A DNA stretch of 41,914 nt from a virus: positions 1 to 41,914 of the IMG/VR virus record IMGVR_UViG_3300041409_000068; one strand, written 5' to 3'. The position numbers and the translations under genes are program-made. Below, piece after piece: positions 1 through 41,914 of this stretch. The notes beneath the pieces were generated by a model. It worked only from the letters and a program-made list of their open reading frames with translations. It ran no database searches and was not told the origin of the DNA. Within the stretch, counting starts at the first letter, position 1. Every line of letters begins with the position of its first letter.

Positions 1-87
1 TGATGGACTGGACCGACTATAAACGCGCAAGCCTATAAAACAAGGGGTTTCTTCAGTTGGTACAAGCGTCGTGTTCTAAGGACAGGG
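1..87. other. Non-coding left edge with CTATAAA repeats
   Basis: No gene is visible here. The heptamer CTATAAA occurs twice in the same orientation at 17-23 and 33-39. The longer form CCTATAAA (32-39) is the same half-site that forms the palindrome at 17549-17568 in front of the serine recombinase gene. The stretch lies just beyond the last gene of the leftward operon, so it could be a recombination or terminator region, but nothing proves either. Confidence 0.3.
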
Positions 88-439
88 CTAGGCGTGGACG
101 CCGGGCGGCTTGAATTCTCCCCCAAGGATGCGACGCGAACGCTCCTCGCCTTTCAGGAACTCCCACGCCATCTTCGTCCATAGCGTAATAGGCCCAGAAC
201 TCAGGCTTCTCCCCGGAGAAGTCCCGGACCTTCGGCCCGATCTCCTCGCGAGCAACGCCGTGCGTAATTAGATCGAGATGCACGATCACGTTGTCCTGCA
301 CCCAATTGCTGGCGCGCGAAAGGTCCGCGCTCAGGTTTTCGAGGTAAAGCGTTCTGCCATCCTCGCGCACCATGCCGATGCTGATCAGGTCGATGGTCTT
401 ACCATCCTCGATAAATTCCGTATCGAACCATATTTTCAT
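88..439 (-). pseudogene. DnaQ-like 3'-5' exoribonuclease, internally deleted and frameshifted
   Basis: The first ~85 codons read as an Rv2179c/DnaQ-like 3'-5' exonuclease: MKIWFDTEFIEDG carries the DxE metal-binding motif, and the stretch ends at the family's FWAYYA segment. The expected continuation (YADYDW and the core of the fold) is missing. In the +1 frame the next residues are LWTKMAWEFLKGEE, which look like the C-terminal helix following the family's third acidic motif (ALxDARWxxxAWEFL), and that frame ends with a stop at 88-90. The simplest reading is a deletion of several dozen codons near position 180 that also shifted the frame. Read straight through, the frame gives a 128-residue protein with an unrelated tail. 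The start overlaps the PrtN-like gene by 4 bases. Such enzymes trim RNA or ssDNA ends; this copy should be inactive. Confidence 0.7.
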
Positions 440-696
440 CTCGTCATCTGCTCCAGTTCCTTGCGCGCCGCCGCCCGGCGCTGGTCGAGATAGTCCGCCA
501 AATCCTGTAGGTGGACACCCTTGGACGATTTCTGGCTGCTCTCCGATCGCACCAGGGGCAGCTTGATTTCACCAGATCCTACCTTCCGGAGGAACTGATC
601 GGGCTTCAGGTGCGGGAAGTAATCGGCGCAGACGGATTCGGCCGGGATGATCGCCTTCCCGTCGTACTGCGCCATGAGGAGGAACGCTGTGTTCAC
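436..696 (-). CDS. PrtN-like (pyocin activator family) regulator
   Basis: This 86-residue protein matches the pyocin activator PrtN family: an N-terminal MNTAFLLMAQYDGK segment, a central CADYFPHLKPDQFLRKV helix pair, a KLPLVR strand, then KGVHLQDLADYLDQRR and a basic end. In Pseudomonas, PrtN turns on pyocin (phage-tail) genes after DNA damage by binding repeated boxes in front of them; phage homologues are common but little studied. It is the penultimate gene of the leftward operon, so it would be made after repressor loss. That timing suits a late-gene activator, possibly acting through the repeated CCGTGCGTTG motif, which is my inference. The family assignment is firm, the role is not. 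Confidence 0.8.
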   Translation of the reverse strand: MNTAFLLMAQYDGKAIIPAESVCADYFPHLKPDQFLRKVGSGEIKLPLVRSESSQKSSKGVHLQDLADYLDQRRAAARKELEQMTR

Positions 697-1070
697 TTGG
701 CGGCTCCTCCGACAGGACTGGGGATGGCATCCAGTGCCGCAGCGGCGCAGTCTGTAATCGACCGGATGATATCTCGCAGGCTGTGCTCATACTCGCCAGA
801 GATATTCACCTTGCGCCAGCCAGCGATCGATTCCATGGCGGCCACCAGTGCGTCATGGCTGTTGACGGCCTTGACGATCAGCTCGGCATTGGCTCTTTGC
901 GCTGCGATGCCGTCGTCATCGGACAAGCCAAGCGCACCGTAACCCTTTCCGGTCAGATACCCCCAGCCGCGCAAGTCGGCGACACGGGCACAGCCCTTCG
1001 GAGTTTCGGAGGAGTAGATCGACAGAGCGTGAGGGTCGATCTTCCACGGCCTCGGGAAATGCTCGCTCAT
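693..1070 (-). CDS. Hypothetical phage protein, paralogue of the 1237-1566 product
   Basis: The product is about 125 residues if it starts at the ATG at 1070, giving MSEHFPRPWKI. An upstream in-frame start at 1112 would overlap the preceding small gene. The MSEH..P.PW beginning and the segment ANAELIVKAVNSHDALV match the neighbouring gene at 1237-1566, so the two are paralogues. The NAHDxLV-type block recurs in many phage hypothetical proteins of unknown function. I see no catalytic motif and no membrane segment. It overlaps the PrtN-like gene by 4 bases, within one transcript. Confidence 0.75.
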   Translation of the reverse strand: MSEHFPRPWKIDPHALSIYSSETPKGCARVADLRGWGYLTGKGYGALGLSDDDGIAAQRANAELIVKAVNSHDALVAAMESIAGWRKVNISGEYEHSLRDIIRSITDCAAAALDAIPSPVGGAAK

Positions 1071-1072
1071 GA

Positions 1073-1240
1073 TTATACCTTGTGATTTTTCATCCGGCCG
1101 CACGTCTCGCATCGCAAGACGTAGACGAAACTTGCCGGGGTTTCTTTTGAGAATGAGCTGTAGACATCGATGCGATGCTCCTGCACAAATTTGCAGGGTC
1201 GGTCACAGCCAATCAAAATGCGCTTGAGCCACTGGATCAC
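1073..1240 (-). CDS. Small zinc-ribbon-like phage protein (55 aa, GTG start)
   Basis: This short gene starts at the GTG at 1240, which overlaps the stop of the upstream gene in a GTGA junction and is preceded by a strong GAGGTGA ribosome binding site. The 55-residue product begins VIQWLKRILIGC and has two cysteine pairs: C12/C16 (CDRPC) and C44/C47 (CETCG), followed by a basic end. The spacing suggests a small zinc-binding fold. The stop lies two bases before the ATG of the next gene, as expected inside a compact operon. The function is unknown. The overlap, the ribosome binding site and the cysteine pattern make it a convincing gene despite its length. Confidence 0.8.
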   Translation of the reverse strand: MIQWLKRILIGCDRPCKFVQEHRIDVYSSFSKETPASFVYVLRCETCGRMKNHKV

Positions 1241-1566
1241 GGCTCACCTCGCACTTTCACACTTCCCACAGCACTCGCCAAGACATCCAGGGCGGCCTTG
1301 TAGGCGCCGACGCGGAAATCAACATGGTTGATATCGGTGCGATCGTATCCGTCGCGGATGAATTTAGCGAATGTCACCAGCGCGTCGTGGCTGTTGACGG
1401 CCTTGCAAATGAAGGCCGCGTTGGCCTCGTCGTTTTCTTTGCCAAACGCCGTGACGCAGCTACCGATTGCGCGACAATAACCAGCGGCATCTGCCTCCCC
1501 GTAGAAATGGACGGGGGGATATAGCGTTATTCCGATTTGCCACGGCGTCGGCGTGTGCTCGCTCAT
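1237..1566 (-). CDS. Hypothetical phage protein, paralogue of the 693-1070 product
   Basis: The 109-residue product begins MSEHTPTPWQIG and contains ANAAFICKAVNSHDALV, both shared with the neighbour at 693-1070. The rest differs, so the pair looks like an old tandem duplication or a repeatedly acquired domain. The segment type is frequent in phage genomes and has no known function. ATGA overlap with the upstream membrane-protein gene at 1563-1566 and GTGA overlap downstream indicate translational coupling. There is no signal peptide or transmembrane helix. Confidence 0.75.
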   Translation of the reverse strand: MSEHTPTPWQIGITLYPPVHFYGEADAAGYCRAIGSCVTAFGKENDEANAAFICKAVNSHDALVTFAKFIRDGYDRTDINHVDFRVGAYKAALDVLASAVGSVKVRGEP

Positions 1567-1763
1567 GTCTGGCTCCCAGATTTTCCCACAGTAGGGTGCC
1601 TAATAGGCTCGCCATAGTTGTTGATGTTGATCGTGGACTTGATGGGTGCCCATTTCAGCCAACGGCAAACAGTCGCTACGCCGAAGATAAACGAACCACC
1701 GATCGTCGCGGCTGCAAAGCAGACGCCAGCCAATACAAGAATGGCGTGGATGCTCTCGCTCAT
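1563..1763 (-). CDS. Small membrane protein (66 aa)
   Basis: The product has one clear hydrophobic stretch at about residues 7-34 (ILVLAGVCFAAATIGGSFIF and on), followed by a polar tail with asparagine and a KSTININNYGEP segment. It is probably a single-span inner-membrane protein. It overlaps both neighbours by 4 bases (ATGA). No family is recognised. It is one of six small membrane proteins in this operon, so a role at the host membrane during early infection is possible but unproven. Confidence 0.7.
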   Translation of the reverse strand: MSESIHAILVLAGVCFAAATIGGSFIFGVATVCRWLKWAPIKSTININNYGEPIRHPTVGKSGSQT

Positions 1764-2140
1764 GTCTTTTGCCTCCCAACTATTCCCACATCACTAGCGT
1801 AGAGGGGGACGATCTCATGTCCCTGAGCTTTCCAGCCTGCCGCTGTCAGAGGGTTTATCGTCGCGGCAGACCCATCTTCTCGCATCCACGCCTCCGGGTC
1901 GGAAATCTCAGCTGCTGGACGAGACCATTTCCAATGATTGCGCGCGTACACAACCCAAAGCGCGATATTGAGCGGGATCAGGCCCCAAGTTCCGGCGACA
2001 ACAATCCATATCAACCACAGCAGTTGATTGCCGAGCCCAACGAGCCAAGCGTTGCGGTGCAGATTGCCGGCAAGCAACGTCATCCAGATCGTGATGGCAG
2101 ACAGCAGCCACGGCAGGTAAATTCGGATTGTGTCGCTCAT
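1760..2140 (-). CDS. Predicted membrane protein with about three helices
   Basis: Starting at the ATG at 2140 (MSDTIRIYLPW) gives 126 residues. Three hydrophobic segments lie at about 7-25, 33-50 and 53-68 (LLWLIWIVVAGTWGLIPL region), followed by an ARNHWKW motif and a soluble tail of about 50 residues with SDPEAWMREDG. The start overlaps the stop of the preceding 47-residue gene (ATGA). The in-frame extension upstream to 2335 would run through that gene and is not used. The family is unknown; similar compact membrane proteins with an NHWKW-like motif occur in phages, but I cannot name a function. Confidence 0.7.
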   Translation of the reverse strand: MSDTIRIYLPWLLSAITIWMTLLAGNLHRNAWLVGLGNQLLWLIWIVVAGTWGLIPLNIALWVVYARNHWKWSRPAAEISDPEAWMREDGSAATINPLTAAGWKAQGHEIVPLYASDVGIVGRQKT

Positions 2141-2280
2141 TGCGTGAAATGCTCCACAGTTTCGCCGATCGCGTACAGGATCAGCGGCATCAAGGCGGTT
2201 CCGACCACCAGGGCAACGGCGATCCCGCCGAACACTTTGGCCATTGTTAGGAAGTAGGCTTCGTTGAGGCGATGTCTCAT
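2137..2280 (-). CDS. Small membrane protein (47 aa)
   Basis: This short gene begins at the ATG at 2280, inside the stop of the upstream gene, and ends inside the start of the downstream one, both as ATGA overlaps. The product begins MRHRLNEAYFLTMAK and has one hydrophobic span at about residues 14-37 (VFGGIAVALVVGTALMPLIL). Positive charges at the N terminus suggest the N terminus stays in the cytoplasm. The function is unknown. The perfect overlaps on both sides are the main evidence that it is a gene. Confidence 0.75.
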   Translation of the reverse strand: MRHRLNEAYFLTMAKVFGGIAVALVVGTALMPLILYAIGETVEHFTQ

Positions 2281-2471
2281 GCTCGCTCCCGCGATGGCAC
2301 GGTTCCCACAGCAGCGGGGATGGCATCGGTATCAAGTGGAGCCGTGCGCTTCATCAGGGCTGCCAACAGCATCTCGTCAAGAGTCTGGTCTGTCGGCGAC
2401 CAGCAGCAACCTTCGCCGCACGGTTTGGTGTGCCAGCTTTTGCAATAACCGCACCATCTGAGATCGCTCAT
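2277..2471 (-). CDS. Small cysteine-rich phage protein (64 aa)
   Basis: The N-terminal third holds five cysteines and a histidine (WCGYCKSWH at 6-14, CGEGCC at 18-23), compatible with one zinc site, followed by a helical region (LDEMLLAALMK). It overlaps the upstream gene by 4 bases and the downstream gene by 4 bases. I recognise no family. The cysteine pattern resembles the many small zinc-binding proteins of phage early operons, which often touch host transcription or DNA, but no target can be read from the sequence. Confidence 0.7.
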   Translation of the reverse strand: MSDLRWCGYCKSWHTKPCGEGCCWSPTDQTLDEMLLAALMKRTAPLDTDAIPAAVGTVPSRERA

Positions 2472-2761
2472 ATTTTGCTCCTTGTCCCCACATCGCGATT
2501 ACGCAACGCATCGACGATGTTGTTCTCGACGACCGCCTCCATGTTGCCGATCGGCGGCCAAGAGCCCTCCCAGCGCATCACCACATTAACTAGATCGGCA
2601 ATGGCCCTGGCTCGCTTCTCAGATCCCAGCCAACTACCGCATGGCAGCAAGTAGCCATCTGGGAGGCGGACAAAATATTCCTTGCCGGCGCCTTGGTCGG
2701 TCACCCGGTCCAGTTCGCATATTTCAGCGCGACCAGCCTTAAATTCGGGGAGGCACACCAT
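2468..2761 (-). CDS. Hypothetical phage protein (97 aa)
   Basis: The ATG at 2761 (MVCLPEFKAGRAEIC) follows a GGGAG ribosome binding site at good spacing, so I prefer it to the in-frame start at 2830 that would overlap the deoxyribosyltransferase gene. The product contains KEYFVRLPDGYLLPCGSWLG, a beta-rich piece, followed by an alpha-helical RARAIADLVNVVMRWEG segment. No catalytic motif or family is recognised. It is coupled to the next gene by a 4-base overlap. Confidence 0.65.
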   Translation of the reverse strand: MVCLPEFKAGRAEICELDRVTDQGAGKEYFVRLPDGYLLPCGSWLGSEKRARAIADLVNVVMRWEGSWPPIGNMEAVVENNIVDALRNRDVGTRSKI

Positions 2762-2795
2762 CACTTGCACTCCCGCGACGAAATTGAGGGTGTGG

Positions 2796-3251
2796 TCATT
2801 CTGCGGCCTGTGCGAACGGTAGGCCGGCAAGCCGCTCGATCACTTCGCTGATCGATATGCAGATGTCGGTTGCGAGTAGCGCCATCAATTCTGGCTCCTC
2901 GCCGTCCTGGGTAAGGATGAGGCAGCGTTTGCCGCGTCCGGTGAACCAGCCGGCTTCGAGGTGCGCCGACCGACCGCAGGGGAGAACCAGCACGCACGTA
3001 TCGGCCCACTCCATGGCGCGGAGATCCGAGACGTAGCCGGCAGCGGCAATGGGGCTGGTCGTCAGCAGCTCGCGATATTTTGCTGCTGTCCAAGACTGCC
3101 ATTCAGGATCAATCTCTGACCACGCGAAGCCGGGCCGTCCGTTAAACGGATTGCGGAAGTCGTAGACCTCGTGTCCGGCGCCGCGAAGTGCTTCGACCAC
3201 CCCTGGCTGCGCCTTGTTGCGCCATGACGATGCTGCGTAAATGCGTGCCAT
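2796..3251 (-). CDS. Nucleoside 2-deoxyribosyltransferase-like protein
   Basis: The 151-residue protein has the hallmarks of the nucleoside 2-deoxyribosyltransferase superfamily (Rossmann-like fold): MARIYAASSWRN at the start (strand 1 and loop), GHEVYDFRNP, a WADTCVLVLPCGRSAHLEAG segment near residues 82-101 in which the glutamate of HLEAG matches the family nucleophile, and a final GKRCLIL strand. Family members exchange bases between deoxynucleosides or hydrolyse deoxynucleotides. In a phage it could adjust the nucleotide pool or feed a modified base into DNA; the methyltransferase gene in the same operon makes DNA modification a reasonable but unproven setting. Confidence 0.75.
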   Translation of the reverse strand: MARIYAASSWRNKAQPGVVEALRGAGHEVYDFRNPFNGRPGFAWSEIDPEWQSWTAAKYRELLTTSPIAAAGYVSDLRAMEWADTCVLVLPCGRSAHLEAGWFTGRGKRCLILTQDGEEPELMALLATDICISISEVIERLAGLPFAQAAE

Positions 3252-3383
3252 TTAGAACGTAGCTCCAATGATTGCGCCTGCGACGATCGCTGCGACTAGG
3301 ACGATTTCGGTCGGGATGGTGTTGCCAGCGGCGATGATCTTGCCGTGGCCGTAGGATCGATAACGGCGATAACGCTCAATCAC
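3252..3383 (-). CDS. Small membrane protein (43 aa, GTG start)
   Basis: It starts at the GTG at 3383 in a GTGA overlap with the upstream gene and ends just before the ATG of the next gene. The product begins VIERYRRYRSYG, a strongly basic N terminus, then has one hydrophobic helix at about residues 24-42 (IPTEIVLVAAIVAGAIIG). It is probably a single-span protein with the basic part in the cytoplasm. No family is recognised; the overlap and the ordered charge and hydrophobicity pattern support it. Confidence 0.65.
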   Translation of the reverse strand: MIERYRRYRSYGHGKIIAAGNTIPTEIVLVAAIVAGAIIGATF

Positions 3384-3580
3384 TTCTTTTCCTCCCAGAG
3401 TTTTCCTTCCATGCCGCATACGGCGGTGTCAGGGTGTGCGAAATCGTTGCGCATCATGATGAAGCCACGACCAAACATCGTTTGTTTGAATGATTCCGGG
3501 TGGCCGCAGTACGTCCCGTCAGGGTCGCAGCCGGCGTACTTGCATGAGCCACACTCGGGGATCAGGCTGGTGTCAGTCAT
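3380..3580 (-). CDS. Small cysteine-rich zinc-binding-like protein (66 aa)
   Basis: The product begins MTDTSLIPECGSCKYAGC and has CxxC at 10-13, further cysteines at 18 and 25 in GTYCGHPES, and a last cysteine near residue 55. The C-x2-C, C, C-x-H arrangement suggests a small metal-binding domain. It sits between two membrane microprotein genes in the coupled leftward operon, with a GTGA overlap downstream. The function is unknown. Confidence 0.7.
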   Translation of the reverse strand: MTDTSLIPECGSCKYAGCDPDGTYCGHPESFKQTMFGRGFIMMRNDFAHPDTAVCGMEGKLWEEKK

Positions 3581-3613
3581 GTCACTTGCGCTCCTGCAAA
3601 ATCAGTAAAAGTC

Positions 3614-3712
3614 TCATCGCGGCGCACTCTGAGAAAGAGCCCAGAGGAGGACCAGGAGAAGCGGGATTCCTGCATAAACAAAAAGCGCGTTCTCAAAGTC
3701 GAGCTGGGTCAT
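3614..3712 (-). CDS. Membrane microprotein (32 aa)
   Basis: It starts at the ATG at 3712 in an ATGA overlap with the upstream gene. The product begins MTQLDFENALFVYAG and has one hydrophobic helix at about residues 10-27 ending in LLLVLLWALS. Only 32 residues long, it would be missed by most gene callers. The operon overlap and the single ordered helix are the evidence. An 11-codon frame beginning with ATGA at its stop might carry translation on towards the next gene, but I do not call it a gene. Confidence 0.55.
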   Translation of the reverse strand: MTQLDFENALFVYAGIPLLLVLLWALSQSAPR

Positions 3713-3999
3713 TGGCCCCCCTGCAAAACCACCGCCGGAGTGTCTTTAGGCCGGCGCCATGCGCCTTGATTCAGCCGGCACCACTTCTCGCCGGCCGCAG
3801 CGCAACTGATGGCTTCACTCACCATCGGCCAATCCGTTGCGGGCCGCAGCCCGCAGTCAATGTCGCGGGTCCGCCGTCGAGCCCATTTCATTACCAGCCG
3901 ATAAAAATCAGGGTCGCGCGCCAGCAAAACAAACATTGGCTCGTCGGGGAGTGCATTGGCGTAGCAGTCGTAAGCGCCGGGTTCCTGTTTCGAGCCCAT
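3709..3999 (-). CDS. Conserved phage hypothetical protein (96 aa)
   Basis: The ATG at 3999 (MGSKQEPGAYDCYANAL) follows an AGGAGAAT ribosome binding site. The segment DCYANALPDEPMFVLLARDP, then FYRLVMKWARRR, is a recurrent phage block of unknown function, often found in early operons next to DNA-metabolism genes. A cysteine pair occurs at CAAAGEKWC. There is a gap of about 55 bases to the methyltransferase gene upstream, so its own ribosome binding site rather than coupling drives translation. Confidence 0.75.
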   Translation of the reverse strand: MGSKQEPGAYDCYANALPDEPMFVLLARDPDFYRLVMKWARRRTRDIDCGLRPATDWPMVSEAISCAAAGEKWCRLNQGAWRRPKDTPAVVLQGGQ

Positions 4000-4054
4000 G
4001 TCTATTCTCCTGTTTGTCGTAGTGAGTGATGCGAAGAAATCGAGTAGGAGAAAA

Positions 4055-4882
4055 TCATTCGGCGGCCTCAGCAATTTGAGGCCGGAACGTCGCGGCGATG
4101 TAGCGTGACAGCGGCAGCGGGATCTTTGCGATCGCAGCGGCAGCGTGTTTGCGGCCATTCGATTTGGAGCCGTGCTGGCGCTGGAGGGATGCGTTCTCGC
4201 CGCTTCCAAACCAGTCGCCGCCATTCTTGCGGCCTTCAATGCCGCAGTCGCGCGAGGTGAAGCGCGCGCCTTTTCCGAGATCGGTCCGTCTGCCTCGCAA
4301 ATTGCGTTCGGCGTGCGTGTTGAAGCCGAGGCCCTTGACGTGCTTTGGATGGTTCGGCGGATACCAGCCCGCGCCCATCGTCGGAACCTTGATGGCCTTA
4401 AACGTCGGCGGCATCAACGCTGGGACATCGCCCCAGAGATAGAACGAGCCATAATTCCAGCGCCCGCGTCCGACCCACTCCTGGGCGCCGCGCACGTTCT
4501 CCACGATCAGGGGGATATGCCGTCCGGCGGCTTCGCAGGCTTCGCGCTGGATTCGGAACGTGGCATTGAACAGGCGGTTCAGTTTCTCGAGCGCAGCCCC
4601 GGTCTTGTCCGCGCGGATCGCCGCGGCCTTGGCTTTGGCGAGCGACCACGGCATCGCCATGTAGCTGTATTCCTGGCACGGCGGGGAGGCTACAATCAGG
4701 TCAGCCGTCTTGAACTGCGAGCCATGCAGCGTGGTCACGTCCTGGACGACAAGCTGCGCCGGGTAGCGCGCCTCGCCATAGACATGCTGCGTGATGTCGA
4801 AGCCGATCACGTCGTAGCCTTCGGCTAGCAAGCCGTCAGTCCAGCCGCCAAGGCCACAGAAAAGGTCGATCGCGAGAGGCAC
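4055..4882 (-). CDS. dcm: DNA cytosine-C5 methyltransferase
   Basis: This is a C5-cytosine DNA methyltransferase of about 275 residues. Motif I is LFCGLGGW (residues 7-14, AdoMet binding), motif IV is SPPCQEYS with catalytic C69, and the VENVRG motif VI carries E128. GSFYLWGDVPALMP follows, as in phage-type Dcm enzymes. The GTG at 4882 is preceded by AGGAGAATA and overlaps the stop of the upstream gene by one base. I see no partner endonuclease gene next to it, so it is probably an orphan enzyme that protects phage DNA from host restriction. The protein is short for the family, with a compact target-recognition part at residues ~170-245 rich in Gly, Arg and Asn. Confidence 0.9.
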   Translation of the reverse strand: MPLAIDLFCGLGGWTDGLLAEGYDVIGFDITQHVYGEARYPAQLVVQDVTTLHGSQFKTADLIVASPPCQEYSYMAMPWSLAKAKAAAIRADKTGAALEKLNRLFNATFRIQREACEAAGRHIPLIVENVRGAQEWVGRGRWNYGSFYLWGDVPALMPPTFKAIKVPTMGAGWYPPNHPKHVKGLGFNTHAERNLRGRRTDLGKGARFTSRDCGIEGRKNGGDWFGSGENASLQRQHGSKSNGRKHAAAAIAKIPLPLSRYIAATFRPQIAEAAE

Positions 4883-5361
4883 TATTCTCCTCCCCGATGT
4901 GTGGAGGAAAGCGAAAGTCTGCCGGGGCAGCTCGGAATGCAGGTTGGAAATCCACAATTGCCGTGCTCAAGCCCGTTGGGGCATCGCGGCTTAGCCGATG
5001 ACAGTGCAAGTGCGGCCAGCGCGTTGTCTTCGAACTCCATGTCAGCCATCGCGAATTCGCGGTCGGAGCCTTTGTCTATGTCAAAGGCCAGCATCAGCCA
5101 TTGCGGCTTCGGATGCCACTCGCTCTTGCCGAACCGGATGCTGATCGGTCGCGCCCGCCGCAGAGATTTGCGGCCCTCCCAATTGGTGTACTCGAACTCC
5201 ACTTCGCTGGTGTGCACGTCGCATTGAGGGCGGCAAACGTGACAGTCGCGCGTTTCGTGCGTGAACCCCTGCTCGCTGAAATAAAGAGCGCGCTTGGTGC
5301 CATTGCAGTTCTGGCACGGCTCATCGCGGCTGACTGGCTGAGATCGAGGGAGTGAGGTCAT
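4882..5361 (-). CDS. Hypothetical protein with cysteine clusters at both ends
   Basis: The N-terminal ~45 residues have a four-cysteine DnaJ-zinc-finger-like pattern (CQNCNG at 16-21 and CHVCRPQC at 40-47). The middle contains EYTNWEGRKSLRRARPISIRFG, then SEWHPKPQWLMLAFD and DREFAMADM, a beta-rich module found in many phage early proteins and sometimes near nucleotide enzymes. The C-terminal ~30 residues form a second cysteine cluster (CPNGLEHGNC...CIPSC). It looks like a fusion of three small modules. The function is unknown. It overlaps the upstream gene by 4 bases and abuts the methyltransferase gene. Confidence 0.75.
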   Translation of the reverse strand: MTSLPRSQPVSRDEPCQNCNGTKRALYFSEQGFTHETRDCHVCRPQCDVHTSEVEFEYTNWEGRKSLRRARPISIRFGKSEWHPKPQWLMLAFDIDKGSDREFAMADMEFEDNALAALALSSAKPRCPNGLEHGNCGFPTCIPSCPGRLSLSSTHRGGE

Positions 5362-5750
5362 GCGACCTTCTTGCGCTTGCGTTCGGTCACATAGTCCGGG
5401 TGGTATTGCAGGATGACGTTTCGCAGCGTCATCAAGTCCTTGCCGTCGCTATCCTTGATGAAGTGATAGGCGCGGGCAGGCCAGCCGCAGTTCTTGCAAT
5501 GGCCTTCTCCGTGAGCGATGCCCCACGTAAAGCCGCCCTTGCCGAACATCATCGCCATCATGCCGTTCAACGGTTCGTCGCACTTGATGCACGGCTGCTC
5601 GCCCAGGATCTTCTTGCCGTCCTTTTCGGTCAGCGAGACCTGAGCAAACGCCTCAAAATACTTGTCGAGCGCGTCAATGGTGGACTGCGGCGTCTCTGGT
5701 TGGGCGTCGATCACCGTCCGCCAGTTCATTTTTTCGATGGTCTTTTCCAT
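5358..5750 (-). CDS. Zinc-ribbon-containing phage protein (130 aa)
   Basis: Two CxxC knuckles, PCIKCDEPLNG (about 53-63) and GHCKNCGWPARAY (about 83-95), bracket a GKGGFTWGIAHGEG loop. The pattern is that of a four-cysteine zinc ribbon. The N-terminal half is helical (TIDALDKYFEAFAQ) and the end is basic (RKRKKVA). It is a recurrent phage early protein of unknown function. The downstream start overlaps its stop by 4 bases. Confidence 0.75.
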   Translation of the reverse strand: MEKTIEKMNWRTVIDAQPETPQSTIDALDKYFEAFAQVSLTEKDGKKILGEQPCIKCDEPLNGMMAMMFGKGGFTWGIAHGEGHCKNCGWPARAYHFIKDSDGKDLMTLRNVILQYHPDYVTERKRKKVA

Positions 5751-5780
5751 TTGTCGTCCTCACTGTGGTTGCCAGACTCG

Positions 5781-6176
5781 CTAAGCGGCCTCGACCTTCA
5801 GGCTGAAGCGGTCCTCGTATTCGCGGATCAGAAAATTGAACATGCGATCGTGGTCGTGCGGAGAGGTCAGCCAAAATGGGATGATGGTTTCCTGCGCATA
5901 CAGACTCGTTCCGTCGTGCCAACAGGGGCACCCGAGAAGCCAGCACTTGTCCTGGGTTGGCGCTTGGTCAGCCATGTAGTCCGGTGCAAAGCGATAGTGG
6001 CATTCAAGGCCGCCAGAATACCGTCTATCGAGGTCGTGGCTCTTTACGTTAGCCTCTCCGATGTCGGAGACATGGAAGTGCATCGCGCCGCGAGCGCCGA
6101 TGACAGTCCACGTATGGTTCGGGTTGCCCCACGGTTTGCCGTATTTGTATTCGCAGCGGTACTTTGTCACTTTCAC
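5781..6176 (-). CDS. Hypothetical phage protein (131 aa)
   Basis: The product is rich in aromatic residues, His and Trp, including WGNPNHTWTVIGARGAMHFHV near the start, ECHYRFAPDYM in the middle and LLGCPCWHDGTSLYA, then an acidic-helical end. Paired Cys and His residues around 78-87 might bind a metal. There is no signal peptide or membrane helix. It sits just downstream of the recombination ATPase gene (gap of 28 bases). I know of no function; similar proteins appear in phage early regions. Confidence 0.7.
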   Translation of the reverse strand: MKVTKYRCEYKYGKPWGNPNHTWTVIGARGAMHFHVSDIGEANVKSHDLDRRYSGGLECHYRFAPDYMADQAPTQDKCWLLGCPCWHDGTSLYAQETIIPFWLTSPHDHDRMFNFLIREYEDRFSLKVEAA

Positions 6177-6204
6177 TCCCCCTTCATGATCGAGGTGGCG
6201 ACGC

Positions 6205-7140
6205 TCACGCCGGCGCGCGCATCGAATCCACGGCCTTCATCACCTTCGCCTTCAAGTCCTCGTAGCTGTGGGCCGACGTCCAGCCGATCTGCTTGTGCAG
6301 CTGCTTGTCGGCATTCCACGATGCCAAATCTTCGACCTTCGTCGCGCGCTGCATCCGGTCGATCCATTGCTGGTGATACTCGGCGGCGCTGGGGACATCA
6401 GCCGCACCGTCGGGGCTGGTCGACGGTGCGGCTGTCCCACCGCGCGCCCATGTAGCCAGGGCGCGGCCGGATTCCTCGTCAATCGGTTTCGTGTCCGTGA
6501 ACATGCCGCGGTGCTGGCGCTGCAGCTTGTGCGGCAAATCGAAATGCGGAATGCCCGGGCGGTCCGGCGTCAGCGTGAAGCTGGCCGTCATTTCGAACAT
6601 GAACCGCTTTTCGCAGATCGGCATCCAGCCCAGCGGCTCGACCACGGTCTTGCCGTTCTCGCGCGCGATCCGGATTTTCTCATCGGCGCGCAGGCAGAAG
6701 ATGATCGACGCCCGGCACTGCAGCAGCGCATTCATCAGCTTCTTGTGCGCGCCCTTCGGCACCTTCCAATTGCCGGGCGATTTGGTGCCGCTGGCCTCGA
6801 GCTCGTCCGCCCAATCCATGATGCCGCCCTGGCCGTCGTATTCGTGGCTGAACGAGTCGATGATGACGACCTCGGCGCCGGCGGCCTCGGCAGCGCGGAT
6901 GCCCTCGATGAAGGCGGCGGGCCGGAACGGCGGGCGCATGTCGGAATGCAGGAATTCGAACTCCTCGGCATAGTGCAGCCCGCGCCGCGCCTCGGTGTCG
7001 ATGAAGGCGATCTTGCCCGTCGGCGCCATGCCCTTGGCGAGCCGGAGCGCGCTGTAGGTCTTGCCGCTGCCCGATGCGCCGGCGAGGGCGATCAGCAGCG
7101 TGACGGATTCGCGGACGGCGGGGGCGAAGTGGAATGTCAT
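6205..7140 (-). CDS. RecA-fold recombination ATPase (AAA_24/Sak4-like)
   Basis: The 311-residue protein begins with a RecA-like ATPase: Walker A GASGSGKT at residues 21-28, a FIDTEARR segment near 45-52, Walker B VVIIDSFSHEYDG near 89-101, and sensor-like IIFCLRADEK. This is the phage AAA_24 / Sak4-type ATPase, used in single-strand annealing or strand-exchange pathways. The C-terminal ~90 residues after an Ala/Ser/Pro linker form a small helical module (QQWIDRMQRATKVEDLASWN). It starts one base after the stop of the exonuclease gene, so the two form a recombination unit. Exact biochemical class (annealase helper or RecA-like) cannot be decided here. Confidence 0.8.
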   Translation of the reverse strand: MTFHFAPAVRESVTLLIALAGASGSGKTYSALRLAKGMAPTGKIAFIDTEARRGLHYAEEFEFLHSDMRPPFRPAAFIEGIRAAEAAGAEVVIIDSFSHEYDGQGGIMDWADELEASGTKSPGNWKVPKGAHKKLMNALLQCRASIIFCLRADEKIRIARENGKTVVEPLGWMPICEKRFMFEMTASFTLTPDRPGIPHFDLPHKLQRQHRGMFTDTKPIDEESGRALATWARGGTAAPSTSPDGAADVPSAAEYHQQWIDRMQRATKVEDLASWNADKQLHKQIGWTSAHSYEDLKAKVMKAVDSMRAPA

Positions 7141-7141
7141 G

Positions 7142-8098
7142 TCAGCCAGCCATAAGGTTTGCGGGGTTGAAATCCTTGCGCGGCGCGGCGTCCTGCTCGG
7201 CCTCGTATTCCTTGATCTCGCGATCGATCCATGAGTTTTCCGCCCACGCGGGCAGTTCCGGACGGATGATGCGCAGCGGGTAGGCCGGCCAGACGTCGGT
7301 TTCGACGCAGCGCCGCCATGCCTTGATCGCGTATTCGATCTGCTTGCGGCCGATGGTCAGCGCGGCCTCGCCGATCTCGTTGACGGTCAGCGCGAACGGC
7401 GGCTCGTTCTCCTGGCAGACGTAGCGAAACTTGCGGCGGCCGGCGCCGTTGGGATCGATCTCGTCAAGGATGCGCTCGTGCATCGCGGCCTGCAGATGCC
7501 AGCCGGCGGACGCCATGAGCCTGCCGGTGGCGTATGGCGATGCCGACATGCCGGAGGTTTTCAGATCCCACACCTCGGCGAGGTCGGGCGTGATCCAGTC
7601 GATCATGCTGCGCAGCCATTGGCCATCCTCGCAATTGGCGACGACCACCTCGGCGTCGCCGTGTCCGGTGACAAAGGCGTCCTGACAATACGGGATCTGG
7701 GATAGCTGCTTGCGGGCCGCAATAACCATGTGGCTGGCGACGTCCCAGTGCTTCGCCAGTATCGGCTCTTTGCCGGCCGCGATCGCTTCCGCCCGGGCTT
7801 CCTTGGCCAGCTTCGTCATGAAATTCGGGTGATCGATGATGGCCATCGTCTTGCCGCGGCCCAGCATCATGGCGTGCGCTGCATTGCCCTTGGCCTTGGC
7901 AGCATCGTATTTATCGGCCGTCTCATCCTCATCGCCTATTGTCACAGCGAGCCGGGGATGCGCCTGGCGGGCGTGCAGCGGCGACTGCTCGATCAGGATT
8001 TTGCAAATCGATTGCGATAGGGACGGTTCGGGCGTCGGGTCGGCAAAGTAATGATCCGCCTCCACCCCGCGATAAATTCCTGGCTTGGTGATCTTCAT
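7142..8098 (-). CDS. RecE-like PD-(D/E)XK exonuclease
   Basis: Starting at the ATG at 8098 (MKITKPGIYRGV) gives about 318 residues. The N terminus YHFADPTPEPSLSQS-like segment is typical of RecE/DUF3799 nucleases. GNAAHAMMLG supplies the family histidine, DWITPDLAEVWDLKT supplies the D and the D-x-K pair of the PD-(D/E)XK core, and ATGRLMASAGWHLQAAMH is the glutamine-containing helix. Such enzymes resect one strand of dsDNA to feed an annealing or RecA-like partner, here the next gene. The preceding XRE regulator gene overlaps its start by 4 bases. An upstream in-frame start (8146) is less likely because of that overlap. Confidence 0.8.
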   Translation of the reverse strand: MKITKPGIYRGVEADHYFADPTPEPSLSQSICKILIEQSPLHARQAHPRLAVTIGDEDETADKYDAAKAKGNAAHAMMLGRGKTMAIIDHPNFMTKLAKEARAEAIAAGKEPILAKHWDVASHMVIAARKQLSQIPYCQDAFVTGHGDAEVVVANCEDGQWLRSMIDWITPDLAEVWDLKTSGMSASPYATGRLMASAGWHLQAAMHERILDEIDPNGAGRRKFRYVCQENEPPFALTVNEIGEAALTIGRKQIEYAIKAWRRCVETDVWPAYPLRIIRPELPAWAENSWIDREIKEYEAEQDAAPRKDFNPANLMAG

Positions 8099-8406
8099 GC
8101 CGCCCTCTCTGACTGCACCGTCAGCACCAGCCCGACGACCGCGCAAAGATCGGCGAACTTCGCCACGCTGACCGACCGCAGCCCACGCTCGAACCGGCTG
8201 ATAGTCTCCGGATCGTAGCCGGAGCGCTCAGCGACGATCTCCTGCGACAGTCCGGACGCCAGCCGCGCCTCCTTGAATGCTGCGGCGACCGGGTGGACAT
8301 ACCGCACGACCTTCCGCGCCGTCGTGTTGCCGAGCTTGTAGAGCGTTGGATTGTTGCCCTTAACGCCCTGGCACGGCCGCGGCTCTTTGCGTTTGTCCGA
8401 TTTCAT
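8095..8406 (-). CDS. XRE-family helix-turn-helix regulator
   Basis: Residues ~38-100 form a Cro/CI-type HTH: HPVAAAFKEARLASGLSQEIVAERSGYDPETISRFERG, followed by a helical dimer-like end LADLCAVVGL-type sequence. The N-terminal ~37 residues are basic and disordered-looking (KSDKRKEPRPC). A GAGGTC ribosome binding site precedes the ATG. As a second regulator inside the leftward early operon it may act as a delayed repressor or antirepressor partner. Its operator is not known; the ACCC-N6-GGGT sites at pL and pR more probably belong to the S24 repressor and Cro-like protein. Confidence 0.85.
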   Translation of the reverse strand: MKSDKRKEPRPCQGVKGNNPTLYKLGNTTARKVVRYVHPVAAAFKEARLASGLSQEIVAERSGYDPETISRFERGLRSVSVAKFADLCAVVGLVLTVQSERAA

Positions 8407-8413
8407 TTTGACC

Positions 8414-8590
8414 TCAAAAACAGGTGTCGCAGGTGCAGTGATGGCGCTTGCCGGATTCGCAGCGCGGCGAGGCGTCGTGCGGCGGCATCATCCGATCGTC
8501 GCGATGCTCGTCGCAGAACTTGCACATGCCGTTGATCAGCATGGCGCGGATGCGGCGTGGCGCTTCGGGCTCGTTCTCTGCGATGCTCAT
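8414..8590 (-). CDS. Small zinc-finger phage protein (58 aa)
   Basis: From the ATG at 8590 (MSIAENEPEAPRRIRAM) the product carries CKFCDEH, then DDRMMPPHDASPRCESGK and an ending of HHCTCDTCF. The CxxC, C and CxCxxC cysteines together with several histidines suggest one or two zinc sites. The MPxHDxSPRC...HCTCDTC block is widespread in phages, including actinophages, with no known role. It overlaps the upstream membrane protein gene by 4 bases. Confidence 0.8.
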   Translation of the reverse strand: MSIAENEPEAPRRIRAMLINGMCKFCDEHRDDRMMPPHDASPRCESGKRHHCTCDTCF

Positions 8591-8715
8591 CCCGTCACCG
8601 CCGGCGCCACACCATCGATCCACACCGCGAGCATGTAGATAAACCCGCTCACGACGATGAGTTCGACCAGCACCGGCACCGTGACCAGTGCCAGTTCTTC
8701 CGCGACTTCACGCAT
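8587..8715 (-). CDS. Small membrane protein (42 aa)
   Basis: The ATG at 8715 (MREVAEELALVTVPVLV) lies 8 bases inside the end of the upstream gene, and the stop overlaps the next start by 4 bases. One hydrophobic helix runs from about residue 10 to 34 (VPVLVELIVVSGFIYMLAVW). The short acidic N terminus and short tail give a single-span microprotein. The function is unknown. An in-frame extension upstream to 8793 would lie mostly inside another gene and is rejected. Confidence 0.6.
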   Translation of the reverse strand: MREVAEELALVTVPVLVELIVVSGFIYMLAVWIDGVAPAVTG

Positions 8716-8950
8716 CGGCCCGCTCCGACTTGGACGGCCATCCGAACGCGGCGAGGGCTTCTGCGATGATCTCGCGACCGCTGGGCTCGACACTGCCGCA
8801 GGTGCCTGAGCCGACGACGCCCTCGGCGAAGCCGATCAGCTTGGCCAGCGCGAACCGCTGCGACACAGTCAGGTCGCTCGGTCGCGGCTCATGCTTGCGG
8901 TAATCGCGCTCGTGGTCCCACTTCTGATCGATGGAGGCTTGGCGGCTCAT
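8708..8950 (-). CDS. Hypothetical phage protein (80 aa)
   Basis: The charged N terminus MSRQASIDQKWDHERDYRK leads into a helical segment LTVSQRFALAKLIGFAEGVVGSG and a second helix REIIAEALAAFGW. There are no membrane spans and no catalytic motif. It overlaps the first gene of the operon by 4 bases (ATGA), so it is the second gene expressed from pL. No family is recognised. Confidence 0.7.
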   Translation of the reverse strand: MSRQASIDQKWDHERDYRKHEPRPSDLTVSQRFALAKLIGFAEGVVGSGTCGSVEPSGREIIAEALAAFGWPSKSERADA

Positions 8951-9228
8951 GCTGCCACCTGATCGGCACCGCGCGCCATGTTCGTGTGGACGGCGCGCAC
9001 CAGCGAGCGCTCGACCTTCAACGGCTTAGTCCAGCGGCCCTTCCACTGGCCGGAGATCAGCTTGCGCACCATGACGTGCTTGCCGTCACCGCAATGGCGA
9101 ACGAACTCGGCATAGCAGCGGCCGAACTTGCGGTGCGGCTGGTTGAGGGAAAGAGCCTGACCGGCGACGGCGCGGTCGATGCTCGGCACCAGGGTGCGGC
9201 GGTTATCGTTGGCGGGGGATGCAGACAT
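8947..9228 (-). CDS. Hypothetical protein, first gene of the leftward operon
   Basis: The 93-residue product begins MSASPANDNRRTLVPSID and is basic, with KFGRCYAEFVRHCGDGKHVMVRKLISGQWKG in the middle, suggesting a small beta-rich nucleic-acid-binding protein, although no family is recognised. It is the promoter-proximal gene of the pL transcript. The start codon lies about 30 bases downstream of the predicted -10 element, and the two repressor operators lie in the promoter, so it should be among the first proteins made after induction. Confidence 0.75.
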   Translation of the reverse strand: MSASPANDNRRTLVPSIDRAVAGQALSLNQPHRKFGRCYAEFVRHCGDGKHVMVRKLISGQWKGRWTKPLKVERSLVRAVHTNMARGADQVAA

Positions 9229-9257
9229 GGGCGGCTCCAGCGGTGTTGCTGGAAACC

Positions 9258-9287
9258 GTCCTACACCCTTGCGGGTTAACGTGTCAA
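9258..9287 (-). promoter_or_regulatory. Predicted leftward early promoter pL
   Basis: On the minus strand TTGACA (9287-9282) is followed, after 18 bases, by TAGGAC (9263-9258), with GTAGGA as the 17-base alternative. The -35 box is a perfect consensus and the -10 box is weak. One operator abuts the -35 upstream and another lies in the spacer, the same arrangement as at pR. Confidence 0.7.
9265..9276. promoter_or_regulatory. Repressor operator OL2
   Basis: ACCCTTGCGGGT is an ACCC/GGGT dyad with a 4-base centre, two shorter than the other four sites. It lies in the pL spacer and its centre is 23 bases from that of OL1. Confidence 0.55.
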
Positions 9288-9300
9288 CCCTCTAACGGGT
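9287..9300. promoter_or_regulatory. Repressor operator OL1
   Basis: ACCCTCTAACGGGT is an ACCC-N6-GGGT dyad that touches the -35 element of pL. It matches the three operators at 10298-10359. Confidence 0.75.
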
Positions 9301-9312
9301 TAATCCGGGTGG

Positions 9313-9645
9313 TCAGCCGAATATTTCGGCGCATCGTGACGTATTCCAGTGCCCGATGCTGTCCTCCTGCAGCCGAATTTCGCGAATCGTGCGACCGGAA
9401 TCCGAGACGATGTCGGCGCTGCAAACGAGCTGGGTTCGCGTGCCCGACGGCATGGCCAGGGTCTCCCACGTGTAGATCACGCCTCCCGTTGCGGTGACGA
9501 ATTGGCGCTTTGGCGGCCCGTTTTTGCTGAAAAACTCGTCCACAGACTTGCCGAGCCACTTCGATTGAGCCGATTGCGCGGCCTGCTGGGTCGAGCCGCA
9601 TCCGGCAAGGGCCAGCGCCATCAGGAGAGAAGCAATGCGTTTCAT
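9313..9645 (-). CDS. Lipoprotein co-transcribed with the repressor
   Basis: The 110-residue product begins MKRIASLLMALALAGCGS: a basic start, a hydrophobic core and a lipobox LAGC with the lipidated cysteine at residue 16. The mature part contains WLGKSVDEFFSKNGPP and VIYTWETLAMPSG, and ends with CAEIFG. It overlaps the repressor stop by 4 bases (ATGA), so it should be made in the lysogen. Lysogen-expressed lipoproteins are often superinfection-exclusion or surface-conversion factors; that role here is inference. The in-frame extension upstream lies within the repressor gene and is not used. Confidence 0.8.
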   Translation of the reverse strand: MKRIASLLMALALAGCGSTQQAAQSAQSKWLGKSVDEFFSKNGPPKRQFVTATGGVIYTWETLAMPSGTRTQLVCSADIVSDSGRTIREIRLQEDSIGHWNTSRCAEIFG

Positions 9646-10286
9646 GACGGGTCCTGTCTGCCGACAACCCGGTGCGCAACCGACCACAGCCCGCGCGAGA
9701 GGGTGAAATCGTGCCTCGGATTGTGCTGAGTGACGTGCCATGTGTCGCCCGTGGCGCGGCGCAGACGCTTGACGGTCGCGCGCGGCTCGCCGGCCTTCTC
9801 GGCATAGAAAATATAAGGTTTGCCGGCCACAAACGGCAGGTTCGGATTGATCACCGCGACCTGACCGGGCTCGAACTCCGGCGCCATCGATTCGCCGACG
9901 ATGTACATGCCATAGGCGCCCTTGACCTTCAGCACCTCGATCGGCCGCGGCCACCAATCCACAGGATCCACAGACCGGATTATCTCGCCTGGGCCGCCCT
10001 CGGCTGCCGTGTAGACCGGGAAGTCGCGCTCGGCGCCGATCTGGGTCACAGGAGCTAGCGGGGCGCGCGCTGGCGCGTCGCCGACGCCGGCATAGCTTTC
10101 ATCCAGCTCATGCAGCGCGACGCGCAGGACGCCCGCTATTCGCGGCAGAAAGCGGGAATTCGCCACTTCCTCGCGCTCAATGCGATCGATGGTGGATTGC
10201 GTGGTTTTTGCTGCGGTCGCGAGATCGTCCTGAGACAAGCCCGCCGCCTCCCGCAGCTTCCTGAGATTTTCGCCGATGCTGCCCAT
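9642..10286 (-). CDS. CI-like phage repressor, HTH plus S24 peptidase domain
   Basis: The product has 214 residues from the ATG at 10286. A GTG two codons earlier is possible. Residues ~3-60 form an XRE HTH (LRKLREAAGLSQDDLATAAKTTQSTIDRIER). Residues ~90-205 form a LexA/CI-type S24 domain with the catalytic pair S133 (VGESMAPEF) and K173 (ATVKRL). The likely hinge is AAEGGPG near residue 95, without the usual Ala-Gly or Cys-Gly pair, so RecA-stimulated self-cleavage is plausible but not assured. It faces the Cro-like gene across three operators and is followed by a lipoprotein gene. Its transcript appears almost leaderless, as in lambda pRM. Confidence 0.92.
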   Translation of the reverse strand: MGSIGENLRKLREAAGLSQDDLATAAKTTQSTIDRIEREEVANSRFLPRIAGVLRVALHELDESYAGVGDAPARAPLAPVTQIGAERDFPVYTAAEGGPGEIIRSVDPVDWWPRPIEVLKVKGAYGMYIVGESMAPEFEPGQVAVINPNLPFVAGKPYIFYAEKAGEPRATVKRLRRATGDTWHVTQHNPRHDFTLSRGLWSVAHRVVGRQDPS

Positions 10287-10316
10287 GGTCACACTTTACC
10301 CGTACGCGGGTAGTGT
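10287..10316 (-). promoter_or_regulatory. Predicted repressor-maintenance promoter pRM
   Basis: On the minus strand a weak -35 (TGCAAC, 10319-10314) and TAAAGT (10297-10292) lie 16 bases apart. The -10 ends 5 bases before the ATG at 10286, so the repressor mRNA would be leaderless or nearly so. Operator O1 occupies the spacer, which would allow autoregulation. Confidence 0.45.
10298..10311. promoter_or_regulatory. Repressor/Cro operator O1
   Basis: ACCCGTACGCGGGT is an ACCC-N6-GGGT dyad next to the repressor start. Its centre is 25 bases from that of O2. Confidence 0.75.
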
Positions 10317-10322
10317 TGCATG

Positions 10323-10336
10323 ACCCTTTCAAGGGT
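10323..10336. promoter_or_regulatory. Repressor/Cro operator O2
   Basis: ACCCTTTCAAGGGT is an ACCC-N6-GGGT dyad directly upstream of the pR -35 box, matching the position of OL1 at pL. Confidence 0.75.
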
Positions 10337-10337
10337 A

Positions 10338-10366
10338 TTGACGTAACCCTTTAGCGGGTTTAAGGG
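10338..10366 (+). promoter_or_regulatory. Predicted rightward early promoter pR
   Basis: TTGACG (10338-10343) and TAAGGG (10361-10366) are separated by 17 bases. The start codon of the Cro-like gene begins 9 bases after the -10 box, so its transcript would be nearly leaderless. O3 fills the spacer. Confidence 0.65.
10346..10359. promoter_or_regulatory. Repressor/Cro operator O3
   Basis: ACCCTTTAGCGGGT lies between the -35 and -10 of pR, matching the position of OL2 at pL. Its centre is 23 bases from that of O2. Confidence 0.75.
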
Positions 10367-10374
10367 GTTTCGGT

Positions 10375-10617
10375 ATGGACCAGCATCCCCAAGTCGCCAA
10401 AGCCATCCAGATCGTCGGATCACAGCCAGCCCTCGCCGAGCGGCTTCGCTGTCGTCAGCAGACGGTCAGCAAGATGCTCAACCGCGAGATTCCGGTATCG
10501 GCCGAATATGCGCTGCTGATGCAGGAGGCGACTGGCGGCCAAGTCCCGGCGAACGAAACCCGTCCCGATCTGCCTTGGCCCGCAGTTGAGCCGCAACCTG
10601 CCGAGGCCGCTCAGTGA
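10375..10617 (+). CDS. Cro/YdaS-like regulator
   Basis: The 80-residue product has a short HTH (VAKAIQIVGSQPALAERLRCRQQTVSKMLNRE) followed by PVSAEYALLMQEATGGQVPANETRPDLPW. The last block, with TGGxV...RPDxPW, is characteristic of YdaS/Cro-type phage regulators, which bind the same operators as the repressor and favour lytic growth. It is the first rightward gene. AAGGGG eight bases before the ATG could act as a ribosome binding site, but it overlaps the -10 box, so leaderless translation is also possible. Confidence 0.85.
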   Translation: MDQHPQVAKAIQIVGSQPALAERLRCRQQTVSKMLNREIPVSAEYALLMQEATGGQVPANETRPDLPWPAVEPQPAEAAQ

Positions 10618-10859
10618 GTCGGTTCGAAATTGTGCAGTTTGATCGCGGCTTGCTGCACCGGCGGCAGGGCGCGGATCATGCTGATGGTGGGCGTCACCAA
10701 ACTGAAGACCGGGTAAAGGATGCCGCCGCGTTTGATGCAGCGAACAATACGCATGTTCCCGCCGCCGGCACTCTCGATCAATCCAACGTCGGTCGCGAAA
10801 TATTCGGGCACGCCGTAAATCTCTGCCATCTTCAAAATGGGCGCGAGAACTTCTGTCAT
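10611..10859 (-). CDS. Conserved phage hypothetical protein, antisense to the pR transcript
   Basis: The 82-residue product begins MTEVLAPILKMAEIYG and contains VPEYFATDVGLIESAGGG, NMRIVRCIKRGGILYPVF and a hydrophobic-polar end. A strong GGGGGAGAAA ribosome binding site precedes the ATG. The gene converges on the Cro-like gene with a 7-base overlap at the stops, so pR transcription runs antisense through it. The sequence type occurs in other alphaproteobacterial phages. Because it opposes pR it may be expressed in the lysogen. The function is unknown. Confidence 0.7.
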   Translation of the reverse strand: MTEVLAPILKMAEIYGVPEYFATDVGLIESAGGGNMRIVRCIKRGGILYPVFSLVTPTISMIRALPPVQQAAIKLHNFEPTH

Positions 10860-11166
10860 TTTCTCCCCCTACCGCACGAGGTAAGGGAACATCCAAGCAC
10901 GAATGTTTCCGATGCGACATTACAATTTTTCGTCGCGGGGAAAATTCAGCAATCGTGTCCCGCTCTGGAACAATCACCCGTATTTTCCCGGAGCGCGGCA
11001 TGATTGTGGTGCGCCGCATCCTCGCGCCATCTGCGGCAATCGCTGCAATTGTAGGCATTTCAGCACCACAGCGCAGCGAGACCGAGCGCGACCAGGCACA
11101 TGCCGCCGCCGGTGATGAACACGATCTGCATTTCGTTTCCCGTTCGTTTCGAGTGAGGGCAGGACG
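10860..11166. other. Mostly non-coding gap between the 10611-10859 gene and the rightward operon
   Basis: I see no long gene with convincing codon use. It holds an inverted repeat GGGAAAAT (10938-10945) / ATTTTCCC (10982-10989), a second small dyad GCGAC/GTCGC around 10914-10936, and one possible microprotein on the minus strand (11060-11131). A minus-strand frame starting at the ATG at 11058 continues through the next gene in a different frame and looks accidental. Confidence 0.4.
11060..11131 (-). CDS. Possible membrane microprotein (23 aa)
   Basis: ATG at 11131 gives MQIVFITGGGMCLVALGLAA and three more residues before a TGA. It is almost entirely one hydrophobic helix, with a weak GGGAAAC ribosome binding site upstream. 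It could be a real single-span peptide of the minus-strand unit that includes the 10611-10859 gene, but at this length chance cannot be excluded. Confidence 0.3.
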   Translation of the reverse strand: MQIVFITGGGMCLVALGLAALWC

Positions 11167-11556
11167 ATGAGCTTTTTATTTGCCGGTGCCGTTGGGAGTT
11201 CTCCCAATAAAATTGGGAACCGGGAATATTCGCAGATGCTGCGCGAGCTCGCGCTGCCGAAACCCGAGGGCGACAAATACAATTTTGCGATCACCCGAGC
11301 TGCGAAAGCCTGCGGCCTCGAGTACTGGCGCGCGTTCGACATCTGGTACCGCAAGGCCCGCCGCATCGACGATCACGAAGCCATCCAAATCCGCGAAGCC
11401 CTGCGCCTCAAACGAGAGAAAGCCCTTGCTGATGAATATCACGAGCTCAAGGTCCGCATCGCAAAGCTCGAGTCCGCACTACTCGTTCAGGCAAACCCGC
11501 ACGTTGATCGCAACCGTCATGCTCTGGATGGGCAAACGCTTCGTGGCGCGCGCTGA
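11167..11556 (+). CDS. Hypothetical phage protein (129 aa)
   Basis: An AGGACG ribosome binding site precedes the ATG. The product has a flexible N terminus (GSSPNKIGNREYSQML), a central helical part YNFAITRAAKACGLEYWRAF with HTH-like spacing, then a charged helix ALRLKREKALADEYHELKVRIAKLESALL that could form a coiled coil. It is the first clear gene of the rightward replication operon. A DNA-binding role is possible from the HTH-like part, but no family is recognised. Confidence 0.7.
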   Translation: MSFLFAGAVGSSPNKIGNREYSQMLRELALPKPEGDKYNFAITRAAKACGLEYWRAFDIWYRKARRIDDHEAIQIREALRLKREKALADEYHELKVRIAKLESALLVQANPHVDRNRHALDGQTLRGAR

Positions 11557-11620
11557 GAAGATCGCGCCCTGGGTGAACGATCCGCCGCCTACCGAGCCGC
11601 CGCGTCGCCGCTCGTTTTAG
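11519..11620 (+). CDS. Possible small basic/proline-rich protein (33 aa)
   Basis: ATG at 11519, overlapping the end of the upstream gene, gives MLWMGKRFVARAEKIAPW and a proline/arginine-rich tail ending at a TAG. A second ATG at 11528 is in frame. There is no clear ribosome binding site. The overlap and position fill an otherwise empty gap in the operon. Confidence is low because of the size. Confidence 0.35.
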   Translation: MLWMGKRFVARAEKIAPWVNDPPPTEPPRRRSF

Positions 11621-11657
11621 TACCGCGTCCCGTCATCTGCATCACCGAGGGACCATC

Positions 11658-12098
11658 ATGTCGGCATTGCCGCCTTCACCGTTCATCACCGAATCCGCGC
11701 TGGAGCCCTCACGGGTTGCGGACACGGTCGCTGGCCCGGACCTAACTGATCCTCCGGTCCCGGCGGCCGTGAACATTCTCGAATCCTCCACGAGCACAGG
11801 AGGGCAACAGGAGCGCCGGCTGGTCGCATTGGAACCGCCGCCGGCCGGCGTATCCGCACGCGAGAAATTCCGCCGCGAGGTCGCCGAGGCCCTGACCGGC
11901 TGGCGAATGGGTTGCATCGCGCCAAGGACGAACGGCGCTGAGGTGCTGATCTTCCGCGAGGCCATGGCCGACATCATCAAGTTTCGGCTGCGGATCGCCT
12001 ACATGCCGCTGTTTCAGGGGCTGGAGCGAATACAGGACCGCGTGGGGATCCTGGCGAGTTTGCGGGCAGAACCATACGCACCGCCGGCAAGGCACTGA
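11658..12098 (+). CDS. Hypothetical phage protein (146 aa)
   Basis: A GAGGGA ribosome binding site precedes the ATG. The first ~70 residues are Pro/Ala/Ser/Glu-rich and look disordered. The second half is helical: REKFRREVAEALTGWRMG, then LIFREAMADIIKFRLRIAYM. It lies just upstream of the GapR-like gene. I recognise no family or catalytic motif. Confidence 0.65.
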   Translation: MSALPPSPFITESALEPSRVADTVAGPDLTDPPVPAAVNILESSTSTGGQQERRLVALEPPPAGVSAREKFRREVAEALTGWRMGCIAPRTNGAEVLIFREAMADIIKFRLRIAYMPLFQGLERIQDRVGILASLRAEPYAPPARH

Positions 12099-12122
12099 GT
12101 TTCACACCAAGGGAGAATGGGA

Positions 12123-12494
12123 ATGGCGAGGAAGAAGAAGATCATCGAAGCCGAACCGAAGATTGGCCACAACGGCGGGCCCATGACCGAGGAGCGAAAG
12201 AAACAGCTCAACGGCTACATCAGCGAGATCGAGCGCTGGGAGCGCGAGAAGGCCACCATCCAAGCCGACATCGGCGAGATCTACAACGCCGCCAAGGATG
12301 CCAATTTCGACGTGAAGGCGATCCGGGCGGTGGTCAAGGATCGGAAGATTGAAAAGGCCAAGCGCGAGGCCTTCGAGGCGGTTTGCGACGTCTACAAGCA
12401 CGCCCTCGGAATGCTCGCTGATCTCCCGCTCGGTCAGGCGTCAATGCCGAAATCCGATCAGGTAGATCTCGAAGAAGCAATCGCAGCCGCCTGA
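12123..12494 (+). CDS. GapR-like (DUF2312 family) DNA-binding protein
   Basis: The product is 123 residues from the ATG at 12123, which lies 7 bases after the GGGAG site; the ATG at 12117 is too close to it. After a basic tail with HNGGP, the helical core LNGYISEIERWEREKATIQA and EIYNAAKDANFDVKAIRAVV with KDRKIEKAKREAF matches the DUF2312/GapR family. GapR is an alphaproteobacterial nucleoid protein that grips overtwisted DNA ahead of polymerases. A phage copy in the replication operon could support phage DNA replication or compete with host GapR (inference). The stop overlaps the next start (TGATG). Confidence 0.75.
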   Translation: MARKKKIIEAEPKIGHNGGPMTEERKKQLNGYISEIERWEREKATIQADIGEIYNAAKDANFDVKAIRAVVKDRKIEKAKREAFEAVCDVYKHALGMLADLPLGQASMPKSDQVDLEEAIAAA

Positions 12495-12949
12495 TGCGGT
12501 GGACGGAGCAGCAATTGGCCGATTATCTCGAAAAGACAGGTGCGCCTGCCGGTGCGCCGCGCGTCGACGTCAGCGATCCGCCTTTTGCTGCTCCGAAACC
12601 CACAGCCCTGCAGGCAATGCAGGCATTGGGCCGGCTTCCCGTCGGCACCATGAACAAAACCGAGCGCTCCTATGCCGGACGGCTCGAGCAGATGAAGCAC
12701 GACGGCAAGATCCACTGGTTCGGTTTTGAGGCGGTCAAGCTGCGCCTGGCCGACAACACGTTCTACACCCCGGATTTTGCCGTCATGGCCGCCGACGGCG
12801 TGATCGAACTGCACGAGGTCAAGGGTTTCTGGACCGATGACGCTCGCGTGAAGATCAAGGTTGCGGCTGACAAGTTTCCGTTCCGCTTCATGGCGATGAA
12901 GCCGCGCGCGCTCAAAGCTGGCGGCGGGTGGGAGGTTGAGGAATTTTGA
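12494..12949 (+). CDS. DUF1064-like PD-(D/E)XK endonuclease
   Basis: The 151-residue protein has a C-terminal nuclease-like core: RSYAGRLEQMKHDGKIHWFGFEA (helix with E), FYTPDFAVMAADG (the PD of PD-(D/E)XK), then VIELHEVKGFW (the E-x-K). DUF1064 proteins are phage nucleases related to Holliday-junction resolvases. The N-terminal ~50 residues are a Pro/Ala-rich leader. The position, in the replication operon after the GapR-like gene, suits processing of replication or recombination intermediates. The start overlaps the previous stop. Confidence 0.75.
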   Translation: MRWTEQQLADYLEKTGAPAGAPRVDVSDPPFAAPKPTALQAMQALGRLPVGTMNKTERSYAGRLEQMKHDGKIHWFGFEAVKLRLADNTFYTPDFAVMAADGVIELHEVKGFWTDDARVKIKVAADKFPFRFMAMKPRALKAGGGWEVEEF

Positions 12950-13329
12950 TGGCTCATATCCCGGTCACCGACCACGCCGTTCTGCGCTACCTCGAGCGCG
13001 TGACCGACATCAAGGCGGCGAATATCACATCGAATCCTCCCTTCGACGTGGCTGAGAAGTTTGTCGAGAAAGCTCTGAAACTCGCCGAGCGCAAGGTCGC
13101 GATGTTTCTGCCGGCCAATTGGGTACAGGGCGACAAACGGTCCCGCTGGCTCGCCGGCACGCCGCTGCGCCGCGTCTGGTTCATCACGCCGCGTCCGTCG
13201 ATGCCGCCAGGGCACGTTCTGGCGGCCGGCGGAAAGCCCGGCAATGGCACAACGGATTATGCGTGGTTCGTGTGGCTGCGCGGCTACGACGGCGCCCCCG
13301 AGGTTCGCTGGCTGCGGAGGGACGCATGA
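12949..13329 (+). CDS. Hypothetical phage protein (about 126 aa)
   Basis: It starts at the ATG at 12949, which overlaps the previous stop (TGATG). The product begins MAHIPVTDHAVLRYLERV, a block frequent in alphaproteobacterial phage proteins, then a helix KFVEKALKLAERK, a FLPANWVQGDKRSRW segment and a Trp/Arg-rich end. The function is unknown. The HAxxRYLER helix is superficially like RelE/HigB-type folds, but no toxin active-site pattern is clear. Confidence 0.7.
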   Translation: MAHIPVTDHAVLRYLERVTDIKAANITSNPPFDVAEKFVEKALKLAERKVAMFLPANWVQGDKRSRWLAGTPLRRVWFITPRPSMPPGHVLAAGGKPGNGTTDYAWFVWLRGYDGAPEVRWLRRDA

Positions 13330-13478
13330 ACCAGCCCCTCAAGCGCGCCGAACTGCTCGACATCCGTTCCGTGCTGGAGCGGGCGATGCAGCGAGCCGAG
13401 CGGAAGAAGGCGACCGAGGATGCCGAGAAGCTGGCGCGGGAGATCGCGCGGCTCGATTTCGAATTGAGGCTCGGATGA
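13326..13478 (+). CDS. Small helical protein (50 aa)
   Basis: ATG at 13326 overlaps the upstream stop (ATGA), and the stop overlaps the next ATG. The product begins MNQPLKRAELLDIRSVLERA and continues as one charged helix (MQRAERKKATEDAEKLAREI...), a likely coiled coil. It sits directly before the replication initiator-like gene, so a partner role is possible. No family is recognised. Confidence 0.65.
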   Translation: MNQPLKRAELLDIRSVLERAMQRAERKKATEDAEKLAREIARLDFELRLG

Positions 13479-14143
13479 GAACTTTCCGCGTCAAGAATTT
13501 CGAGACGTTCCAACACTACAAGGATCGGGCGCCGCCGTGGATCAAGCTCTACAACGAGATCCTCGACGACTATGAATTTGGTCTGCTGCCGGACGCCACC
13601 AAGATGCACCTCGTTGCTATCTGGTTGCTAGCAAGTCGCTCCGAAAACAAAATTCCATTCGATCCGGCATGGGTGGCAAGGCGCATCAACGCCACCGAGA
13701 AGGTCAACCTCGCTCTTTTGGCAGAGCGCGGATTTATCCTTTTAGATCAAGAGCTACAGAGTACGGAGCAAGTTGCTAGCATCACGCAAGCAGAGTGCTT
13801 GTCCAGAGAGAGAGAAGAGGGAGAGACAGAGAAGAGTAGAATCGTCGTCGCTCGCGCTCCGAAGGACGAGAGGTTCGAAGAATTGCGAAAGGCATACCCC
13901 AGACGCAAGGGCGGCGACCCAGGACCACCCGCCGCCAAGCTCTTCCTTGCTGCGGTCAAGGCTGGCACGGATCCACAAATCATCATCGATGGCGCCAAGC
14001 GGTTTGCCGTCGAGGAATCCCAGAACATCAACACGCCGTACATCCCGCAGCTCGTGAAATGGCTGCGCGATAAGCGCTGGCTCGACTACGGGCTCAGCGC
14101 CGGCACGCAGCCACGATTAGACATTCGGAGCAGCCTGATATGA
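13475..14143 (+). CDS. Phage replication initiator (O-like) protein
   Basis: The 222-residue product starts at ATG 13475. Residues ~1-90 carry FETFQHYKDRAPPWIKLYNE, then DDYEFGLLPDATKMHLVAIWLLA, a winged-helix module typical of phage replication proteins. A charged linker at ~110-130 (SREREEGETEKSR) is encoded by a purine-rich tract. The C-terminal part has AYPRRKGGDPGPPAAKLF, an O-like C-terminal domain of the kind that recruits the helicase. The helicase gene follows with a 4-base overlap, as in lambda O/P organisation. The start is supported by the ATGA overlap with the small upstream gene. Confidence 0.8.
   Translation: MRTFRVKNFETFQHYKDRAPPWIKLYNEILDDYEFGLLPDATKMHLVAIWLLASRSENKIPFDPAWVARRINATEKVNLALLAERGFILLDQELQSTEQVASITQAECLSREREEGETEKSRIVVARAPKDERFEELRKAYPRRKGGDPGPPAAKLFLAAVKAGTDPQIIIDGAKRFAVEESQNINTPYIPQLVKWLRDKRWLDYGLSAGTQPRLDIRSSLI
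13805..13840 (+). other. Purine-rich tract, candidate replication origin
   Basis: An almost pure purine run lies in the part of the replication gene that encodes the interdomain linker. In lambda-like phages the origin lies in this part of O. The decamer GTTGCTAGCA occurs nearby twice, at 13624-13633 and 13772-13781, and the first lies in a perfect TTGCTAGCAA palindrome. An origin here is inference. Confidence 0.4.
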
Positions 14144-14973
14144 ACAAGCCCGTCCCGTTCCCACGCCACGGAATCCCTGGCTATTACGCGCTCGCCGATC
14201 TGCCGCAGGGCTCCCCGCTGAGCGAAGCGGTGCTGTCGACCGGTTGGGACGAGCTCGACAAGATACTCAAGATTTACCCGGGGCAGTTCATCGTCACCAC
14301 CGGCAACGCTGGCAGTGGCAAGTCGACGTTCCTGTTCAACCTGATCATGAATCTGTGCTGGACCCACGGCAAGCGCGCGTGGCTGTACGTGCCGGAGAAC
14401 GAGGTCAATCTCGTGCAAAAGCTGGCGCAGATATTCGGCGATCAGGAGGGCGGAAGCCAGTTCGGCGCCTTCGCCAATACCCGCTGTTTCGTGCAGTCGT
14501 CGAACTATCAGCACTACAACGACGAGCCGCGGGATATCGAATGGATCCTCGGCAACGCCTTCGCCTCCTACGAAAAGGATGGCACGAGCCTGTTCCTGAT
14601 CGACCCATGGAACGAGCTCGAGCGCGCGCGGCTCAAGGATGAGAACCTGACGGACTACATCGGCCGGTGTCTGATGCGCGTGAAGATGTTCACCCGGGAA
14701 ACCTCGGCGACTGTTTTTATGGTCGCGCATCCGACCAAGGCGGCGAACGGTCGCGACGTCACGCTCGGCGATATCGAGGGCTCGATGCACTGGTTCAACA
14801 AGTGCGACAATGGCCTGATCGTGAAACACGAGGCGGGCAGCCCTGAGACCACCGTGATCAGCGCCAAGGTGCGCGAACAGCCCTACGCCGGCCGGATCGG
14901 GCATTGCATCTTTCTGGTCGATGGGCAGACCGGCATGTTCAAGCAGCAGCTTGGGGGAGGGCAGGCGCTGTGA
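14140..14973 (+). CDS. DnaB/RecA-like replicative helicase ATPase
   Basis: The 277-residue protein is a RecA-fold hexameric helicase-type ATPase. STGWDELDKIL resembles the DnaB lead-in, Walker A is GNAGSGKST (55-63), WLYVPENE follows, Walker B is LFLIDPWNELE (~150), and FMVAHPTKAANGR (~195) acts as the sensor-like motif. It lacks the N-terminal primase-binding domain of DnaB and is like phage AAA_25/gp4-type helicases. It overlaps the initiator gene by 4 bases and the next gene by a GTGA, and presumably unwinds the phage origin. Confidence 0.85.
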   Translation: MNKPVPFPRHGIPGYYALADLPQGSPLSEAVLSTGWDELDKILKIYPGQFIVTTGNAGSGKSTFLFNLIMNLCWTHGKRAWLYVPENEVNLVQKLAQIFGDQEGGSQFGAFANTRCFVQSSNYQHYNDEPRDIEWILGNAFASYEKDGTSLFLIDPWNELERARLKDENLTDYIGRCLMRVKMFTRETSATVFMVAHPTKAANGRDVTLGDIEGSMHWFNKCDNGLIVKHEAGSPETTVISAKVREQPYAGRIGHCIFLVDGQTGMFKQQLGGGQAL

Positions 14974-15236
14974 TCGATGACACCGACCGAATGCTGATTT
15001 GCAGCGTCTGTGGCGCCGATTCCGCCTTTGGTTTCGGTGTGACGCTCGACGGCCTGCGGATGGGCGACGTCGGCGACTGGCGCTGCTCTGAGCATCATCC
15101 GACGCGCAAGGCGTCCTACACGCGCGAGGAATGGGCGCACGCTCGCGCGGTTGGGCTGCTCTATCCGGACGGCAACCACAGCGGGCTCGGCCTGGTCGAC
15201 GACGTCAAGGCGATGAACCGGGAGGCCGCGGAGTGA
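14970..15236 (+). CDS. Zinc-finger-like phage protein (88 aa, GTG start)
   Basis: The GTG at 14970 overlaps the helicase stop (GTGA). The product begins VIDDTDRMLICSVCGAD and has CSVCG (11-15), then WRCSEHHPTRK (~41-51), a Cys2/Cys-His2 set able to hold one zinc. A helix REEWAHARAVGL follows. Phage replication operons often carry such small zinc proteins after the helicase. The function is unknown. Confidence 0.75.
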   Translation: MIDDTDRMLICSVCGADSAFGFGVTLDGLRMGDVGDWRCSEHHPTRKASYTREEWAHARAVGLLYPDGNHSGLGLVDDVKAMNREAAE

Positions 15237-15523
15237 GGCAGGTCAATTTCTCGGTCGACGATCGGATATTTGCGACGCTCGAAAAGCAGGGCGCATCGCA
15301 CGGCTACAAGGCCACGGCCTATGCCAAAATGCTGTTCGAGGCCGCATTTGCATCGCGATGCGGCGTGCAGCCGGATGCCGACCTCGACGATCAGGTCGCT
15401 GCGGCAATCGTGCTGCACGGGGCAAAGCAGGACAGCGCCACGATCGCGAAGGTGGTGCGCCTGACCGAGCCGACCGTGATCAGGATCATCGATGCGTGGC
15501 GCCGGGAAAGGTTGGCCGCATGA
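15233..15523 (+). CDS. Small HTH protein (96 aa, GTG start)
   Basis: The GTG at 15233 overlaps the previous stop (GTGA). The product begins VRQVNFSVDDRIFATLEKQG, reminiscent of a ribbon-helix-helix start, and its C-terminal part DSATIAKVVRLTEPTVIRII reads as a helix-turn-helix. A DNA-binding role is likely; the target is unknown. The stop overlaps the next ATG. Confidence 0.7.
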   Translation: MRQVNFSVDDRIFATLEKQGASHGYKATAYAKMLFEAAFASRCGVQPDADLDDQVAAAIVLHGAKQDSATIAKVVRLTEPTVIRIIDAWRRERLAA

Positions 15524-15717
15524 CCCACCGCTGGACCGCTCCCGTGCGCCCCGATCTCAACACCACGTTCCGCAGCTGCAGCAAATGCGGGCTGATCAAG
15601 GTGTCTCGCCATGAACCGGATAACACGCCGCGGCATTGGGTCGAATACGAGATCGAGGGCAGGCGGTTTGTCTCGCCGACGATGCCCTCGTGTGAGCCGG
15701 GCATGGTGCCGGCATGA
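15520..15717 (+). CDS. Small hypothetical protein (65 aa)
   Basis: ATG at 15520 overlaps the previous stop (ATGA). The product begins MTHRWTAPVRPDLNTTFRSC and has one CSKCG knuckle near residue 20 and a further Cys near the end, then HWVEYEIEGRRFVSPTMPSC. Possibly a small zinc or RNA-binding protein. It overlaps the next gene by 4 bases. Confidence 0.7.
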   Translation: MTHRWTAPVRPDLNTTFRSCSKCGLIKVSRHEPDNTPRHWVEYEIEGRRFVSPTMPSCEPGMVPA

Positions 15718-16217
15718 CCTCCACCGCCGTCTATCGCGCCATCATGCAGGTCGTAGAGGCCCGCCGCGTCGAGCTCAACATTTCGATGGCGACGGTCGTC
15801 GAACTGTCTGGCGTGAACGAGGGCTATTACGCGAAGATGATTTATCCGGATTCGCCGTCGGGTCGGCAGGCGCAATGGCGCCAGGTGCAGGACGTTTTGG
15901 AGGCTCTGTTTGGACGGGATTTTGAGATCAAAATCGAGCCCGGGACAGAGGAAAATCGTCGTCTCCTTAGCGCGCCACGGATCGATGAGAATGCGTCAGG
16001 AAATGCCCGTAAAATCAGGCATTGGCGGCATCGGAAGCATTTTTCCGAGTTGGGCCGTCTCGGCGGCGTGATGCGCGCCAAACTACCCAAGCGAAAATTG
16101 ACCGCCATTGCCCGCAAGGCGAACAAGATCAGGTGGAAGCGGATCAAGGATGCCAAGCGCCAGGGCGAGGCTCACAAGAAGGTGAATGAAACGAAGCGGG
16201 AGTTGGTCGATGCTTGA
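15714..16217 (+). CDS. XRE-like HTH protein with a basic C-terminal tail
   Basis: The first ~75 residues look like an HTH: VYRAIMQVVEARRVELNIS, then ATVVELSGVNEGYYAKMIYP. The C-terminal half is very basic: RKIRHWRHRKHFSELGRLGG, KLPKRKLTAIARKANKIRWK. The overall charge suggests DNA or RNA binding. The ATGA overlap with the upstream gene and an 8-base overlap with the downstream one indicate one transcript. I see no enzyme motif. Confidence 0.7.
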   Translation: MTSTAVYRAIMQVVEARRVELNISMATVVELSGVNEGYYAKMIYPDSPSGRQAQWRQVQDVLEALFGRDFEIKIEPGTEENRRLLSAPRIDENASGNARKIRHWRHRKHFSELGRLGGVMRAKLPKRKLTAIARKANKIRWKRIKDAKRQGEAHKKVNETKRELVDA

Positions 16218-16752
16218 GATCGTCAGTCGGAAAGAGGCAAAGGCGCGTGGGTTGAAACGATATTTCGCGGCAGACGTCTGCTTAAGGGGCCATATCGCCG
16301 AGAGGAATGTCTGCAACGGTCGTTGCGTAACGTGCTCCAGGATGAGCGATAAGAAGTTCAGATTGTCACGCGGCAAGGGTTTGCTCCCACGTGGAAGGCC
16401 CCGTTTATCGGAACGAATGTTGGCTATGCAGGAGGGGCGTAATAGATACTTCACCGGCAAACCCTGCGCTCACGGGCATGTCGCCGATCGATTCGTTAGA
16501 AAATATGGGTGTGTTGAGTGCAAGCGAAATAAACGGAAAAAGTTAAGCCTGGGCCGCAAAGAACAACGCAGGAAAAACCAGCGCAGCCGGTACGAGCGGA
16601 ATAAATCTCTCGGATTGCGCGTGGACGGAAAGCCAAGGCGGCGGGAAATACTAAGATTGTCAAAAGAGGAGCGACGGGTGCGGGCGCTCGAACTGCATCG
16701 AAGGCGACGGGCGGCCTTGAGGGTTTTAAGTGAACTCGGAATTCAAATTTAA
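16210..16752 (+). CDS. Basic protein with duplicated Cys/His zinc module
   Basis: A GGGAG site precedes the ATG at 16210. The 180-residue product has two copies of one module: RYFAADVCLRGHIAERNVCN..CVTCSR (~16-44) and RYFTGKPCAHGHVADRFV..CVECKR (~84-111). The pattern C-x2-GH-x2-R...C-x2-C is known from phage HNH/endonuclease-VII-type proteins as the zinc-binding lead-in. The usual catalytic DH/HN part is not visible; the C-terminal ~70 residues are Arg/Lys-rich helices. It may be a nucleic-acid-binding derivative of a homing-type nuclease. Lower GC than the neighbours suggests later acquisition. Confidence 0.7.
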   Translation: MLEIVSRKEAKARGLKRYFAADVCLRGHIAERNVCNGRCVTCSRMSDKKFRLSRGKGLLPRGRPRLSERMLAMQEGRNRYFTGKPCAHGHVADRFVRKYGCVECKRNKRKKLSLGRKEQRRKNQRSRYERNKSLGLRVDGKPRRREILRLSKEERRVRALELHRRRRAALRVLSELGIQI

Positions 16753-16769
16753 CAGAGGAGATAGAACAA

Positions 16770-17249
16770 ATGCTGGACCATGTTGAATCGTCGCGCGTCG
16801 GACTTAGTGGAGCATCTAAGGTGTCGGATCGCAGCCCGCGAGAGCTTGTGCTCAAGGTTATTGAGCAAAATCCCGGGATTGAGAAAAAGCAGGCATTCGA
16901 GTTGTTTCTCGTCGCAGTCGGAACCGATCGGGGCTATTGGCGCGCAATGGCATTCTATTTCTTTGTCCATATGTGGGAATACGCCTTTGGCCCCGCCACT
17001 CGCACCAAGCCAGACCCCATTCAGCGACTCGAAGACCGTCAACGAGAAACCGACATGGTCGAGCGCGCCAAGGCCCAGATAATGCTGCTCGATCTCAAAA
17101 TGCCCAACGACAAGCCAATGCGTGACTGCACCGGCGCCGAGATGGCCAAGTTCGGCAATCGCTATCAGCGGATCGCGGAGAAGGTCGGCAAGGCCAAGCT
17201 GGTCGGTGCGGTTCTGAGCGAGGATCAGGTGCGGGGGATCATGAAGTGA
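16770..17249 (+). CDS. Conserved phage hypothetical protein (159 aa)
   Basis: A strong AGAGGAGATAGAAC ribosome binding site precedes the ATG. The N-terminal half has RELVLKVIEQNPGIEKKQAF, a possible winged helix, then AFYFFVHMWEYAF. The C-terminal half has MLLDLKMPNDKPMRDCTGAE, then KFGNRYQRIAEKVG and a DQVR-containing end, a block repeated in many alphaproteobacterial phages. The function is unknown. Its stop is immediately followed by the stop of the convergent minus-strand gene. Confidence 0.75.
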   Translation: MLDHVESSRVGLSGASKVSDRSPRELVLKVIEQNPGIEKKQAFELFLVAVGTDRGYWRAMAFYFFVHMWEYAFGPATRTKPDPIQRLEDRQRETDMVERAKAQIMLLDLKMPNDKPMRDCTGAEMAKFGNRYQRIAEKVGKAKLVGAVLSEDQVRGIMK

Positions 17250-17543
17250 TCAGTTGTCGCTGCTCGGGTAGTGGCCGGTGGCGCGCCAGATGCGCAGCTT
17301 CAGCAGTTGTTTTTGGCACTGCCGCAACATGAACGTCATAAGCTCGACGGTGAACACACTGCCGTCGTCGAGCACCTTGGGCCCGGCCTTGATCGCTGCT
17401 CGCCAGCGCAAGCACTTCTCCACGTTGAACTTTCGTGACCACGCAAGCCGCAACTCAGGCGGAACCGCTTCCCACTCGCGGTTTATGCGATTGATTTCGG
17501 CGTCGGTGAGGGCCGGTTTCGGAGGCTTCTTGCGCTTTGCCAT
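17250..17543 (-). CDS. Hypothetical protein opposing the early operon (97 aa)
   Basis: The product begins MAKRKKPPKPALTDAEINRI and continues with a helical part WEAVPPELRLAWSRKF, VEKCLRWRAAIKAG and KQLLKLRIWRATGHY. The basic N terminus MAKRKK resembles the product of the 18724-18990 gene, also on the minus strand. It faces away from the serine recombinase gene across a palindrome at 17549-17568, which could be a shared operator. Genes opposing the lytic direction are often expressed from the prophage; that is inference here. Confidence 0.6.
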   Translation of the reverse strand: MAKRKKPPKPALTDAEINRINREWEAVPPELRLAWSRKFNVEKCLRWRAAIKAGPKVLDDGSVFTVELMTFMLRQCQKQLLKLRIWRATGHYPSSDN

Positions 17544-17548
17544 GGCAG

Positions 17549-17568
17549 TTTATAGGCCATCCTATAAA
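17549..17568. promoter_or_regulatory. Perfect palindrome between divergent genes
   Basis: TTTATAGG and CCTATAAA are 8-base perfect inverted arms around CCAT, between the minus-strand gene and the serine recombinase gene. The half-site CCTATAAA also occurs at 32-39. It is a candidate operator or recombinase-binding site. Confidence 0.5.
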
Positions 17569-17609
17569 CATCTCCAAACATCACCATTGACAGCCGAGCA
17601 GAGAACGAC

Positions 17610-18230
17610 ATGAAAAGCATCTCATACCTGCGGGTTTCGACCGACAAACAGGGCGAGCGGGGCTACGGGCTGGAGGCGCAGCGGCGGGCCGTGGCGGATT
17701 TCATCGGTGACGACGGGCTGATTACCGAGTTTGTCGAGGTGGAATCCGGCAAGCGGCACGACAACCGGCCGCAGCTCGCCGCGGCGTTGGCGGCCGCCCG
17801 CAAGCACAAGGCCAGGCTCGTGATCGCGAAGCTGGACCGGCTCGCGCGCAATGTCGCGTTCATCGCCGGATTGATGGAGGAGAAGGTCGAATTCGTGTGC
17901 TGCGACATGCCGAGCGCGACGCCGTTCATGCTGCACATCTACGCGGCGGTTGCGGAGGAGGAGCGGCGGATGATCTCGAGCCGCACCAAGGCAGCGCTGG
18001 CAGCGGCCAAGGCGCGCGGCGTGGTGCTGGGCAATGCGGAACAGGCTGCTGCGAACAAGGCTGGCGCCGTGACCCGCGCCCAGGCGATTAGCGACACGCT
18101 TCGAGGGCTGTCCGATCTGTCCGCCCGGGCAGCTGCGGCCGCGCTCAATGACGCCGAGATTGCCACAGCAACCGGCCGGCCATGGAGCGCCAAGACGGTC
18201 GGGCGGGCGAGGGCGAGGATTGCGACATGA
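17610..18230 (+). CDS. Small serine recombinase (resolvase/invertase family)
   Basis: The 206-residue product has the resolvase N-terminal domain: ISYLRVSTDKQ with catalytic S10, RPQLAAALAAARKHKARLVIAKLDRLARNV with the family Arg residues, then AVAEEERRMISSRTKAALAAAK (the E helix). The C-terminal ~60 residues include LNDAEIATATGRPWSAKTVG, a DNA-binding HTH. Such enzymes invert or resolve DNA, and some integrate phages. It is the only site-specific recombinase in the window, and no tyrosine integrase is seen, so it could serve integration, dimer resolution or inversion. Confidence 0.88.
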   Translation: MKSISYLRVSTDKQGERGYGLEAQRRAVADFIGDDGLITEFVEVESGKRHDNRPQLAAALAAARKHKARLVIAKLDRLARNVAFIAGLMEEKVEFVCCDMPSATPFMLHIYAAVAEEERRMISSRTKAALAAAKARGVVLGNAEQAAANKAGAVTRAQAISDTLRGLSDLSARAAAAALNDAEIATATGRPWSAKTVGRARARIAT

Positions 18231-18562
18231 GCGAGATGGTCGAGCGAGTGGCAAGGGCGATCGACAAGGCGATGCAAGAGCAGCACGACCCAACGCCTGG
18301 TTATTTGGCCCGCGCCGCTATCGAGGCGATGCGCGAGCCGACGATTGACATGTTGCGGGTTGCAGATGTCCCGGTCGGTGGCGACTATCTGTCGCCGAAA
18401 GAATGTTGGCGGGGCATGATCGACGCCGCGCTGAAATGCACCAGTCTGGGAGCAGATATTGCAGAGCATCAAGCGCGGGCAGCGGTAGCCGCTGGCGCGG
18501 AGTCTGTAGTCATAGACACGTATAACAACACGACAGTTCGGGAGGCCTGCAAGGCGAAATGA
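18227..18562 (+). CDS. Hypothetical phage protein (111 aa)
   Basis: ATG at 18227 overlaps the recombinase stop (ATGA). The product begins MSEMVERVARAIDKAMQEQH and contains ARAAIEAMREPT, then PKECWRGMIDAALKCTS. The VERVARAI...AARAAIEAMREPT layout recurs in phage proteins of unknown function. Its coupling to the recombinase suggests a shared transcript. No catalytic motif. Confidence 0.7.
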   Translation: MSEMVERVARAIDKAMQEQHDPTPGYLARAAIEAMREPTIDMLRVADVPVGGDYLSPKECWRGMIDAALKCTSLGADIAEHQARAAVAAGAESVVIDTYNNTTVREACKAK

Positions 18563-18720
18563 TGGGCCGGGATTGGAACTTTAAGCTCAAAGGAGCGGAC
18601 GTCGATATCGCTATCGACCTTTGCAATTGGCTGGTCGGAATAGCGTGGGGCCCGCGCGACATGGTGATTTGGCCCCTTCCGTGCATTTCGATCACGGTCG
18701 TGTTCTACGATCAGGAGTAG
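18559..18720 (+). CDS. Small hypothetical protein (53 aa)
   Basis: ATG at 18559 (ATGA overlap with the previous stop; a second ATG follows directly) gives MMGRDWNFKLKGADVDIAID, then LCNWLVGIAWGPRDMVIWPL and an ITVVFYDQE end. It is compact and beta-rich with several Trp residues. The stop lies just before the stop of the convergent minus-strand gene. The ordered sequence and perfect overlap support a real gene. The function is unknown. Confidence 0.7.
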   Translation: MMGRDWNFKLKGADVDIAIDLCNWLVGIAWGPRDMVIWPLPCISITVVFYDQE

Positions 18721-18723
18721 CGC

Positions 18724-18990
18724 TCAATCCTCGATCAGCGGGTTGCTTTCGCCTCGCATCCATTCCCGCAGTGCCTGGATCATCTCGTTTGCCGTGCTCT
18801 CGTGGATGATGAAGGTGTAATATCCGATCCCCGTCATGATCGTCAGCGTCCCGAGGTCAGGACGCTCATTTGACATCGCCATGCATCCCGACGTCTCCAC
18901 GTACATATCTTCGATGTCGTGGGTCATGTTGAGCGGCGGGCCGAAGCCCTCATCCGCCGGTTCCGGTTTGGACTTCTTGCGCTTCGCCAT
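18724..18990 (-). CDS. Hypothetical protein, minus-strand accessory gene (88 aa)
   Basis: ATG at 18990 with a GGGAGATCAGC ribosome binding site gives MAKRKKSKPEPADEGFGPPL, then NMTHDIEDMYVETSGCMAMS, GTLTIMTGIGYYTFIIH and a helical end MIQALREWMRGE. The MAKRKK start resembles the 17250-17543 product, but the rest does not. It is transcribed against the lytic direction and could be a lysogeny-expressed accessory gene. No function is recognised. Confidence 0.7.
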   Translation of the reverse strand: MAKRKKSKPEPADEGFGPPLNMTHDIEDMYVETSGCMAMSNERPDLGTLTIMTGIGYYTFIIHESTANEMIQALREWMRGESNPLIED

Positions 18991-19036
18991 GCTGATCTCC
19001 CTGAGACAGGTCCGGCTACAGCATAAGCCAAATCGT

Positions 19037-19046
19037 GGGTGCGTTG
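19037..19046 (+). promoter_or_regulatory. Repeated late-region motif, copy 1 (GGGTGCGTTG)
   Basis: The motif starts 43 bases before the ATG at 19080. A hairpin TTGCCGG (19060-19066) / CCGGCAA (19074-19080) runs into the start codon. GGGT of the motif could pair with ACCC at 19072-19075. Confidence 0.5.
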
Positions 19047-19079
19047 TAAGTCGCGCCGATTGCCGGACATTACCCGGCA

Positions 19080-19607
19080 ATGGTCAATCGCCGCCCAACC
19101 CCAGAACTGATCCGCGCCCGCCAATGGGAGATCAAGCGGCGCTATGAGAATCACCCCAAGGTCGGCAAGCGGTCCCGCGGTATGGCCGCGATCCGCATTT
19201 CCGAGCTGACACGATGGCTGCATGATGAATACGGCGCCGGCGTCGAGCTCGAGCCAAGCGAGCGGTCCGAGCTGATCATCCGCATATTCGCCCACCACTT
19301 CCTGGGCCTGCCGCATGGCCCGCGTCGGGTGACATCGTGGTTTGATCTGTATTGCCCATGGCTCAGCCTGCGCGACCGGGAATACCTGATCAGCGAGGCC
19401 ACCCATTGCCCGCTCAAGTGGTCGGCCGACAAGCTGGCGTGGAAACTCGGCCTCAAGGACGATCAGCGCACCAGGCTCAAGATCACCACCATAGGTGCCA
19501 TCGACTGCAACAGGGAACAGCGCAAGGAACGCGACAAAGCCCGCCGCGCCGAGAGGGAACGGGCCCGCCGAGCAGCCAGGCGGCAAGCCCGCGTGCCCAC
19601 CATATAG
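19080..19607 (+). CDS. Conserved hypothetical protein with an ITTIGA-type block and a basic tail
   Basis: The 175-residue product begins MVNRRPTPELIRARQWEIKR and has ISELTRWLHDEYGAGVELEPSE, then FDLYCPWLSLRDREYLIS, CPLKWSADKLAWKLGL and LKITTIGAIDCNREQRKERDKAR, followed by an Arg-rich tail. The arrangement (a helical domain, then IxTIGAxD and a basic tail) recurs in hypothetical proteins of rhizobial mobile elements. DNA binding seems likely. It has no good ribosome binding site; the start codon is within a hairpin after motif copy 1. Confidence 0.65.
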   Translation: MVNRRPTPELIRARQWEIKRRYENHPKVGKRSRGMAAIRISELTRWLHDEYGAGVELEPSERSELIIRIFAHHFLGLPHGPRRVTSWFDLYCPWLSLRDREYLISEATHCPLKWSADKLAWKLGLKDDQRTRLKITTIGAIDCNREQRKERDKARRAERERARRAARRQARVPTI

Positions 19608-19643
19608 CTCTATAGATATGCAGGGCACGGCCTGCGGGTTGGC

Positions 19644-19653
19644 CCGTGCGTTG
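19644..19653 (+). promoter_or_regulatory. Repeated late-region motif, copy 2
   Basis: CCGTGCGTTG starts 44 bases before the ATG at 19688. No ribosome binding site is visible next to that ATG. Confidence 0.55.
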
Positions 19654-19687
19654 GCGAGCCTCTCACACCGCGCGCAATCATCGCGCC

Positions 19688-20140
19688 ATGCCCGCTACAG
19701 CCCTTGCCCGCCAGCCCGACGCCGCGACCGTGCCACAACCGGCCAAACGCGAGCGCATTCCGCCGAAGATTGCCGAAGCCGTCCGCCTGCTCCTCGACGG
19801 AACTTGTAAGACCCAAAAGGCCGCTGCCGAACGCGTAGGCATGAATGCGACCTATCTGTGTGAAGCGCTGACCAAACCGAAGATACAGGCGTTTATCGCG
19901 CGCGAAACTCGCAAAACCATCACGCAAGGCACAATGCGAGCGTCCGCGCGGCTGCTTGAGCTGGTCGACGCATCGTCCGAGCACGTCAGCCTCGACGCAT
20001 CCAAGCACGTCCTGGCCATCGAGGGCATCCGGCCACCTGAGCAGGGCGCGGCCAACGTTAACGTCAATGTATCAGTGGGTTACGTGATCGACCTGAGCGG
20101 ATCGCAACCAGCTGCACGGGTGATAGATGGGACAAGCTAA
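19688..20140 (+). CDS. Terminase small subunit-like DNA-binding protein
   Basis: The ATG at 19688 gives 150 residues (MPATALARQPDAATVPQPAK). The next block IPPKIAEAVRLLLDGTCKTQ with KAAAERVGMNATYLCEAL is an HTH, followed by FIARETRKTITQGTMRASAR and LLELVDASSEHVSLDASKHV, helices like those of TerS oligomers, and a VNVNVSVGYVIDLSG end. The position one non-coding block before TerL suits the small terminase subunit that recognises phage DNA. The in-frame start at 19646 falls within motif copy 2 and is rejected. Confidence 0.7.
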   Translation: MPATALARQPDAATVPQPAKRERIPPKIAEAVRLLLDGTCKTQKAAAERVGMNATYLCEALTKPKIQAFIARETRKTITQGTMRASARLLELVDASSEHVSLDASKHVLAIEGIRPPEQGAANVNVNVSVGYVIDLSGSQPAARVIDGTS

Positions 20141-20249
20141 CGGGTGTCAGCCTGTCACACGCCACGAAATCGAGGGTGGGGGTATCGATCCCCTGGCCGC
20201 GCGCTCAAGTCGACCGGCCCCCAAAAACGGCCGATCAAACCCCCGCCGC

Positions 20250-20281
20250 CCCTCTGCCCCTAGAGAATGTTCAAAAACCAT
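20250..20281 (+). repeat. Direct repeat, copy 1
   Basis: 32 bases beginning CCCTCTGCCCCT and ending AAAAACCAT. It is identical to copy 2 at 25 of 32 positions, with the ends conserved and the middle diverged. Confidence 0.65.
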
Positions 20282-20314
20282 TTCTGAAATCGGGTTCAGA
20301 CACGCGGCTCCCAA

Positions 20315-20330
20315 ATCAATCCGGATTGAT
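20315..20330. repeat. 16-base perfect palindrome
   Basis: ATCAATCCGGATTGAT is perfectly self-complementary and lies between the two direct repeats. Confidence 0.7.
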
Positions 20331-20403
20331 GAGGGGCCAGCCGTCGCAAGTATTGGCGGTGTCTGCGCGAAAGCGACCTTGGTTACGCGAGGTAAAGCCC
20401 GGT

Positions 20404-20435
20404 CCCTCTGCCCCTCAACATTCCCCAAAAACCAT
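20404..20435 (+). repeat. Direct repeat, copy 2
   Basis: 32 bases beginning CCCTCTGCCCCT and ending AAAAACCAT, 154 bases downstream of copy 1. Confidence 0.65.
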
Positions 20436-20505
20436 CTGGTGCACCGCGGGATCGGTTTTGCGGGTTCGATGGCTGGATTTTTATTTTCCGGGAAAGGTCG
20501 CTGAA

Positions 20506-20751
20506 ATGAGCAACATCATCGGACTGCGAGGCGAGCCGATCCGTCCACCGGGCGAGGCTGATCCTGTCGTCGTCAAAGCCCTGGAGGAATATTTGGAAAT
20601 GGCCCGCTCCGGAGAGATCAAGGGGATGACGGCTGTTTTTGTTCACGCCGACGACACCGTGACCGGCAGTCGGAAGGGTGAGAACACCTATCGGTCGATC
20701 GGGCTTCTCACGCACATGATCCACGATTTATGCGCGGCGCTGTCCGAATGA
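20506..20751 (+). CDS. Conserved phage hypothetical protein (81 aa)
   Basis: ATG at 20506 after GGAAAGG gives MSNIIGLRGEPIRPPGEADP, then VVKALEEYLEMARSGEIKGM, TAVFVHADDTVTGS and a helical LLTHMIHDLCAALSE end. The GExxxMAxVFVHADD block occurs in many proteobacterial phage proteins of unknown role. The in-frame stretch upstream to 20176 is in the non-coding block and lacks coding character, so I start at 20506. ATGA overlap downstream. Confidence 0.7.
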   Translation: MSNIIGLRGEPIRPPGEADPVVVKALEEYLEMARSGEIKGMTAVFVHADDTVTGSRKGENTYRSIGLLTHMIHDLCAALSE

Positions 20752-20918
20752 GCCTGCTCCCGTTCCAGACCGACGACGTGGTGCAGTGGCAGGGTCAGCT
20801 TGGCATTGTCGAGGAGGTCCGCGGCGACCGGGTGGTGGTGCGGACGGATGACGAGATGATGCACATCACGACGCAGGAGCGGTTGCGGGAGATGCAGCCG
20901 CGGCGGGGTGCGGCATGA
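20748..20918 (+). CDS. Small hypothetical protein (56 aa)
   Basis: ATG at 20748 (ATGA overlap) gives MSLLPFQTDDVVQWQGQLGI, then VEEVRGDRVVVRTDDEMMHI and TTQERLREMQP. The short beta-strand-rich core looks like a small SH3/KOW-like barrel, but no family is certain. It is coupled to the terminase large subunit gene by another 4-base overlap. Confidence 0.7.
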   Translation: MSLLPFQTDDVVQWQGQLGIVEEVRGDRVVVRTDDEMMHITTQERLREMQPRRGAA

Positions 20919-22435
20919 TCGAGACCGACCCGAAATCCGGACTGCCGATCTTCCGGCCCGACGGCGACGTGCTGCGGGCGTTCATGCGGGACACCGCATC
21001 GCGGGTGAAGATCATCCAGGGACCGATCGGCAGCGGCAAATCGCTCGGCTGCGCCATGGGGGTGTGGGGCAAGGCGCTCGAGCAGAACAAGCAGGCGGAC
21101 GGCAAGCGCCGGTGCCGGGCGCATGTGTTCCGCGATACCTACGGCAAGCTGGAGGACACCACCCTCAAGACCTGGCTGGCGTGGTTTCCGGAAAACAAGT
21201 TCGGCCGGTTCTATTGGTCGAAGCCGTTCCTGCACGAGATCCGGGTCGGCGATGTCGAGCTCGACGTGCATTTCGTGGCGCTGGAGGACCAGACCAGCGT
21301 CGATTATTTCAAATCGCTGGAAACCACGGTCGAGTGGTGGAACGAGGTGCAGTTCGCGCACCGGGAATTGTTCGACGAGGGCGTGTCGCGGCTTGGCCGG
21401 TATCCGCGGATGATCGACGGCGGGCCGGTGCGGCCGCAGGTGATCGCCGACATGAACGCGCCGGATGAAACGCACTGGGTGCCGATCATGCGGCGCGACG
21501 TGGCGATGCCGGACTGGTTCACCGAGGACCAGCGCAAGGCCCATGAGAAGCCGGAGAGCTGGCAGTTTTATGTGCAGCCGCCCGGCCTGATCGAGCAGAA
21601 GGACGGCGAGGGCGCCGTGACCGGCTATGTGGAGAACCCGGCGGCCGAAAACCTGAAATACCTCGAGCCGGGCTATTACCTGCATGCGATCCAGGGCAAG
21701 ACGAAAAGCTGGATCGACGCCAACGTGCTCAACAAGGTCTCGCCGCGGCGGGACGGCAAGCCGGTGGTGCCGGACTTCAACCGCGCGGTGCATGTGGCGC
21801 GGCAGCCGATTCAGCCGGTGCCGGGCCTGCCGATCATCATCGGCTGCGACTTCGGGCGTCGGCCGTGCGCGATCTTCCTGCAGTGCATCCGCGGGACGTG
21901 GTACGTGCTGCACGAACTGATCGCCCGCGACATGGGCGCCAAATCGTTCGCGCCGCTGCTGCGCAAGGAGATCGCCCAGCACTTCCCGACGTTCACCTTT
22001 GCGATCTGGGGCGACCCGTCGGGCGACTTCAAGGGCCAGAACGACGAACAGGTTCCGTTCCAGATTTTCCGCGCCAACCGGCTGCCGATCCGCGAAGCGC
22101 CGTCGATCCTGTTCTCGGTGCGGCTGCAGTCGATCGAGGCGGTGCTGACCCGGATGAGCGAGGGGCGGCCGGCGCTGCTGGTGTCGCCGACCTGTCCGAC
22201 CCTGATCGCGGCGCTGGACGGCGGTTGGCATTACCGCCGGCTCAAGGTCGCCGGCGAGCGCTATTCCGAGGATCCGGAGAAGGACGAGTATTCCGACCCG
22301 CCGGATGCGCTGGGCTACGCGCTGCTCGGCGGCGGCGAGGGGCGGCTGCTGCTGACGGGGTCGATGGCCCCGAAGAAGCCGACCCAGACCATCCGCCCGC
22401 ACAACCCGTTCGCCGCCATCGGTGCGCGGCGGTGA
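20915..22435 (+). CDS. terL: Terminase large subunit
   Basis: The 506-residue protein has an N-terminal packaging ATPase (Walker A GPIGSGKS at 36-43, an HVFRDTYGKLEDTT lead-in, and Walker B-like TTVEWWNEVQ) and a C-terminal RNaseH-like nuclease (IIIGCDFGRRPCAI and FAIWGDPSGD supplying acidic residues, and SDPPDALGYAL near the end). It powers DNA packaging and cuts concatemers. ATGA overlap with the small upstream gene and GTGA overlap with the next gene place it in one late transcript. Confidence 0.95.
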   Translation: MIETDPKSGLPIFRPDGDVLRAFMRDTASRVKIIQGPIGSGKSLGCAMGVWGKALEQNKQADGKRRCRAHVFRDTYGKLEDTTLKTWLAWFPENKFGRFYWSKPFLHEIRVGDVELDVHFVALEDQTSVDYFKSLETTVEWWNEVQFAHRELFDEGVSRLGRYPRMIDGGPVRPQVIADMNAPDETHWVPIMRRDVAMPDWFTEDQRKAHEKPESWQFYVQPPGLIEQKDGEGAVTGYVENPAAENLKYLEPGYYLHAIQGKTKSWIDANVLNKVSPRRDGKPVVPDFNRAVHVARQPIQPVPGLPIIIGCDFGRRPCAIFLQCIRGTWYVLHELIARDMGAKSFAPLLRKEIAQHFPTFTFAIWGDPSGDFKGQNDEQVPFQIFRANRLPIREAPSILFSVRLQSIEAVLTRMSEGRPALLVSPTCPTLIAALDGGWHYRRLKVAGERYSEDPEKDEYSDPPDALGYALLGGGEGRLLLTGSMAPKKPTQTIRPHNPFAAIGARR

Positions 22436-22923
22436 GCCTCGTCAGCCTGGTGCCGAAGCGCGACCCCAACGCCGTGATCGACCGGCTCTGGCTGGTGTTC
22501 TTCGGCGAGGCCGAGGGCGAGCCGTGGTGGTCGCGATTGCTCAAGCCCGGCTATCGCCACGTCGGGGCCTGCGCATGGTTCGACGATCAGCAGCGCTGGG
22601 TCTATTTCAATCCGGCCCGGCGCGGCACCGTGATCCTGCTCTATCGCGAGGACGAATTCCCGCCGCGGCTGACGCAGCTGATGAACTCCAGTTCACTGGT
22701 GCTGCGGGTGGTGGCGACGCAATCGCGGACGTCGACGCCGTTCGGATGGTGGTGCACCGGGGCGGTCAAGGCGCTGCTCGGCACGCGCTGCCGTGCCGTC
22801 ACCCCGTTCGGTCTGGCCCAGCACCTGCAGGACCGCGGCGCCGAGGCGGTCCTGATGCCGTGCGTTGCCGCCGCGCCGACATCTTCGCCACCTTCCGGCC
22901 ATGGCGAGCCTATTCACACCTGA
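22432..22923 (+). CDS. Conserved phage hypothetical protein between terminase and portal (163 aa)
   Basis: The GTG at 22432 overlaps the terL stop (GTGA). The product contains DPNAVIDRLWLVFFGEAEGE, then PWWSRLLKPGYRHVGACAWF and QRWVYFNPARRGTVILLYRE. The family sits next to terL or portal genes in many alphaproteobacterial phages, and its function is unknown. The last part contains motif copy 3 and overlaps the next gene by 23 bases, so its C terminus serves as regulatory DNA too. Confidence 0.75.
   Translation: MSLVSLVPKRDPNAVIDRLWLVFFGEAEGEPWWSRLLKPGYRHVGACAWFDDQQRWVYFNPARRGTVILLYREDEFPPRLTQLMNSSSLVLRVVATQSRTSTPFGWWCTGAVKALLGTRCRAVTPFGLAQHLQDRGAEAVLMPCVAAAPTSSPPSGHGEPIHT
22858..22867 (+). 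promoter_or_regulatory. Repeated late-region motif, copy 3 (inside a gene)
   Basis: CCGTGCGTTG starts 43 bases before the ATG at 22901, although it lies within the coding sequence of the preceding gene. Confidence 0.5.
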
Positions 22924-23122
22924 CGTCCCCCAAGCCGATCCTTCCATTGCGAGGCAGCAAAAGGATGAGCAGGACCGTGCCGAGGCGGCGCGGTTGCGCG
23001 AAACCCAGCAGCAGCTCGGCGTGGAAACCCGGATTCGAAACGGTAGCCGCGGATCGGCCTCCGGATTCCGCTCGCTGCTCGGATCGTTCGGCAGCGGCCA
23101 GTCGTTGCTGGGCTCGAGCTGA
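22901..23122 (+). CDS. Small virion-region protein before the portal (73 aa)
   Basis: ATG at 22901 gives MASLFTPDVPQADPSIARQQ, a charged helix KDEQDRAEAARLRETQQQLG and a Gly/Ser-rich end GFRSLLGSFGSGQSLLG. Short proteins with a helical middle and an SLLG-type end precede portal genes in related podovirus-like genomes; the role is unknown. The in-frame start at 22865 would lie in the motif. The stop overlaps the portal ATG (TGATG). Confidence 0.75.
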   Translation: MASLFTPDVPQADPSIARQQKDEQDRAEAARLRETQQQLGVETRIRNGSRGSASGFRSLLGSFGSGQSLLGSS

Positions 23123-24732
23123 TGGCGGCCAAGACCCCCTTTGAGCCGAAGAAATCCGCCGGCGATACCGAGGCAGACGACCCCATTTTGCAAGAGATGG
23201 GTCGGCTGGTCCAGCGCGCGACGCAGGATCGCAGCAAGCACCAGGCCCGCATCGCCGATTGCTACCGTTACACCATGCCGTGGCGGCACAAGTTCGATCA
23301 GACCACGCACTCGCCCGACATCGACGTGATCTTCGACGGCACCACCGGCATGGTGCTGGAAGATTTTGCCGCCGACATGCTCAACACCTTCACCCCGCAA
23401 AAGAACAATTGGGTGACGGCCGAGCCGGTGCAGACGCTGGAAACCGGCGACTTCACCAAGATCAAGGACAAACTCGCCGCCTATCAGCGCGTGGTGTTCG
23501 GCGCGATGGGCGCATCGAACCTGTATATGGCGCTGCAGGAAGCCTACATGGACCTCGGCATCGGCACGATGGTGCTGCTGATCAAGGACATCGACCCGAC
23601 CAAGCCGTACCACTGCGAGGCGATCCCGGCGCCGGAAATGCTGCTGACCCGCGGGCCCTACGGCTATGTCGACGGCTACTTTCGCAAGAAGCGATACTTC
23701 CGATCCGAGATCAAGACGCTGTGGCCGGATGCCGATCTGTCGAAGCTCGGCCCGGAGCCGCAATCCGGCACCGATCCGGAATACGACGTCACCGACGGCT
23801 GCTGGCGGAACTGGAAGGAGCGCGGCGACGAGCAGTATCACTATGTCGTCGAGGCCCAGGGCAAGAAGCTCTATCACAAGGATTACAACGGGCCGGGCTC
23901 GTGCCCGTTCATCGGCGCGCGCTGGGGCAAGGACAACACCACGGCATGGGGCTGCGGCCCGACCTATCGCACCATGCCGGAGACCAAGACGCTCAACCAC
24001 GTCCGCTACACCAGTCTGAAAAACTACGACAAGCATGTCGACGGCGTCACGTCCTACGAGGACGACGGCGTGATGAATGTCGACAACGGCGTCACGCCGG
24101 GAATGTGGATTCCCCGCGCGCCAGGCTCCGAGCCGCCGGAGGTCATCGAATCCAAATCCCGTTTCGACGTGCAGGCGTTCCAGCTCGACGAATGCCGATC
24201 GATGATCCGCCGCGCGCATTATCAGGACCGGCCGGAGCAGCAGGGCAAGACCCCACCGAGCGCCACGCAATGGGCGGATGAAGCCGCCGAGCGCGCGCGC
24301 CGCATGGGCACGCCGGCGACCACGCTGGTGCACGAGCTGCAGTACCCGCTGTTCCGCCGATTCGCCTATCTCGAAGGCGTGCGCGGCAAACTGCCGAAGG
24401 TCCAGCTTGAGGGCGTCGACGTCGCGCTGCAGCCGATCTCGCCGTTGCTCCGTGCGCAGGAGCAGGAAGCCGTCGTCCGGCGCGACAAGTTCGCCGAATT
24501 GATCGTGGCGCGGTTCGGCCCGCAGGTCGGGATGATCGTGATCGACATCGTCCAGTACGCCAAGGCGCAGGGCAAGGACATGGGGATCGAGGACAAGATC
24601 ATCCGCAACGAAATGGATATCGGCGAGGCGATCAAGAAATTCCTGCCGGTGCTGCAAAACGCCACCGCTGGCCGACCGGGTGAAGTTGTCCCGCCCGGCC
24701 TCGGCGCCATCACCGGAGCGCCGCTGCAATGA
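23122..24732 (+). CDS. Portal (T7-like head-tail connector) protein
   Basis: The 536-residue protein matches the podovirus head-tail connecting (T7 gp8-like) family: an N-terminal LVQRATQDRSKHQARIADCYRY helix, DVIFDGTTGMVLEDFAADML, LYMALQEAYMDLGIGTMVLL, and KLPKVQLEGVDVALQPISPL with a helical C-terminal crown region. It forms the 12-mer ring through which DNA is packed and ejected and to which the tail attaches. ATG overlaps the preceding stop (TGATG) and the next gene overlaps its end by 4 bases. Confidence 0.92.
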   Translation: MAAKTPFEPKKSAGDTEADDPILQEMGRLVQRATQDRSKHQARIADCYRYTMPWRHKFDQTTHSPDIDVIFDGTTGMVLEDFAADMLNTFTPQKNNWVTAEPVQTLETGDFTKIKDKLAAYQRVVFGAMGASNLYMALQEAYMDLGIGTMVLLIKDIDPTKPYHCEAIPAPEMLLTRGPYGYVDGYFRKKRYFRSEIKTLWPDADLSKLGPEPQSGTDPEYDVTDGCWRNWKERGDEQYHYVVEAQGKKLYHKDYNGPGSCPFIGARWGKDNTTAWGCGPTYRTMPETKTLNHVRYTSLKNYDKHVDGVTSYEDDGVMNVDNGVTPGMWIPRAPGSEPPEVIESKSRFDVQAFQLDECRSMIRRAHYQDRPEQQGKTPPSATQWADEAAERARRMGTPATTLVHELQYPLFRRFAYLEGVRGKLPKVQLEGVDVALQPISPLLRAQEQEAVVRRDKFAELIVARFGPQVGMIVIDIVQYAKAQGKDMGIEDKIIRNEMDIGEAIKKFLPVLQNATAGRPGEVVPPGLGAITGAPLQ

Positions 24733-25004
24733 GCGAACCGCATTGGGGCAACCTTCGGCAGCCCGGCACGACCGAACAGTCGGCCAAGCCCGACAACGAA
24801 TTCGACGCCGTCTGCGCCGAGGTGTTCACCTCCGGCAGCGGCAAGCGGCTGCTCGCGGCGCTGCGCAAGAAGCATTTCGAGTTGGGCGGAAATGCCCGCG
24901 CCGAGGAGCGCGATCTCCGCATCAGGGTGACCAACCAGCAGTTCATCCACGATCTGGAATCGGCATGCGCGCGCGGTCTCGCGGCCGGCAAGAAAGCTCC
25001 CTGA
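24729..25004 (+). CDS. Bbp19-like structural protein (91 aa)
   Basis: The product begins MSEPHWGNLRQPGTTEQSAK, then EFDAVCAEVFTSGSGKRLLA and ALRKKHFELG. The xVFxSGSGKRxLAxLR segment is characteristic of the Bbp19 family found beside the portal in Bordetella phage BPP-1-like podoviruses. Its exact role in the particle is not established. ATGA overlap with the portal gene. Confidence 0.8.
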   Translation: MSEPHWGNLRQPGTTEQSAKPDNEFDAVCAEVFTSGSGKRLLAALRKKHFELGGNARAEERDLRIRVTNQQFIHDLESACARGLAAGKKAP

Positions 25005-25011
25005 CTTCCGC

Positions 25012-25021
25012 CCGTGCGTTG
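25012..25021 (+). promoter_or_regulatory. Repeated late-region motif, copy 4
   Basis: CCGTGCGTTG starts 69 bases before the ATG at 25081, right after the previous stop. A hairpin CCTCAT (25024-25029) / ATGAGG (25037-25042) fills the longer leader. CACGG at 25062-25066 could pair with CCGTG of the motif. Confidence 0.5.
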
Positions 25022-25080
25022 CCCCTCATTTCGAGCATGAGGCAGTTTTCGCGTCACCGAACACGGAAACCGAACATCTT

Positions 25081-25797
25081 ATGACCGACGCGCCTTCGCC
25101 AGCACCTGCACCTGCTCCCGCGCCTTCACCGGCCCCGGCGCCCGCGCCTGCGCCCGCCGCCGCCACGCGGCCGGAAGCGATCGCGGAGAATTACTGGGAC
25201 GCGACCGCCAACACGATCAAGCTGGATGAGTTCACCCCGCACTACGCCGAACTCGCCACTTTCCATCGCACCGAGACCGAGCGCCAGGCCGCCCTCGCAG
25301 CGCGCAAGCCTGAGGATATCAAATTCGAGGTCAAGCTGCCCGACACCGTCAAGGTGCCCGACGGCATGGATCTCAAGATCAACCCGGATGATCCCCGCGT
25401 ACCGGTGCTTCGCGAACTCGCCGTCACCCATGGCCTCAGCCAGGACGTCGTGAACTCGCTCGTGGCGCTCGATGCGCAGCAGCAGATCGCGATGCACGCC
25501 GCCGAGCAGACCCGCATCGCCGCCGCCGACGCCAAGCTCGGCGCCAACGCCAAGGACCGCAAGGCCGCGGTCGGCAACTGGCTCAAGGGCATGAAGGATC
25601 GCAACGAACTTTCCGGCGAGGAATACGAGGCGGTCCGCGTCTACGCGACCGACGCCGAGACCGTCACCGCGCTGGAAAAAATCATGGCCAAGGCGGGCGG
25701 TAACGTTCCCGGCCATCAGCCCGACAATCCCAATCCACCCGCTCCGGTCCGACAGGCAGATCGCTGGTACCCCGACACAGCAAAGAAGGTTAGCTGA
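25081..25797 (+). CDS. Scaffolding-like protein (238 aa)
   Basis: The N-terminal ~30 residues are a Pro-Ala repeat (PAPAPAPAPSPAPAPAPAPA). The rest is helical: LAVTHGLSQDVVNSLVALDA, KLGANAKDRKAAVGNWLKGM and VRVYATDAETVTALEKIMAK, followed by a flexible Pro-rich end. This organisation and its place just before the capsid gene are typical of podovirus scaffold/assembly proteins. The Pro-Ala stretch is low-complexity DNA and may vary between relatives. Confidence 0.8.
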   Translation: MTDAPSPAPAPAPAPSPAPAPAPAPAAATRPEAIAENYWDATANTIKLDEFTPHYAELATFHRTETERQAALAARKPEDIKFEVKLPDTVKVPDGMDLKINPDDPRVPVLRELAVTHGLSQDVVNSLVALDAQQQIAMHAAEQTRIAAADAKLGANAKDRKAAVGNWLKGMKDRNELSGEEYEAVRVYATDAETVTALEKIMAKAGGNVPGHQPDNPNPPAPVRQADRWYPDTAKKVS

Positions 25798-25799
25798 CC

Positions 25800-26801
25800 A
25801 TGACAACGCTTGCTGCTACCAACCCGACCCTGATGGACGTCGCCAAGCTCAAGGAGCCGGATGGCGGCATGGTCACCGATGTGGTGGACATGCTGTCGCA
25901 AGACAACGAAATCTTCCTTGACTCGACGTGGATGGAAGCCAACGGCGGCACCTCGCACCGCACCGCGATGCGGATCGGCCTGCCCGAGCCCACATGGCGC
26001 GCCTACTATCAGGGCGTTCAGCCGACCAAGGGCAGCTATGCCACCGTCGACGAACCGCTCGGCATGATGGAAGCCCGGTCGGTCATCGACAAAGACCTCG
26101 CCGACATGGAGACGGATCTCAACCAGTTTCGTTTGATCGAAGCTGGCGGCTTCCTCGAAGGCATGAACCAGGCGCTGGTCTCGACCGCAATCTACGGATC
26201 GGTCTCCACCAGCCCATCGAAATTCAACGGTCTCGCCGGACGCTTCAACGCGATCACGACTGCGGCTTCCGGCGAGAATATCGTCGATGCCGGCGGCACC
26301 GGCTCCGACAACACCTCGATCTGGATCGTGCAGTGGTCGCCTCGAACCGTGTTCTTCGCCTACCCGAAGGGAACCTCGGCCGGCGTCAACCGCGAGAACC
26401 TCGGCGTGAACAACAACGCCATTCCGCCGGACGGTAGCGCCGGCGTGTTCTCGGCCTACGAGGAGAAGTTCACCCAGAAGGCGGGTCTCGTGGTTCGCGA
26501 CTGGCGCTCGATCGTCCGAATCGCGAACATCGACAAGTCCAATCTGGTCGACGAGGCCAGCGCCGCCGACATCCTCAAGCTGCTCGCGATCGGCATCGAC
26601 AAGATCAAGAAGGTCGACGGCGGCCGCATCGCGGTCTACGGCAACCGCACCGTCAAGACGATGCTCCGCATCCAGACGATGAGCAAGAACAACGTCTACC
26701 TCACCGTCGGCAACGAGGAAGGTCGCCCGAAGCTCGACTTCGACGGCCACCCGATCCGGCTGCTCGACCAACTGCTCAACACCGAAGCGCGCGTTACCTG
26801 A
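25800..26801 (+). CDS. Major capsid protein (Bbp17-like)
   Basis: The 333-residue protein begins MTTLAATNPTLMDVAKLKEP and has FLDSTWMEANGGTSHRTAMR, SYATVDEPLGMMEARSVIDK, FNGLAGRFNAIT, then VFFAYPKGTSAGVNRENLG and KLLAIGIDKIKKVDGGRIAV. It matches the Bordetella phage BPP-1 Bbp17-type podovirus major capsid, which builds the icosahedral head. The gene follows scaffold by two bases and precedes the Bbp16-like gene. Confidence 0.9.
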   Translation: MTTLAATNPTLMDVAKLKEPDGGMVTDVVDMLSQDNEIFLDSTWMEANGGTSHRTAMRIGLPEPTWRAYYQGVQPTKGSYATVDEPLGMMEARSVIDKDLADMETDLNQFRLIEAGGFLEGMNQALVSTAIYGSVSTSPSKFNGLAGRFNAITTAASGENIVDAGGTGSDNTSIWIVQWSPRTVFFAYPKGTSAGVNRENLGVNNNAIPPDGSAGVFSAYEEKFTQKAGLVVRDWRSIVRIANIDKSNLVDEASAADILKLLAIGIDKIKKVDGGRIAVYGNRTVKTMLRIQTMSKNNVYLTVGNEEGRPKLDFDGHPIRLLDQLLNTEARVT

Positions 26802-26851
26802 GCGGCGCAAGCGCCGCCTGCTGCACGCCAACTCTTTGAAGGACGACCTCG

Positions 26852-27328
26852 ATGATTATGGATCGCCAGAACACCTTCTCCAACGACCAGGCCATCACCG
26901 CCACGGCGATCTCGACCAACGTGATCGACCTCGGTCCGCTCGGTGGTCTGCCGAGCGCCAACCTGATCCGGGACATCGGCGCCGGCGAACCGCTTTACCT
27001 TCACATCCTCGTCACCACCGCGCTGGACTCGGCCGGTGAAGCCGCGACCACCACCGTAACGCTGGAAAGCGACTCCACCGCCAATCTCGCGACCTCGGCA
27101 ACGGTTCACTGGACCTCCGGCTCGATCGCCGAATCCGTGGTCGGCGTCGCCGGTTACTGGATTGCCAAGGGCGTTCCGCTGCCGTCCGGCGCTTACGAGC
27201 GCTACCTGGGCGTCCGCTACACCATCGGCACCGAGAACATGACCTCCGGCAACGTGACGGCGTGGATCTCGAACAACCGCTACGACGACCGCACCTATCG
27301 CGGCGGGTTCTCCACCGGCGTCAGCTGA
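26852..27328 (+). CDS. Bbp16-like minor capsid protein (158 aa)
   Basis: A GAAGGACG site precedes the ATG. The product begins MIMDRQNTFSNDQAITATAI and contains STNVIDLGPLGGLPSANLIR, ATTTVTLESDSTANLATSAT and LGVRYTIGTENMTSGNVTAW. This matches the Bbp16 family, a small beta-rich capsid-associated protein following the major capsid gene in BPP-1-like podoviruses, possibly decorating the head. Confidence 0.85.
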   Translation: MIMDRQNTFSNDQAITATAISTNVIDLGPLGGLPSANLIRDIGAGEPLYLHILVTTALDSAGEAATTTVTLESDSTANLATSATVHWTSGSIAESVVGVAGYWIAKGVPLPSGAYERYLGVRYTIGTENMTSGNVTAWISNNRYDDRTYRGGFSTGVS

Positions 27329-27360
27329 GTAGCTGGCGCACCTGATCTGAGGGATTGAAC

Positions 27361-27585
27361 ATGGCTAAGTACCGCGCCCTGGCTGCGCTCTATGTTGGCT
27401 CGCGGCTGATCGCCCCGGGCGAAACGTTCAACAGCGATGACGTCCCCGGTACGCAGTGGGAGCCGCTGGATGACGCGGGCCGCGCTGCTCACGACGACCG
27501 GCACGCGAAGCCCGGCGCCACGAAGCAGGCCGCGAAGCCCGGCGCCAACGTCGGCAAGGCGCATGCCGATAAGAAGGACGCCTGA
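27361..27585 (+). CDS. Small basic structural-region protein (74 aa)
   Basis: After GAGGGA the ATG at 27361 gives MAKYRALAALYVGSRLIAPG, then ETFNSDDVPGTQWEPLDD and a Lys/Ala/Gly-rich tail (AKPGATKQAAKPGANVGKAH). Similar short proteins follow capsid genes in phages and may be minor head or head-completion proteins. The repetitive AKPGA tail is unusual. Confidence 0.7.
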   Translation: MAKYRALAALYVGSRLIAPGETFNSDDVPGTQWEPLDDAGRAAHDDRHAKPGATKQAAKPGANVGKAHADKKDA

Positions 27586-27587
27586 TC

Positions 27588-28082
27588 ATGGTCGGCAAAA
27601 CCTTTTACCCGCGCGATTTTCAGGACAACGCCGTCTATATGGGCGCGGCGAAGACGGCAAACACCTCGGTCGCCGCAGTCATGGTCACCGGCACAACGAT
27701 CTTCACCGTGGCCGGCGGCCCGATCTTCATCGACGAACTTGTGTCGCTTTGCCTGACGGCGAATGACGCCACGGCCTCGACCTTGAAATGGATCGCGGAC
27801 GGTACGGTCGGCGCCGCGACCGATATCACGGGCGCGTCGGCGTCACTCGCCAGCTTCGCCGCCGGCGGCATGGTTGTCTGCAATTTCACCGCGCTATCCA
27901 CCGCGCCGGATTTGATCACCGCTGGCGTCGGCCTGGCATCGGTCAAGACCCGCGGTGTCATCGTTCCGGCGGGCATCATCGCCACCACGATCGCGGTCGG
28001 CTCGACCACCGGGACGTGGAATCACTTCATGCGTTGGCGCCCGATGGCCAACCTTGAAACGACTGTAACTCCGGCGTTCTGA
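27588..28082 (+). CDS. Hypothetical virion structural protein (164 aa)
   Basis: The ATG at 27588 follows the previous stop by two bases. The product is beta-rich with repeated Thr/Ala/Gly: [40 protein letters not shown] and [20 protein letters not shown]. It looks like a jelly-roll or head-decoration protein, although the family is not certain. A strong terminator follows within 30 bases, so it ends the capsid transcription unit. Confidence 0.7.
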
Positions 28083-28110
28083 GCTTTCTTCACGGCCTCC
28101 CTCGACAGAG

Positions 28111-28138
28111 ACCGCCCATGCCCGGGCGGTCTTTTTTT
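28111..28138 (+). terminator. Rho-independent terminator after the capsid unit
   Basis: ACCGCCC pairs with GGGCGGT around a short loop, followed directly by a run of seven T. It lies 29 bases after the stop at 28082, and motif copy 5 begins 3 bases later. Confidence 0.9.
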
Positions 28139-28140
28139 GC

Positions 28141-28150
28141 CCGTGCGTTG
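28141..28150 (+). promoter_or_regulatory. Repeated late-region motif, copy 5
   Basis: CCGTGCGTTG starts 42 bases before the ATG at 28183 and directly follows a terminator, so a new transcript probably starts around here. Confidence 0.6.
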
Positions 28151-28182
28151 TCGCGCTGGCGGCACCCGGGCGAAGGTTCGGC

Positions 28183-29208
28183 ATGACATACGACCGCAAA
28201 GTATTCCGCGCATCACATGACGCCGTCGGCGCGCCGGGCGATACGGCGGCCACCGATTCAACGTCGGACTGGACGCAGGTCTCTCTGCTCAAGGGGCTGT
28301 ATCAACTCCTCGGCGTCACCGGCATTACGGTCAGCGGTGGCACGCTGGCGACGTCCGCCAAACAGGACACCGGCAACACCACCCTGGCCGCGATCGACGG
28401 CCATGTCGACGGGTTGGAAGCGCTGGGCACTGCTGGTAATGCCTCGCTCGCGTCGATCGACACCAAGCTCACCAGCATCAACTTCAATACCGACACCCTC
28501 GAAACCGCGCTCGGCATCACCACCGAAACCGCGCCAGCTTCGGACACGGCATCGTCCGGTCTCAACGGTCGACTGCAGCGGGTCGCGCAGCGGCTGACCT
28601 CACTGATCGCTCAGATCCCGGCAACCCTCGGCGTCAAGGCCCGAACTGCCTCGCTATCGGTCGCGATGGCCACCGAGGATGCCGCGCTCTTTCCGGCGTC
28701 GCTCGGTGCCAAGGCGGCCGCCTCGTCATTCGCCGTTACCCAGTCCACCGAGGATGCCGCACAACTCGGCTCGTTGACGGAAACTGCCCCGGCATCGGAT
28801 ACTGCATCAAGCGGACTGAATGGCCGGTTGCAGCGCATCGCCCAGCGCCTGACGACGCTGATCGGCACCACGCTGACAACCCAGCTCGCCGCCGCCACCA
28901 ACGCCGTCACCACGGCCTACGCCACCAACCTCGTTGTCAAGGCTTCGGCCGGCACGCTCTATGGGCTGTCCGGTTACAACAGCAAGACGTCCGCGCAGTT
29001 CATCCAAATCCATGACGCCACTTCGCTGCCGGCGGACACGGCGGTGCCGAAGGTCCTTTTCCTGGTGCAGGCATCCTCGCCGTTCTCAATCGATTTCGGC
29101 GCGCGCGGCCGGGCGTTCGCCACAGGCATCACTGTCTGCAATTCGTCCACCGGTCCGACCAAGACCATCGGCAGTGCCGATATCTGGGTCGACGCGCAAT
29201 ATACATGA
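28183..29208 (+). CDS. Virion structural protein with internal duplication (341 aa)
   Basis: The protein begins [20 protein letters not shown]. It carries two near-identical 29-residue blocks ([20 protein letters not shown] and following AQRLTxLI) at about 114-142 and 199-227. Its C-terminal ~85 residues include [40 protein letters not shown] and [20 protein letters not shown], a beta-sandwich domain common in phage head or appendage proteins. It is likely a fibrous or decoration protein. No ribosome binding site is evident. Confidence 0.75.
28522..28608 (+). repeat. Internal coding repeat, copy 1 (87 bases)
   Basis: It encodes [20 protein letters not shown] and following residues. Copy 2 at 28777-28863 is nearly identical as protein, with many synonymous base changes. 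Confidence 0.8.
28777..28863 (+). repeat. Internal coding repeat, copy 2 (87 bases)
   Basis: The offset from copy 1 is 255 bases (85 codons), so the frame is kept. Only a few residues differ (for example V/I and S/T). Confidence 0.8.
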
Positions 29209-29218
29209 TGAGGCGTCC

Positions 29219-29665
29219 ATGGCAGTTTTAGGCGGCGGCTCGCTGAGCTATGCGGAGGGCTCGTGGACGCCCGATTTCACTTTCACCACGCCGGGCAACC
29301 TGGCCAAGACGCTCTCTACGCAGGCGGGCTACTATATCAAAATCGGAAAACTCGTCACTGTTACCTTTAATCTTGTGGCATCTGCCTTCACGCACACAAC
29401 GGCGTCTGGCGATCTGACGATGACTGGGCTGCCTTTCACCGCACAGAACGTATCCAATGACCGCTGGCGCGGGACGATGCAGTTTCAGGGCGTCACGAAA
29501 GCTGGCTATACCAACTTCACTGTAGGCCCGATAGCCAACACGACGACGGCGACGTTCATTGCATCCGGCTCGGGACAGGCGGTCGCAACAGTCACGGCGG
29601 CGGATATGCCGACCGGCGGCACGGTAGTTATACAGGGCTCCGTTTCGTATGTTGCTACTACCTGA
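29219..29665 (+). CDS. Small structural/appendage-like protein (148 aa)
   Basis: ATG at 29219 gives MAVLGGGSLSYAEGSWTPDF. TFTTPGNLAKTLSTQAGYYI, KIGKLVTVTFNLVASAFTHT and GDLTMTGLPFTAQN form an all-beta pattern like the receptor-binding or tail-fibre accessory modules of many phages and prophages. It lies between the repeat-bearing structural protein and the tail tubular genes. Codon use is more mixed than that of the neighbours, as expected for a frequently exchanged appendage gene. Confidence 0.65.
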   Translation: MAVLGGGSLSYAEGSWTPDFTFTTPGNLAKTLSTQAGYYIKIGKLVTVTFNLVASAFTHTTASGDLTMTGLPFTAQNVSNDRWRGTMQFQGVTKAGYTNFTVGPIANTTTATFIASGSGQAVATVTAADMPTGGTVVIQGSVSYVATT

Positions 29666-29699
29666 CGCCGGGTCGCTCGGTCTCACTGTTTGATCAAGC

Positions 29700-29709
29700 C
29701 CGTGCGTTG
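29700..29709 (+). promoter_or_regulatory. Repeated late-region motif, copy 6
   Basis: CCGTGCGTTG starts 42 bases before the ATG at 29742. CCGTGCG (29700-29706) could pair with CGCACGG at 29729-29735. Confidence 0.6.
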
Positions 29710-29741
29710 TCGGGTCCGGCCGGTCCGCCGCACGGTCCGGT

Positions 29742-30362
29742 ATGGCCATCTCAGACTTCACCGTCATCAACGCCGCAGCCACCCGGACCGGGAATATCCC
29801 GGTGACCTCGCTTGCCAGTGACGGCGGCCCCGTCGCCCAGATCGCGCTCTCCAATTACGAGGACGCGGTCAAGACCGAGCTGGCGCTGTACCCGTGGAAG
29901 CGGGCCACCAAGATCGTGCAGATCGACCGGCTCGACCCCAACACCATGGGCGATCCGCCGGAGCCGTGGACCGCGGCCTATCAGTTACCCACCGACCTGA
30001 TCGAAATCCGCACCGTGAAGGTGTCGGGCTATCCGATCGATTACGAGGTCCACAGCACCAAGATCCTGTGCGACGCATCCGAGACCGACGAGGTGATCCT
30101 GCATTACATCTGGCGGGTGCCGGAATCGCAGTGGCCGGCATGGTTCCGCGAGGGAATGATCCGCCGGCTGGAGGCCATTTTCCTGCGAGGCATCGGCGAG
30201 CGAGCGACCGAGGCCCGCGCCCGGGACAAGGCTGCCGACGATTCCTTCGCGCTCGCCCGCAACCGGGACAGCCAATCGCAGACGCCGCGCGATCCGACGA
30301 CCTCGCCGACGCTCGCCGCCCGCGGCGGCGCGTCAACTTACTCGCGAACTTTCCCGCGCTGA
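29742..30362 (+). CDS. Tail tubular protein A (gp11-like)
   Basis: The 206-residue product matches T7 gp11-type tail tubular protein A: SDFTVINAAATRTGNIPVTS, then IALSNYEDAVKTELALYPWK, PWTAAYQLPTDLIEIRTVKV and EVILHYIWRVPESQWPAWF, with a helical C-terminal segment. Together with protein B it builds the short tail tube below the connector. The next gene starts after a GAGGTGA site 8 bases on. Confidence 0.88.
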   Translation: MAISDFTVINAAATRTGNIPVTSLASDGGPVAQIALSNYEDAVKTELALYPWKRATKIVQIDRLDPNTMGDPPEPWTAAYQLPTDLIEIRTVKVSGYPIDYEVHSTKILCDASETDEVILHYIWRVPESQWPAWFREGMIRRLEAIFLRGIGERATEARARDKAADDSFALARNRDSQSQTPRDPTTSPTLAARGGASTYSRTFPR

Positions 30363-30370
30363 GGTGACCC

Positions 30371-32491
30371 ATGGCGCGGCGCAAAACCCTGCAGACCAGC
30401 TTCGCGGCGGGAGAGCTCGCGCCCGAAGTGGCGATGCGACAGGACACCGACCAGTACCAGAACGGCGCCGCATCGCTGCTTAACCGGCGGATGCTGATCG
30501 GCGGGGGGCATGTGCGCCGTCCGGGCTCATGGCTCGAGGCGGTACTCGGCACCGATCCGATCATCACGGAATTCATCGTCAACCAGACCACGCAATACAT
30601 CCTGTCGTTCACCGCAGGCGCGATGCACGCCTATGTCAGGGACACCACCACCGGCCATCTGACCGCGGCGGGCTCGATCACCGGTGCGCCATGGAGCGGG
30701 ACGATCTACAAGGAGATGGACTGGGTCCAGCGCGGCAACGTGATTTTCCTGGCTCATGCCTCGATGATCACCCAGCGGATCGAGCGCACCGGCGCGGCGA
30801 CGTGGTCGCGCGCCAATTTTGCATTCTCGGTCGGCGCGGCCTCCAGGCCCGAACAGCCCTATCTCAAGGTGGCGTCGCCCGCCATCACGCTGCGGCCGTC
30901 GGCGCTGACCGGGTCGGTCACGCTGCTGGCGTCGGCCGCGGTGTTCGTGGCCGGACACGTCGGCCAGTATATCCGCTATCTCGGCAAGGCGATGTTGATC
31001 ACCGCGGTCACCGACACGACGCACGCCACCGCGACCGTGATCGAAACCCTGCCGACCACGCAAACCCTGACCGTGACGAGTTCGGCCAGCTTCGCAACCA
31101 GCGAGTCCGTCGCTGGCGTCACGTCGGGGGCAAAGGGCTTCGTCACCGGTATTCCGGATGCGACCCATCTCACAGTCGTGGTATCCGAGGGCCTGATCCC
31201 GTTCGCGGTCGAAAATATCGTCGGCCCCAATGCCGTGACGGCGATCTCCGCTGTGGCAACAGCCACGCCGGCGGCGGTGGCCGACTGGGACGAGCAGATT
31301 TTCGGGCCGGTCTATGGCTATCCCGCCTGCATCGAGCTGCACCGCAACCGGCTGGTGTTCGGCGGCCACCCGGCGGCGCCGGACTACATGATCGCTTCCG
31401 TGATCGACGATCTTTATAATTTCAACGTCGGCACCGGCGGCGACGCGGACGCAATCATCGAGTCCATCGGCGACGCCGGCGCATCGAAAATCCTGCAATT
31501 CTCGTCCGCCGAGCAGCTGCTGGTGCTGACCGATCGCGGGCCGTATTACGTGCCGGAAGGACAGAACGCGCCATTCCGCCCGTCGTCGATCTCGTTTCTG
31601 CCGTTCGGCTCGCCTTGGCCGATCAACGCCACCGCTCAGGTGCAGGCGTTCGACTCCGGCGCCGTGATGGTGTCGGGTTCGCTGATCATCAAGGCGCGGC
31701 AGACCGGCAACGTGACCGCGACATGGGACGCTGACGAGGTGTCGCTGCTGGCCCCGCATCTGATCGAGACCCCGGACCGCATCGCCGTCACCAGCAACTT
31801 CGCCGGCAACCCGGAGCGCTATGCCGTGTTCCGCAATTCGGACGGCACGCTGGCGGTCCTGCAGCTGGTCGAGGTGCAGAAAATCCGCAACTTCACGCCA
31901 TGGACGACGGACGGAACGTATCTGTCGGTCGCGTCGATCTCGGGCGATCTCTACGCGGCGGTGCAGCGCGAATTCGGCGGCACCACCCACTACTATCTCG
32001 AATTGTTCGATCAGGAACTGACGCTGGATTGCGCGACGCAGTTCGCCACCAAGACCGCGATGGACGCCGGCGTGACCGCGATCTACTCGACGCAGGACGT
32101 CAACGTGGTGACGCCGGACTATCACCTCGGCGTATGGCCGCTCACGATCCGCACCGTCCCGGATGGCCCGTTCACGGTCGGGCTGTACTACACCTCGGTG
32201 ACGCGGATCCTGCCGCCCATCATCGCCGGCCCCGAAGGGCCGATGGCCGGTGACCTGATGCGGATCCTCGAATGCTATGTGCACGTCCTGACCTCGGCCC
32301 GGTTCAGCGCCAACGGCTACACGCTGTCGGCTTACCAATTATCCGAGGACGTGTCGGAGCCGCCGCCGCTCAAGAACGGCCCGCAGCGCTTTCAGTTCAT
32401 GGGGTGGGAGCGCGAACCGACGGTGACGATCACCCAGGCCGATCCGCTCCCCCTGAAGATACTCGCAATCAAAACAACGGTGGCCTTTTAG
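30371..32491 (+). CDS. Tail tubular protein B (gp12-like)
   Basis: The 706-residue product is of the podovirus gp12 type: MARRKTLQTSFAAGELAPEV, RQDTDQYQNGAASLLNRRML, GGHVRRPGSWLEAVLG at the start, a PAAVADWDEQIFGPVYGYPA segment, then RLVFGGHPAAPDYMIASVID and a long beta-propeller-like body including LLVLTDRGPYYVPEG. It forms the distal tail hub or nozzle. It is followed without gap by the internal virion protein genes. Confidence 0.9.
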   Translation: MARRKTLQTSFAAGELAPEVAMRQDTDQYQNGAASLLNRRMLIGGGHVRRPGSWLEAVLGTDPIITEFIVNQTTQYILSFTAGAMHAYVRDTTTGHLTAAGSITGAPWSGTIYKEMDWVQRGNVIFLAHASMITQRIERTGAATWSRANFAFSVGAASRPEQPYLKVASPAITLRPSALTGSVTLLASAAVFVAGHVGQYIRYLGKAMLITAVTDTTHATATVIETLPTTQTLTVTSSASFATSESVAGVTSGAKGFVTGIPDATHLTVVVSEGLIPFAVENIVGPNAVTAISAVATATPAAVADWDEQIFGPVYGYPACIELHRNRLVFGGHPAAPDYMIASVIDDLYNFNVGTGGDADAIIESIGDAGASKILQFSSAEQLLVLTDRGPYYVPEGQNAPFRPSSISFLPFGSPWPINATAQVQAFDSGAVMVSGSLIIKARQTGNVTATWDADEVSLLAPHLIETPDRIAVTSNFAGNPERYAVFRNSDGTLAVLQLVEVQKIRNFTPWTTDGTYLSVASISGDLYAAVQREFGGTTHYYLELFDQELTLDCATQFATKTAMDAGVTAIYSTQDVNVVTPDYHLGVWPLTIRTVPDGPFTVGLYYTSVTRILPPIIAGPEGPMAGDLMRILECYVHVLTSARFSANGYTLSAYQLSEDVSEPPPLKNGPQRFQFMGWEREPTVTITQADPLPLKILAIKTTVAF

Positions 32492-32968
32492 ATGTCAGGA
32501 CTTGAGCCCCTTGCGATGGTCGCTTTGATCGGCGGCACCGCGGCATCCGCCGGCAGCCAGATGATGGCCGCTGGCGAAAAGTCGGCGGCGGCGCAGTTCG
32601 AGTCGCAGCAATACGAGCAGCAGGCCCAGGCCGCCCGCACCGCCGCGGTGCAGGACGAGGCCGCGCGCCGCCGCGACCTGACGTCGAACCTCGAAACCAT
32701 CCAGGCCATCCGAGCCGGCCGCGGCGTCGGCTCGGGCTCGCCGACCGCGATGGCGATCTACGACAACATCACCGACCGGTCGGAAGACGACATCGCGACG
32801 TCGAAAGCGAACTTCGCCGCCAAGGCCGATCTGTCGCGACGGGCCTCGATCCTGTCGGAGCGCAAGTCGTCGACCTCGCTGCTGGCCGGGGCGCTCGGGG
32901 CGGTGTCCACGGTGGGGAGTGCCGGCTTCCGGGCCGCCACGCCGTACCAGTCGACCCGGGGGACATAG
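32492..32968 (+). CDS. Internal virion protein, gp14-like
   Basis: The 158-residue product has a hydrophobic Gly/Ala N terminus (PLAMVALIGGTAASAGSQMM), a long charged helix (FESQQYEQQAQAARTAAVQD, EAARRRDLTSNLETIQAIRA) and a C-terminal Ala/Gly part. This is the layout of T7 gp14-type proteins, ejected with the DNA to form a channel in the outer membrane. The order before two larger internal proteins matches T7 (14, 15, 16). Confidence 0.85.
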   Translation: MSGLEPLAMVALIGGTAASAGSQMMAAGEKSAAAQFESQQYEQQAQAARTAAVQDEAARRRDLTSNLETIQAIRAGRGVGSGSPTAMAIYDNITDRSEDDIATSKANFAAKADLSRRASILSERKSSTSLLAGALGAVSTVGSAGFRAATPYQSTRGT

Positions 32969-32971
32969 CAC

Positions 32972-35824
32972 ATGGCAACCGGAACAGGACTGCCAGCCCC
33001 GCAGAGCGGCGGCCCGGTGCTCGCACAGGCGGCGGGCGGCGTGTCCGCCGACGCGCTGTTCAATGCGCAGTCGTGGACGCAGATCGCGGGCGCGGGCGAG
33101 CAGCTGGCGAAGGCCGGCGGCGACTATCTCAAGGTCGCCGAGCACAAGGCCCAGGTCGGCTATCTCAGCGATCAGGATGTCGAAATCCAGCGCAAGCAGA
33201 TCGAGTACCGCAACACCCACGCCAACGATCCGGCCGGCTTTGACGCGGCATGGAACGGCTATGCCGAGGGCAAGCTGTCGACCGCCGAGCCGTGGGCGAT
33301 CAACCATATCCGCGCCAAGCTCGGCGCATCCGGCAACGGCGCCTATTCCGCGATCCTGAACGAAACCCGGGTCCAGACCGAGAGGAAGGCCGAACTGAGC
33401 TGGAGCACGCTGCACGACATGGCGGCGCAGGACGTGCAGTCGGCGGCGATGGCGGGCACGCTCAATACGCCGGAAGGCCAGCTCAAGGTCGAGAAATACC
33501 GCGGCGTGGTCGCCACCGGCGTCACCAGCCAGTTCATCGTGCCGGAGGTCGCCGAGCAGCGCGTCGCCACGCTGGAATCTGTGGCAACGGTCTACGCCGC
33601 ACGCGCCGGCATCAAGAGCACCTTCGACGCCGATGGCCCGATCGCCGCGGTCAAACAGATCGACGAGATCGCCCGCGACGAAAAGCTGCGGTTGTCGCCG
33701 GAGCAGCGGCTGTCGCTGGGGGCCAAGCTGCGCGCGGACGTGCATGCGTGGGACGCCGAGCGAACGCAGAACCTGTCCACGGTCGATCTGGAATCGAAGT
33801 CGCTGCTGCAGGCCAAGCAGGGCGGCATCCCGATCCCGCAGACCCGCATCGACGAGGTGGTCAGCCGCTACAAGCGGTTCGGCGGCCAGGCGCAGGCCGC
33901 GTCCTTCCTCGCCGACGTGCAGCATTCCGAGGATATGTCGTTCCTGTCCCGCGCGCCGCTGGCGCAGTCGGCGGCGTGGATCGAAGAATACAAGACCTCG
34001 CGCGGGTTCTCGACCGCGGTCAACACCGCAATTCCGGCGGAAGGTCGCGCGCTGCTGGACCGGATCGCCGGTCCGGAATCCGGCGGACGATACGACGTCC
34101 GATATGGCGGCCAGCGCTTTCAGAACTTCGCCGATCACCCGCGCGTGGCCGAGCCGATCACCAGCGGCCCCGACGTCGGCAAGACCTCCAGCGCCGCCGG
34201 CCGCTATCAGTTCATCGGCTCGACCTGGGACGACCAGGCCAAGAAACTCGGGCTGACGAACTTCTCGCCCGCCAATCAGGATGCGGCGGCGTGGAATCTG
34301 GCGCAGGAGGAATACAAGTCCAAGACGGGCAAAGACCTCCTGACGGTGCTCCGGTCCGACGACAAAGCCGCAATCGCTGAGGTGCCGCGCACCCTGTCCG
34401 GCCAGTGGTCGTCGCTGCCCGGCGGCCGGCAGCCAGCGGCAGTCGCGGTCCCCGCCACTCCGAGCGACGTCGCCCATATCGGCAAGGCCAATCAGCTGGT
34501 CGCCAAGCGGGTCAGCGACGAGGCCGACGGCATCATCAAGGGCATGGCCGACAAGGACAACCCGGTGCTGCCGACCGAGCAGCGCATCAACGACCTGCTG
34601 ACCGCGGCGTCGGCAACCAACATGCCGGAGGTGCTGCAGCGGGTTTCGCAGGCGGCCGCGGAATACCAATTCCGCCGCCAGTTCGGCCGCGCACCGGAGC
34701 CGCAGGAGACCGCCTATGTCACCGACCTGCAGCGCCGCGCCGCCACCGAGGGCCTGAGCGCCACCGATGCGCGCCGGCTCGAGATCGCGACCGAAACCCG
34801 TGACCGCACTGCCAAGGCGCTGGCCGACGACCCGCTCGACCACACCGTCGCCGCGCTGGCCGAAACCGCCGGGATGCCGCCGCCGGCGCCGCTCAACATC
34901 GGCAACCCCGTGGCGTTCCGCGGTGGCCTGGCCGCGCGGGCGCAATGGGCCGAAACCGGGACGCGCACCTTCGAGACCGGCCCGATGCCGGCGCTGACCA
35001 CCGCCGAGGCCACCCAGGTCCGCGCGGCGCTGGATGCCGCCGACCCCGCCGGCAAGGCCCGCATCTATGGTGACATCGTCGCGACAACGTCCGGCGGCAC
35101 CCGCGCGGCGACGCTGGCCAAGATCGCCGGCAACGGCGGCGCCAACGGCATGGTCGAGGCATTTGCCGGAGGGATGTTCGGCATGGACCCGGCGGTCGGG
35201 GAAAGCATCATCCGCGGGCAGGGCGCGCTCAAACTCAAGGACGCCTACAACCCGATGAAGGACGGCAACAAGGAAAACTCGTCGGCCGCGATCGACAAGT
35301 ATTTCCCGGCCGGCGCGTTCACGCTGGCAGCGCGCACCGATCCGCAGGGCGCCTATGCGGTGATGCGCGGGGCCATCGTCGCCCGCGTCGCCGACATCGC
35401 CGCGACCGATCCCAATTTCGACGGCAAGTTCACCGACGCCATGTTCGAGCGCGCGGCCAATGACGTGACCGGCGGGGTGGTGCGCCACAACGGCGGCAGC
35501 CTGATCTCGCCCGCGCGCGGCATGACCCAGCGCGGCTTCGACGCCAAGATGGCGGGCCTGACCGACGGCGACGTGCAGGGCGTCATGACCCAGAGCGGCA
35601 CGCCGATCACCGCCGATTACGTCCGCAACAACGCGCAACTGGAGAGCCTGTCGGACGGCCGCTATCTGGTCCGGCTCGGCCGGGATCCGGAGCGGCCGAT
35701 CTATGCGTTCCGGGACGTCGGCGCCAACGTGCCGAACCGGTTGCGGCCCTTCATCCTCGATCTGCGCAACGTCACGCCGGCGACCCCCGCGATCGATCCG
35801 ACCCATGCCGGACCGCTGCCATGA
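32972..35824 (+). CDS. Internal virion protein with GH104-like murein-degrading domain
   Basis: The 950-residue protein has long helical N- and C-terminal parts. Residues ~358-475 form a lambda-R-type (GH104) transglycosylase-like domain: RALLDRIAGPESGGRYDVRY with probable catalytic E369, QNFADHPRVAEPI, TSSAAGRYQFIGSTWDDQAK and FSPANQDAAAWNLAQEEY. It probably locally opens the peptidoglycan while DNA enters, like the lytic domain of T7 gp16. The domain is central here rather than at the N terminus. No separate endolysin or holin is visible in this window. Confidence 0.88.
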   Translation: MATGTGLPAPQSGGPVLAQAAGGVSADALFNAQSWTQIAGAGEQLAKAGGDYLKVAEHKAQVGYLSDQDVEIQRKQIEYRNTHANDPAGFDAAWNGYAEGKLSTAEPWAINHIRAKLGASGNGAYSAILNETRVQTERKAELSWSTLHDMAAQDVQSAAMAGTLNTPEGQLKVEKYRGVVATGVTSQFIVPEVAEQRVATLESVATVYAARAGIKSTFDADGPIAAVKQIDEIARDEKLRLSPEQRLSLGAKLRADVHAWDAERTQNLSTVDLESKSLLQAKQGGIPIPQTRIDEVVSRYKRFGGQAQAASFLADVQHSEDMSFLSRAPLAQSAAWIEEYKTSRGFSTAVNTAIPAEGRALLDRIAGPESGGRYDVRYGGQRFQNFADHPRVAEPITSGPDVGKTSSAAGRYQFIGSTWDDQAKKLGLTNFSPANQDAAAWNLAQEEYKSKTGKDLLTVLRSDDKAAIAEVPRTLSGQWSSLPGGRQPAAVAVPATPSDVAHIGKANQLVAKRVSDEADGIIKGMADKDNPVLPTEQRINDLLTAASATNMPEVLQRVSQAAAEYQFRRQFGRAPEPQETAYVTDLQRRAATEGLSATDARRLEIATETRDRTAKALADDPLDHTVAALAETAGMPPPAPLNIGNPVAFRGGLAARAQWAETGTRTFETGPMPALTTAEATQVRAALDAADPAGKARIYGDIVATTSGGTRAATLAKIAGNGGANGMVEAFAGGMFGMDPAVGESIIRGQGALKLKDAYNPMKDGNKENSSAAIDKYFPAGAFTLAARTDPQGAYAVMRGAIVARVADIAATDPNFDGKFTDAMFERAANDVTGGVVRHNGGSLISPARGMTQRGFDAKMAGLTDGDVQGVMTQSGTPITADYVRNNAQLESLSDGRYLVRLGRDPERPIYAFRDVGANVPNRLRPFILDLRNVTPATPAIDPTHAGPLP

Positions 35825-37881
35825 GCCTCGACCTGTTCGCCAGCAACATCGACGACGCCGTGGCCTACGCGGGGCGGGTATCCGCGCCCGAACTGCCCTC
35901 GACCTTCTCCGACAATTTCAACGAGGCGTGGAACAAGGGCTATCTGACGGGGCAGTCGATCTCGGGCGAAATCCGCAAGACCACGGCCCGCCAGCGGTTC
36001 GTCGACGACGCCATCGCCAAGACTGGCGATCGATCCTTCGAGCAATCGGCCGAAGGCGGCGGCTTCGATGTCGCGGGCTTCAACGCCAAGGTGGCGAAGC
36101 ACCGGGCAGAGCGGCCGGACCTCGATATCCAGCCGATGTCGGATGAGGCGATCCAGACCCGCGCGGACGAGATCGGCAAGACGCAACTGGCGGACAGCGA
36201 GGCGTTCGGCCGCCGCGAGCGCACCACAGGCGGCACGGTCGGCTCGTTCCTCGGCACCGCCGGCGCGATGCTGACCGACCCCGTCAACCTGATCGCCTTC
36301 CCGCTGGCGGCTCCGGAGTCGCTCGGCATTCTCGGCACTGCGATGGCATGGGGCGCGATCGGCGCAGGATCGCAGACCGCCATTGAGGCCCTGAACGCGA
36401 CCAGCATGGAGCGCATCAAGCCCGGCTACGGCGCATCGAGCGAGCCGGTGGAGAACATCCTTGAGGCCGGCCTCGCCGGTGGCGTGCTCGGCGGCGGGAT
36501 CAAGGGCCTGTCGAGCCTGTGGACCCGCGCCAAATCCGGCTCATGGCCCCGCACCGTCCGCGACGCCGGCAACGTGATCGAGAGCGAGGCGCAGATCGCC
36601 ACCACGAATCCGCTGCCTGGCGTCGAAGGCGAGGCCACCCACCGCACCGCGATCAGCAAGGCCATCGACGACATCGCCAACGGTCGGCCGGTCGACGTGG
36701 ATGGCATCGTGCCGCCGCAGATGGCTTCGAGCATCGAGGCGTGGCATGGATCGCCGCATGACTTCGATGCGTTCGATGTTTCGAAAATCGGCACCGGCGA
36801 GGGCGCGCAGGCGTATGGGCACGGGCTCTATTTTGCCGAGGCCGAGGGCACCGCCAAATCCTACAAGGACGCCTATGTGCCATACCGCACGCCGGTTGAT
36901 GCGCAAAAGTACGGCCTTGCCGATGCCGACGCCGCCCGCATTTCGTCGGACTTTATGCACTTCCGGATGAACAAAAGCGTCGAGGCCATCGACGATGAGA
37001 TCGCTTCGCGGATACAGCACCCTCGCGTCGGAGCGAACGCACTGGCGCTGGACATTTTGCAGGGGCCGAAGCCAGAGGGAAACATTTACAAGGTCAAGAT
37101 CACCGCGAACAAGGACCACATGCTCGACTGGGACAAGCCCCTGAACGAGCAGTCACCAGAGGTCTTGGCAAGACTTCAGCCCCTGATTGACGCGAAGCTA
37201 GCAGAGTTTCAGGGCCAGCGCGGCGGCGGGCCGCTTCTCGACCCCGCAAATGACCTCACGCCGGAAGGCTACCTGCAGACAGGTGCACTCAAGGGGCAGG
37301 GCTTCTATCAGATGCTTGGGGATGGCTTGGAAAAAGCTGACGCCAGCCGCGCGCTGGCGGACGCGGGCATTCCGGGCGTGAAATATGCTGATGCCTTTTC
37401 CCGGGGAGCGGACGATGGTGGCACGCGAAACTTGGTCGTGTTCAACGACAAGGATGTGCAAATCACCCACAAAAACGGCAAGCCGGTCAGCCCGGAGATC
37501 AGGCAGGACGTTGTCGACCGGGCGGCGGGGCTGTCTCCGAAGCAGCCTGAGCTGGCGCTGGCACAGCCGGAAACCACGAAGCCTGCCGGGCCGGACACTG
37601 ATGCTGTGAAAGCGCTCGATGCCGAGTTGACCCCGCAGCGCATTGAGGAGATGCGGTCGGATGTCGACATGGCCGACACCATCTCCCGCGATCTCGACAA
37701 ACTGATGCTGGAGCGGCCGGACATGGAGGTGCCCACGGGGGTGACCGTCGACGCCGATGGCCGCACCGTGCCGACCACGCGCAAGGTGGAAAGCGTCGTC
37801 GCTGAGGCCGATGCGCGGCTGGCAGCGGCCAAGGAAATTGAGGGGTGCGTTGGTCCGTACCCGGCATCCGAAGCAGCATGA
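35821..37881 (+). CDS. Internal virion protein with ADP-ribosyltransferase (ART-PolyVal-like) domain
   Basis: The 686-residue protein has an internal-virion-type N-terminal part, with a hydrophobic region at ~138-190 (GTVGSFLGTAGAMLTDPVNL...). At ~306-550 it carries an ADP-ribosyltransferase domain resembling ART-PolyVal: EAWHGSPHDFDAFDVSKIGT (H309), GEGAQAYGHGLYFAEAEGTA (Y337), NIYKVKITANKDHMLDWDKP, and GTRNLVVFNDKDVQIT. The C-terminal part returns to virion-protein style. If ejected with the DNA it could modify a host target with ADP-ribose from NAD+. The domain's base use looks a little less GC-biased than its flanks. The catalytic glutamate cannot be assigned with certainty. The start overlaps the upstream stop by 4 bases. 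Confidence 0.75.
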   Translation: MSLDLFASNIDDAVAYAGRVSAPELPSTFSDNFNEAWNKGYLTGQSISGEIRKTTARQRFVDDAIAKTGDRSFEQSAEGGGFDVAGFNAKVAKHRAERPDLDIQPMSDEAIQTRADEIGKTQLADSEAFGRRERTTGGTVGSFLGTAGAMLTDPVNLIAFPLAAPESLGILGTAMAWGAIGAGSQTAIEALNATSMERIKPGYGASSEPVENILEAGLAGGVLGGGIKGLSSLWTRAKSGSWPRTVRDAGNVIESEAQIATTNPLPGVEGEATHRTAISKAIDDIANGRPVDVDGIVPPQMASSIEAWHGSPHDFDAFDVSKIGTGEGAQAYGHGLYFAEAEGTAKSYKDAYVPYRTPVDAQKYGLADADAARISSDFMHFRMNKSVEAIDDEIASRIQHPRVGANALALDILQGPKPEGNIYKVKITANKDHMLDWDKPLNEQSPEVLARLQPLIDAKLAEFQGQRGGGPLLDPANDLTPEGYLQTGALKGQGFYQMLGDGLEKADASRALADAGIPGVKYADAFSRGADDGGTRNLVVFNDKDVQITHKNGKPVSPEIRQDVVDRAAGLSPKQPELALAQPETTKPAGPDTDAVKALDAELTPQRIEEMRSDVDMADTISRDLDKLMLERPDMEVPTGVTVDADGRTVPTTRKVESVVAEADARLAAAKEIEGCVGPYPASEAA
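37843..37852 (+). promoter_or_regulatory. Repeated late-region motif, copy 7 (GGGTGCGTTG, inside a gene)
   Basis: The motif lies in the last codons of the upstream gene, 81 bases before the ATG at 37924. GGGT could pair with ACCC at 37859-37862. This is the weakest spacing match of the set. Confidence 0.35.
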
Positions 37882-37923
37882 TGTCGGTTTTTGTGACCAT
37901 CCAGTAGGGGCGAGAAAATCGAC

Positions 37924-40356
37924 ATGAGCGTTCTTCGCTGCGTCACCAACCTCGTCTCCGAGGGCAAGATCACCAAGGCGCTCGGCGACGAGGCGCTGGC
38001 GCTGTACGAACGCAGCAAGGGCGAATTCCAGAAGAACATGGGCCCCGCCGAGGCCGAGGCTGCCGCCGCGCTGGCGACGGCGCGCGCGATGGAGGCCGGC
38101 GCCAAGCGGATGAAGAACGACGTGGCCAAACAGGCCATCGCCTTCGCCAATTTCGAGCGGACCATGATGGAGCATCAGGACGGGCCGATTGCCGGCGTGC
38201 TCGACCAGCTGACGCAATCGCTGAGATCGCGCGGCACCCGGAACGTCGATGCGGTGCGGGATGACATCTGGAACACACTGTCGGCCAAGTTCGGCGAGAG
38301 CATGGAGAAATACGCGCCGGGCCTGCTGGGGGCGAGCCGGGCGCAGATCGATTCCGCCAAGAACATCATCCGCGAGGTGTTCGGGGTGCAGACCGGCGAT
38401 AACCTGGCCAGCGCGGCCGGCAAGTCGTTCGGCGAGGTCCGGACCATCGCGGAGGACCGGGCGCGGTCGGCCGGCAAGAACTTCGAGCAGAACGAGAACT
38501 GGCGGGTGCCGCAGCCGTGGAATTCGGCCCAGGTCAAGAAGGTCAAGGAGGCCGAATTCGTCTCCGACTTCATGGCCGAGGTCGACGGCGGCGGAATCGC
38601 CCGGCTGTGGGATACCCGCAACAATGTCCCGGCCAGCGCCGCGGATCGGGAATTCATCCTCAAGCGGGCCTATGCCGACATCACGGGGTCCGGCGGCGGC
38701 GTGGGGACGTTCTCGCCGACCCAGCGCACCTTTGAGTTCGCCGACGGGTCCGCCGGCGCGGAGGCGTGGCTCAAGCTGCAGGGCAAGTACGGCGTCGGCG
38801 ACGGGGTGATGCAGCTGATCACCGGGCACATGAACAAGATGGCGTCCGAGATCGCCATGGCCGAGGTGATCGGCCCGAACCACCGCGCGATCATTTCGGC
38901 GGTTTTACCCCGCTTGAAGGCCGCCGAAGCCCAGTTATCCACAGCGCAACGGCTCAATCCGGTCCGGCTGCTGGAAAGCGCCAAGATGGTCGAGAAGGTC
39001 TATGCGGTCCAGAACGGGGCGGCCAACGTGGTCGATGGTCCTGTGATGGCTGGCATCCTGGGCGGGCTACGGAGCATCAGCACGGCGGCGCAGCTCAAGG
39101 GGGCTGTCCTGTCGGCGATCCCCGGGGACAGCGTCACGAGCTTCCTGGCGGGCAATTTCAACGGCATGCCGGTGGGACGGTTGATCGCCGGCGTGGCCCG
39201 GGACATCGCCATGTCCGGCGCTGAGTCCAAGAACCTCGCCGCCCGGCTCAATCTAACCGCCCACGCCGCGATGGATTTCAACCACGGCTACCGGTTCTTT
39301 CAGGATCAGGTCGCGGGGCCGGCCCAGCTGAGGTTCATGGCCACCACGGTGGTCCGGGCGCAGGGCCTGCAGGCGTGGACCGAGATGATGAAACGGGTGT
39401 TCTCGATGGAGTTCACCGGGCATCTGGCCGACCACGTCCACCTGCCGTTTGCCGAGTTGCAAGGCGTCAACAAGCCGCTGGCCAACTTCATTGAGCGCTA
39501 CGGCATCAGCCCGGCCGAATGGGACGCCATCCGCGCCGCGCCGCTGCTCGAAACCAACGGCACCAAATTCCTCGACACCAGCGCTATCGCCGACCAGCGG
39601 CTGGGGGAAAAGCTGCGGACCGGCATCAATCAGGAGCGCCGCTTCGCCGTGCTGGAACCGGATTCGCGATCGCGCGCGCTGACCACCGGCGGGCATGCGC
39701 AGGGCACCTTTGCCGGCGAAATGCACCGCAGCATCGGCATGTTCAAGTCGTTCACGATCTCGATGGCCGCGACCCATATGATGCGGATTTTCTCGCAGCA
39801 GACCTGGGGCGAGATGGCGAAGGTCGGCCTGCCGTTCATGCTGACCCACTTCATGGTCGGCGCCGCCGCGATCCAGGCCAAGAACATCTTCTACGGCAAG
39901 GATCCGCAGGCGATGGACACCGGCAAGTTCTGGGTGTCGGCGATGGCGCAGGGCGGCGGGCTCGGCGTCTATGGAGACATGCTGAATTCGACCCTCGCGA
40001 AATCCGGCCGCTCGTGGCAGGCCGAAGTCGCCGGCCCGATCGGCGGCATCGTCGAGGACGCAATCAAGCTGACGTCCGCCCAGACCCGCAAGCTGTACGA
40101 GGGCAAGGACACCAATTTTGCCACCGAGCTCGTGCGCGTCGGGCGGCGGTACACACCAGGCACCTTCTATACAAAGACCGCCGTCGACCGGCTGCTCTGG
40201 GATAACCTGCAGGAACTCGCCGATCCGGATTACCGCGGCTCGTTCCGGCGGATGGAGAAGAAGCTGAAAGACGAAACCGGCCAGCAGATGTGGTGGGGTT
40301 CAGGACAGAATGTGCCAGAGCGAGCTCCTAATTTGGGTGCCATCGTAGGCCGGTAG
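37924..40356 (+). CDS. Large internal virion protein (810 aa)
   Basis: The protein begins MSVLRCVTNLVSEGKITKAL and has long helical stretches (KGEFQKNMGPAEAEAAAALA), a FVSDFMAEVDGGGIARLWDT segment, several hydrophobic helices (KVGLPFMLTHFMVGAAAIQA at ~640) and an end with GTFYTKTAVDRLLWDNLQEL. Its size and position after the other internal proteins suggest a gp15/gp16-type core protein that is ejected to form the DNA conduit across the cell envelope. GGGGCGAG precedes the ATG by about 10 bases. No lytic domain is seen here; it lies in the 32972-35824 product. Confidence 0.82.
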   Translation: MSVLRCVTNLVSEGKITKALGDEALALYERSKGEFQKNMGPAEAEAAAALATARAMEAGAKRMKNDVAKQAIAFANFERTMMEHQDGPIAGVLDQLTQSLRSRGTRNVDAVRDDIWNTLSAKFGESMEKYAPGLLGASRAQIDSAKNIIREVFGVQTGDNLASAAGKSFGEVRTIAEDRARSAGKNFEQNENWRVPQPWNSAQVKKVKEAEFVSDFMAEVDGGGIARLWDTRNNVPASAADREFILKRAYADITGSGGGVGTFSPTQRTFEFADGSAGAEAWLKLQGKYGVGDGVMQLITGHMNKMASEIAMAEVIGPNHRAIISAVLPRLKAAEAQLSTAQRLNPVRLLESAKMVEKVYAVQNGAANVVDGPVMAGILGGLRSISTAAQLKGAVLSAIPGDSVTSFLAGNFNGMPVGRLIAGVARDIAMSGAESKNLAARLNLTAHAAMDFNHGYRFFQDQVAGPAQLRFMATTVVRAQGLQAWTEMMKRVFSMEFTGHLADHVHLPFAELQGVNKPLANFIERYGISPAEWDAIRAAPLLETNGTKFLDTSAIADQRLGEKLRTGINQERRFAVLEPDSRSRALTTGGHAQGTFAGEMHRSIGMFKSFTISMAATHMMRIFSQQTWGEMAKVGLPFMLTHFMVGAAAIQAKNIFYGKDPQAMDTGKFWVSAMAQGGGLGVYGDMLNSTLAKSGRSWQAEVAGPIGGIVEDAIKLTSAQTRKLYEGKDTNFATELVRVGRRYTPGTFYTKTAVDRLLWDNLQELADPDYRGSFRRMEKKLKDETGQQMWWGSGQNVPERAPNLGAIVGR

Positions 40357-40366
40357 CCGTGCGTTG
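40357..40366 (+). promoter_or_regulatory. Repeated late-region motif, copy 8
   Basis: CCGTGCGTTG starts 42 bases before the ATG at 40399 and directly follows the previous stop. CCGT could pair with ACGG at 40393-40396. Confidence 0.55.
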
Positions 40367-40398
40367 GGAGCGCCCGAAAGCTGCGTCAAAATACGGTT

Positions 40399-40851
40399 AT
40401 GCAGCTTTTCCCGATCGAAGAAATTGAATCCGAGGCCGCTGGGGTTGACCATGCCTTGATGGCCTACAGGGCGCTGGCGGCGCAGCATTTGGTCGCTAGC
40501 GACATACTCTGCCGTGGTTACGGGGTTTCTATCGCGGCAGAGAAACTCCGGTACGACCTGATCGCAGATATCGGCGGGCTCAAGCGGGTCCAAGTCAAAA
40601 TGACCAATGGCATGCAAATGGCCAGTGGCTATTTGCGCTACCGGTTCTGGGGTGGAAACCACAATAGCAAACTGCGCGACTACATCGGTGACGTGGACCT
40701 TTTGGCCTTCGTTGCCATGGATATCCGACGAATAAAATACGCCCTCCCAGAGAGTGTCGATCTGGTGCAGGCCGCATTCAAACCTGCCGAATTTGACATG
40801 GACCGCTGCGAGCTTGCTTGGCAGCAGGTCCTTCGGTCGTGGGGCGGGTAG
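40399..40851 (+). CDS. PD-(D/E)XK nuclease-like protein in the late region (150 aa)
   Basis: The product contains GYGVSIAAEKLRYDLIADIG and GLKRVQVKMTNGMQMASGYL. YDLIAD plus VQVK resembles the D...QxK core of PDDEXK_5/I-Ssp6803I-type endonucleases, in which glutamine replaces the usual acidic residue, and an upstream glutamate is available. The gene lies alone between an internal virion gene and the tailspike gene, has its own motif copy, no ribosome binding site and lower GC, and so looks inserted (a homing-type or moron gene). Cleavage target and activity are unknown. Confidence 0.65.
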   Translation: MQLFPIEEIESEAAGVDHALMAYRALAAQHLVASDILCRGYGVSIAAEKLRYDLIADIGGLKRVQVKMTNGMQMASGYLRYRFWGGNHNSKLRDYIGDVDLLAFVAMDIRRIKYALPESVDLVQAAFKPAEFDMDRCELAWQQVLRSWGG

Positions 40852-40852
40852 C

Positions 40853-40862
40853 CCGTGCGTTG
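40853..40862 (+). promoter_or_regulatory. Repeated late-region motif, copy 9
   Basis: CCGTGCGTTG directly follows the previous stop and lies 63 bases before the TTG start of the tailspike gene. GTGCG could pair with CGCAC at 40882-40886. Confidence 0.55.
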
Positions 40863-40887
40863 TCGGTGATCGACCACCCGCCGCACC

Positions 40888-40908
40888 CTCCCGATACATC
40901 ATCGGGAG
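40888..40908 (+). promoter_or_regulatory. Hairpin hiding the tailspike ribosome binding site
   Basis: CTCCCGAT (40888-40895) and ATCGGGAG (40901-40908) form a perfect 8-base stem with a 5-base loop. The GGGAG of the 3' arm is the ribosome binding site of the TTG start at 40916, so the stem could limit translation. Confidence 0.6.
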
Positions 40909-40915
40909 ACGTGCC

Positions 40916-41914
40916 TTGTCTGAATGGTTAGATGTTGCCGACATTACGCCTCGCATCGCCTACACGGCGACGGCCTCCCAAACCGTGTTCACCGTGCCGT
41001 TCGTGTTCTTCGAGGACGAAGACCTGTTCGTCTACCAGAACACCACGCTGCTGGTGCTGGCGACGCATTACACGGTCAGCGGTGCCGAGGATGAGGATGG
41101 CGGCACCGTCACGCTGCTGACCGGCGCCACCGCGGGCGACATCATCATGATCATGCGCGAGGTGCCCTACAGCCAGACCACGCACATTCCGCCGTCCGGC
41201 CCGCTCGATATCCCCGCGATCAACATTCAGATTTCCAAGCTGGTCGCGATGATCCAGCAAATCGAGGACCGCGCCTTCGACCGGGCTGTTCGTCTGTCCG
41301 ATTCCGACCCGACGATCGACCTGCAGCTGCCGAATGCGGCCGGTCGCGCCAACAAGACGGTCTCCTTCGATGCCGACGGCTTGCTGCAGATGAGCACTGT
41401 CGTCGGGGGCGAGATCGATCCGGACGCGGCGAATATCACGTTCACGCCGAGCGGCACCGGTTCGCAGGCGCGCAGCATCCAATCCCGGCTGCGCGATTAC
41501 TGGTCGACGTTCGATTTCATCCCGATAGCGGAGCATGCCGCCATCGTCGCCGGCACATCGAGCTATAACGCGACCCCGGCGCTCAACTATGCGCTGGAAG
41601 CCTGCTATGACGACGGCAAGCGCCTTAACGGTATCGGCGGCGCCTACATGGTCGACGAGGCTTCGTCCGGCGCGGGTTACGCCCTGCTGAACAAGGGCGT
41701 TTCCATATTCGGCGAGGGCAGCCAGCGGTTCACGATCGCGCCGCTCGCCACGATGCCGAACACCGCCGACTTCATGCGCGTGGAAATGCAGACCGGTGGT
41801 GATCTCGGCTTCATGGAGATGAGCCACATCCTGATCTATTGCGCCCGCGACGGCACCAAGCGCGGCAAGCGCGGCATCTACCTGCTCGACAACGTGACGG
41901 CCAATATCTCCCGC
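40916..41914 (+). CDS. Tailspike / tail fibre protein, N-terminal part (cut by window end)
   Basis: A TTG at 40916, 7 bases after GGGAG, opens a frame that stays open to the last base (333 codons). It reads (M)SEWLDVADITPRIAYTATA, then SQTVFTVPFVFFEDEDLFVY, TVTLLTGATAGDIIMIMREV and ISKLVAMIQQIEDRAFDRAV: a head-binding domain of podovirus fibres and tailspikes. At ~200 a right-handed beta-helix begins (DFIPIAEHAAIVAGTSSYNA, LNYALEACYDDGKRLNGIGG with a GGAYMVDEA repeat). It probably binds and may degrade a surface polysaccharide. The next in-frame ATG is far downstream, so TTG is favoured. Confidence 0.85.
   Translation, partial: MSEWLDVADITPRIAYTATASQTVFTVPFVFFEDEDLFVYQNTTLLVLATHYTVSGAEDEDGGTVTLLTGATAGDIIMIMREVPYSQTTHIPPSGPLDIPAINIQISKLVAMIQQIEDRAFDRAVRLSDSDPTIDLQLPNAAGRANKTVSFDADGLLQMSTVVGGEIDPDAANITFTPSGTGSQARSIQSRLRDYWSTFDFIPIAEHAAIVAGTSSYNATPALNYALEACYDDGKRLNGIGGAYMVDEASSGAGYALLNKGVSIFGEGSQRFTIAPLATMPNTADFMRVEMQTGGDLGFMEMSHILIYCARDGTKRGKRGIYLLDNVTANISR

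Follow-up and report, generated by a model that had tools for sequence, protein, structure and literature searches.

The window, i.e., the whole stretch of 41,914 bases that was analysed, has a podovirus-like late region encoding terminase subunits, a portal (head-tail connector), capsid, tail and internal virion proteins. The motif SSGTGCGTTG is present at nine exact sites in it, all on the plus strand and none on the minus strand, against a chance expectation of 0.94 on average and four at most in dinucleotide shuffles of the window. Its eight-base part GTGCGTTG is the sole one of 280 letter permutations that reaches nine plus-strand and no minus-strand copies in the window. The original prediction, made from the letters of the window, gave nine plus-strand coordinates that all proved exact, and its distances from motif to start codon (43, 44, 43, 69, 42, 42, 81, 42 and 63 bases) are correct. 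It treated ten bases as the unit: the 8-mer is indeed conserved, but the first two bases lie outside the invariant core and vary freely among relatives. The terminator that it placed just upstream of 28141 is real, with a U tract after a stem of 11 bp (z = -5.1). Its statement that three copies directly follow a stop codon was slightly generous, since this holds for 40357, while the copies at 40853 and 25012 follow at one and seven bases, respectively. The features of the window considered below are as follows, with each transcription start (+1) predicted.

15714 to 16217, plus strand: candidate late activator, an XRE-type HTH protein of 167 aa, proposed from its co-occurrence with the promoter
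19037 to 19080, plus strand: predicted late promoter P1, GGGTGCGTTG; weaker -10-like A19067/T19071 at spacing 20; +1 at about 19078; ATG 19080
19644 to 19688, plus strand: predicted late promoter P2, CCGTGCGTTG; -10-like A19677/T19681 at spacing 23 (usual 22); +1 at ATG 19688 (terminase small subunit)
22858 to 22901, plus strand: predicted late promoter P3, CCGTGCGTTG; A22890/T22894; +1 at ATG 22901 (73-aa gene ahead of the portal gene)
25012 to 25081, plus strand: predicted late promoter P4, CCGTGCGTTG; A25044/T25048; +1 at 25055; 26-nt leader, ATG 25081
28107 to 28138, plus strand: intrinsic terminator adjoining P5 upstream, -20.5 kcal/mol, z = -5.1
28141 to 28183, plus strand: predicted late promoter P5, CCGTGCGTTG; A28173/T28177; +1 at or next to ATG 28183
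29700 to 29742, plus strand: predicted late promoter P6, CCGTGCGTTG; A29732/T29736; +1 next to ATG 29742 (tail protein operon)
37843 to 37924, plus strand: predicted late promoter P7, GGGTGCGTTG; A37875/T37879; +1 at 37886; 38-nt leader, ATG 37924 (virion structural protein)
40357 to 40399, plus strand: predicted late promoter P8, CCGTGCGTTG; A40388/T40392 at spacing 21; +1 at ATG 40399
40853 to 40916, plus strand: predicted late promoter P9, CCGTGCGTTG; A40885/T40889; +1 at 40896; 20-nt leader, TTG 40916 (tail fibre gene)

Six of the nine window promoters are predicted to be leaderless. The off-spacing -10 elements at P1 and P2 count against the promoter model. The gene that starts at ATG 19080 downstream of P1 encodes 175 aa and has no assigned function; P3 lies within another reading frame, towards its 3' end, and P4 is followed by a scaffold/protease-like gene (ATG 25081) and then by the major capsid gene.

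About 40 loci came out of two scans in which the capsid and portal proteins served as queries. GTGCGTTG was found to be repeated, nearly always on the late-gene strand, in contigs with a portal identity of about 50% or more, and its carriers comprise 20 related phage contigs and one Bradyrhizobium phage-plasmid. In these carriers the core is followed at 22 nt (range 20-23) by A-N3-T. Across an ungapped alignment of 90 non-redundant sites, in which the invariance of GTGCGTTG is a consequence of site selection, position 31 is A in 79, position 35 is T in 72 and position 30 is C in 68. An A and a T four positions apart correspond to A(-11) and T(-7), two key bases of the -10 element of sigma70-family promoters. 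The C at -12 is unusual for sigma70 and counts against the best explanation. Eleven contigs carry 76 exact GTGCGTTG sites on the plus strand and six on the minus strand; CAnnnT follows the core at spacing 22 in 42 of the 76 and at 21 in seven more, with 0-2 at any other spacing, and one-mismatch versions of the core in the same contigs show no CAnnnT coupling. In 18 of 22 related records a search for GTGCGTTG-N21..23-ANNNT gave dozens of hits and the reversed control gave none; GTGCGTTG plus the -10 also picked out several further phage groups in IMG/VR. A recognisable -10 is missing at 24 of 142 sites, about a sixth.

The strand of the motif follows the gene: tail-fibre genes on the minus strand in three phages (G003, G008 and G011) each come with a minus-strand copy, and G003 contains back-to-back copies. 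A search of relatives for the motif and its spacing to start codons, as put forward in the original prediction, shows the core recurring on the late strand, at fixed spacing and coupled to gene starts. Its suggestion of a phage-specific promoter element is now well supported by a bipartite structure of fixed spacing that recurs in relatives, follows the strand of the gene and keeps a fixed distance to the start. Compared with known promoter classes, the element has the A at -11 and T at -7 of a sigma70-family -10 at a spacing of 22 +/- 1. It lacks a TTGACA-like -35, as TTG alone fits and -33/-32 are genome-specific rather than A/C, and it differs from a contiguous T7-type promoter of about 20 bp in being bipartite with a free spacer.

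A distant record also carries the motif. Bradyrhizobium sp. ISRA432 NZ_CP094518.1 (46.6 kb), a phage by gene content, was found by the portal alone at 26% identity (tblastn against plasmid records). It contains six GTGCGTTG sites on the plus strand and none on the minus strand, every one followed by CG, and one alone of the 280 permutations of GTGCGTTG has this count and strand bias in this record; a clear -10 is missing at three of the six sites. GapR-like and integrase proteins have their best matches among plasmid records in Alphaproteobacteria. The only carrier among genome contigs, 50 kb long, belongs to a MAG with the label Actinomycetota and is probably mis-binned. Among named phages no relatives were found by DNA, and portal identities were 32% or less.

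To locate transcript starts, +1 was set seven bases after T(-7), and an ATG was counted if it opened a frame of at least 50 codons. An ATG lies at -1 to +3 of the predicted +1 at 76 of 118 sites, compared with 127 of 4700 shifted controls (2.7%). No Shine-Dalgarno match of 3 nt or more precedes 60 of the 77 genes at predicted leaderless sites, so that the two marks of a leaderless promoter of the phiYS40 or lambda PRM type, no Shine-Dalgarno and a predicted +1 at the start codon, come together there, while 28 of 29 leadered genes have such a match. Most late transcription units are therefore predicted to be leaderless, with putative starts at or next to the AUG, and the missing ribosome-binding sites at most genes are explained by these predicted leaderless transcripts. 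Alphaproteobacteria translate such mRNAs well. Caulobacter crescentus has 375 of them (PMC4117421); 192 transcription starts of Bradyrhizobium japonicum lie exactly at start codons (PMC4842269).

The bases that touch the core indicate what may read it. Positions 0, 9 and 10 are genome-specific (z = 17, 18 and 13, respectively; overall range 12-18), and positions farther from the core mostly show little or no likeness within a phage. Such phage-specific flanks are unexpected for a host factor and point to a phage-encoded reader. No phage sigma factor was found, as the Sigma70_r2 domain was detected in none of 21 records and the control was detected in 10 genomes. PF00940 (phage RNA polymerase) had no match in the 21 records either, in a search that had no working control because no control genome matched.

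The most likely reader among the proteins compared is the HTH protein encoded at 15714-16217. Its family, searches for which took in G024 and G055, is the only non-structural one that is nearly universal across the 20 carrier contigs; it is present in 19, and the exception, G004, is without an early region. It is absent from all 33 records with few or no sites, ten of them longer than 30 kb. A wider HTH profile detected members in nine of 42 further records; one fragment aside, these nine are the records that have at least three late-strand sites. Several of the nine had fed the building of the profile and five had not. The Bradyrhizobium record encodes a family member (E 1.7e-17) where early and late genes meet. 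Counting against this reader, the gene lies away from the late region in the clade of G025, G029, G042 and G030. The model of the 15714 protein has a lambda-repressor-like HTH fold (pLDDT above 90 over much of residues 11-66), and its top Foldseek matches are mostly XRE-type (best E 0.03, which is weak; probability 1.0) and include, also with weak E-values, R-M controller proteins among the nearest structures. The protein has no Pfam match; its C-terminal segment reads GGxxRA...L...IARKAxxxRW.

This HTH type is common in alphaproteobacterial prophages, so its co-occurrence with the promoter is confounded by shared ancestry. Divergence of the flanks correlates with that of the HTH protein (r 0.45) and with that of the portal (r 0.54), and coevolution of flanks and HTH protein beyond shared ancestry was not significant (partial Mantel 0.09), the two being inseparable. 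As a tentative lead from three phages only (G003, G011 and G020), an Arg in the putative recognition helix may go with a non-C base at position 0. The gene at 19080-19607 was also considered as a regulator and set aside, being present in just two of seven relatives.

Other readings of the motif were weighed against that of a promoter box read by this protein. The same promoter could have a different phage-encoded reader, such as a small HTH protein whose conservation escaped notice; several other small HTH proteins do lie upstream of the 15714-family gene in single phages, such as the LuxR-type WP_280970210.1 of the Bradyrhizobium record, and the core stays invariant while the HTH protein diverges down to 20-25% identity. 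No other non-structural family is common to even 14 of the 20 carrier contigs, and we regard this reading as unlikely, if still a serious one. It is improbable that the phages borrow an alternative sigma factor from the host, with the box as its -35. A sigma factor would read just such an invariant asymmetric 8-mer at fixed spacing from a -10, and no phage sigma factor was found; yet the bases next to the core vary between phages, and within the carrier MAG, whose host assignment is uncertain, the phage contig is enriched in the pattern, with counts elsewhere near that of the control. To our knowledge, no alphaproteobacterial sigma factor has such a -35.

The original prediction also offered an RNA leader, with the first motif bases pairing to a complement nearer the start as a hint of covariation. 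Such a leader or translation-enhancer element in the transcript would fit the fixed distance to ATG of six of the nine window copies and a weak excess of complementary arms, the NNGT arm being matched 29 times versus 21 expected (p = 0.03, 142 sites). However, AnnnT at 22 is equally strong at sites without (55%) and with (63%) a nearby ATG, and a -10 spacing kept irrespective of the start codon speaks for a promoter in the DNA rather than a leader in the RNA. Furthermore, transcription is predicted to start downstream of the motif, and in several relatives the motif falls within coding sequence in differing frames (judged by eye). Of four leaders examined, 19037 alone folds better than shuffles, Rfam gave no match above gathering score in the window, and no convincing covariation emerged, which leaves the pairing claim unsupported and an RNA element highly improbable. 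Short oriented one-strand repeats can also serve packaging, replication or recombination, and the strand bias of the motif would suit such a DNA site, but its ties to gene starts on either strand and its coupling to a -10-like element make a role outside transcription barely credible.

The reading that we prefer, and consider probable, is that GTGCGTTG would be the upstream box of a late promoter of an alphaproteobacterial phage group, read by a phage activator that is likely the 15714 HTH protein. Comparison of genomes establishes that there are two blocks at a set spacing, that they are coupled to start codons and obey the strand rule, that the flanks are specific to each genome and that the HTH family co-occurs with the element; we infer that sigma70 is used, where transcription starts, that translation is leaderless, that expression is late and which protein is the activator. 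GTGCGTTG would act as the upstream recognition box at a predicted -41 to -34, and host RNA polymerase with a sigma70-family factor would probably read the -10 (CAnnnT) 22 nt downstream. The activator, most likely the 15714-16217 protein, probably reads GTGCGTTG and neighbouring bases in place of a normal -35 and may recruit polymerase to the box. Transcription would then begin at or next to the AUG, giving mostly leaderless units; where +1 is predicted farther upstream, a Shine-Dalgarno is usually present. The full version, a transcription switch not described before in which one XRE-type protein replaces the sigma70 -35 contact at an 11-bp asymmetric box, with an 8-bp core frozen across very distant phages, edges co-evolving in each phage and most late units leaderless, is put forward tentatively and may well not hold in all its parts.

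Activator-dependent phage late promoters of the Mu, P2 and T4 type need a phage-encoded DNA-binding protein, and here a candidate for this role is suggested by co-occurrence and by the genome-specific flanks. The proposed arrangement is similar to that of the phage Mu middle promoter Pm, where the activator Mor occupies the site of the usual -35 and the -10 is read by host sigma70 polymerase (PMC4390567), with a candidate protein here in the role of the phage-encoded activator. Mor, however, binds a 16-bp element with inverted repeats centred at -43.5, whereas the box here is an asymmetric 8-mer (11 bp with flanks) that recurs at many promoters per genome, and the candidate is XRE-type. Middle and late mRNAs of the Thermus phage phiYS40 are mostly leaderless (PMC3594737), as predicted here, and an extended -10 motif has been noted for promoters of leaderless bacteriophage genes (PMC4842269); hosts and phages differ, and phiYS40-type promoters are described by an extended -10, where the promoter here has an invariant upstream box. 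Controller (C) proteins of restriction-modification (R-M) systems are small XRE-fold activators, as the candidate would be, and C.PvuII-dependent transcripts start at the initiator codon (PMC2997769). Their likeness to the 15714 protein is one of predicted structure rather than of sequence-level homology, and C proteins act on their own operon through palindromic C-boxes, unlike the one protein proposed here for six or more promoters with non-palindromic boxes. GafY and GafZ of the Caulobacter GTA activate a phage-like late cluster, also in an alphaproteobacterium, through sigma70 at a degenerate -35 (PMC11150451), but GafY works together with IHF from a distant upstream position and GafZ binds between -10 and -35, with no common motif noted with the box here. 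By analogy, and with membership in neither claimed, the system would best be described as pairing an activator promoter of the Mu Mor type with leaderless late expression like that of phiYS40. Neither the sequence, the candidate protein family nor the combination was found in the open-licence literature searched, and a text search for the 8-mer in open-licence papers gave unrelated matches only among the titles listed.

The analysis provides a late-promoter map, complete and open to testing, for a group of alphaproteobacterial phages that are uncultivated or integrated, and names a candidate late activator from a family without assigned function. The 8-mer plus -10 pattern can serve as a search tool for further phage groups. 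The skill of the hosts with leaderless mRNAs is a trait that such phages may exploit.

The box, a conserved 8-mer forming the upstream half of the predicted phage late promoter, also lies within coding sequence in some relatives. Upstream of the portal gene at three related loci (L013, L010 and L011), a conserved reading frame contains the box, and the frame used differs between phages, being read as VRC in some versus RAL or GAL in others. Among the four leaders tested for folding, only that at window 19037-19083 was clearly more stable than its shuffles (z -3.5), and the end of its hairpin coincides with the start codon.

The following genes of the window are considered here:

12117-12494, GapR-like DNA-binding protein (PF10073)
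17610-18230, serine recombinase gene (Resolvase, PF00239)
35821-37881, virion protein of 686 aa
40916-41914, tail-fibre gene

The GapR-like protein was also found in 12 of the 20 related contigs carrying the repeated box. Residues about 304-380 of the virion protein match endolysin/unknown PHROGs, and this region is similar to domains frequently fused to phage internal proteins.

Judged by the genes it carries, the Bradyrhizobium record NZ_CP094518.1 (L179), deposited as a plasmid, is a podovirus-like phage or phage-plasmid that looks complete. A MAG labelled Actinomycetota includes a 50-kb contig (L096; JAIVGO010000002.1) from a phage of the same group as the window phage, probably through a binning error.

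In some relatives (contigs G003, G008 and G011), tail-fibre genes are encoded on the opposite strand, each with a separate copy of the box promoter. The G003 contig (L060-L062) carries a back-to-back box pair forming the palindrome CAACGCACGTGCGTTG at record coordinates 31805-31874, from which divergent predicted promoters would serve one tail gene and the tail-fibre gene.
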